Positions 1 to 35,782 of a stretch of 35,782 bases of DNA are shown one piece after another (position 1 is the first letter of the stretch; each line of letters begins with the position of its first letter). The notes beneath the pieces were generated by a model, which did not search any database, was not told the origin of the DNA, and saw only the letters and a list, made by a program, of their open reading frames with translations. Location of the stretch: contig CALXSR010000016.1 of assembly GCA_944391215.1 (NCBI GenBank), forward strand, positions 1 to 35,782. The letters are read 5' to 3'. The position numbers and the translations under genes are program-made. This DNA comes from an uncultured Clostridia bacterium. GTDB taxonomy: Bacteria > Bacillota > Dehalobacteriia > UBA4068 > CALXSR01.

Positions 1-1636
1 CATTGAATACCAATACGCTTACTTTATTGTCGCGACCCAAAGCATATTGCGCGGTTTCGCCAAACATATCGTCTTCAATAACATTTTGAGCGCCACCACC
101 GGAGATATAATCTTCGGAATCTTTAGAATAGGTGAAGCCAGCAGTAGGTACACTGTATTTTGTACCATCGATGTAAATTTTATCGCTATCATTGCCGGCA
201 GCATCATCAACAGAGGTAACTTTACCGGTTACAGGAGCAGTGGCATAGATAACATAATCTAAGTTGCAAGCATTTTCAAACACATAAACGGTATCGTTTT
301 CATCCAATTCAGTGATTTCAGCTTTTACACCATCTTTGTAGAAGATGTAATCTTTACCGGACAATTTGGTGGAAGCCCCAACTTTGTATTCAATCCGTTT
401 AGAGCTTTCATTGTATTTGTCTACCAATTGAGCAGGAGTGCTGAGATAATCAGCTACGAAAACAGCTTCGATAACATTGTCGTCTTCGTCAATAACGATA
501 CGCATGCTGGAATCACTCATGTCTTTCGGAATATAAGCGCCGGCAGCGATATTGTATTTGGTGTTGTTAATGCGAACGGTACCTTTGGTGATTTGGCCTG
601 GATTTTTTTCAGCATCGTCTGCATTTTTTGTTACAGAGTATTCTTTAATGCTATCAGTAGTAACAACTTTAGAAGTTACTTCGATATATTTTACTTCGTT
701 TTTGCTGCCATCGGTTTTTAAATCATAAATGATGTCAGCTTCTTGGCCAGCTAAATCAGCCAAGGTCAAACCACCAGAAATAGCATAATCGTCAGCTACT
801 TTGGAAGGAGCACCATTAGCGGTAGCATAAACCAATTCTAATTGATCTTTGTTGGTACCAGTATATTTGTATGCGTCAACCATGGAGTCAATGCTGCTGG
901 CACTATCTAATACCAATTTGTCATCAACAGTTTTATAAACTAAAGAAGCACCGTCAAAACGTACGTTTTCAGCAGTGGTACCACGGAAGCTATCGCCCAT
1001 CAAAGTAACAACAGGATCTTTGTCTTCAAAAGCGTCTTTGTCTTTGCTCCAAACAACAAGGTTTTGATCCAAGTTATTGTCTAACAAAACAGCAACTTGA
1101 GCACGGGTAGCAGGAGCATCGGATTTGAAGTCTACATTGTCAAACAAGTCTAATTTACCAGCTTGAGCAATGTAATCTACCGGCCATAAACCAGGGAGAT
1201 TGTCGGTGTAACCAAGCATACGGAGCAAAACGGTGGTTACTTCAGCCATGGTGATAGGATCTTTCGGACGGAAAGTACCGTTCGGGTCACCTTTCATATA
1301 GCCTTGCGCAACAGCCAAATTGATCCAACCGGCCCACCATTCACCAGGTTGTACATCGGTGAATTGGCTAGCAGTGTTTTTCAAAGCATCGCCAGAGGTA
1401 CCTAAACCTGCAGCAACGCAAGCAACTTTAGCGAATTCAGCACGGGTAATCGTGTCGTTGGGACGGAAGGTGTTATCGCCATCACCTTCGAAGATAGCCA
1501 AAGCGGAAACTTTAGCAATAGAGTCTTGAACTTCTTGTGCTAAGGAATCGACGTCGCTATAATCTACTGCGAAAGCGCTAGCAGAGAAAGCGAATACCAT
1601 CATCAATACCATAACAATGGATAGAAATTTCTTCAA
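1..1636 (-). CDS. S-layer protein with N-terminal SLH domains (3' end outside window)
   Basis: The frame is open from a TTG start at 1636 to the window edge, giving about 545 residues with no stop, so the C-terminus is missing. AAGGAGGAAC sits 7-8 nt before the TTG. The protein starts with a signal peptide (KKFLSIVMVLMMVFAFSASAFA). Three SLH motifs follow in roughly the first 190 residues; the first has FEGDGDNTFRPNDTITRAEF and the second GDPNGTFRPKDPITMAEV. SLH domains bind the protein to a secondary cell-wall polymer. The rest is an acidic, Thr/Val/Asp-rich, beta-type region without a recognised enzyme motif. Codon choice is strongly biased (GCT, GTT, GAA, CGT), unlike its neighbours, which suits a very abundant protein. 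It is probably the main S-layer subunit, but that last step is inference. Confidence 0.85.
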   Translation of the reverse strand, partial: MKKFLSIVMVLMMVFAFSASAFAVDYSDVDSLAQEVQDSIAKVSALAIFEGDGDNTFRPNDTITRAEFAKVACVAAGLGTSGDALKNTASQFTDVQPGEWWAGWINLAVAQGYMKGDPNGTFRPKDPITMAEVTTVLLRMLGYTDNLPGLWPVDYIAQAGKLDLFDNVDFKSDAPATRAQVAVLLDNNLDQNLVVWSKDKDAFEDKDPVVTLMGDSFRGTTAENVRFDGASLVYKTVDDKLVLDSASSIDSMVDAYKYTGTNKDQLELVYATANGAPSKVADDYAISGGLTLADLAGQEADIIYDLKTDGSKNEVKYIEVTSKVVTTDSIKEYSVTKNADDAEKNPGQITKGTVRINNTKYNIAAGAYIPKDMSDSSMRIVIDEDDNVIEAVFVADYLSTPAQLVDKYNESSKRIEYKVGASTKLSGKDYIFYKDGVKAEITELDENDTVYVFENACNLDYVIYATAPVTGKVTSVDDAAGNDSDKIYIDGTKYSVPTAGFTYSKDSEDYISGGGAQNVIEDDMFGETAQYALGRDNKVSVLVFN

Positions 1637-2031
1637 GATATGTTCCTCCTTTTTTTCTTTTAAAATAATTTCGTGTGATTTGTTTTCGTCTTCACAAGAT
1701 GCCAGTCTTTTGTAGAAGCAATCACTCCTTTCTACAAAATTTTGAAATAGAACTAAAGTCTAAAGGCTAGCCTCCTTTAGAAACTTTAAAATAAAAACGT
1801 ATTCACTTGTCAAATAACAAGCATTAGGGGTTACCCGTGAAGCAAACACCCTAATTACATTAAATAATACAAATTTCATTTCGAAGAACTTGCACTTTTT
1901 TTCATTTTATCAAAAAAAATTTAAAATAAAGCGCAAGCCTGTCTTTCCATCTTTATTATTTATATAATAGCAACAGAACAAACTTCTTATTTTCTTGGGA
2001 AATGTTGTAAAAATTTGTTCATACCGGAAGT
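1637..2031 (-). promoter_or_regulatory. Long structured 5' leader of the S-layer gene
   Basis: No gene is seen in this 395-base stretch. Read on the minus strand it holds a series of hairpins: 1849-1855 with 1823-1829 (ATTAGGG/CCCTAAT), 1817-1821 with 1806-1810 (CTTGT/ACAAG), 1774-1787 with 1755-1766 (CCTTTAG/CTAAAGG extended by ACTTT/AAAGT across a two-base bulge) and 1730-1739 with 1708-1717 (a perfect 10-bp stem, TTTTGTAGAA/TTCTACAAAA). The last two carry Shine-Dalgarno-like AGGAGG or AGGAG at the stem-loop boundary, upstream of the real site at about 1645-1652. It matches no riboswitch class I know. A role in mRNA stability or translation is inference. Confidence 0.5.
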
Positions 2032-2060
2032 ATTATAGCATATTCTTATACAAAACAACA
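2032..2060 (-). promoter_or_regulatory. Predicted sigma-A promoter of the S-layer gene
   Basis: A perfect TATAAT (2032-2037) is preceded by TGC, forming an extended -10. The -35 is weak: TTGTTT at 15-bp spacing or TGTTGT at 17-bp spacing. Transcription would start near 2025, just downstream of the preceding gene's stop, giving a leader of about 390 nt. A further AT-rich promoter-like sequence lies around 1950-1985, so other starts are possible. Confidence 0.5.
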
Positions 2061-2068
2061 TCTTTATT

Positions 2069-2872
2069 TTATTTAGGCAATTGTTTTTTTGTTGTGTTTT
2101 TTGTATTATCTTCACGCGTCCAAGCGGTTTTATAAACCAACCATTTAAACTTAGGCAAAGCCATCACTCTGCGCCAGCGACTAGGCTCCAAACACAAACG
2201 CCAAAGCCATTCCAAGCCTAATTTTTGCCATTTTAAAGGGGCTCTTTTCACCAAACCGGCCAAAACGTCAAAACTACCGCCTACCCCTACGGCGATTTTT
2301 ACATTAAACTGTTCGCCGTATTTTTGAATAAACTGATCTTGCCGGGGAAAACCAAGCCCTACGCAAAGAATATCGGCCCTGGAATCCGCAATTTCTTTTA
2401 CAATATCCGCTTCTTCACTTTCTACAAAATAGCCATGTCGCGTTCCTACAATTTGTAAACCGGGATGATTTTCTTCCGCCAGCTGCGCGGCTTGTCTGGC
2501 CACATTCGGCCGACCTCCTAAAAAATAAAAACGCCAACCGTTTAAAGATCCCTGCTGCAGCATTTGTTGCAATAAATCAATCCCTGTTACGCGCTCTGGA
2601 ACCGGCTGTTTTAAATAATTACAAGCCCATACAATACCGCGGCCATCCGGCAACACTAAATCCGCACCATTGATTAAAGTTAACAATTCCGGTCGTTCCT
2701 GCGCTGCATAAAGCATCTCCGCATTTAAAGTAATAATTTGATGAAAGCCACCGGCTTGAATAAATAAATCGATTTGGCATAAGGTTTCTATCATATCCAA
2801 CTTATTGATCTTCGCGCCCAAAATATAGGAGGCTGGGATAAAATTGGCATGATTCGTATTATTAACTGCCAT
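2069..2872 (-). CDS. tagA: WecG/TagA/CpsF family glycosyltransferase
   Basis: A 267-aa protein of usual family length. Members transfer N-acetylmannosamine or a related sugar to undecaprenyl-PP-GlcNAc on the cytoplasmic face, making the linkage unit of wall teichoic acid or a similar wall polymer. Visible family motifs are GADLVLPDGRGIVWA (about residues 88-102), FYFLGGRPNVA, GLGFPRQDQF and GVGGSFDVLAG followed by KRAPLKWQKLGLEWLWRL with EPSRWRR. The start is preceded by AAAGGAG. It is the last gene of the mbl-stalk protein-LCP-tagA run, 12 bp after the LCP gene. The LCP neighbour fits a pathway that makes and attaches a wall polymer, possibly the one SLH domains bind. The exact sugar cannot be read from the sequence. 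Confidence 0.88.
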   Translation of the reverse strand: MAVNNTNHANFIPASYILGAKINKLDMIETLCQIDLFIQAGGFHQIITLNAEMLYAAQERPELLTLINGADLVLPDGRGIVWACNYLKQPVPERVTGIDLLQQMLQQGSLNGWRFYFLGGRPNVARQAAQLAEENHPGLQIVGTRHGYFVESEEADIVKEIADSRADILCVGLGFPRQDQFIQKYGEQFNVKIAVGVGGSFDVLAGLVKRAPLKWQKLGLEWLWRLCLEPSRWRRVMALPKFKWLVYKTAWTREDNTKNTTKKQLPK

Positions 2873-2884
2873 AGCAATCTCCTT

Positions 2885-3889
2885 TTATTTCGTATCCTTG
2901 TTCGTGGTATCCGAATTTGCAGTAGACTGCTGTTCATCAGTACCTACTAAATATTCTAATAAAGTATTACATTGCGCTTTATCCGGAACCCAATAACTAA
3001 CACCATTGAGCATTTGCGGAGTACCGGGCAGAGAAAATGTTTCAATCGCGCCTGCTTGCATCGTACGATAAGTGTTGGCAATGCTCAACATTTGTCCTGT
3101 CGTCATATCGGTTTTTACGTTAGCGTTAAATACATTAATCAAAGAAGGCAATTTCCAAATAGTACTTGTTTGCGCTACTTCTTCCAATACTGCTTTCACA
3201 AATTTCTGTTGTCTTTGTACGCGGCCCACATCAGCCAAACCATCGCTACGCCAACGCACATAACCCAAAGCATCCGTACCGTTTAGTTTTTGCACCCCTT
3301 TTTTCAAGTTAATATGCTCTGCATCATTGCGCATATCTTTTTCTACATCAATAGTAATACCACCTAGGGCGTTGATTAAAGCGGCAAATCCATCAAAATC
3401 CACTTGCACATAATGATTTACTTCAATGCCCAGATTCTTTTCCAGGGTGCTTTCCAGCAAAGGAATCCCCCCATAAGCATAGGAATGGTTAATTTTTGTT
3501 TTTTCTCCTGAATTCGGAATGGTGACATAAGTATCGCGCAATACGGAAAGCAATTTTACTTTTTTATTCTGTTTATCTAAAAAAGCCAGCATAATTGTAT
3601 CAGAACGACCAACATCATTGGTTTCCCTAGAATCGGCTCCTACCAACAAAATCACTTCATTTTCCTGATCAAATAAATTAAAATCGCTATCTCCTACCGG
3701 CCTTAAATCATCTTTGGTTAAATAATCAAAATCCGGTTGGTCTACAAAAAAACCGGATACCGTAAAACCGATATAGAAACAAAGCGGAAAAAGGAAAGCC
3801 AAAAGCAAAAATCGCCAACTGCTTTGTCTTTCCTTTTCTCTTTTGTATTCCATACGCCTTTGCCAGAACTCTTTTTCCATCTCAGTCAT
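2885..3889 (-). CDS. LytR-CpsA-Psr (LCP) family wall-polymer ligase
   Basis: A 334-aa membrane protein. LCP enzymes move lipid-linked anionic polymers from undecaprenyl pyrophosphate to peptidoglycan outside the membrane. A basic cytoplasmic N-terminus is followed by one membrane segment (about residues 25-47), then the LCP domain. Family landmarks are LLVGADSRETNDVGRSDTIM, LSVLRDTYVTIP with the conserved Arg-Asp, KINHSYAYGG, and DALGYVRWRSDGLADVGRVQRQQKF with its Arg cluster. The C-terminus is polar. The ATG at 3889 has AAGGAG eight bases upstream. It lies between the stalk-domain gene (12 bp) and tagA (12 bp), consistent with one transcript. The wall polymer it handles is not known. Confidence 0.9.
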   Translation of the reverse strand: MTEMEKEFWQRRMEYKREKERQSSWRFLLLAFLFPLCFYIGFTVSGFFVDQPDFDYLTKDDLRPVGDSDFNLFDQENEVILLVGADSRETNDVGRSDTIMLAFLDKQNKKVKLLSVLRDTYVTIPNSGEKTKINHSYAYGGIPLLESTLEKNLGIEVNHYVQVDFDGFAALINALGGITIDVEKDMRNDAEHINLKKGVQKLNGTDALGYVRWRSDGLADVGRVQRQQKFVKAVLEEVAQTSTIWKLPSLINVFNANVKTDMTTGQMLSIANTYRTMQAGAIETFSLPGTPQMLNGVSYWVPDKAQCNTLLEYLVGTDEQQSTANSDTTNKDTK

Positions 3890-3901
3890 GGCGAAATCTC
3901 C

Positions 3902-4471
3902 TTACTTAATTTCAATCTTCTTCTCCGCTTCTAACCAATCAACTTGAAAACCAAAGGCCTCCGCAACCGCCCGCAATGGCACCATCGTTCTTTCCTGCGC
4001 TAAAAAAGGAGCAGCAATTAACTGCTGTTGCACCCCATCTACTGTCATAGAACTAGAACCAATCGTCAACACTACTTTTTTGCCGGCTAGGGAATAGAGC
4101 ACTTGTTGATTTTTTTCATCCCAGTCTACCTTCGCCCCCATTTTTTCCCCAATAAAACGCAATGGGACAAAAGTGCAATCTTGCTTTAAAGACGGCGCGA
4201 CATCTATGCTTTGTTCCAGCCCATTCACATAAGCCTTGGTAGAATTTAAATATAATATAATAGTAGGCCGAATTTGCAAAGAAGCAACACTTTTTTGCAT
4301 TTCAGCAATTTTTGCCTCTATCGCAGCAAAAGATGTTTCCACATAATCATCCGTCCAGGACTTGGTTACAAAAGGATCCGTAACATCGCCAGGCGCCGCT
4401 GTTGCTATTGGTCGAAAGAGCAAAAGAAAGGCAAAAAGAGCGCAAAAAAACAAACCGCAAACTTTTTTCAT
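3902..4471 (-). CDS. Secreted stalk-domain protein (copper amine oxidase N-terminal-like)
   Basis: A 189-aa exported protein. The N-terminal segment is a signal peptide (basic MKK, hydrophobic core, ATA-A cleavage region near residue 25). A short helical stretch follows (about 38-66), then two copies of the repeat found in copper amine oxidase N-terminal or stalk domains: CTFVPLRFIGEKMGAKVDWD and RTMVPLRAVAEAFGFQVDWL, each followed by a short beta strand. In Clostridia these domains are common in surface proteins, are not catalytic and probably bind wall or other proteins. AGGAGG lies before the ATG. It sits between mbl and the LCP gene, so a role in envelope assembly is plausible but not shown. 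Confidence 0.8.
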   Translation of the reverse strand: MKKVCGLFFCALFAFLLLFRPIATAAPGDVTDPFVTKSWTDDYVETSFAAIEAKIAEMQKSVASLQIRPTIILYLNSTKAYVNGLEQSIDVAPSLKQDCTFVPLRFIGEKMGAKVDWDEKNQQVLYSLAGKKVVLTIGSSSMTVDGVQQQLIAAPFLAQERTMVPLRAVAEAFGFQVDWLEAEKKIEIK

Positions 4472-4546
4472 CTCTTTCCTCCTTAAGACAATTTATCTTA
4501 CCAAAATTTTACAAAATAATTGTGATTATTTCGTGAAAAGAAAATT

Positions 4547-5581
4547 TTATAGCGCTTTTCTAGAGAAATTGCGGTTACTTTGTAAATTTTCCAAATGCAT
4601 TAAAGACATGCCCGTACCACGCGCCACACAGGAAATAGGATCATCGGCAACATTAACGGGTAGCCCTGTTTCCTGGGCAATCAATTTATGCAAATCGCGT
4701 AACAAAGCGCCACCGCCAGTCATCACAATCCCTTTATCAATAATATCCGCCGCTAATTCCGGAGGCGTTGTTTCCAGCACTTCTTTTACCGAAGCCACAA
4801 TAGAATCTACCGGCTCTTGCAGCGCTTCAAAGGTTTCTCGAGAAGAAAAAGTGACGCTTTTGGGAAGCCCGGTTAATAAATCCCGACCACGCACTTCCAT
4901 CAATCTATTTTCTGTCAAGCCTCTGGGATAAGCCGTACCAATGGTAATTTTAATTTCTTCGGCAAAACGTTCCCCAATCAACAAATTATGTTCCCTACGG
5001 GCATAACGCACAATGGCTTCATCAAATTTATCGCCGCCCACTCGCAATGATTTGGAACAAACAATACCGCCCAAAGAAAGAACCGCAATATCGGTCGTTC
5101 CCCCGCCGATATCCACCACCATATTCCCGCCGGGACTGGTAATATCCATACCGGCGCCAAAAGCAGCCGCCAAAGGCTCTTCCATTAAATATGCCTGACG
5201 CGCTCCAGCCTGAATCGCCGCTTGCCGTACGGCCCGTTCTTCTACCCCGGTTACCCCAGAAGGAATACAAACCATAATACGCGGTTTAAATAAAAAAGAA
5301 CGCCCTACCGCCTTTTCAATAAAGAAACGCAACATTTTTTCCGTAATATCATAATCGGCAATGACCCCTTCTCTCAAAGGACGCACCGCTACAATATTGC
5401 CAGGAGTACGGCCAAGCATTCTGCGCGCCTCGTCCCCCACGGCAATTAAATTGCCTGTTTTTTGATCAATAGCAACAACGGATGGTTCGTTTAAAACAAT
5501 CCCTTTGCCTTTTACATAAATTAAAATACTGGCAGTGCCCAAATCTACTCCAATATCCGTACCCCAATTAAACAAACCCAT
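4547..5581 (-). CDS. mbl: MreB-like cell-shape actin, Mbl type
   Basis: A 344-aa actin-family protein, normal length for MreB/Mbl. It forms ATP-dependent filaments under the membrane that guide side-wall peptidoglycan synthesis. Actin-fold nucleotide motifs are visible: DIGVDLGTASILIYVKGKGI near the N-terminus (phosphate 1), VVDIGGGTTDIAVLSLGG near residue 160 (phosphate 2) and GIVMTGGGALLRDL near residue 290 (adenosine). The start at 5581 is chosen because GGAGGT lies seven bases before that ATG; an upstream in-frame ATG at 5650 has no ribosome site and falls close to the promoter. I call it Mbl rather than MreB because it follows spoIIID, the arrangement known from Bacillus and Clostridia. 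It heads the wall operon running to tagA. Confidence 0.92.
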   Translation of the reverse strand: MGLFNWGTDIGVDLGTASILIYVKGKGIVLNEPSVVAIDQKTGNLIAVGDEARRMLGRTPGNIVAVRPLREGVIADYDITEKMLRFFIEKAVGRSFLFKPRIMVCIPSGVTGVEERAVRQAAIQAGARQAYLMEEPLAAAFGAGMDITSPGGNMVVDIGGGTTDIAVLSLGGIVCSKSLRVGGDKFDEAIVRYARREHNLLIGERFAEEIKITIGTAYPRGLTENRLMEVRGRDLLTGLPKSVTFSSRETFEALQEPVDSIVASVKEVLETTPPELAADIIDKGIVMTGGGALLRDLHKLIAQETGLPVNVADDPISCVARGTGMSLMHLENLQSNRNFSRKAL

Positions 5582-5653
5582 TATAAAAACCTCCGTGCTT
5601 GTCCTATTCCTAACCGCAAATTGCGATAAAACAGCTATTCTACTAATCAATTT

Positions 5654-5682
5654 ATTTTATCATAGCCCTATTATAATTTCAA
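5654..5682 (-). promoter_or_regulatory. Predicted sigma-A promoter of mbl
   Basis: TTGAAA (5677-5682), a 17-bp spacer and TAAAAT (5654-5659) preceded by TGA. It lies between the spoIIID terminator and mbl, so mbl and the wall operon have a promoter independent of spoIIID. Confidence 0.65.
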
Positions 5683-5693
5683 ATATTCCGAGA

Positions 5694-5728
5694 TAAAAAA
5701 AGGCCCCTTTTATGTGAAATAAAAGGGG
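5694..5728 (-). terminator. Rho-independent terminator after spoIIID
   Basis: A 10-bp perfect stem (5704-5713 with 5719-5728, CCCCTTTTAT/ATAAAAGGGG) has a five-base loop and is followed on the minus strand by CC and seven T. It begins eight bases after the spoIIID stop and separates it from mbl. An A/T run on the other side could make it work in both directions. Confidence 0.85.
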
Positions 5729-5735
5729 ATTTTTT

Positions 5736-5891
5736 TTAGCGTCTGAGACTTTCTCTCTTCGCCCGGTATTTTTTGCGGGTCGCTTCACCGCCCCGCAAAT
5801 GGCGTTCTGCCTTGTTATTTTCCAGGATGTCCCGCACTCTGGCAGCAATCATCTCATTGATGAGAGGCAGTCGTTCGGTAACATCTTTATG
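5736..5891 (-). CDS. spoIIID: SpoIIID, C-terminal segment (gene split by 20-kb element)
   Basis: This segment encodes the end of SpoIIID, a small DNA-binding regulator of mother-cell genes during sporulation. From the junction it reads H-KDVTERLPLINE, then ILENNKAERHLRGGEATRKKYR and a basic tail, the characteristic SpoIIID C-terminal half with the basic region needed for DNA binding. The codons before VHKDV (5892 upward) do not resemble SpoIIID and have no ribosome site, so this piece is not expected to be translated alone. The missing N-terminal 38 codons are at 26156-26043 on the same strand. Joined at the shared CA, the gene has 88 codons, near the usual 80-95. mbl follows, as in related genomes. 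Confidence 0.9.
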   Translation of the reverse strand, partial: HKDVTERLPLINEMIAARVRDILENNKAERHLRGGEATRKKYRAKRESLRR

Positions 5892-5916
5892 TACTGCCGT
5901 AACCAAATGGAAACAG
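5877..5916 (-). other. Left element-chromosome junction (P half-site joined to spoIIID C-terminal half-site)
   Basis: Minus strand: arm GTTTCCATTTGGTTAC (5899-5914), seven bases GGCAGTA, core CA (5891-5890), then spoIIID sequence TAAAGATGTTACC. The arm is the inverted partner of the one at the right junction. The core choice is supported by equal arm-to-core distances at both ends and by the in-frame product. Confidence 0.85.
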
Positions 5917-5982
5917 TTTCCTTTTTTGCATACACAAATTTTACATAACACGCAAGATACCTAAAGTACGGTTGCTTTCCGA

Positions 5983-7044
5983 TTACCTTTTTTCGCGCGC
6001 ACAGATCTTACAGGTTTGACAACCACCACACTGGCTTTGTTGCATTTCAATCGCCGCCAAATCATATCCCTCTGCCAAAGCACCGTAAGTTTCTTCACAG
6101 TAAATTTTACCGACATCCAAAGCATCCATATCTTGCCATACATCATAGAGCGGGCAATAAGAAATTTCTAGTATAAAACCATTTTCATCTTCTGTTTCTG
6201 TTGAAGTCCATAAATATTCATAAGGTAAATCATGATGTGCAAAACACATTCTGGCTTTACTCATATCGTGCCGATCCAAAGACTGATGTTCGCCTAATAA
6301 CATTTCTCCCCGATAACGACTAAATTTACGTAACCCTTCCCGCAATACTGCCTCGCCGGCCAGACCTTCTGCCAATAATTCTTTGGCAAAGGTAGCATAG
6401 CGCGCCCCATGCAGGCGGCTGCCGCGAATCAACGCTTTTTGCGCGGCTTCTTCATTGGTTTTGGGCATATAATTTTTCGCCAGTTTTTTACCCAATTCAC
6501 TTACCGGCCCCCAATTCGGTTCTTTTTCATCCGGCAACATAGTCCAAGTAAAAGCGCAATGGTCATCGCCTTTTTTCATCAGGTTTTGCGGGATCACCAC
6601 ATGGGCGTTCGGATGATAGGTATGCGCGCAGGATTCATGAAATTCATCACAATAAACATGCCCCCAACGCCAAAAGTTATGTCCTTACCACACGACAGAA
6701 GCAGGGCATTCATAAACATCGTATACTGTTTTACAAGGGGAAAACATTTTTCCGCCGGCAGAATCTCCCACGCTGATTAGGCCGCTGGCACTATCCCAAT
6801 GGGTTTGCAAAGTTTCCATATTGATGGGTAAACCCAAAGCCCGATGGGCCTCTCGTAATTCATAACCACGGAATTCCCCATAACGACGCAAATGGCGACG
6901 AATAATAGGCTCAGCTCGATCGCCCAGCTGTCGTACTGCCTCTTCTGCTAAAAACATATACATAGCAGCACTGGTACGTAATAACCGACTTGTTTCCTCT
7001 CTTAATAAAGCATATGGTTGTTTTTTTACATCACGCAGAGTCAT
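5983..7044 (-). pseudogene. ATC-hydrolase-like two-repeat protein, interrupted by an in-frame TAA
   Basis: Two stretches (7044-6685 and 6684-5983) are in the same frame and separated only by a TAA at 6687-6685. Read through, the 353-codon gene is a tandem duplication resembling the L-2-amino-thiazoline-4-carboxylic acid hydrolase family. Repeat 1 has IIRRHLRRYGEFRGYELREA, then TVYDVYECP and, after the stop, HVYCDEFHESCAHTYHPNAH. Repeat 2 has LREGLRKFSRYRGEMLLGEH, then ISYCPLYDVW and KIYCEETYGALAEGYDL. The stop falls inside the Cys-rich active region of repeat 1, and similarity continues directly after it. The C-terminus ends in C-GG-C-QT-C-KI-C, a CX2CX2CX2C tail suggesting metal or Fe-S binding. 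The start at 7044 has GGGGGG eight bases upstream; a GTG at 6600 could restart the second part. Substrate is unknown. Confidence 0.7.
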
Positions 7045-7136
7045 AAACAAAACCCCCCTCTTCTTTTTGGCAGGCTTCGTGCTGTCTCTTTTGTCAAAGG
7101 CCGATGCAGAAACTATAATGCTATCTGCCTAATTCC

Positions 7137-7165
7137 ATTAAAACAAATGCATAGGAAAAAGTCAA
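7137..7165 (-). promoter_or_regulatory. Predicted sigma-A promoter of the ATC-hydrolase-like gene
   Basis: TTGACT (7160-7165), a 17-bp spacer and TTTAAT (7137-7142), each one base from consensus, about 90 bases upstream of the start. Confidence 0.55.
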
Positions 7166-7205
7166 TAACTTATTCTTATAATACAAGCTTATTACTAACA
7201 AGCCA

Positions 7206-7232
7206 CAAAAAAAGCGCCCTACGGCGCTTTTT
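7206..7232 (-). terminator. Rho-independent terminator after the SLH phosphodiester glycosidase gene
   Basis: A perfect 10-bp stem (7209-7218 with 7223-7232, AAAAAGCGCC/GGCGCTTTTT) with loop CTAC, ten bases past the stop, ending in a T run on the minus strand. Confidence 0.85.
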
Positions 7233-7242
7233 CGGAAACGGT

Positions 7243-10200
7243 TTAATATAACCCAAATAATATTTTAGCAAATTCCGCCCGGGTAATATTAGCGCGCGGC
7301 TGTACGCTGCCATCCTCATAACCGCCAACAATCCCCAAGGAAGTTAACAAATCCACGTAATCTTTGGCCCAAGGTTGTATGGTATCCTTATCCGTGAAAT
7401 CTTTGGCATGCACTGCATATCCTTTTGGGAAAGTGCGGCCAATAACAGTCATTACTTCCGCCCGCGTAATCGAATCATTCGGCAAAAAGGCCACGGTACC
7501 GTCCACCATAGCGCTACCCATCATAATCCCGGCATCATATACCGCCTGTACGGAATCAAAAGCATAGGTCGGAATACTGTCTTTATCCGTAAAAGGCAAT
7601 TCCGTACTATTTTCCGTATTCAACTGTAAATAACGTGTCATAATAACGGCAAATTCCGCTTTGGTTAAATTACGACCTGGATAATATTGCAAAACTCCCT
7701 GTGCATCTTCTTCCCCTTTTACCAAATTATGCGCGGCTACAAAATTCACATAATCATTGGCCCAATGTTCGGCGGTCATATCGGCAAATAATTGAGTAGC
7801 AGCGGCACCTTCCGCAGCATTTACTTTTATTTGTCTGCTTACGCGCGCTAAATTACCGGTCGCATCTTTTGCTTCTATGGTAATTTGGTGCAAGCCAGCG
7901 GTCAAGGCCGGCGTGGTAAAAGAAATATTACCGGTAGAGGCATTGGTGTGAAAAGAAATGCTAACGCCATCCACTTTTACAACAATTTGTTTTTCCGCAA
8001 CCGCATAACGGCCATTATCGTCCGTTACTGCGGCAACGATTTGCACCGTATCATTTTCCACGCTTGTTTCCGGCATACTCGTAAATACAATTTGCGGTGC
8101 AATGCGGTCAAAAGAAGTATCATTGGTTACCAATAATTGGTCTAAGAAGAAATAACCGGCGTCAATATCACCTTTTTCTATGGTAAAGCCGGTAAAGGTT
8201 TTTGCTCCTTCCGGTAAAGTTGCCGTTAAAACTTGATAAGAACGTTCCGTAATCGCCGGACTAAAAGCAATCTGGCTGATATTGCCGGAAGCATCCGTAA
8301 TATTCGCATATAAATTGGTATCCGACTGATCGCCATACACCATTACTGCCAGCAATTTTGCTTCTTCTCCTAAAGCGCGCGGGGAAAAATAAATTTGATC
8401 ACTTTCTGCGTTTTCCAAATGATATTCCCAGCGTAATGCTTTTTCCCCATAAGCAACAGGCTCGGTTGCCAAACTCAAATTGCTATTGGCACTAGCGGTA
8501 AAAGCTATTTCATTTTCAAAATCCGCCAAAATGCTGATATTACTGGTTTGCGGGGCGCCTAATCCCACATTTACCGGGATTTTCTTGGTGAAGCCGTTAT
8601 AGGAAACAATTAAACTACCGGATTGCAATTCATTACCGGCCGTAAAAACACCATTTTCATCAATAGAACCCACGTTGCCTTCTATCTGCCATTGCAAATT
8701 TTGCACCGTTACTGCAACGGCATTTCCTTTATACGTGGCTTCCGCCTTTAAATTTATTATTTCCCCAGGCGTTACTTCCAAAGAACTTAAGGCAACATTC
8801 GCCCCTTCTTTTTGAATGGACAAGCCGTCAATGGCAGAAATAATAGTAACATATTGGCTGCCGCCGGCACCTTCTGTAGAACTGGCGGATATTCTCACTT
8901 CTCCTGTTTTGTTACCGGCCGTAAAAACACCGTCAACAGCCGAACCCATTTCATTTTCTACCGTATAGGTGATAGCGCTTGGCACAGTTGTGGGATAGTA
9001 GCCACTATCGGTGGCTTTCACTGTAATTTTGGTGGAAGCGCCCGGCAATAAATAGCGATATTCCGGATACAAATGCAAATTGCTGGCATTGCCGGTTTTT
9101 GGCGCATTATTGATCAATAAAATATAATTTGCACAGGCCCGTAAAGAACCACCGGAAGGACGATTCACAACGGTAGGCAATTCATCACCCGGCATTTGTA
9201 CGGCAATCGCTGAAGAACCGCCGCCATCTAAATTAATGGCATTGACACAACCTAAATTTAACATTTCCTGCGCCAATTGTTCCGGGCTCATGCCCATGCT
9301 AAAACCGTTTTGCCGCCCATCCACTTCATAAAGGATCAAGGTACCGTCTGCCTTTACCCCAACCGCACTGCGCGGATGATTGCCAGTCGGGTTACCAGTT
9401 GTAACAATTTCACCATTGACAACTAAATTTTTACCGCCTACAGCAAACTGCACATCTTGCCAATTAGAATCGGTATTGGTTACAGTAAAGGTTAAAATAT
9501 CCCCAACTTGATATTCGGGCAAACGGCTAACAGGACCGGTGGCCGCCACAGTCAATACCATTTGATTATCGCCAATGGGAGTAGAAACGGCAGTTTCTTC
9601 CATACTTACCACCCGTAATTTTACCCCAGCCCCGTTTACCGTAACAGGGGTATCGTCTAAGCGTTCCAGCACAATATTTTTTCCTGCCGTTTTAATCCTG
9701 GTTTCACGGCTAAAATTGCGGTCCAGTAAACAAATCACACTTTCGGAACGTGCTTTATTAAAATTATCGATGGTCACTTCGCCGGTTGGCCCGGATAATA
9801 TCATCGCCGTACTTGGCTTACCGATCACAGCACTGCCATCCGCTTTAAAACCCACTGCATATTGACCGACATTCGAAGAAATAAAAGTACCATTTTGAAT
9901 CACCATACCAATTGGAATCCCGGTTGCGGTATCAAAAAAGTCAGCATTGATGGCGGCAATCACTTCTTTCCCTTGCGCTTGTACAAAATCAATAACCGTG
10001 GAAATGGTGGAAGTGCCATACAAACCACTACCATAGGCAATGATGGGCATAACATTGGAATTGGGTTGATAGGTAATATAATTAACCTTTTGCAACCCAT
10101 TGGCGTTTTCCCCATCAATATCATAATAAGCAGCTCCTTGCCCAATAGAATAAACCGCCTGAAAAGCGGAAGTTAAGGCAAATGCCGGGCTGGCGCTTAA

Positions 10201-10254
10201 AGCAATCACCAGTATAGTGGCCAATATCGATTTAAGCAAATGGCGTTTTTTCAT
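7243..10254 (-). CDS. SLH-anchored phosphodiester glycosidase (NAGPA/DUF2233) family protein
   Basis: A 1003-aa exported protein. The start at 10254 gives a clean signal peptide (MKKRHLLKSILATILVIALS, cleavage after AFA); an in-frame start at 10353 lies in a non-signal sequence before it. Residues about 90-390 form a phosphodiester glycosidase-type domain, with NADFFD, RSAVGVKADGTLILYEVDGR and NAINLDGGGSSAIAV, related to the enzyme that uncovers mannose-6-phosphate and to bacterial wall or exopolysaccharide proteins. Two Big-like beta domains follow (about 395-580), then a carbohydrate-module-like region and a bacterial Ig-like domain (about 730-815). Three C-terminal SLH motifs (about 825-1003; MTAEHWANDYVNFVAAHNLV, RAEVMTVIGRTF, RAEFAKILFGLY) attach it to the wall. 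The substrate could be a phosphate-linked surface glycan; this is inference. It lies inside the spoIIID element. Confidence 0.82.
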   Translation of the reverse strand: MKKRHLLKSILATILVIALSASPAFALTSAFQAVYSIGQGAAYYDIDGENANGLQKVNYITYQPNSNVMPIIAYGSGLYGTSTISTVIDFVQAQGKEVIAAINADFFDTATGIPIGMVIQNGTFISSNVGQYAVGFKADGSAVIGKPSTAMILSGPTGEVTIDNFNKARSESVICLLDRNFSRETRIKTAGKNIVLERLDDTPVTVNGAGVKLRVVSMEETAVSTPIGDNQMVLTVAATGPVSRLPEYQVGDILTFTVTNTDSNWQDVQFAVGGKNLVVNGEIVTTGNPTGNHPRSAVGVKADGTLILYEVDGRQNGFSMGMSPEQLAQEMLNLGCVNAINLDGGGSSAIAVQMPGDELPTVVNRPSGGSLRACANYILLINNAPKTGNASNLHLYPEYRYLLPGASTKITVKATDSGYYPTTVPSAITYTVENEMGSAVDGVFTAGNKTGEVRISASSTEGAGGSQYVTIISAIDGLSIQKEGANVALSSLEVTPGEIINLKAEATYKGNAVAVTVQNLQWQIEGNVGSIDENGVFTAGNELQSGSLIVSYNGFTKKIPVNVGLGAPQTSNISILADFENEIAFTASANSNLSLATEPVAYGEKALRWEYHLENAESDQIYFSPRALGEEAKLLAVMVYGDQSDTNLYANITDASGNISQIAFSPAITERSYQVLTATLPEGAKTFTGFTIEKGDIDAGYFFLDQLLVTNDTSFDRIAPQIVFTSMPETSVENDTVQIVAAVTDDNGRYAVAEKQIVVKVDGVSISFHTNASTGNISFTTPALTAGLHQITIEAKDATGNLARVSRQIKVNAAEGAAATQLFADMTAEHWANDYVNFVAAHNLVKGEEDAQGVLQYYPGRNLTKAEFAVIMTRYLQLNTENSTELPFTDKDSIPTYAFDSVQAVYDAGIMMGSAMVDGTVAFLPNDSITRAEVMTVIGRTFPKGYAVHAKDFTDKDTIQPWAKDYVDLLTSLGIVGGYEDGSVQPRANITRAEFAKILFGLY

Positions 10255-10339
10255 AAAATACTTCAACCTCTCGTTTCTATTTCCCCTATTTTTACTAGAA
10301 TAACAAAAAAATGGTCGGAATCCTAAGGCAATATTTAAC

Positions 10340-10365
10340 AAAAAGGCTGCCATAAAGCGGCAGCC
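10340..10365 (-). terminator. Rho-independent terminator after the recombinase gene
   Basis: Stem GGCTGCC/GGCAGCC (10345-10351 with 10359-10365) is followed on the minus strand by TTTTT. It isolates the recombinase transcript from the downstream SLH gene. Confidence 0.75.
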
Positions 10366-10479
10366 GGCAGATTCCTATTTTTAATTCATTTTGCCAGATG
10401 TGTTCACAGCTTTATTGTTTATTATACCGTATTTCACCGTTTCTGTCATCTAAACAAAAGCATATTTTCCACGCGATTT

Positions 10480-11994
10480 TTAATTTTCACAAAAACTTCT
10501 TAAAACCACTTTGACCTCTTGCTCCTCACTAATTTCTATTCGATCCAGCACTTTTTTCCAAAAGGTATTGTTCAAAATTTCCATTCGAAAAAGCTGTTCT
10601 TTTTTACTGCAATACTTTTCCTTAAAGATATTGTTATTTTTTCCTTGCGCTTTTATCTGGTCATTTTCTGTGCTTACTTTTTGCCAAAAAGCAATTTTTT
10701 TCTCTAAGGGCCGCATACGATATTGTAATTCTTCCAAACAAATAATATCCGCTTCAAACAGCTGCAGCTGCTTTTCCTTTTTTTTCTGCAAGGCCGCCAA
10801 TTCTTGTTGCTCTTTTGGTCTAGACAATTTCGCAACACTTCCTTGACTTAATTGCATGAATTCTTGCTGCACTTTTTGTAATAAAACCGCCTCCTGTGGA
10901 AAAAAATGCCAACAATATTCTGTTAAAGCCGCAAACAAATCCTCTTCCGCTAAAAAAGTTTTGTTTGCACAATAATCTACCCCATATTGATTGCGCCCGT
11001 TACAGGCCCAACGGACATAATAGCCTTCTTTTTTCTTTTTCTGAATACGACGGAAAGTGCTACCACAATGCGCGCAATATAATAAATTACTAAAAAGATA
11101 ACGATTCGAGTTTCTTTGTTTTAATTGCTGCATTTGCTGCGCCTTTTGGTATAACTTTTCCTGCACAGCCCAAAAAACTTCCGGCTGAACAATAGCCAAC
11201 TCTTCTTTATGCACAATCTGCCAATCCGTCGTATCCGCTTTTTCTCGATGCCCCGTTAAATAATCATCCACATATTCTTTGCCATTGATGACGTCTCCAA
11301 TATAAAGACGATTCCGTAAAATGCGCGAAATGGCGTTTTGGCTAAAGGAACAATCTTTTTTGCTACGATACCCGGCTGCATTTAAGTTTTCGGCAATTTG
11401 CCGCATGCTCAAATCACGATAACCATAATCATGGAAAATCGTTCTTACCACTTGCGCTTCTATGGCATTCACACGCAAACAAAAATACTCCCCCGGTATT
11501 TTATCATAACCATAAACCAAATTGGGCACTTTGCCATTGGCTGCATTTTTCTTTTTACCAAATTTTACCCTTTTGGATAAATTCGCGCTTTCTTCCTGGG
11601 CAACGGCGGCTAAAATGGTTAAAGTCAGTTCTCCATCATTCAAAGACATATTGGCGGTAAGAAACTGACAATCAATATGTAAAGCTTTTAGCCGACGAAT
11701 GCTTTGCAAAAAATCCACCACATTTCTGGCCAAACGGGAAATATCTTTTACAAAAACCCGTTCAAAAAGGCCTTTTTCTGCATCCGCCATCATTTGCTGA
11801 AAGGCCCAACGATTTTTTAATTTGGTTCCACTAATCCCCTCATCGGCATACAATTTCACCAATTCAAAGTTATTTTTTTGTGCATAGTCATAAAAAAATT
11901 CTTTTTGCGCTTTTAAACTCAGCAACTGATCATCCTTATCGGTAGAAACCCGGCAATAAGCAGCTACTTTCGTTTTAGGCGCCGAAATAGTCAC
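10480..11994 (-). CDS. Large serine recombinase, SpoIVCA-like
   Basis: A 504-aa site-specific recombinase that cuts and rejoins DNA through a covalent serine link. The N-terminal resolvase domain (about 10-150) has YCRVSTDKDDQLLSL with the catalytic Ser, GISGTKLKNR, FVKDISRLARNVVD and the helix AAVAQEESANLSKRVKFG. The recombinase DNA-binding domain follows (about 165-270; LSMRQIAENLNAAGYRSKK and ISRILRNRLYIGDV). A zinc ribbon (about 303-350) has CAHC and later Cys residues in RWACNGRNQYGVDYC. A Gln/Lys-rich coiled coil with a short tail completes it, all typical of the family. The GTG start at 11994 has GAGGTGA upstream and overlaps the preceding ORF by 20 bp. It lies about 4.6 kb inside the left boundary and is the obvious enzyme for the att junctions. 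Sporulation-specific expression cannot be seen. Confidence 0.92.
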   Translation of the reverse strand: MTISAPKTKVAAYCRVSTDKDDQLLSLKAQKEFFYDYAQKNNFELVKLYADEGISGTKLKNRWAFQQMMADAEKGLFERVFVKDISRLARNVVDFLQSIRRLKALHIDCQFLTANMSLNDGELTLTILAAVAQEESANLSKRVKFGKKKNAANGKVPNLVYGYDKIPGEYFCLRVNAIEAQVVRTIFHDYGYRDLSMRQIAENLNAAGYRSKKDCSFSQNAISRILRNRLYIGDVINGKEYVDDYLTGHREKADTTDWQIVHKEELAIVQPEVFWAVQEKLYQKAQQMQQLKQRNSNRYLFSNLLYCAHCGSTFRRIQKKKKEGYYVRWACNGRNQYGVDYCANKTFLAEEDLFAALTEYCWHFFPQEAVLLQKVQQEFMQLSQGSVAKLSRPKEQQELAALQKKKEKQLQLFEADIICLEELQYRMRPLEKKIAFWQKVSTENDQIKAQGKNNNIFKEKYCSKKEQLFRMEILNNTFWKKVLDRIEISEEQEVKVVLRSFCEN

Positions 11995-12139
11995 CAGAAA
12001 TCACCTCTTTTGCGGAAAAATAGGCATTTGGCAAAAGATTTTCTTCTTGTAAATATTCATATAAGGCCTGCGCCAATAGTTTTGGCAGGACAGAAACCAT
12101 TTTTTCTTTCGTGTTAGGATTTTCAAAAACCAGTTTCAT
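11975..12139 (-). CDS. 54-aa hypothetical protein overlapping the recombinase gene
   Basis: A small acidic-to-neutral protein with a predicted central helix (VSVLPKLLAQALYEYLQEEN) and no family I recognise. I chose the ATG at 12139, with AAAGGGG eight bases upstream, over an upstream TTG at 12163 that lacks a ribosome site. Its end overlaps the recombinase start by 20 bp, so the two are probably translationally coupled. Small genes beside serine integrases sometimes encode recombination directionality factors, which makes this a candidate; nothing in the protein itself proves it. The upstream region has no convincing sigma-E or sigma-K promoter by eye. Confidence 0.55.
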   Translation of the reverse strand: MKLVFENPNTKEKMVSVLPKLLAQALYEYLQEENLLPNAYFSAKEVISGDYFGA

Positions 12140-12219
12140 TGTATCCGCCCCTTTCCCTAACAAGATATGCGGACAAGTCCTTTCTTAACACAAAAAAAAT
12201 ACGCGCCAGGTTCTTTTTG

Positions 12220-12228
12220 TGATATAAT
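12220..12228 (+). promoter_or_regulatory. Extended -10 promoter for the lipoprotein gene
   Basis: TGATATAAT, an extended -10 with perfect TATAAT at 12223-12228. No good -35 is present at 17-bp spacing. It lies about 50 bases before the start and diverges from the recombinase unit. Confidence 0.5.
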
Positions 12229-12279
12229 GCGGCTATCAACTATTTTATACTTATTATAATCTTTGGAGGAGGTAAAAAA

Positions 12280-13728
12280 ATGAAAAAGAAAATAACTCTG
12301 TTATTATTGGCGCTATGTTTATCTTTTATGGCTTTAGCCGGTTGTAGTGCAGAAGGAAATGAATATTTAAAACTCAGTAAAGAAATAGGCAGCTTGCCCC
12401 AATACACCTACGAAGGCAGCTTAGATATGGGATTTAATTTCCCGGAAAGCATGCTGCAAGATATCGATGAAGAAGGAAAAGCAGCCTTAGAAGCAATTCG
12501 TAATATCCATGCCACTTATACCGGGTATTATGAATTGGAAAAAGGTTCCATTTATATGGACATGGAATATACCCTGCCCAATGCCCAAGTTGTTCCTTTA
12601 CGCATCCACATGCAAGGAAAACAAATTTTATTAAACGCCCAAGATTTGCTAACCTTTATGACTACTTTTGGAGCGAGCGAAGAAGAAATTGCCGCCACTG
12701 CCGAACTATTACAAGATGTGCAATGGCTAGATTTAGACTCCATTACCTCCATTTACGGCGACTTGGATATTTTAAACAGCATTAATTATGTACAATTAAA
12801 TAATTCTATGTATGCCTTTATAGAACAGCTAAATGCCAGCTCCTATAAAGACTATCAACCAACCGTTTTCAGCAAAAAAGATCAAGGCTATGAAATGAAA
12901 TTGGATGATGAAAATATGATTCCTGTTCTCAATGAATTTGTTACTTACACCATCAATCATTTAAAACCCATTGGGGAAGATTTTAAAAATTATATCGCTA
13001 CATTAGACGATTCCGTATTCGCTCTTATGAACATTGAAAAAGAAGATATGTTGGCAGCCATTGATCAATTAGCAGAAACCAACAATGCCATTACTTTAGA
13101 AGATTTAAAGGAATTGCAAGCCACATTTGATGAAATTGCCAAGGAACTGCCCACCTATTTAGATGGCACTGAAATTTCCAGTTATGTAGCCAAAACAGGT
13201 GAAAAAACCTATGAAAACAACGCTTATATGATATTGACCATTCATGACCCAGATAATAGCGCCGAGTATTTACAAATGACCATGGATATCAAAATGAACC
13301 TTGATGCAAGCCAAGAAAACACTTTTGCTTTCCCAACCGAGGGCATCCAATCAGTTACCCAATTAACAAATAACAAATTGCCGGATCATATTTTCTGTTA
13401 TTGGACCTGGCAAGATAATACCGTTTTCTGTAACAAAACTTATGTGGCCAGTATTTTAAACAATAGCCGTTTTGATACGATGGCTATAAATGCCATAGAC
13501 GGATATAATTATTTACCCATGCGTCAATTGGCGGAATTATTTGGCGAACAAGTAGAATGGGATCAAACGGCCCAAAAAGCTTATGTTGTGCGGGACGGTG
13601 TAAAAACGGAAATGGTTGGTTTTGTAGAAAACGGTGTAACCTATGTGAAACTGCGTGAATTTGAAAAATTAGGTTTTACTGTAAATTATGACCCAGCCAA
13701 CGGCGGCAGCGTAACCATTACAAAATAA
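12280..13728 (+). CDS. Lipoprotein with C-terminal stalk (copper amine oxidase-like) domain
   Basis: A 482-aa lipoprotein. The signal peptide ends in the lipobox LAGC (Cys22), giving a membrane-anchored surface protein. Residues about 30-370 are acidic and alpha/beta with no motif I recognise; the pattern resembles Firmicutes lipoproteins of unknown function with a LppX/LolA-like beta fold, but I would not assign one. The last 100 residues hold stalk-type repeats (DGYNYLPMRQLAELFGEQVE and GVTYVKLREFEKLGFTVNYD), shared with the stalk protein in the mbl operon. GGAGGAGGT is directly upstream of the ATG. It is the only clear plus-strand gene in the element and stands alone between the divergent recombinase pair and the convergent transporter operon. 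Confidence 0.75.
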   Translation: MKKKITLLLLALCLSFMALAGCSAEGNEYLKLSKEIGSLPQYTYEGSLDMGFNFPESMLQDIDEEGKAALEAIRNIHATYTGYYELEKGSIYMDMEYTLPNAQVVPLRIHMQGKQILLNAQDLLTFMTTFGASEEEIAATAELLQDVQWLDLDSITSIYGDLDILNSINYVQLNNSMYAFIEQLNASSYKDYQPTVFSKKDQGYEMKLDDENMIPVLNEFVTYTINHLKPIGEDFKNYIATLDDSVFALMNIEKEDMLAAIDQLAETNNAITLEDLKELQATFDEIAKELPTYLDGTEISSYVAKTGEKTYENNAYMILTIHDPDNSAEYLQMTMDIKMNLDASQENTFAFPTEGIQSVTQLTNNKLPDHIFCYWTWQDNTVFCNKTYVASILNNSRFDTMAINAIDGYNYLPMRQLAELFGEQVEWDQTAQKAYVVRDGVKTEMVGFVENGVTYVKLREFEKLGFTVNYDPANGGSVTITK

Positions 13729-13740
13729 AAACAAGCATAC

Positions 13741-13770
13741 AAAAAGGACGGTATCACTACCGTCCTTTTT
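13741..13770. terminator. Bidirectional terminator between lipoprotein and transporter genes
   Basis: A 13-bp stem AAAAAGGACGGTA/TACCGTCCTTTTT around a TCAC loop, with T runs on both strands, placed between two convergent units. Confidence 0.9.
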
Positions 13771-13776
13771 ATTTTT

Positions 13777-14367
13777 TTATTGCGCCGCAATTTGTAAAGG
13801 AGGACCGGTTACCGCAACCAAAAAATCGCTGTATTTTTTGGCGATTTGGCTATCGTGGGTAACCAAAATAACCGGCTTTTTACAAGCAACTTCTAATTTT
13901 ATTTGCGCCATAATATGGGAGGCTAAACTTTCTTCTAAACCGGTAAAAGGTTCATCCAATAACAGCAAATCACTGTCGGCAGCCCAAGCGCGGGCAATAG
14001 CCAATCGTCTTTTCATGCCTCCGGAAAAATCCGTAGGCTTTTGCTGGGCAAATTCTGCTAGACCCACTTTTTGCAAATAAAGCATTGTTTCTTGTTCATT
14101 TACCAAAGCAATGTTTTGCCAAGCCGTTAATTGGGGCAATAAGCGGTCTTCTTGAAAAACCATAGCACACTTTTTTTGCTCCAAGCCTAAAATTTGGCCG
14201 GATTGCAGTTTTAATAAACCGTTTAAAGTATGCAATAAAGTGGTTTTTCCACAACCGGAAGGACCAAAAAAGCAAATAACCCCTTTTTCCGGTAAGGTAT
14301 AAGAAAACTGATGTAATATCTTTTTATTACCAAAAGAAAGTTCGGCCTTTTGCCACGCGATACTCAT
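13777..14367 (-). CDS. ABC transporter ATPase, SsuB/TauB-like
   Basis: A 196-aa nucleotide-binding subunit that powers import through the permease encoded upstream. It has Walker A GPSGCGKTTLL (about residues 35-45), a Q-loop MVFQEDRLLPQLTAW, signature DFSGGMKRRLAIARAW, Walker B LLLLDEPFTGL and the switch VILVTHD. It is short for the family (usually about 240-260 aa), because of trimmed loops and a short C-terminus; all catalytic motifs are present. The start at 14367 is chosen because its ATG overlaps the permease stop (ATGA). It is the last gene of the Crp-regulator/binding protein/permease/ATPase run. Family members import sulfonates, nitrate, taurine or thiamine precursors; the substrate here is unknown. 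Confidence 0.88.
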   Translation of the reverse strand: MSIAWQKAELSFGNKKILHQFSYTLPEKGVICFFGPSGCGKTTLLHTLNGLLKLQSGQILGLEQKKCAMVFQEDRLLPQLTAWQNIALVNEQETMLYLQKVGLAEFAQQKPTDFSGGMKRRLAIARAWAADSDLLLLDEPFTGLEESLASHIMAQIKLEVACKKPVILVTHDSQIAKKYSDFLVAVTGPPLQIAAQ

Positions 14368-15125
14368 AAAGGCGCCACCTTTCCGAAACGGCGCAAAGCC
14401 AACTTTATTATTTTTTCCAGGAAAAGACTTAAACAAATCACCACAGCCGTCCAAACAAAAAGATCAGGGGTTTCCAAATAAACTTTCGCATCATGGAGCT
14501 TGCCGCCAATCGCCAAAACGGGAACAGCCAAAACTTCCGCAGCAATACCGGACTTCCAGGCCAACCCAAGCGATGTGATACAAGCAGAAAAGAAAAAAGG
14601 CAAAGCGGCCGGTACGTAAATATGCCGCATGATTTGACCGCGCCCAAATCGGAATACCTGCGCCATTTCCAGCAACTGCCGATCCACTGCCGCAATGCCA
14701 GCTACCATATTCTGCCAAACAATGGGCATCACCATCAACCACACAATAAAAACAGGAACGGCTGCCGAAGAAAACCATACCAGCGTTAGCAAAATAAAGG
14801 AAACAACCGGCGTGGCTCGGATCGCCCGAATCAAAGGAGATAGCAGCACCTCACATAACAGAAAACAATGCGTTAATATGGCCAGACCCAAACCGCTTAA
14901 AACGCCAAGAAAAAAACCCAGCATAATACGGAATAAAGAAGCAAGGGTAATATGCCAAAAGGCACTTTGTCCCACCAGGTGCATAAAACGTGCCCCTACA
15001 AGAGCGGGAGAGGGCAAAAGTAACTCTTGTCCTACTTGATTGGCCGCCCAACCCCAAATTGCCAGATAAAAAAACGCTGGCAACAAAAACTTTACCCATT
15101 TATGGTTGATAATAAAAGTCCGCAT
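14364..15125 (-). CDS. ABC transporter permease, SsuC/TauC-like
   Basis: A 253-aa inner-membrane permease with about six hydrophobic segments. The cytoplasmic loop that contacts the ATPase is visible as AVDRQLLEMAQVFRFGRGQ, followed by IYVPAALPFFFSACITSLGLAWKSGIAAEVL, typical of the SsuC/TauC group. The ATG at 15125 has GGAGGGG nine bases upstream and lies inside the end of the binding-protein gene (26-bp overlap), so coupled translation is likely. It overlaps the ATPase gene by four bases. Confidence 0.88.
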   Translation of the reverse strand: MRTFIINHKWVKFLLPAFFYLAIWGWAANQVGQELLLPSPALVGARFMHLVGQSAFWHITLASLFRIMLGFFLGVLSGLGLAILTHCFLLCEVLLSPLIRAIRATPVVSFILLTLVWFSSAAVPVFIVWLMVMPIVWQNMVAGIAAVDRQLLEMAQVFRFGRGQIMRHIYVPAALPFFFSACITSLGLAWKSGIAAEVLAVPVLAIGGKLHDAKVYLETPDLFVWTAVVICLSLFLEKIIKLALRRFGKVAPL

Positions 15126-16083
15126 CCGGCATCGCCCCTCCAATAGATTGCGGGTTCGCTTCGTTTAGTATGGCAAAATAACTTTCTGCAGCTTTTTGCA
15201 TATTTTTGCCGGTAACAAAAACCAAATTGCAATTAGGAATCGCAGCTTTCGCTACTTCTTCACTGGGAATCATACCCAACTGGGCGCATATTTTAGCGGT
15301 ATCATCCACATTCTTTTGGGCATAAGCAATCGATTTTTTGGCTTCCTCTAAAAACAAATCTAATTGCTCTTTATGATCGGCGGCAAATTGTTTGCTAACA
15401 ATAAAACAACCCATTACCAAATCCTGATCATTTACTTTTTTCCATTCCTTGGTTAAATCCAAAACAATTTTCAAATCTGCATTTTTTTGCAGCACTGCGG
15501 TTACATTCGGCTCTGGTAACATCGCAATATCCACTTTCCCAGCCGCCGCCAAAGCGGCCAATTCCGCATGTTCCGTATAGTACTGTATTGTCACATCAAT
15601 ACCGGGCTGTAAGCCATTTTTGACTAATAAATCATTTAAAATATATTCCGGATTAGCACCTTGCCCAGTAGCCCCAATGGTTTTCCCTTTTAAATCGGCC
15701 ATACTGGTAATGGTATCATCTTTTGCTAAAAGGTACAAAGTACCATAGGTGTTAATGGCAATCATTTGTACCTTTCCTGCCGTTTTTTGATAAAGCGTGG
15801 CCGCCAAATTGGTAGGAACAGCCGCAATATCAATGCTGCCATTGGCCACATTGCTAACAATTTCATCCGGCGCGCCAGCTAAAGTGAATTGATAAAAACT
15901 CTTTTCTTTGGCCTGTTCCGTTTGCATCAAATGCGCCAAACCCACTCCTGTCGGTCCTTTTAAAGCTGCTACATGCATGGTTACCATATCTTCTTCTGCT
16001 AATTTTTTCTGTCCGCATCCGACAAAAAGAACTGTACTCATCATAACCAAAGCCAAAAACAAAAGAATTCCTTTTTTCTTCAT
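15100..16083 (-). CDS. ABC transporter substrate-binding lipoprotein, NMT1/SsuA-like
   Basis: A 327-aa lipoprotein that delivers a small ligand to the permease. The signal peptide ends in VGCGQ (Cys23). The two-lobed binding fold of the NMT1/THI5-SsuA group is suggested by HVAALKGPTGVGLAHL, NGSIDIAAVPTNLAATLY, ADLKGKTIGATGQGANPEYI and AAGKVDIAMLPEPNVTAVL. The repeated GPTG/GQGANP stretches probably contact the ligand. It begins immediately after the Crp-family gene stop. Related proteins bind sulfonates, nitrate or pyrimidine precursors; no feature decides the ligand here. Confidence 0.85.
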   Translation of the reverse strand: MKKKGILLFLALVMMSTVLFVGCGQKKLAEEDMVTMHVAALKGPTGVGLAHLMQTEQAKEKSFYQFTLAGAPDEIVSNVANGSIDIAAVPTNLAATLYQKTAGKVQMIAINTYGTLYLLAKDDTITSMADLKGKTIGATGQGANPEYILNDLLVKNGLQPGIDVTIQYYTEHAELAALAAAGKVDIAMLPEPNVTAVLQKNADLKIVLDLTKEWKKVNDQDLVMGCFIVSKQFAADHKEQLDLFLEEAKKSIAYAQKNVDDTAKICAQLGMIPSEEVAKAAIPNCNLVFVTGKNMQKAAESYFAILNEANPQSIGGAMPDADFYYQP

Positions 16084-16725
16084 TTAAAAATCACCTTCCT
16101 TAATATAAATATCCTTTTCTTTTTGATACAAAATACCCTGTTTTTCTAAAGCGTGAATCGCCCGATATAAGCTGGCTCGGCTGACATCCAGGCTTTGCGC
16201 CAAACGGCTGACATTATCAGTCAACTTGTCCTGTTTTTGTTCTCTTAAATTTCTTGCATACAAAAGCAGTTTGTTTTGCGCGCTACCAGCAGTAAAACCA
16301 CTAATTTTTTGATTTAAAAAAGCGACCCTTTCGCATAAAAAAGCAATATAATTTTCGTTAATTTGCCAATGCGTTCGCCGTAAATCAGTTACGGTTTCAG
16401 CCGGAATAAATAAAATTTCACAATGACTAGCCGCCACAATGCGCAATAAACCAAAGGATTGCTCGGCATATAAAGAAGCGGCGCCTAAGCAATCCCATTT
16501 TTGAAATAGGCGCAATATGGTTTGTTCCGCCCCCTGATAAGCCAGCACTTTTCCTTGCAATACCAACATTAAAAAATGATTCCCCGGTATTTCCGTCCCT
16601 TTGGGGAATTTTTTTACCTGCCAACCATCCGTCTGTAAAAATTGCAGCAAAAAGGAATCCGGCAACCCGGCGAATAAAAAACTCTTCTGCAAACAAAGCA
16701 ATTTCTTTTCATATCCGTTTTTCAA
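16084..16725 (-). CDS. Crp/Fnr-family transcription regulator
   Basis: A 213-aa regulator with an N-terminal cyclic-nucleotide-binding-like barrel (about residues 10-115; FPKGTEIPGNHFLMLVLQGK) and a C-terminal helix-turn-helix (about 165-205; DNVSRLAQSLDVSRASLYRA). It has no N-terminal Cys cluster like Fnr, so O2 sensing by an Fe-S cluster is unlikely. An upstream in-frame start at 16794 lies within the promoter itself, so I chose the TTG at 16725, which has GGAGTGG upstream and lies about 40 bases after the -10. It heads the transporter operon and is probably autoregulatory because of the palindrome over its -35. Effector unknown. Confidence 0.82.
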   Translation of the reverse strand: MKNGYEKKLLCLQKSFLFAGLPDSFLLQFLQTDGWQVKKFPKGTEIPGNHFLMLVLQGKVLAYQGAEQTILRLFQKWDCLGAASLYAEQSFGLLRIVAASHCEILFIPAETVTDLRRTHWQINENYIAFLCERVAFLNQKISGFTAGSAQNKLLLYARNLREQKQDKLTDNVSRLAQSLDVSRASLYRAIHALEKQGILYQKEKDIYIKEGDF

Positions 16726-16765
16726 TGGCTTACCACTCCAAAAAAGTGTTTCAAATGATACATAA

Positions 16766-16794
16766 ATTATAAATGGCCTATCTTTATTTGTCAA
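16766..16794 (-). promoter_or_regulatory. Consensus sigma-A promoter of the crp-transporter operon
   Basis: Perfect TTGACA (16789-16794), a 17-bp spacer and perfect TATAAT (16766-16771). Confidence 0.85.
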
Positions 16795-16799
16795 ATAAA
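16783..16799. promoter_or_regulatory. Palindromic operator over the -35 box
   Basis: TTTATTTGTCAAATAAA is a perfect 8-bp inverted repeat around one central base. It overlaps the -35 of the crp promoter and touches the hydA terminator. Size and position suit repression by the adjacent Crp-family protein; this pairing is inference. Confidence 0.5.
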
Positions 16800-16823
16800 A
16801 AAGCAGGCTATTAGCCTGCTTTT
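16799..16823 (-). terminator. Terminator of the hydrogenase operon
   Basis: The stem AAAAGCAGGCTA/TAGCCTGCTTTT lies just past the hydA stop and ends in T runs on both strands. It separates the hydrogenase operon from the crp promoter. Confidence 0.85.
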
Positions 16824-16838
16824 TCTTATCGCCATCTT

Positions 16839-18584
16839 TTAAAAATGATCTCTTTTTACATAATGCGTATGTAATAATTTGTGGGCTTTATGGCTACCCG
16901 GTTCGCCCAAATAGGTACGATAAATTTCCTGCACAATGGGGTTTTCATGACTTTTCCGCAAAACCATTTTATCATCTTCGCCATACAGACCGGCAGCCCG
17001 CAGAGCGCGAATATCCACCGAGTTTTGCACAGAAGAAGGTTGAATGGGTTGCCCGCCGCCATTGACACAACCGCCCGGACAAGCCATGATTTCAATAAAA
17101 TGATATTCTTTTTCCCCATTCTTCACCATATCCAGCAGCTTACCAGCATTCGCTGTTCCGGAACAAACCGCCACGCGCACTTCCTGGCCGCCAATTTGAT
17201 AGCTGGCTTCTTTTATCCCTTTTGTACCGCGCACCTCTTTAAATTCTATCGGCTGACAAGGTTTGCCTTCTACAATTTCATAAACGGTACGCAAAGCGGC
17301 TTCCATTACCCCACCGGTTGCTCCAAAAATATGCGCCGCCCCGGAAGCAATCCCAAAAGGCTCGTCAAATTCTTCATCCGGTAAGTTGGCAAAATCAATC
17401 CCAGCTCTTTTAATCATACGGGATAATTCCCGGCAAGTTAAAGAAACGTCAATGCCAGGCGCTCCGTCCACATCCTGTCCATCTCTAGTAATTTCAAACT
17501 TTTTCGCAGTGCAAGGCATAATGCTTACCACAAAAATATCTTTCGGATCTAATCCCATTTTTTGTGCATAATAGCTTTTCATCATGGCCCCAAACATCCC
17601 TTGCGGCGATTTACAAGAAGAAATATTCTCTAAAAATTCCGGATAAAAATGTTCGCAATACTTAATCCATCCGGGCGAGCAAGAGGTAATTAAGGGCAAG
17701 GGGCCGTCCCCTTTCAAGCGGTGTAAAAACTCTGTGCCTTCCTCCATAATAGTTAAATCCGCAGCAGTATCCACATCATAAACGCCATCAAAACTCAAAC
17801 GGCGTAAAGCAGCGGCCACTTTGCCTTCCACATTGGTGCCAATCGGCATTTGGAAAAATTCCCCCATTTGCACCCGCACCGAAGGAGCAGCCCCTACTAC
17901 GACATGTTTACTAGGATCGTTTAAAGCCCGCCAAACTTTTTCCGTATCATCTTTTTCTGTTAAAGCGCCAGTAGGACAAACCGCAATACATTGTCCGCAA
18001 TTAATGCAAGGCACATCTTTCAATTCGGCGTCAAAGGCACAAGTAATCCTGGTTTTAAAACCGCGGCGCGAGGGGCCAATTACCGATACCCCTTGATTGG
18101 CTTTACAAACAGCCACACAACGGCGGCAAAGAATACATTTATTATTATCGCGTACCAAATGAACAGCAGAATCTTCAATATCCGGATATTCGTGATTTTT
18201 GTCATGTTCAAAACGAATTTCGCGCATACCATATTCTACCGAAAGCCGTTGTAATTCACAATTTTGGTTCCTGGCACAAGTTAAACAGGCCTGATTATGG
18301 TCGGATAAAATCAACTCCAAAGTCATGCGTCTGGAATGCTGCACTTTCGCAGAATTGGTTACAATTTCCATCCCTTCCGATACCGGATAAACACAGGAGG
18401 CCACCAGGCTTTTTGCTCCTTTTACTTCTACCACGCAAATGCGGCAAGAACCGATGGCATTGATATCTTTTAAATAGCAAAGGGTTGGGATATGAATGCC
18501 GGCCGAACGGGCGGCTTCCAAAATGGTGGCATTTTTAGCGACTTCATATTCCGCACCATTGATTTTTACTTTTACCGTTTCCAT
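16839..18584 (-). CDS. hydA: [FeFe] hydrogenase catalytic subunit, bifurcating HydA/HndD type
   Basis: A 581-aa H2-producing or H2-oxidising enzyme subunit. Modules in order: N-terminal 2Fe-2S domain (about 1-80; CYLKDINAIGSCRICVVEV), His-Cys 4Fe-4S motif (HNQACLTCARNQNC), two 4Fe-4S sites (CILCRRCVAVC and CINCGQCIAVCP), then the H-cluster domain with TSCSPGWIKYC, MPCTAKKFE and EIMACPGGCVNGGGQP, and the C-terminal small-subunit domain (about 520-581). This architecture with the HydB and HydC homologues upstream is that of trimeric enzymes that couple ferredoxin and NAD(P)H to H2. The ATG at 18584 has GGGGGAGGG upstream; a longer start at 18659 lies inside hydB. It is the last gene of the operon, 14 bp after hydB. 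The H-cluster needs HydEFG, which are not in this window. Confidence 0.95.
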   Translation of the reverse strand: METVKVKINGAEYEVAKNATILEAARSAGIHIPTLCYLKDINAIGSCRICVVEVKGAKSLVASCVYPVSEGMEIVTNSAKVQHSRRMTLELILSDHNQACLTCARNQNCELQRLSVEYGMREIRFEHDKNHEYPDIEDSAVHLVRDNNKCILCRRCVAVCKANQGVSVIGPSRRGFKTRITCAFDAELKDVPCINCGQCIAVCPTGALTEKDDTEKVWRALNDPSKHVVVGAAPSVRVQMGEFFQMPIGTNVEGKVAAALRRLSFDGVYDVDTAADLTIMEEGTEFLHRLKGDGPLPLITSCSPGWIKYCEHFYPEFLENISSCKSPQGMFGAMMKSYYAQKMGLDPKDIFVVSIMPCTAKKFEITRDGQDVDGAPGIDVSLTCRELSRMIKRAGIDFANLPDEEFDEPFGIASGAAHIFGATGGVMEAALRTVYEIVEGKPCQPIEFKEVRGTKGIKEASYQIGGQEVRVAVCSGTANAGKLLDMVKNGEKEYHFIEIMACPGGCVNGGGQPIQPSSVQNSVDIRALRAAGLYGEDDKMVLRKSHENPIVQEIYRTYLGEPGSHKAHKLLHTHYVKRDHF

Positions 18585-18598
18585 GTTTTTCCCTCCCC

Positions 18599-20389
18599 CT
18601 ATCTTTTCACTACCGCGTGGAAGCGGCATTGTTGCATACACAAACCACATTGTACGCACTTGCTTTGGTCAATCACATGCGGCTCTTTGGGTTTGCCGGA
18701 AATGGCTTCCGCCGGACAATTTCTAGCGCAAAGCGTACAACCACGGCAGAAATGCGGATTAATTTCAAAGGTAAGCAAAGCTTTACAAACCCCTGCCGGA
18801 CAACGTTTATCAACAATATGGGCGATATATTCATCCCTAAAGTGGCGCAAAGTAGATAATACCGGATTCGGCGCCGTTTGCCCTAAACCGCACAAAGAGG
18901 ATTCCTGCACATGGTGACAAAGTTCTTCCAATAAATCCAAATCATCCATGGTTGCTTTGCCTTCTGTGATTTTTTCTAATAATTGCAAAATACGTTTGGT
19001 ACCAATGCGGCAGGGCGCGCATTTTCCACAAGATTCGTCTACCACAAATTCCATAAAGAATTTCGCGATATCCACCATACAGGTATCTTCATCCATCACA
19101 ATCAAACCGCCGGAACCCATCATGGAACCAATTTCAATCAAAGTTTCATATTCAATCGGAATATCAATTAAGGAAGCAGGAATGCAACCGCCGGAAGGCC
19201 CCCCTGTTTGCGCTGCCTTAAAGTTTTTATGGTTAGGGACGCCACCGCCAATTTCTTCTACAATTTCTCGCAAGGTAGTGCCCATAGGCACCTCTACCAA
19301 ACCGGTATTGGTAATTTTACCACCCAAAGCAAATACTTTGGTTCCAGGGCAGCGTTCCGTCCCCAAACTGCGGAACCAATCAGCGCCTTTTAAAATAATT
19401 TGCGCCACATTGGCATAGGTTTCCACATTGTTTAAAATAGTCGGTTTGCCAAACAACCCTTTTACAGCCGGGAAAGGCGGACGCGGCCTGGGTTCCCCCC
19501 GGTTCCCTTCAATAGAAACCATCAAAGCAGTTTCTTCCCCACAAACAAAGGCCCCAGCCCCTAAACGGATATCCAAATCAAAACAGAATTTGGTACCCAA
19601 AATATTATTTCCTAACAACCCATATTCACGGGCTTGACCAATGGCAATTTTTAAACGTTCCACCGCAATTGGATATTCTGCCCGCACATAAATATAACCT
19701 TGCGAAGCCCCAATGGCATATCCGGCGATCACCATTGCTTCAATAATAGCATGCGGATCGCCTTCCATAATAGAACGATCCATAAAAGCGCCCGGGTCTC
19801 CCTCATCCGCATTACAGCAGGCATACTTTTGATCGCCTACGCTATTGGCGGCAAATTGCCATTTTTTACCGGTGGGGAAACCGGCCCCACCACGCCCTCT
19901 TAAGCCAGATTTACTGATTTCATCAATCACCTCTTGCGGCGTCATTTCGGTCAACGCTTTGATTAAGGCCATATAACCATCAGTGGCTATGTATTCATCA
20001 ATACTTTCCGGATTGATCACGCCGCAATTTCTAAGCGCTAGCCGATGCTGTTTGGCATAAAAACGGGTATCTTCCAAACTCCTGGCATTGCCTTCTTCAT
20101 CACGCAATTCATGATATAATAAACGTTCCACAACCCGCCCTTTTAGCAGATGTTCGGAAACAATTTCATCCACATCGTCTACTTGCACCCGGCTATAAAA
20201 AGCGCCTTCCGGATAAATAACCATTACCGGGCCTCTTTCGCATAAACCAAAGCAACCAGTGGTCACAACTTTTACTTCTTGTTCCAGATCATATTCCTTT
20301 AATTTCTTTTCCATTTCTTCGCGGATATCCATGGATTTAAAAGAAGTACAACCTGTGCCACCGCAAATCAATACATGAGATCGAAACAT
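18599..20389 (-). CDS. hydB: NADH/NADPH-binding flavoprotein subunit, HydB/NuoF type
   Basis: A 596-aa FMN and NAD(P)-binding subunit. It begins with a thioredoxin-like 2Fe-2S domain (CGGTGCTSF and CFGLCERGP, about 9-60). The NuoF core follows: GRGGAGFPTGKKWQFA and CNADEGDPGAFMDRS for FMN and nucleotide binding, then GAGAFVCGEETALMVSIEGN. The NuoF 4Fe-4S motif is ESCGKCAPCRIGT. Two ferredoxin-type 4Fe-4S sites end the protein (CRGCTLCARNC and CVQCGLCMQQC). This is the full fusion expected for bifurcating HydB or HndC. It transfers electrons between NAD(P)H, ferredoxin and HydA. It follows the ferredoxin-like gene by 18 bp. Confidence 0.94.
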   Translation of the reverse strand: MFRSHVLICGGTGCTSFKSMDIREEMEKKLKEYDLEQEVKVVTTGCFGLCERGPVMVIYPEGAFYSRVQVDDVDEIVSEHLLKGRVVERLLYHELRDEEGNARSLEDTRFYAKQHRLALRNCGVINPESIDEYIATDGYMALIKALTEMTPQEVIDEISKSGLRGRGGAGFPTGKKWQFAANSVGDQKYACCNADEGDPGAFMDRSIMEGDPHAIIEAMVIAGYAIGASQGYIYVRAEYPIAVERLKIAIGQAREYGLLGNNILGTKFCFDLDIRLGAGAFVCGEETALMVSIEGNRGEPRPRPPFPAVKGLFGKPTILNNVETYANVAQIILKGADWFRSLGTERCPGTKVFALGGKITNTGLVEVPMGTTLREIVEEIGGGVPNHKNFKAAQTGGPSGGCIPASLIDIPIEYETLIEIGSMMGSGGLIVMDEDTCMVDIAKFFMEFVVDESCGKCAPCRIGTKRILQLLEKITEGKATMDDLDLLEELCHHVQESSLCGLGQTAPNPVLSTLRHFRDEYIAHIVDKRCPAGVCKALLTFEINPHFCRGCTLCARNCPAEAISGKPKEPHVIDQSKCVQCGLCMQQCRFHAVVKR

Positions 20390-20407
20390 TACTTCTACCT
20401 CTCTTTC

Positions 20408-20773
20408 TTATTCGGCTGCCCCAATCGTAAATTCCGTAACAACCTGCCTGTTTACCAAATGATCATTTACCACGCGCAAAGCCTTTTCTGGCGTCATTTT
20501 CACATAAGTCGTTTTTTCATTGCCAATATACACCTCAACAATTGGTTCTAAACGACAAATACCAATACAACCCGTTTGCACCAATTTAACATTTTTCAAA
20601 TGCCTTTTATTGATTTCTTGCGCCAAAGTTTGCAATACAGGACGCGCACCAGCCGAAATCCCACAGGTAGCCATACCGACTACTACCCGAATAGAGCCTT
20701 CGGCATTATTTCTCATAGCCAAAGTATCGCTCATATTTTCACGAATGGCTTTTAATTCTTCAATTGTTTTCAT
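20408..20773 (-). CDS. Thioredoxin-like [2Fe-2S] ferredoxin, HndB-like
   Basis: A 121-aa protein with a thioredoxin-like 2Fe-2S fold; ligands are probably the Cys residues in MATCGISAGA and VQTGCIGICRLEP. Such proteins accompany NAD(P)-linked [FeFe] hydrogenases (HndB) and may carry electrons or stabilise the complex. Length fits the family. The start at 20773 overlaps the preceding ATPase gene by 14 bp, and hydB begins 18 bp after its stop. Confidence 0.85.
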   Translation of the reverse strand: MKTIEELKAIRENMSDTLAMRNNAEGSIRVVVGMATCGISAGARPVLQTLAQEINKRHLKNVKLVQTGCIGICRLEPIVEVYIGNEKTTYVKMTPEKALRVVNDHLVNRQVVTEFTIGAAE

Positions 20774-21323
20774 TTACGTTTCCCTCCCTAACCAATCCTT
20801 CATTTTCCTGCACAAAATCATGTATCCATTTTAAAACCTGCGGTTCATCCAATGGCACATGCTGTAAAATTTCTCTTAACTCTGCCGTTTTTAAAAGAAA
20901 ACTTCGCTCATTAAAGGAATATTCATAAATAAAATCTACTTCAGGGCTGCCCTGAATTAAAATCATCATGGTAGATGCCATATCTCCTAAAGGCATACAA
21001 TCAATGTGACGATATACAAAATTTGCTTCTACCATGGTTCCCACTCCAACTTGCGATTGTATGATGAAATGACCTCCAGTTCGTTCCGCCGCCTCTTTTA
21101 ATAAAGGAATCCCCAAACCAACTTTACGGGTGGTACGAGTGGTAGTAAAAGGATCCGTCACTTGCTGTAAAAAGTCTTCCGTCATACCACAACCATTATC
21201 CTCTATTTTTAATCGCAAAAAGTCTTGCCTGGTATCGATCGTAACCATAATTTGCACCAAACTGGCGCCGGCGCGTAAAGAATTTTGGACGATATCCAAA
21301 ATATGTAATGATAGCTCTTTCAT
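20760..21323 (-). CDS. ATP-binding protein, GHKL/histidine-kinase-like
   Basis: A 187-aa protein with a HATPase_c domain in its first 115 residues: N-box HILDIVQNSLRAG, G1 LKIEDNGCGM, F/G2 region TTTRTTRKVGLGIPLL and G3 GVGTMVEANF. There is no phospho-acceptor His domain or receiver, so it is not a full sensor kinase. The C-terminal 70 residues are unassigned. Similar genes recur in clostridial bifurcating hydrogenase operons, between the HydC and HndB homologues as here, suggesting a conserved regulatory or assembly role; its biochemical role is not known to me. Confidence 0.78.
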   Translation of the reverse strand: MKELSLHILDIVQNSLRAGASLVQIMVTIDTRQDFLRLKIEDNGCGMTEDFLQQVTDPFTTTRTTRKVGLGIPLLKEAAERTGGHFIIQSQVGVGTMVEANFVYRHIDCMPLGDMASTMMILIQGSPEVDFIYEYSFNERSFLLKTAELREILQHVPLDEPQVLKWIHDFVQENEGLVREGNVNENN

Positions 21324-21326
21324 TGT

Positions 21327-21833
21327 TTAGCCCAACAAACGATATTTTTCTAAAATACTATGCACATCTTCCGGCACAACTCGGCCATAAACGTCGTCAT
21401 TGATCTTCATAACAGGAGCCAAACCGCAGCAACCTAAACAACGAGTATCTTCAATAGAAAACAAGCGATCGGGCGTCGTTTCTTTCACGTCAATATCCAA
21501 TTCTTTTTTAATTTCTTCCAAAATTTGTGCGGAACCTTTTACATAACAAGCAGTTCCCAAACAAACCCCAATCCGATACTTCCCTTTTGGGGTTAGGGTA
21601 AACTGGGAATAAAAAGTTGCTACACCATAAATGGTTTGCAATGGAATATGTAATCCGTCTGCAATCATTTTTTGCACCTCAATGGGTAAATAGCCATAAA
21701 TATCTTGCGCCCCCTGTAATACCGGCATTAAAGCGCCTTGCACATCGGTATATTTGGCAATCAACTCTTTCAGCTTTTCTTCTTGCTCAGGCGTCCCTTC
21801 AAAAGGAAAATCGGTTTTGCTTTTTTTAGCCAT
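21327..21833 (-). CDS. hydC: [2Fe-2S] subunit, HydC/HndA (NuoE-like)
   Basis: A 168-aa thioredoxin-like 2Fe-2S subunit of the hydrogenase complex, with Cys pairs in CLGTACYVKG and RCLGCCGLAP (the C-X4-C and C-X3-C ligand pattern). It has the N-terminal helical NuoE region with IYGYLPIEVQ and YGVATFYSQF. An in-frame TTG at 21851 overlaps the ribosome site; the ATG at 21833 has GGGAGG six bases upstream, and the adjacent ATG at 21836 is an alternative. It lies between the PHP gene and the ATP-binding protein. Confidence 0.9.
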   Translation of the reverse strand: MAKKSKTDFPFEGTPEQEEKLKELIAKYTDVQGALMPVLQGAQDIYGYLPIEVQKMIADGLHIPLQTIYGVATFYSQFTLTPKGKYRIGVCLGTACYVKGSAQILEEIKKELDIDVKETTPDRLFSIEDTRCLGCCGLAPVMKINDDVYGRVVPEDVHSILEKYRLLG

Positions 21834-21857
21834 CATAATCCTCCCATTCAAAATATT

Positions 21858-22595
21858 TTATCTTTCTTTATCAAAAACCAAAGCCTCTTTTAAAACTTGC
21901 ACTACCGCATAAGAGGAAAACTCTTTTACTGCCAAACGGTATCGCGGCTCGGCAATCTGATACAAATAATGCGCATCAGAATTATGCAAAAGCAGTCGAT
22001 TCCCTATTTCAGCATGTTCTTTTTTCAGCTTTTCTTCGTTTCCCGCAAGACTAATTTCTAAAGCGCCAAAATGCATATCTGGCGTTAAGAATGCCAAATT
22101 TGCAAAAAGTGAATAGGAATCCCGATCCACATGCGCCGGCACTGCCACGCCGCCAAAACGGTCACAAACTGCCTGCGCTTGAAAAATATCAATAGAACTC
22201 GCTGTGGTGAGCAAAAAAGGTTCTTCTTTGATCACCCGGTCTTCTTGATCCATATAGTATTGGGGCCCAAAAATATCCGTCCGGTTTTTTATTTTAGGCA
22301 AGGTATCGGCAACAAAACGGCTCATCGCTTCGGCCTGCTCCACCGTGGGAAAATAACATAACACATGCACCTCTTCCGCGGTATTCCACTCCATGCCCGG
22401 CACAAACAGCAAACCTAAATCTTTACAAACTTCCGCCAAAGCACGACAATTTCCCGCACTATTATGGTCAGTTAAAGAAATCACCTGTAAGCCTTTTAAA
22501 GCTGCCATATTGGCAATATTATTCGGCGTCATATCTTCATCCCCACAAGGAGAAAGCGCAGAATGAAGATGCAAATCATAATATAATTCTATCAT
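21858..22595 (-). CDS. PHP-domain phosphoesterase-like protein
   Basis: A 245-aa PHP superfamily protein; members are usually metal-dependent phosphoesterases. Metal-binding motifs are YYDLHLHSALSPCGDEDM (the HxH pair), LTDHNSAGN, GMEWNTAEEVHVLCYF, PAHVDRD and the terminal NSDAH. Length fits single-domain PHP proteins related to the TrpH group. The start at 22595 is chosen because its ATG overlaps the DRTGG gene stop (ATGA); a longer frame from 22724 has no ribosome site. PHP genes are frequent companions of clostridial hydrogenase operons; the substrate is unknown. Confidence 0.85.
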   Translation of the reverse strand: MIELYYDLHLHSALSPCGDEDMTPNNIANMAALKGLQVISLTDHNSAGNCRALAEVCKDLGLLFVPGMEWNTAEEVHVLCYFPTVEQAEAMSRFVADTLPKIKNRTDIFGPQYYMDQEDRVIKEEPFLLTTASSIDIFQAQAVCDRFGGVAVPAHVDRDSYSLFANLAFLTPDMHFGALEISLAGNEEKLKKEHAEIGNRLLLHNSDAHYLYQIAEPRYRLAVKEFSSYAVVQVLKEALVFDKER

Positions 22596-22918
22596 AATAA
22601 CTGGGCAATACAAGCAGCTAACTGATACGCAGTTTTGGAGCTTTGCAGCACGGTAATATTTTGCTCCTGCGCCTTTTGCAAAACGGGTTCTTCCATCGTT
22701 ACCCCTTCGGCCAAAAGCACACAAGAAACATCAGCCAAACTTGCTACCGCCAATACATTCACATGATTCATAATGGTAATCCAAATATCCCCTTCCTGCG
22801 CTCGACCCATTACCCAGCTTAACAAATCCCCAATATAGCAACCCTTTATCTCCTTGTCCAAATTGCCGGGGCATAAAACCGTACAGGAAAGCGCATCAAG
22901 CAAATCTTTATTTTTCAT
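22592..22918 (-). CDS. DRTGG-domain protein (second copy)
   Basis: A 108-aa protein of the DRTGG type, a small domain also found with CBS domains and in phosphotransacetylase, probably binding a nucleotide or other signal. Landmarks are CYIGDLLSWVMGRAQEGDIW, VASLADVSCVLLAEG and the C-terminal helix region. The ATG at 22918 with AGGAGG upstream is preferred over an earlier frame start at 22954. It overlaps the hydrogenase-like gene by 11 bp and the PHP gene by four. A related paralogue starts the operon at 25020. Confidence 0.75.
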   Translation of the reverse strand: MKNKDLLDALSCTVLCPGNLDKEIKGCYIGDLLSWVMGRAQEGDIWITIMNHVNVLAVASLADVSCVLLAEGVTMEEPVLQKAQEQNITVLQSSKTAYQLAACIAQLL

Positions 22919-24239
22919 GCGGTTTTTCCTCCTGCGGATGTTCGCTAATGGCAATTTCCTGATACATGCGGTTAATTTTATTCTTTAAGATAAAGAAACA
23001 TGCATGCTCGCTGCTTTCTCCGCGCACAATATCTTCCGCCAAAGCCCTGCAATTTGGCGCTCCGCAAGAACCGCAATCCAAACCCGGTAGTGTTTTCACA
23101 ATTTCTTCCAAACGGCGCATTTTTTGTACCGCTGTAGTTAAATCCCCATCTAACTGAAAAATAGGGGCATACTCCAAAGCTTCGGTCCAGTCTAAAATAT
23201 CGAGAGGCAATGCTTCCTTCGGGATATCGTTGGCTGGCGGCAAATTTTTCAACAAACGATAAACGCGAGACTGGGTTACAAAAGGGCTTTCCGCCGTAAG
23301 CACACCGCCCACACAACCTTCCGTACAAGCTTTTAACTCAATAAAATCCAAATCATCCAGTTTTCCGTCTTCCGTTTCTTCCAATGCCTCTATCACATTT
23401 TCTACTCCATTGCAAATTAGGTATTTATCCTGCTTTAAAGCGCGCGCTTCCCCGCCGGAAATACACCAGCTGGTACCGGTGGCCGTCGCCTGACTCAAAG
23501 GCTGCAAATCTTTTTCTTCCAATTTATTCATTTCATTCAGCAGCCCTTTATAAATATCGTCAATCGCCAAAACAGCATCAATACCAGAAGTTTTTACGCC
23601 TACCGGCATACGCACATCCGTAATTTTAGCCGGACAAGGCGCTATTAAAATAATACCAATTTTTTCGGCCGGCAAACCAGTTTTTGCTATGGCTGCTTTT
23701 CGCGCTAATTTAGCGGCTACAATATAAGGGGCGGCCACCGGCAAAACATGCTGGCATAATTCCGGGAAGCGAGCGCGAATTAAACGAACCACCGCCGGAC
23801 AAGCCGAACTGATTACGGGTTTTTTCAACTTGCCTTCCGCCAGCAATATTTTTGTGTATTGCGTAATCATATCCGCCCCGCGGGTTACTTCAAACACATC
23901 GTCAAAGCCAAAATGCAATAACCCATTTAACACAAAATCGATATTATGTAAATTATTAAATTGACCATACAAAGAAGGCGCGGGCAAGGCCACTAAATAT
24001 TCATATAACCCTTCTAAATCTTCAAAATGGCGGTGAATGGCTCTTTTGGCATGATGAGGACAGATTTTAATACACTCGCCGCAATCAATGCAACGCTCCG
24101 CCCGAATATGCGCTTTGCCATTGCGAACTCGAATCGCTTCTGTTGGGCAACGCTTAATACAGTTGGTACAACCTCTGCATTTTTCCGCATTTAATGCCAC
24201 CGAATGGTAAAATTTCTGCGTTTTGTTCAATGAGATCAC
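22908..24239 (-). CDS. [FeFe]-hydrogenase-like Fe-S protein, probably sensory (HydS-like)
   Basis: A 443-aa protein. It starts with two ferredoxin-type 4Fe-4S sites (CRGCTNCIKRCP and CIDCGECIKICP, residues about 19-61), followed by a hydrogenase large-subunit-like domain and a C-terminal Fe-S motif CGSCGAPNCRALAEDIVRGE (about residues 395-414). The three H-cluster regions differ from hydA here: SSACPAV for TSCSPGW, APCPAKITD for MPCTAKKFE, and KACTEGCVGGVLTA for MACPGGCVNGGGQP. Similar divergent proteins are found in putative redox or H2-sensing proteins, so sensing rather than turnover is my inference. The start overlaps the preceding anti-sigma-type gene by four bases (ATGA). Confidence 0.83.
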   Translation of the reverse strand: MISLNKTQKFYHSVALNAEKCRGCTNCIKRCPTEAIRVRNGKAHIRAERCIDCGECIKICPHHAKRAIHRHFEDLEGLYEYLVALPAPSLYGQFNNLHNIDFVLNGLLHFGFDDVFEVTRGADMITQYTKILLAEGKLKKPVISSACPAVVRLIRARFPELCQHVLPVAAPYIVAAKLARKAAIAKTGLPAEKIGIILIAPCPAKITDVRMPVGVKTSGIDAVLAIDDIYKGLLNEMNKLEEKDLQPLSQATATGTSWCISGGEARALKQDKYLICNGVENVIEALEETEDGKLDDLDFIELKACTEGCVGGVLTAESPFVTQSRVYRLLKNLPPANDIPKEALPLDILDWTEALEYAPIFQLDGDLTTAVQKMRRLEEIVKTLPGLDCGSCGAPNCRALAEDIVRGESSEHACFFILKNKINRMYQEIAISEHPQEEKPHEK

Positions 24240-24670
24240 CCCCGCGAATTAATATCAACACGCATTGTAATGGTGGTGCCAATTCCCAATTGGCTTTCTA
24301 TCTTTAAATCATTACTATATTTTTTCATATTTGGTAACCCCATACCGGCCCCAAACCCCAAAGCCCGAATATCATCGGGTGCGGTTGAATACCCTTCCTG
24401 CATAACCAAATCAATATCGGCAATGCCCGGGCCCCGGTCTGCCAAACGCATCACAACGGCTTTAGGGGTAACGTCTACATCAATTTCCCCACCGTCTGCG
24501 TGAATTACCATATTCATTTCACCCTCATACATGGCGATAGAAACTCTACGAATTACATCGGGCGCCATACCCAAAGTTTTCAGCATTTTTTTTACATCGC
24601 TGGCCGCCTGACCCGCCAAAGAAAAATTATTTCCATCCACCACGTAATGCAGTTTCAGAATTTCATTCAC
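24236..24670 (-). CDS. Anti-sigma-factor-like ATP-binding protein (RsbW/SpoIIAB fold)
   Basis: A 144-aa HATPase protein of the serine-kinase anti-sigma group. Motifs are a conserved N-box region RRVSIAMYEGEMNMVIHA, VVMRLADRGPGIADI and GFGAGMGLPNMKKYSND. The GTG at 24670 overlaps the DRTGG gene stop (GTGA) with GAAGGGG ten bases upstream, so I prefer it to the frame opening at 24718. No partner sigma factor or antagonist is seen in the operon. The same gene type recurs next to DRTGG and hydrogenase-like genes in Clostridia. A regulatory role is likely but untested. Confidence 0.8.
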   Translation of the reverse strand: MNEILKLHYVVDGNNFSLAGQAASDVKKMLKTLGMAPDVIRRVSIAMYEGEMNMVIHADGGEIDVDVTPKAVVMRLADRGPGIADIDLVMQEGYSTAPDDIRALGFGAGMGLPNMKKYSNDLKIESQLGIGTTITMRVDINSRG

Positions 24671-25020
24671 TCTAAATTGGCCCCTTCCAATAAACCATTG
24701 GCATGAAGAATCCCGCAAGCGCTAAACATGCCGTGTTTGGTCAGCAACAAGGCAATCCCCTTTTCTTCAGCCAACTCCACAATAAACTCGCCCGGGGTTT
24801 TACCGCATAAAAAAACGATACAACAAATATCTAACATTTCAGCAGTACGCACTACTTGCGGATTTAAAAGTCCGGTTAATAACAAAGAGCGTTCGGTGGA
24901 AAAAGCCAGTACGTCGCTCATCATATCGCTGCCAAAAGCGGTTTCCAATTCCATATCCATGGCGTCTTGACCGCATAATATTTGGGCCTGCAAAAGACAC
25001 GCTATCTCTGCAATTTTCAT
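24667..25020 (-). CDS. DRTGG-domain protein, first gene of the hydrogenase operon
   Basis: A 117-aa DRTGG-like protein. The pattern ACLLQAQILCGQDAMDMELE, ETAFGSDMMSDVLAF, LLLTGLLNPQVVRTAEMLDI and CIVFLCGKTPGEFIVELAEE matches the small domain seen in the second copy. It probably binds a small ligand and may work with the anti-sigma-type ATPase encoded next to it, with a four-base overlap. A ribosome site (GGAGG) precedes the ATG. This is the promoter-proximal gene of a ten-gene run reaching hydA. Confidence 0.77.
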   Translation of the reverse strand: MKIAEIACLLQAQILCGQDAMDMELETAFGSDMMSDVLAFSTERSLLLTGLLNPQVVRTAEMLDICCIVFLCGKTPGEFIVELAEEKGIALLLTKHGMFSACGILHANGLLEGANLE

Positions 25021-25110
25021 CGTATTCCTCCATTCTTTTCCCCAAATGGCAATAGAAGTTAAAACGTGTTATTTTACTTCATTTTATACAATAATAACAT
25101 GTATAGCGCC

Positions 25111-25138
25111 TTTATACCCGGTTTTTTAATAGTCTGAA
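25111..25138 (-). promoter_or_regulatory. Predicted promoter of the hydrogenase operon
   Basis: TTCAGA (25133-25138), a 16-bp spacer and TATAAA (25111-25116), about 90 bases upstream of the first gene. A second TATAAA-type box lies near 25085. An imperfect inverted repeat (about 25136-25162, ATTC/GAAT arms) lies just upstream and could be an operator. I see no Rex site of the TTGT-N8-ACAA type. Confidence 0.4.
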
Positions 25139-25194
25139 TTATTCATATAATACGAATATTTAGTATTTTATCACATCTTATTTCCTTTTGTAAA

Positions 25195-25218
25195 GAAAAA
25201 CCGGCGTATTGCGCCGGT
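25195..25218 (-). terminator. Terminator after mntP
   Basis: Stem ACCGGCG/CGCCGGT (25200-25206 with 25212-25218) followed on the minus strand by TTTTTC, 40 bases past the mntP stop. It separates mntP from the hydrogenase operon. Confidence 0.8.
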
Positions 25219-25257
25219 CATCCTTGTCAATTTTTAGATAGTTTCACTGCTTTTCCA

Positions 25258-25818
25258 TTAGCCTAAAAATCCCAAATGCTCCAATAAAATTTTAATTCCC
25301 ATAACAATCAACAAGCCCCCCCCTAATCGTTCCGCGCTTGATTTTAATTTTGCCCCGCATAAATTACCAATTTTTACTCCCAAAGCGGAAAACAAAAAAG
25401 TGATACTCCCAATAAAGCAAACCGCCGGAATAATTTGCACTTTTAAAAAAGCAAAAGAAATGCCCACCGCCAAGGCATCAATACTGGTTGCCACAGCCAA
25501 TGGCAACATAGCGCGCAGTCCAAAAGAATCATCCATCATTTCATAGTCGGATTTTGCTTCTCGCACCATGTGCCAACCAATCAAAACCAATAAAATAAAA
25601 GCAATCCAATGGTCAATATGCATAATGAAATTTTGAAACTGTGCTCCCAAAACATAGCCCAAATAAGGCATCATGGCTTGAAAACCACCAAAATATACCC
25701 CGGCTAACAAGACATGTTTTCCCCGCACCCTAGAAACGGATAACCCTTTACAAACAGATACGGCAAAAGCATCCATGGATAACCCCACCGCAATAACAAA
25801 AAGCTCCCATAGCTGCAT
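25258..25818 (-). CDS. mntP: MntP-type manganese exporter
   Basis: A 186-aa membrane protein that exports Mn2+. It has six hydrophobic segments in two related halves, each carrying the family Asp motif: VGLSMDAFAVSVCKG and VATSIDALAVGISFA. It ends in a hydrophobic segment with LLIVMGIKILLEHLG. A ribosome site (AAAGGGG) precedes the ATG. A Mn-sensing riboswitch lies directly upstream, which independently supports the function. It is the gene nearest the right boundary of the spoIIID element. Confidence 0.93.
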   Translation of the reverse strand: MQLWELFVIAVGLSMDAFAVSVCKGLSVSRVRGKHVLLAGVYFGGFQAMMPYLGYVLGAQFQNFIMHIDHWIAFILLVLIGWHMVREAKSDYEMMDDSFGLRAMLPLAVATSIDALAVGISFAFLKVQIIPAVCFIGSITFLFSALGVKIGNLCGAKLKSSAERLGGGLLIVMGIKILLEHLGFLG

Positions 25819-25862
25819 GAAAAATTCCCCTTTGCAATCAATTTTCCCAACAAAAGGAGTAT

Positions 25863-25982
25863 AAAAAAGACTTATCCGCCTGTTGCGGATAAGTCTCGTC
25901 GTTTCAAATAAAACCAGGAAGATGCTTCCAGTATGTTGGCTTTACCACGCATTGCGCCGACTACTCCCTTATACCTGGTGTT
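25863..25982 (-). promoter_or_regulatory. yybP-ykoY manganese riboswitch with terminator
   Basis: The minus strand carries the conserved yybP-ykoY parts: GGGAGTAG (about 25962-25969), CATACTGG, and the ACGACGAGAC end. Stem P1 is ACCAGG (25974-25979) with CCTGGT (25913-25918). An 11-bp terminator GACTTATCCGC/GCGGATAAGTC (25885-25895 with 25869-25879) is followed by a T run. Mn2+ binding would favour read-through into mntP, as known for this class. Confidence 0.88.
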
Positions 25983-26011
25983 ATTTTAAAGCAAAGTTGT
26001 CCTCCTGTCAA
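25983..26011 (-). promoter_or_regulatory. Sigma-A promoter of the riboswitch-mntP unit
   Basis: Perfect TTGACA (26006-26011), a 17-bp spacer and TAAAAT (25983-25988). The -35 lies just inside the right P arm, and the truncated spoIIID stop codon overlaps the -10. Confidence 0.85.
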
Positions 26012-26156
26012 GACGAAAGCGGTTCCATTTGGTTACCACCGTGTGCACGGTTGATTTCGAAACGCCAAACACACTAGCCGTTTGTCTCACGGTAGCCGAA
26101 GACTCGATGATATAATTGCTGATATCCAGTACTCTCTTTTGAATATAGTCCTGCAT
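25986..26156 (-). CDS. spoIIID: SpoIIID, N-terminal segment with element-encoded tail
   Basis: The ATG at 26156 has GGGGGAGG seven bases upstream. Residues 1-38 match the SpoIIID N-terminus: MQDYIQKRV, ISNYIIESSATVRQTA, then GVSKSTVH of the helix-turn-helix. After the crossover (26045-26044) the frame continues into element sequence (TVVTKWNRFRLDRRTTLL) and stops at 25986. The product is a 56-aa truncated protein lacking the KDVTERLP part of the recognition helix and the basic C-terminus, so it should be unable to act as SpoIIID. Precise joining with 5889-5736 restores the protein. No convincing sigma-E promoter can be picked out upstream by eye. Confidence 0.9.
   Translation of the reverse strand: MQDYIQKRVLDISNYIIESSATVRQTASVFGVSKSTVHTVVTKWNRFRLDRRTTLL
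26020..26060 (-). other. Right element-chromosome junction (spoIIID N-terminal half-site joined to P' half-site)
   Basis: Minus strand: spoIIID sequence TCAACCGTG, core CA (26045-26044), seven bases CACGGTG, then the arm GTAACCAAATGGAACC (26036-26021). The arm is the inverted partner of that at 5899-5914. The reconstructed attB is TCAACCGTG-CA-TAAAGATG; the attP has arms on both sides of GGCAGTA-CA-CACGGTG. Confidence 0.85.
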
Positions 26157-26280
26157 GAAAGCAGCCTCCCCCTATGCCGGTTTTGTAAAAATATATGAGG
26201 AAAAGCATAAAAAAGAACTTCTTTTTGGCAAAACAGCTGCGAAAAATGTCAAGTTTATGCGCTCTGCCGGTAAAAAAGGC

Positions 26281-26309
26281 TTCCATCAAACAATCCTCTG
26301 TTGTATAAT
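26281..26309 (+). promoter_or_regulatory. Predicted promoter of the MATE gene
   Basis: TTCCAT (26281-26286), a 17-bp spacer and perfect TATAAT (26304-26309), about 45 bases before the start. Confidence 0.5.
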
Positions 26310-26355
26310 AACAAATTATGCTATTCCCAATTTTTAAGCAAAAGGAGCGTTTCCC

Positions 26356-27762
26356 ATGTCGCAAAATCAGCAAACAGCACAGTTAGGACAAGAAAAAATC
26401 CCCAAATTGTTATTCTCTTTCTCCATTCCAGCCATTGTTGGCTTAATGGTAAATGCTCTTTATAATTTGGTTGACCGTGCTTTTATTGGGAATGCCACCT
26501 ATTTAGATGGTTTAGGCTTAGCCGGCATTACCATTGCTACACCATTTACTTTTATTTCCATGGCTTTTTCCATGTTATTTAGCGTTGGCGGTAGCGTATT
26601 ATACTCCATCCAATTGGGGAAAAAGCAAACGGCAGAAGCAGAAAAAACTTTGGGTTACAGCACCATGTTATTGGTTCTTTCTTCTCTTCTTTATATGGTA
26701 ATTTGTATTTTATTTTTAAATCCGCTCTTAAACCTTTTTGGCGCTACCCCTACTGCCCTGCCATATGCCAAAGAATATATCATTTACTTGCTGCCGGGTT
26801 TCTTTTTTCAAATGGTAGGAATGGGTTTAAACACTTTTATTCGGGCCGATGGCAGCCCTAAAATTGCCATGATTTCGATGCTAATTGGAGCAGCGGTAAA
26901 TACTGTTTTGGACCCCATTATGATTTTTGTTTTCCGTTGGGGTATGATGGGAGCCGCGCTTGCTACCACCATTGGGCAGCTTTGCGCTATGATATGGGTA
27001 TTTTGGTATTTCTTCAGCGGGAAAAGTTCTTTAAAAATAAAGTGGAACAATATGAAAAAAGCGCCTTTTTCTGCGATCTGCATCATTTCTTCTATGGGGA
27101 TGCCTCCTTTTATCATGCAAATGTCCAGCAGCTTATTAACCATTGTATTGAATAACTCGTTACGGCATTACGGGGATTTATCCATCTATAGCGGTGATAT
27201 TGCTTTATCGGCCATGGGCATTATTTTTAGTTTACAAAATTTGTTGATCTTACCGGTAATTGGGGTAACGCAAGGCGCCCAACCCATTATTGGCTATAAC
27301 TATGGAGCGCGTAAAATAAAAAGAGTAAAAGAAACCTTTCGCTTAGCCTCCATTGCTTCTACCTGCATTTGCATCATCGCCTGGCTGATCACCCTGTTTT
27401 TCTCCACCCAATTAGTCAGCCTTTTTAATAGGGATACTCTTTTACTCTCTTTTGGCTCCTGGGCTTTGAAGGTTTGGCTTCTTATGCTGCCCTTTATTGG
27501 GTTCCAAATTGTCATTAGTAATTATTTTCAGGCAGTGGGCAAACCCATGATTTCTATTTTTCTTTCCGCCACCCGCCAACTGCTCTTTCTATTACCGGCC
27601 ATCCTCGTTTTTTCCCATTTTTATCAATTAGAAGGTATTTTGTTCGCGGCACCGATAAGCGATGCGTTATCTATTTTAACCAGTACTTATTTCATTTGGC
27701 GGGAAACAAAATTTTGGCATAAATTGGAGCAAGAACCGCAATTTGTGACGGATGGTTATTAA
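26356..27762 (+). CDS. MATE family efflux transporter
   Basis: A 468-aa membrane protein with about twelve hydrophobic segments in two halves, normal for MATE exporters, which expel drugs or other cations using Na+ or H+ gradients. Typical parts are the N-terminal LLFSFSIPAIVGLMVNALYN and YNLVDRAFIGN, then FIRADGSPKIAM, VNTVLDPIMIF and the half-repeat landmarks QGAQPIIGYNYGA and NYFQAVGKP. AAAAGGAG lies upstream of the ATG. It stands as a single unit, divergent from the split spoIIID, and its substrate is unknown. Confidence 0.9.
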   Translation: MSQNQQTAQLGQEKIPKLLFSFSIPAIVGLMVNALYNLVDRAFIGNATYLDGLGLAGITIATPFTFISMAFSMLFSVGGSVLYSIQLGKKQTAEAEKTLGYSTMLLVLSSLLYMVICILFLNPLLNLFGATPTALPYAKEYIIYLLPGFFFQMVGMGLNTFIRADGSPKIAMISMLIGAAVNTVLDPIMIFVFRWGMMGAALATTIGQLCAMIWVFWYFFSGKSSLKIKWNNMKKAPFSAICIISSMGMPPFIMQMSSSLLTIVLNNSLRHYGDLSIYSGDIALSAMGIIFSLQNLLILPVIGVTQGAQPIIGYNYGARKIKRVKETFRLASIASTCICIIAWLITLFFSTQLVSLFNRDTLLLSFGSWALKVWLLMLPFIGFQIVISNYFQAVGKPMISIFLSATRQLLFLLPAILVFSHFYQLEGILFAAPISDALSILTSTYFIWRETKFWHKLEQEPQFVTDGY

Positions 27763-27767
27763 AAAGC

Positions 27768-27796
27768 TTGTCAAATTGTGTTTTGTCCATTATAAT
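27768..27796 (+). promoter_or_regulatory. Sigma-A promoter of typA
   Basis: TTGTCA (27768-27773), a 17-bp spacer and perfect TATAAT (27791-27796), starting six bases after the MATE stop. Confidence 0.75.
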
Positions 27797-27850
27797 TGTT
27801 CTGTTAAGCACTAAATTTTATGGGATTCGGGTTACAGGGAGGAAACTTTT

Positions 27851-29680
27851 TTGTCTAGAGCAGACTTAAGAAATATTGCCATTATCGCCCACGTCGACCA
27901 TGGCAAAACTACATTAGTAGATCAAATGTTAAAACAAAGCGGTATTTTCCGCGAAAATCAACAAATGCAAGACCGCGTGATGGATTCCAATGATTTGGAA
28001 CGGGAACGCGGCATTACCATTTTAGCCAAAAACGCTTCTACAGAATACCAAGGGGTAAAAATTAATATTGTAGATACCCCCGGCCACGCTGATTTCGGCG
28101 GCGAGGTGGAACGGGTTTTAAAAATGGTAAACGGCGTTTTGCTTTTGGTGGATGCGGCGGAAGGCCCTATGCCGCAAACACGCTTTGTTTTACAAAAAGC
28201 ATTAGAATTAAACCATCGTATTATTGTTTTAATCAATAAAATCGATCGGCCGGACGCCCGCATTAAAGAGGTTATTGATGAAGTTCTAGAATTATTACTC
28301 GATTTGGGCGCCAATGATGAACAACTGGATAGTCCCTTTTTATTTTGCTCCGGCAGAGCCGGTACCGCTTCTTATAAAATGGAAGAAGAAGGAACCGATT
28401 TAAAACCGCTATTTGAAACCATTTTGGATTATATTCCCGAACCGCAAGGAGATCCTTACGCTCCTTTGGCCATTTTGGTTTCTTCTTTGGATTACAGCGA
28501 ATATGTGGGGCGCATCGGCATCGGTCGCATTGAACAAGGAACCATTAAACAAAATCAAGAAGTAGTTATTTGCGACTTTCATAAACCGGACATTGCAGAG
28601 CGGGCTAAAATTACCGCAATTTATCAATTTGACGGACTAAAAAGAACTGCTGTGCAGGAAGCGAAAGCCGGCGATATCGTTGCTTTTTCCGGTATCGAAA
28701 ATGTAAATATCGGCAATACCGTATGCCAACCGGAATTTGTACAACCTCTAAGTTTTGTAAAAATATCCGATCCCACCGTGGAAATGATTTTTTCTGTAAA
28801 CGACAGCCCCTTTGCTGGCCGCGAAGGAAAATTCGTTACCTCCCGCCAGCTACGGGAACGGTTATTCCGCGAATTATTAAAAGACGTTTCCTTACAAGTG
28901 GAAGAAACGGATTCCACAGACTCTTTCCGAGTTTTGGGCCGTGGGGAAATGCATCTTTCCATTTTAATTGAAACCATGCGTCGCGAAGGCTACGAATTTC
29001 AGGTAAGCCCGCCCCGCGTTTTATTTAAAACAATAGAAGGGCAAAAACAAGAACCTTTGGACCGCGTTTTATTAGACGTTCCGGAAGAATATACCGGCAG
29101 CGTGATGGAAAGCATGGGTACTCGCAAAGGGGAATTGCAAACCATGTATCCTTTAGGAGAACGGATGCGTTTGGAATTTATTATTCCTTCCCGTGGTTTA
29201 TTTGGTTATCGCAATGAATTTTTAACCAATACCAGAGGAGAAGGGATTTTAAACACCTTATTTGAAGGCTATGGCCCCTATCGTGGCGATATTCCCCGCC
29301 GTAATTATGGTTCTTTAATTGCTTTTGAAACCGGGGAAGCAGTGCCTTACGGTTTATACAATGCCCAGGAACGTGGCACCTTGTTTTTAGGACCAAATAC
29401 CGAGGTTTATACCGGCATGGTGGTTGGTTACTCGCCCAAAAGTGACGATATTGCGGTCAATGTTTGCAAAAGAAAGCATTTAACCAATACCCGTGCTTCT
29501 GGTAGCGATGAAGCGTTGCGCCTAACTCCACCTCAAATATTAAGTTTAGAAGAAGCATTAGACTTTTTAAATGAAGACGAATTATTAGAAGTAACCCCAA
29601 AAAGTTTGCGGATTCGCAAACGGATTTTGGATCATGCCAAACGGATGCGATCCTTAAAAAATAGCCGAACAGATGAATAA
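27851..29680 (+). CDS. typA: Ribosome-associated GTPase TypA/BipA
   Basis: A 609-aa translational GTPase of the EF-G/LepA class, involved in ribosome assembly and stress or cold adaptation. GTPase motifs: AHVDHGKTT (G1), RERGITI (G2), DTPGHADFGGEV (G3), NKIDRPDAR (G4) and a G5 near FCSGRAG. Domain II and EF-G-like domains follow, with RGEMHLSILIETMRREG and the TypA-specific C-terminal part ending in KSLRIRKRIL. The start is a TTG at 27851, preceded by GGGAGGAAAC; the first in-frame ATG would remove the P-loop. Confidence 0.95.
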   Translation: MSRADLRNIAIIAHVDHGKTTLVDQMLKQSGIFRENQQMQDRVMDSNDLERERGITILAKNASTEYQGVKINIVDTPGHADFGGEVERVLKMVNGVLLLVDAAEGPMPQTRFVLQKALELNHRIIVLINKIDRPDARIKEVIDEVLELLLDLGANDEQLDSPFLFCSGRAGTASYKMEEEGTDLKPLFETILDYIPEPQGDPYAPLAILVSSLDYSEYVGRIGIGRIEQGTIKQNQEVVICDFHKPDIAERAKITAIYQFDGLKRTAVQEAKAGDIVAFSGIENVNIGNTVCQPEFVQPLSFVKISDPTVEMIFSVNDSPFAGREGKFVTSRQLRERLFRELLKDVSLQVEETDSTDSFRVLGRGEMHLSILIETMRREGYEFQVSPPRVLFKTIEGQKQEPLDRVLLDVPEEYTGSVMESMGTRKGELQTMYPLGERMRLEFIIPSRGLFGYRNEFLTNTRGEGILNTLFEGYGPYRGDIPRRNYGSLIAFETGEAVPYGLYNAQERGTLFLGPNTEVYTGMVVGYSPKSDDIAVNVCKRKHLTNTRASGSDEALRLTPPQILSLEEALDFLNEDELLEVTPKSLRIRKRILDHAKRMRSLKNSRTDE

Positions 29681-29719
29681 AAAACACGGTTTATTGGTTA
29701 TTCCAATAAACCGTGTTTT
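29681..29719. terminator. Bidirectional terminator overlapping the EcfS stop
   Basis: A perfect 17-bp stem (29681-29697 with 29703-29719) has a five-base loop and T runs on both sides. It starts one base after the typA stop and serves the convergent ECF operon. The last codons of the S component form one arm and its stop lies in the loop. Confidence 0.92.
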
Positions 29720-30288
29720 TTTTGTATCCTGGCAAAAATACGCAGCCACGGCGCACTAAAAAACAAGAGACAAACCGCATTGGCGATGGCATGATTGCAA
29801 TCGAATGGAAAACTGGCGATACAAGATGTCAGCCATAATCCCCAAAAACCCTCCACAGGCATCATAAAAAGATACCATAAGTTCATAAACCAACCGAATA
29901 AAAAGCCCCAAACGATACCAAACAGCACCCTGGCATACTTGTTTTTCATAACAAAAGTATGGCGCAACAACCCGGCTGTAAACCCCATCAACCCCCAGGC
30001 CACCATTTGCCAAGGCGTCCAAGGACCTTGCCCCAAAAAGAAATTAGATAACAAAGCGGCCAAGGCCCCAGTTATAAAACCAGATTGCGCTCCAAAAACG
30101 AAACCAGCCATTATAACAATAAAAGAAGTAGGTTGTACGCTGGGAATCGCCCCAAAAGGGATCCGTACCAATGCCGCCAAAGCGCTAATCAGGGCAATCA
30201 TCACAATTTCTTCTGTTTGAATGGCCCTTTTCTCAAAACGCCAAAAAAAGAGCAACAGCGCAAAGAAAAGGATTGCAAAAGCGCTCAA
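29698..30288 (-). CDS. ECF transporter S component
   Basis: A 196-aa integral membrane substrate-binding subunit with about six hydrophobic segments. Typical S-component parts are ALISALAALVRIPFGAIPSV, IVIMAGFVFGAQSGFITGAL and LLSNFFLGQGPWTPWQMVAWG. The start is a TTG at 30288, whose TTGA overlaps the EcfA stop, with GAGGAGG upstream; a GTG at 30312 lacks a ribosome site. The family resembles the CblT/CbrT/HmpT-like group, but specificity cannot be read from the sequence. The two DUF4430 proteins in the operon point to a cobalamin-type ligand. The gene ends inside the shared terminator. Confidence 0.83.
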   Translation of the reverse strand: MSAFAILFFALLLFFWRFEKRAIQTEEIVMIALISALAALVRIPFGAIPSVQPTSFIVIMAGFVFGAQSGFITGALAALLSNFFLGQGPWTPWQMVAWGLMGFTAGLLRHTFVMKNKYARVLFGIVWGFLFGWFMNLWYLFMMPVEGFWGLWLTSCIASFPFDCNHAIANAVCLLFFSAPWLRIFARIQKKHGLLE

Positions 30289-31931
30289 AGTAGTTTCGCC
30301 TCCTCGATACACAGGGGCACTTCTTGGGAAATCCTGGTAAATATTTTAGCCAAAGCAGTGGTATAAAAATAATTATCCCGTAAAAAATATCGCATCGGTT
30401 GCCATTCTGTCAAACATCCGTCAAAAAGCATAGTAGCCTTTTGCGCCAATAAAGAGGCGAATTCGCAATCATGACTAGTCAGCAAAATTGCCGTTCCCTT
30501 TTGCGCAACTTCTTTTAAAATAGAAATCAATTCTTTTTTCGCCACAGGGTCCAATGCTTTTCCTGGTTCATCAAGCAATAAAAGCTGCGGACGCCGACAA
30601 AGCAAATACGCTAATACCACTTTTTGTTGTTGGCCGCCGCTGATATCATAAGGATGACGTTGCAAAATATCCTGCAACCCAAAACGGGAAATCCAATGTG
30701 GCAAATACTGTTTTTCTTGCTCCGTTAGACCATAGGATAATTCTTTTTCTACCGTATCGCAAACAAAATGCTGCATGGGGTTTTGCCCCATATAGGCAAT
30801 CGCCGTAATGCGTTCCTCTTTGTTTAAACTTCTTATATTCCGGCCCCACCACATTACAGCGCCGTTTTGTAGCGGTAATAGCCCTGCCAGCAACTTCAAT
30901 AAAGTTGATTTACCGGCCCCATTCCCGCCCATAATTACTCCAATTTCGCCTGCCTTTAAAGCCATGGAACAGTTACGCAAAATATCCTGTCCGTTTTTTT
31001 CATAACGGAAAGAAATTTCTTTGGCCACCAGCAGAGATTTTTCTGTTGGCGCTGCCTTTTGCTCTGTTTCATCGGCCAAAGGCACAATTTGCCAGTTTTT
31101 CTTTTTCCCCCATAAATAACCTTCTACCGGGGTAAACGGTACGACTTCCAAAGCATTATTCCTTTCCTTTTCTCTGCTAAAATACAAGTTGGGAATCGCA
31201 GGTAAATACGTTGCAAACTGTCCGTGGTCATGCAAAAAACGACTGAAATTTTGAGCGGAAGCAAAGGATTGCAAACAACCATCGGTCAAAAAAGCGACTT
31301 TTTGTACCAAAGGTAAAATATCATCCCATCGGTGTTCACTGATAATAATGGTAATGCCTAACTCTTCATGCACTTGTTTTAGAATTTGCAAAAAATCTTT
31401 CGCTGCAATTGGGTCTAATTGTGCCGTCGGTTCGTCTAATAAAAGTAATTTCGGCTGCAATAATAAAACGGAAGCCAAATTAACCAATTGTTTTTGGCCT
31501 CCTGATAAATGCTGTGTTTTTTGTTGCATTTTATCTTGCAAACCAAAAAAATTGCTCAATTCCCCAATCCGCCGGTGCATTTGCGCAAGCGGTTGACAGG
31601 CATTTTCCAAACCGAAGGCCAATTCCTGTTTTACATCTTCCATTAAAATCTGCGCTTCCGGATTTTGCTGCACAAAGCCAATTTCCTGCGCTGCTTTTCC
31701 ATCCGGCAAAATAGCCAACGGTTGCCCGGCGTATAAAATTTGTCCTTCTATTTTTCCAGCCGGCTGCAACTGTTTTTTCAGGTTTTTTAGCAACGTGCTT
31801 TTCCCTGACGCCGTAGGGCCGCAAAGTAAAACAAAATCGCCTTCTGCAACTTGCCAGTTTATATGCTTTAAAACCGGCTTTTCCTCTAAAGCATAGGTGA
31901 AAGAAAAATCCTTTAACGACAGGATAGCCAT
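30285..31931 (-). CDS. ECF transporter energising ATPase, fused EcfA-EcfA'
   Basis: A 548-aa fusion of two ABC ATPase domains, each complete. Domain 1 has GPTASGKSTLL, LSGGQKQLVNLASVLL and LLLLDEPTAQLD. Domain 2 (from about residue 300) has GGNGAGKSTLL, ISGGQQQKVVLAYLL and LLLLDEPGKALD. It powers uptake with EcfT and the S component. The ATG at 31931 has GGAGG upstream and lies inside the end of ecfT (19-bp overlap), which I prefer to the longer frame from 32003. Confidence 0.92.
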   Translation of the reverse strand: MAILSLKDFSFTYALEEKPVLKHINWQVAEGDFVLLCGPTASGKSTLLKNLKKQLQPAGKIEGQILYAGQPLAILPDGKAAQEIGFVQQNPEAQILMEDVKQELAFGLENACQPLAQMHRRIGELSNFFGLQDKMQQKTQHLSGGQKQLVNLASVLLLQPKLLLLDEPTAQLDPIAAKDFLQILKQVHEELGITIIISEHRWDDILPLVQKVAFLTDGCLQSFASAQNFSRFLHDHGQFATYLPAIPNLYFSREKERNNALEVVPFTPVEGYLWGKKKNWQIVPLADETEQKAAPTEKSLLVAKEISFRYEKNGQDILRNCSMALKAGEIGVIMGGNGAGKSTLLKLLAGLLPLQNGAVMWWGRNIRSLNKEERITAIAYMGQNPMQHFVCDTVEKELSYGLTEQEKQYLPHWISRFGLQDILQRHPYDISGGQQQKVVLAYLLCRRPQLLLLDEPGKALDPVAKKELISILKEVAQKGTAILLTSHDCEFASLLAQKATMLFDGCLTEWQPMRYFLRDNYFYTTALAKIFTRISQEVPLCIEEAKLL

Positions 31932-32788
31932 TTTATTTCCTCCCACCCTTCTAAAACAAACGGCCATAGCAAATAGCAACAAAACAAAACATAGTACAGC
32001 CAATCCACTGCTTGGTGGGGAAAAGATTGTAAATTAAGATAAATTTGCCAATTTCCCCAACCACAATAAAAACCATAGAAAAGAAAAAAAACACCCAATA
32101 AAATACCAAACAAACAAAACCAATCCTGTTTATGCATGGAAAAATCATGGTAAAAACTGCGTTTTTTATCCGTACCATAGCCTCTGGCTCGCATAGACTG
32201 CGCTTTGCATATGGTTTCTTCTAAAGAAGAAGAAAGTAATATTTGTAAGGAAAGCAAAAAAGCACCCCCTTTTTGCAGCAAGCTTTTTTCCGGTAAACGC
32301 CTGTTTTGCTCTAATAAACGAATTTCGGAAAATCGCCGTTGTAAAACGGGCAAAAAACGCAAAGACAAAAGTAGAGATACCGTCGTGCGCGGGAAATACG
32401 GCCCCAAGCAGTAAAAAAGCCCGGCGCTTTGAAAAAAAACCTGATAAAGAATCCCATAGCTGCAAACACAAAGCAAAGAAAGCGCACTAACCAAACCATA
32501 TAAAAAGGATTCCAAGGTGATGGGATTCCCCCCCAAGTAAAATAAAATTGTTTGCCCTCGATGGGAAAAAAGCGGATTGCAAATAATAAAAAATAAGCAA
32601 AGCAACAAGAAAAAAACCATATTTTTTCTTAATTTTTGTGCTTTATCATAATAAACATGCAACAAAACAGAAAATAAGAAAGCGGTTATCAAAAACAGAG
32701 GGTTCCTCAGAATAGCCAGCAACAATAAAAGAGGCAAGAAATAACAAAGCCGTACCCGAGGATTTAATTTGGCAAAAGCGCTATGCAT
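31913..32788 (-). CDS. ECF transporter transmembrane subunit EcfT
   Basis: A 291-aa membrane protein with about five hydrophobic segments that links the ATPases to the S component. The characteristic coupling motif is ICKAQSMRARGYGTDKKRSF (Ala-Arg-Gly type; about 190-210), and LSLRFLPVLQRRFSEIRLLE precedes it. The ATG at 32788 lies in the last codons of the DUF4430 gene with an eight-base overlap; a longer frame to 32830 would run further into that gene. Confidence 0.88.
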   Translation of the reverse strand: MHSAFAKLNPRVRLCYFLPLLLLLAILRNPLFLITAFLFSVLLHVYYDKAQKLRKNMVFFLLLCLFFIICNPLFSHRGQTILFYLGGNPITLESFLYGLVSALSLLCVCSYGILYQVFFQSAGLFYCLGPYFPRTTVSLLLSLRFLPVLQRRFSEIRLLEQNRRLPEKSLLQKGGAFLLSLQILLSSSLEETICKAQSMRARGYGTDKKRSFYHDFSMHKQDWFCLFGILLGVFFLFYGFYCGWGNWQIYLNLQSFPHQAVDWLYYVLFCCYLLWPFVLEGWEEIKWLSCR

Positions 32789-33386
32789 CAGAGGATTCCC
32801 CTTCTTTCTCCCCAACGATAGCGCCCACATCTTGCCCCAAATCTTTGGTATAATACCAAGCCACCGTATCGCCGCTTTTTAAAGCAACCGTAGCGCAACC
32901 TTTGCTTTGCCAAACGCCATTTACCTGAAAAACCCAACCAGAGCCGGGACCGTAATCAAATTCAAAAATATTATCAATCCCCTCCACATAAGCTGCCTTA
33001 CCCTTGCCACTAAAAGACATTGGTATTTTTTGCTCCCGGCAATAGCGTTGCAGCACGCTAAAAGCGGTATCTTCTGTTTCATAGGGAACGGCAACCGTCT
33101 GTAAAACCACACCGTTTTCTTCTGGGCCAATGACAGATAATAGCACCACTTCCTCTGATGGGGCCTCTTCTTCTTTCTTTTCCGCTTCTTTTTCCTCTTT
33201 TGCGTTCTTATTTGCCTCAACCGCATCTTGCTGAACCGGCACAAGCGGCGCAACCTCTTTTTCTCCCTCTACCGACGGAACAGCAGGAGCAAGCAGCAGC
33301 GCCTTTTCTTGGCCAATAACAGCATCCGCCAAAGGATGCAGCAATAATAATATGGTTAAAATAGCGGATAAATAGCGAGTCCACAT
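32781..33386 (-). CDS. Exported DUF4430 (transcobalamin C-terminal-like) protein
   Basis: A 201-aa protein with an N-terminal signal or membrane anchor (YLSAILTILLLLHPLADAV), a Glu/Lys-rich flexible linker (about 50-80) and a DUF4430 domain (about 85-190). The domain carries SVLQRYCREQ, DYGPGSGWVFQVNGVWQSKG and ALKSGDTVAWYYTKDLGQDVG, the same pattern as in the adjacent SLH protein. DUF4430 is related to the beta domain of human transcobalamin and intrinsic factor that closes over cobalamin. It starts 20 bp after the SLH gene and overlaps ecfT, so it probably passes ligand from the surface to the ECF transporter. Cobalamin as the ligand is inference. Confidence 0.8.
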   Translation of the reverse strand: MWTRYLSAILTILLLLHPLADAVIGQEKALLLAPAVPSVEGEKEVAPLVPVQQDAVEANKNAKEEKEAEKKEEEAPSEEVVLLSVIGPEENGVVLQTVAVPYETEDTAFSVLQRYCREQKIPMSFSGKGKAAYVEGIDNIFEFDYGPGSGWVFQVNGVWQSKGCATVALKSGDTVAWYYTKDLGQDVGAIVGEKEGESSDA

Positions 33387-33405
33387 AACCTGCCGCTCCT
33401 TTCTG

Positions 33406-35782
33406 TTAGGATATTGCCAAGGCTCTTAATAAAATGACAATGGCCATTTCCCTTGTTACTTGCTCTTTAGGGGCAAATTGATCCTCATAAGCAGTCAATA
33501 AATTTTGCTGCGCGGCAGCGCCAACTCCCTTTTGCGCCCAAACAGAAATTTCTTCCTTATCCGTCCAGGTATTTGGAATTGCCGCACCCGGTAAAGAAAA
33601 AGCTCTTTGACATAAAACGGCCATCTCTTCTCGTGTAATCGCAGTATTGGGTGCAAAGGTAGTAGCGCTCAACCCGCTTACCAATCCGCTTGCATAGGCC
33701 TGCTGAATATCCCGATAATACCAAGCATTGTGCGGAACATCGGTAAAAGGTAACTCTTTTTCTGTTTGCATTTCCTGCGCTAAAGCGCGTAACAACAAGG
33801 CGGTTAACTCAGCCCTGGTTAACGCTTCCTGCGGATAGCACTTCCCATCATATCCTTGCAATAAACCCATCTGTGCCGCCTTCTGCAAACTATCCTGCGC
33901 CCAGGCAGAGGCATCCTGGATATCTGCAAAAACAATCGGCAAAGCTTCACAATCATAAATACCGCTTTTTTTGCTCAAAAAGCGTTCATAAGAAGTCAAA
34001 GCCATCAGAGATTGCGCCGTAGCCATTTCATTCCCGCTTTCCCCCACAATATGGGCAAAGGCACCATTTGTTAACTGAAAAGATAATAAGGCATCCAAAA
34101 CCGTATGTTCATTTTTTATAAAACGCGTATCTTGTTGCACATCTATACCCAAACCGCTTAACGCAATTAGTACCTGGGCGCAACTTTCCGCATTGCTCAC
34201 ACCATACAGTTGAAAGGAGCCATCCGCTTGCTGATTTTTCTCTAAATACTGCAAAGCCAAATCAATAGCTTTTTGCACCTTTTCTTGTTGCCGATAGGGT
34301 GTTAAAGCTTGTAAAACCATAGCCGTTAAATCCACATTATCCCGCTCCGTATCGGTCAAAGGAAAACAGCCGTCCGCCCGTTGTTGTTCTAACAAATAGG
34401 CAATGATAGTTTCTCGGTTCCAGTCGCTGTCAGCCGGTATCGCATATGCTTTGCTATCATAAGCCAAAAGCGCAAAGGCCGGTCCATTTACCCCTTGCAT
34501 GGTCATCTGCTCATGCTGTTCAATCGCCTTGATTAAATTATATTCTCCAACCTGCGCAGCATCTTTACCCATCGCATTGATCGCCAAGGCCATCGCTGCC
34601 AAATCGGTTACTTTCCGGAATCTCCCATTTTGTTCTTTGATATTTGCTCCCATCTCTTCATAATAAGAGGTATCCGCAAGCATCCCATTTATGGCTAAAG
34701 CAAAAACGCCCCAATAGGAAAGATTTTTTTGCTCTTTGGCATAATGTAAAGCATTTTGCCATGCGTCATACCAATCGCCGGTAAAAGCCAAATCCGTATT
34801 TCCTGACGCGCCATTTTGGGTAACGCCCACATCTTCTCCCAAATTAGTGGTATAAAGCCAGACTACTTCATCCCCGGCCTGCAAAGCATAAGTGCCGGCA
34901 CCTTTGCTATAAAACTTACCATTCACCTGATAAAGCCAACCGGAACCAGCCCCGTAATCTCGCTCGCTCATACCGCCAATCGATACCACATAAGCGCTGT
35001 TGCCGCTGCCTTGTATCACAATATTGCCAGGAAAAGCCCTCTGCAACACGCTAACCGGCGTATCCCCTTTTTGCCAACTAACTTCTTTAGCATCTAATAA
35101 AAGACCTTTATCAACCGTAGAGCAATCAATTGTCAAATAGACGGTTTTACTGATTATTTCTCCCCCACCGCCAGTGCTGCCGTCGTCACTTTTTATCGTA
35201 TAAAACATAAAATCAGCGCAGCTCTTACTATAAATAACAATATCGCTATTTTGTACGCAGAAGAAGATATCCTGCCCGCTGTTTTGCCCAGCTGCCACAC
35301 TAGCCATTTTAGGCACCAGCTGCATATTACCATCTATTTGAACTGCAACAAAGGCGTCGCTTTTATTTTTCAACGTAATGGTGTTATAGTTAGAAAAACT
35401 ACCATTTGCTTGTCCCACCCGATAAATACCGAGCAAGCTGTCTAATTTTTGATTTTGCATTTGTAATTTTTCTTGCAGTGCGTTAGCATATTGTTTTTGG
35501 GGATCAGTTTGCACCTGCCATAAAAGGAGCTCCTCCTCCGCGCCGGTATAACCATTACCAGCGGGAATCCGTAAGGTAACATTGCTGTAATTAACTTTTA
35601 TTTGTGGCAAATCTCCCTTGCTAGCGGCAATGTCAGCATATAAAAGCCCTTTTTTGATATTTGCCGTATAATTTTGTCCGCTTTGGGCTAAAAAGGCAAA
35701 AGAACCCTCCGCATTAACAGTAATATTCCCTGTTGCATCCGCAGCAATCGGTTTTTTCAAACCGGCAACAGCCTCTTGTAAG
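33406..35782 (-). CDS. SLH-anchored transcobalamin-like protein (5' end outside window)
   Basis: The frame is open from the window edge to the stop at 33406, over 790 codons. An internal TTG at 35760 lacks a signal peptide, so the true N-terminus is outside. Numbered from that TTG: a beta-rich region (1-200); a DUF4430 domain (about 208-315) with RDYGAGSGWLYQVNGKFYSK and LGEDVG; an alpha/alpha-toroid of prenyltransferase/squalene-cyclase-like repeats (about 330-600), such as LLEQQRADGCFPLTDTERDN, YLEKNQQADGSFQLYG and FQLTNGAFAHIVG; then three SLH motifs (about 608-784). Alpha/alpha barrel plus DUF4430 is the make-up of transcobalamin and intrinsic factor, here in reverse order. It leads the ECF operon seen in the window. 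Cobalamin or corrinoid capture is inference. Confidence 0.82.
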   Translation of the reverse strand, partial: LQEAVAGLKKPIAADATGNITVNAEGSFAFLAQSGQNYTANIKKGLLYADIAASKGDLPQIKVNYSNVTLRIPAGNGYTGAEEELLLWQVQTDPQKQYANALQEKLQMQNQKLDSLLGIYRVGQANGSFSNYNTITLKNKSDAFVAVQIDGNMQLVPKMASVAAGQNSGQDIFFCVQNSDIVIYSKSCADFMFYTIKSDDGSTGGGGEIISKTVYLTIDCSTVDKGLLLDAKEVSWQKGDTPVSVLQRAFPGNIVIQGSGNSAYVVSIGGMSERDYGAGSGWLYQVNGKFYSKGAGTYALQAGDEVVWLYTTNLGEDVGVTQNGASGNTDLAFTGDWYDAWQNALHYAKEQKNLSYWGVFALAINGMLADTSYYEEMGANIKEQNGRFRKVTDLAAMALAINAMGKDAAQVGEYNLIKAIEQHEQMTMQGVNGPAFALLAYDSKAYAIPADSDWNRETIIAYLLEQQRADGCFPLTDTERDNVDLTAMVLQALTPYRQQEKVQKAIDLALQYLEKNQQADGSFQLYGVSNAESCAQVLIALSGLGIDVQQDTRFIKNEHTVLDALLSFQLTNGAFAHIVGESGNEMATAQSLMALTSYERFLSKKSGIYDCEALPIVFADIQDASAWAQDSLQKAAQMGLLQGYDGKCYPQEALTRAELTALLLRALAQEMQTEKELPFTDVPHNAWYYRDIQQAYASGLVSGLSATTFAPNTAITREEMAVLCQRAFSLPGAAIPNTWTDKEEISVWAQKGVGAAAQQNLLTAYEDQFAPKEQVTREMAIVILLRALAIS

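Follow-up and report, generated by a model that had tools for sequence, protein, structure and literature searches.

The sporulation gene spoIIID is broken after codon 38 in the stretch of clostridial DNA analysed here (35,782 nucleotides, referred to as the window), where a 20-kb element lies between its two halves. We think it likely that this insert is a skin-type intervening element and that its own predicted recombinase rejoins spoIIID, probably in the mother cell. Sequence comparisons show that the split spoIIID belongs to a large family and is not a one-off. Few split sporulation genes are known, and the best studied of them, sigK, acts late. Intervening elements in sporulation genes have published precedents (PMC5025042, PMC5595907, PMC6957869, PMC10747680; these papers are cited from excerpts throughout). 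No report of spoIIID as a split gene was found in the accessible parts of the literature on split sporulation genes.

The spoIIID locus comprises the following features:

4547..5650, minus strand: mbl, the usual neighbour downstream of spoIIID (open reading frame in the window)
5736..5888, minus strand: C-terminal half of spoIIID, codons 39-88 plus stop
26043..26156, minus strand: N-terminal half of spoIIID, codons 1-38, from an ATG start to ...GVSKSTVH
26190..26218, minus strand: putative spoIIID promoter, a GTTCT box plus CATATATT (from alignment)

The split in the window is real. A sequence-only reading had placed the N-terminal half at 26156-26043 on the minus strand, ending in GVSKSTVH, and this is confirmed. 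The C-terminal half, which it drew from 5889 to 5736, is present as well, but its first codon, for the K of KDVTERLP, begins at 5888, and position 5889 is the final base of the shared CAT codon. The two halves were said to join at a shared CA. Rejoined, they do form an open gene of 88 codons (38 + 50), without an internal stop and with a stop codon directly after, but the word common to both sites is GT-N-CA, not CA alone. Because both halves are co-oriented on the minus strand, deletion of the insert rejoins spoIIID. The predicted downstream neighbour, mbl, is in place, and in a relative, G004, an intact spoIIID is followed by mbl-CuAO-LCP-tagA in the same order as in the window. How likely is it that another copy serves the cell? 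Matches to PF12116 in the organism's own genome are limited to the two spoIIID pieces (HMM positions 34-81 and 1-42), both of which exceed the family cut-off; this profile search, proposed as a check by the earlier reading, found no second intact spoIIID in what is a fragmented draft assembly (53 contigs, 92.8% complete).

Both halves look to be under purifying selection. Measured against seven intact relatives, pN/pS is 0.10-0.16 for the N-terminal half and 0.06-0.15 for the C-terminal half, a coarse test since synonymous sites are near saturation. In seven intact relatives the GTTCT box and CATATATT are partly conserved at the same place; going by the sigma-E consensus, these boxes may be a sigma-E promoter. 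By a crude score the promoter before spoIIID was not significant, with 42 of 300 shuffles as good. Sigma-E control of spoIIID itself is published (PMC5025042, PMC3416734).

The recombination unit lies inside the insert and at its borders:

10480..11994, minus strand: large serine recombinase, 504 amino acids (Resolvase, Recombinase and Zn_ribbon_recom domains)
11975..12163, minus strand: 62-amino-acid protein of the F-x-NPN family (HMM), overlapping the start of the recombinase gene
26019..26048, minus strand: attR, core GTGCAC (26043-26048) then inner arm ACGGTGGTAACCAAATGGAACCGC (matrix of 38 other attR arms)
5889..5918, minus strand: attL, inner arm AACTGTTTCCATTTGGTTACGGCA plus core GTACAT (5889-5894) (inverted repeat with attR)

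A recombinase gene between the halves had been foreseen from the letters alone, and this is where it was found. Its reading frame is intact, it matches a PHROG 'integrase' with an E value of 2.9e-106 and it carries an RVS motif, presumably the site of the catalytic serine. The insert is bounded by attL and attR sites with a common core and inverted arms: the two share GTAACCAAATGGAA as an inverted repeat, and the inverted repeat between their arms spans 14 nt. Against the matrix of 38 other attR arms (L035, its arm cut by a contig end, L042, mislocated, L046, without an arm, and the window were left out), the attR arm scores 19.1 bits and ranks first among 71,516 window positions on both strands; the next best position reaches 12.3. 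The exchange dinucleotide is either GT or CA, and the same protein results from either. A sigma-E-like promoter was also sought upstream of the recombinase operon, but none stands out: 208 of 300 shuffled sequences scored as well.

The small NPN protein is a candidate recombination directionality factor. The 62-residue protein of the window, itself absent from the seed, matches the NPN-family HMM at an E value of 2.4e-5. Family members lie upstream of the recombinase at 51 of 72 loci, a tally that counts genome G002 twice, against 4 of 57 hand-picked viral controls; none was found at the other 21, some of which have ample sequence upstream. A known family was sought for this protein in PDB and NCBIfam sequence comparisons, and none emerged: an alignment including it had no PDB sequence match at E 1, and NCBIfam returned two sub-threshold matches, neither near the cut-off. 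Pfam gave no match.

The break at codon 38 recurs widely. Our comparison set was 80 loci from GTDB genomes, the nearest ones kept in a selection by recombinase similarity. At 68 of the 80, the C-terminal half of SpoIIID, broken at the same codon, stands just after the recombinase; the sequence-only reading had held that related splits lacking a recombinase would count against it, and by this tally they mostly have one beside the C-terminal half. In 75 of the 80 genomes spoIIID is in halves, with one half only found in eight. The break codon is identical in the window, G002, G020, G028, G030, G036 and G039, and since the same codon is broken in other genomes, the break in the window is not due to chance. 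All 37 same-contig half-pairs tallied are in the orientation that rejoins by deletion, at spacings of 2.65 to 125 kb. In 32 of 32 half-pairs no stop interrupts the joined frame within the sequence read (29 of 29 when three pairs titled Clostridium sp. are set aside). The arrangement is present in cultured strains from gut and bioreactor: the same split lies on multi-megabase contigs of Schaedlerella arabinosiphila DSM 106076 and Sporofaciens musculi WCA-9-b2, and Ruminiclostridium sufflavum DSM 19573 is another strain that has it.

Among the 68 genomes, 63 have no near-full-length SpoIIID and five (G490, G493, G494, G498 and G501) have an additional match. DNA comparison ruled these out as the excised form: relative to the C-terminal half beside the recombinase they are 73-79% identical over 63-76 nt, or do not match, which means that in no genome do the two represent a single locus in alternative states. 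The longer matches in G490, G494 and G498 look like diverged paralogs, judging by their sequences, and that in G501 could be a real second spoIIID or a contaminant. Neither a junction left by excision nor a circle was observed. The single candidate, L119, seemed to join its attL arm to its attR arm, as a free circle would, but was rejected: the stretch that follows matches the true left end at only 84% over 98 nt, which makes it two tandem elements.

Between its borders the window element carries the following cargo:

5983..7050, minus strand: an L-2-amino-thiazoline-4-carboxylic acid hydrolase-like open reading frame and an unassigned one (Pfam)
7243..10353, minus strand: phosphodiester glycosidase protein with S-layer homology domains (Pfam)
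12280..13728, plus strand: lipoprotein-like protein with a copper amine oxidase N1 domain (Pfam)
13777..16794, minus strand: ABC transporter (ATPase, permease, binding protein) and Crp-like regulator (Pfam; the regulator assigned by sub-threshold cNMP and HTH matches, the permease by position and sequence only)
16839..25020, minus strand: [FeFe]-hydrogenase cluster with HydA, HydB and HydC-type subunits
25258..25818, minus strand: MntP-type manganese efflux protein (PF02659)

By its domain content this cargo looks like host metabolism, not phage. No phage structural or lysis protein appeared among the 20 open reading frames of the insert scanned with Pfam, and we do not class the insert as a prophage; the PHROG comparison covered the recombinase alone. 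The hydrogenase cluster further holds a HydA-like iron-sulfur protein, HATPases, DRTGG proteins and a PHP protein. Its HydA is the only full-length match of the assembly; the other two are a 27% piece in the same cluster and a 61-codon piece on another contig (C15). In G004, hydCBA lies about 2 kb from the intact spoIIID on the opposite strand. An inversion was considered as a possible source of the host-like cargo, but the G004 hydCBA proteins are only 31-51% alike.

The halves of spoIIID join in an open frame, a site-specific recombinase gene lies within the insert and inverted arms mark both ends, a structure that agrees with the earlier suggestion of a skin-like, exactly removable element; the failure to find a second copy and the same arrangement, with related recombinases, in dozens of genomes support it further. 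We propose that the element's probable ancestor is a temperate phage or an integrative element, with a recombinase that takes a stretch of the spoIIID helix-turn-helix codons as its attB. The predicted recombinase would cut between attR (26043-26048) and attL (5889-5894), probably early in sporulation and in the mother cell, rejoining spoIIID at codon 38, and the small NPN protein may turn the enzyme to excision. Timing cannot depend on SpoIIID, which does not exist before the cut, and would be set by sigma-E. The forespore would retain the insert, in which case the cargo, hydrogenase cluster included, would be lost only from a dying cell.

A first alternative is that the insertion is dead: with the element locked in place, the organism would have lost spoIIID and could not complete its spores. 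Two features of the window copy fit this. Its attL arm has diverged, scoring 0.3 bits against other attL arms (rank 236 of 71,516; the matrix excluded the window and L103, a duplicate of G002), and its recombinase lies 4.6 kb from the C-terminal half and attL, a distance below 300 nt in 63 of 68 relatives, so that this copy could be impaired. G020, moreover, has a full-length spoIIID next to a leftover N-terminal half and an insert; neither of the two recombinase queries found a relative in that insert. It looks as though the split had turned into a liability there. Against a dead insertion, the protein sequences of both window halves are conserved and no stop interrupts their junction; the recombinase reading frame, sigK and SpoIVA are all intact in this genome; and 63 of 68 comparable genomes with a broken gene and no near-full-length replacement would be hard to account for were the split dead in most cases. 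We regard a dead insertion as unlikely.

A second alternative, which we rate as quite unlikely, is a reversible, non-developmental switch in which the element exits at random or under stress, like a prophage, and only element-free cells sporulate. A phage contig with an attP carries the same recombinase clade, and excerpts of PMC10747680 describe the yin element of yabG as excised at all culture time points. But the only full-length HydA lies in the element, so that its loss would be costly to a cell with descendants, and elements as small as 3.7 to 5 kb keep their recombinase frame, as expected if each round of sporulation requires excision. That an assembly artefact or ordinary rearrangement broke spoIIID is scarcely credible even for a draft in 53 contigs, and for the family of split loci it is already refuted by the recurrent inverted arms and by assemblies that are unrelated yet broken at one and the same codon, among them cultured strains with multi-megabase contigs.

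The preferred reading, excision of a skin-type element, has its closest parallel in the skin of sigK in Bacillus subtilis and Clostridioides difficile, where a large serine recombinase borne on the insert rejoins a split mother-cell regulator by excision, with a small directionality factor in C. difficile (excerpts of PMC5025042). The window element differs in its target, spoIIID, one step earlier, with sigK intact, and in its host-like metabolic cargo where skin carries prophage genes. In its time of action SpoIIID comes directly after sigma-E, and normal skin excision in C. difficile requires it (PMC5025042, in excerpt), which is impossible for the window element: where the regulator itself is cut free, the trigger must lie upstream. 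Two sigK-split regions were compared; a recombinase in one gives 31% against the window enzyme and the other gave no match at 1e-5. The gin element in gerE of Bacillus cereus ATCC10987 shares non-phage cargo, a small transcription-factor gene as target and a serine recombinase with a small partner, GirX (PMC5595907, in excerpt), but has three recombinases to the one in the window insert, and another gene and other hosts. Insertions in sporulation genes also include SP-beta in spsM, phi12-5 in kamA, elements in spoVFB and spoVR and yin in yabG (PMC6957869, PMC10747680); these have their own recombination unit, and the available text does not name spoIIID as a split gene. The fdxN element of Anabaena is likewise excised in development by a serine recombinase, XisF. 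The window enzyme matches the XisF model (E 5.6e-34) but with 117.9 bits against a cut-off of 375, and is therefore not an XisF.

We incline to the broader view that spoIIID is a major hotspot of development gated by excision, and one not reported so far. In Negativicutes, Lachnospiraceae, Oscillospiraceae and other Bacillota, a single clade of phage-type serine recombinases, with its own small partner protein, would have split an early mother-cell regulator and thereby placed a DNA-cutting checkpoint before sigma-K. Ruminiclostridium sufflavum, Anaerobacterium chartisolvens and a Flavonifractor would have two serial gates, spoIIID then sigK, and each sporulation of the window organism would delete the hydrogenase cluster from the mother-cell genome. 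The confinement of excision to the mother cell can be tested in this new circuit. Automatic annotation pipelines may list spoIIID as absent or truncated, so predictions of spore formers based on this gene may err.

With its matched attL and attR sites and a single attP, the recombinase clade also provides data on site choice by serine integrases; its tree was built without L103. No SpoIIID half was found at any of 80 viral-contig loci; their recombinases are mostly more distant, and trimming may have removed host sequence from the ends of these contigs. The phage contig L134 has the two arms united in an attP, immediately behind a same-clade recombinase; an attP pattern matched nothing other than L134, a match by construction because the pattern was drawn up after L134 had been seen. 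A possible sister species has matches to the recombinase (56%, P0002) and to TypA (84%, P0123), probably on the same 68,573-base contig.

The spoIIID gene of this contig lies in two pieces, both on the minus strand, separated by an insert of about 20.15 kb. The sequence-only reading had described such a split, with mbl downstream of the C half and a recombinase gene between the halves. All of this is borne out: mbl is the next gene, and the recombinase is a large serine enzyme of 504 aa. The features are these:

26156 to 26043, minus strand: spoIIID N half, 38 codons
16839-25020, inside the insert: [FeFe]-hydrogenase cluster
10480-11994, inside the insert: large serine recombinase, 504 aa
overlapping the start of the recombinase gene: 62-aa protein
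other cargo: ABC transporter with Crp-like regulator, MntP, S-layer-type glycosidase, a few small ORFs
5888-5736, minus strand: spoIIID C half, 50 codons and stop

The same reading had the gene rebuilt exactly by joining at a shared CA. The unbroken 88-codon gene stands; the shared word is in fact GT-N-CA, and because both pieces have it at the break point, exchange at GT or at CA gives the same gene. A second intact spoIIID, the other possibility that had been raised, was not found: the PF12116 profile matches the two halves and nothing further in the genome (1.79 Mb in 53 contigs, 92.8% complete). The genome has further components of the sporulation programme, since sigK is intact (330.9 bits, above the cut-off) and SpoIVA was found. 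Against seven intact relatives, pN/pS is 0.10-0.16 for the N half and 0.06-0.15 for the C half, with synonymous sites near saturation. We conclude that this is a real, well-bounded insert in spoIIID and a member of a large family, for which excision and its timing are predicted.

At its right end, the insert continues from the break as ACGGTGGTAACCAAATGGAACC; GTAACCAAATGGAA also occurs at the left end when that end is read backwards. A matrix built from 38 attR arms (the end adjoining the N half), all from other genomes, ranks the right end first of 71,516 positions, at 19.1 bits versus 12.3 for the next. The left arm fits the matrix of 71 attL arms (the end adjoining the C half) poorly, at 0.3 bits and rank 236. 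The attR consensus TGTAACAAA is one mismatch from the C. difficile SpoIIID box KRTAACARK given in the accessible text of PMC5025042, a likeness that may be chance.

A Pfam scan of 20 insert proteins found no phage structural or lysis genes. The insert HydA is the only full-length HydA match in the genome; of the two others, one is a HydA-like protein that the insert also encodes, and one is a short match on another contig. Because GC is 0.37 in the recombinase block versus 0.42 in the insert and 0.41 and 0.42 in the flanks, composition suggests a small foreign kernel around which host-like DNA may have gathered. In the relative G004, where spoIIID is intact (locus L052), hydCBA sits on the opposite strand, some 2 kb upstream; from this layout, the nearness of hydrogenase and spoIIID may predate the insert.

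How widespread is the split? SpoIIID matches occur in 53 of 61 genomes (this one and its relatives), and the comparison with relatives that the earlier reading had pointed to shows the same break codon recurring: halves are present in G000, G002 and G030, in G028 (N half alone), in G036 (N half at a contig end), and in G039 and G020, both of which also have a full-length spoIIID. G060 shows a related layout in which the N part occurs twice. In G020 (L038/L039), G060 (L042) and G444 (L251/L252) the N half is duplicated: one copy bears the attR arm, and the 5' part recurs further along, the repeat being identical across 48 nt in G060 and matching at 97% across 324 nt in G444. Across the phylum at large the split seems uncommon. 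At least 334 of 398 evenly sampled genomes have a SpoIIID match; among 20 examined further, five of them chosen for having none, at least two (G204, G411) have both halves. The element of G204 is complete at 6.7 kb, flanked by spoIID/M23-peptidase genes on one side and mbl on the other; its recombinase lies directly against the C half.

Scanning GTDB genomes with the recombinase alignment gave 556 loci encoding a relative, of which the best 80 were analysed. In 68 of these 80, the recombinase match is followed, at a distance of 32 to 2434 nt, by the start of the C half, and the break codon is the same because an arm of type ACCGTTCTAATTAGTAACAACCGTACAT, not N-half codons, directly precedes that half. 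Among the remaining 12, spoIIID is also in halves in the genomes of L054, L106, L119, L129, L131 and L133; that of L061 has only the N half, those of L069, L100, L130 and L132 have intact SpoIIID, and that of L124 has no SpoIIID match. Altogether 75 of the 80 genomes have spoIIID in halves, including eight with only one half found as such: the C half alone (G436, G437, G457, G497), the C half with a longer SpoIIID match (G493, G498, G501) or the N half alone (G430). No near-full-length match accompanies the split in 63 of 68 (49 of 49 in one set, G002, and 13 of 18 in another); DNA comparison ruled out that the additional match in the other five is the rejoined gene.

An assembly fault is excluded because two cultured hosts, Schaedlerella arabinosiphila DSM 106076 and Sporofaciens musculi WCA-9-b2, show the split on multi-megabase contigs. 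All 37 half-pairs on one contig (the window and G204 included) share a strand and the order that deletion rejoins, their match starts 2.65 kb (G473) to 125 kb (G474) apart, median 12.7 kb. Joining codon 38 to codon 39 leaves an open frame in 32 of 32 pairs, and in 29 of 29 once three titled Clostridium sp. are left out; the test read 38 codons before and 37-50 after the break, the frame itself being given by homology. Comparing the 32 joined genes with one another gives pN/pS below 1 in all 496 pairs, only two of them close enough to escape saturation.

Several loci show further peculiarities. In Marasmitruncus massiliensis (G474; L221, L222), the halves 125 kb apart have the same orientation and enclose a recombinase of this clade. 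In G478 (L119/L234) two spoIIID elements apparently follow one another in tandem, with an att-like junction inside the pair, which may explain how inserts grow. At L100, a recombinase of this clade has an attL-like arm beside a collagen-repeat gene of opposite strand, in a genome with intact spoIIID, possibly a change of target. Three elements, L040, L043 and L045, encode AAA-type ATPases that resemble each other, at most about 300 nt away from the N half, and L061 has a CRISPR-like regular-repeat array just past the recombinase (about 8600-9800). L081, a record titled Candidatus Cacconaster stercorequi (tree-placed in Bacteroidota), has the recombinase and C half; it is probably misnamed or misbinned.

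Viral contig L134 (62,399 bases) encodes an endolysin, a DNA ligase and a helicase among nine proteins scanned with PHROGs. Directly after its recombinase, a member of this clade, both arms are joined around GTGCAT, as expected for attP, the phage form. A pattern of 27 fixed bases, derived from L134 itself and the arms, matches L134 alone among 2.9 million viral contigs, as does a looser one. MT838016.1, filed as Bacteriophage sp., has a recombinase and then a SpoIIID C half. No SpoIIID half was found at 80 viral-contig recombinase loci, an imperfect control, since the recombinases are mostly more distant and the contigs may have had their host flanks trimmed off.

A quick tree places the window enzyme beside the enzymes from a Pelosinus MAG, a Selenomonadales MAG, Ruminiclostridium sufflavum, Anaerobacterium chartisolvens and Marasmitruncus; that of G002, from the window's own order, falls among Lachnospiraceae and Oscillospiraceae. 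This fits acquisition of the element more than once. Long branches, the window's included, leave the deeper forks of the tree unsure, and 10 changes of the spoIIID label are required to fit it.

A profile (F-x-NPN) built from 23 small proteins upstream of these recombinases matches, within 5 kb upstream, 51 of 72 spoIIID loci, seeds included (50 of 71 genomes, G002 being counted twice). The 21 loci without a match include cut and uncut contigs. Outside these loci, it matches 6 of the 12 remaining genome loci; of 57 viral controls hand-picked from the 80, it matches four, the ones with the nearest recombinases. The window's 62-aa protein matches it (E 2.4e-5); its only two NCBIfam matches are far below threshold, and PDB holds no sequence match for the F-x-NPN protein. 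Its place makes this protein a candidate directionality factor.

What would trigger excision? According to the available text of PMC5025042, the C. difficile skin recombinase needs for excision a small partner made under sigma-E and SpoIIID. Unlike skin, the window element cannot require SpoIIID before the cut, so its trigger would be SpoIIID-independent: sigma-E-only or other, acting right as the mother-cell programme begins. In relatives, the putative promoter in front of the N half is partly conserved. The forespore would retain the insert, so that the hydrogenase genes would be lost from the mother cell only.

The open-licence literature searched, in its accessible portions, does not report spoIIID as a split gene, though a report elsewhere is possible. 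Those portions name as split genes sigK, spsM, spoVFB, spoVR, gerE, kamA and yabG (PMC10747680, PMC5595907, PMC6957869, PMC5025042); spoIIID is not given as split in those of PMC3416734, PMC12424348 and PMC11352710. Likewise, the available parts of PMC12713726, which has spoIIID among sporulation genes reported in gut phages, and of PMC12888040, on spoIIID differences between Anaerostipes hadrus strains, mention no split.

Among 15 genomes searched for sigK, at least three with split spoIIID also have sigK in pieces (G425, G427, G443; L241, L242). Among the matches listed, sigK is in two pieces about 7 kb apart in R. sufflavum (positions 5-115 and 108-226), three in A. chartisolvens and two in Flavonifractor sp. 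An82. The two splits are possible serial excision gates in these three genomes. sigK is apparently broken in at least two Negativicutes MAGs too. The R. sufflavum sigK region has no match to spoIIID-type recombinase queries at 1e-5 and contains a 614-aa recombinase-like ORF; that of Flavonifractor encodes a recombinase that resembles three such queries at 28-32%.
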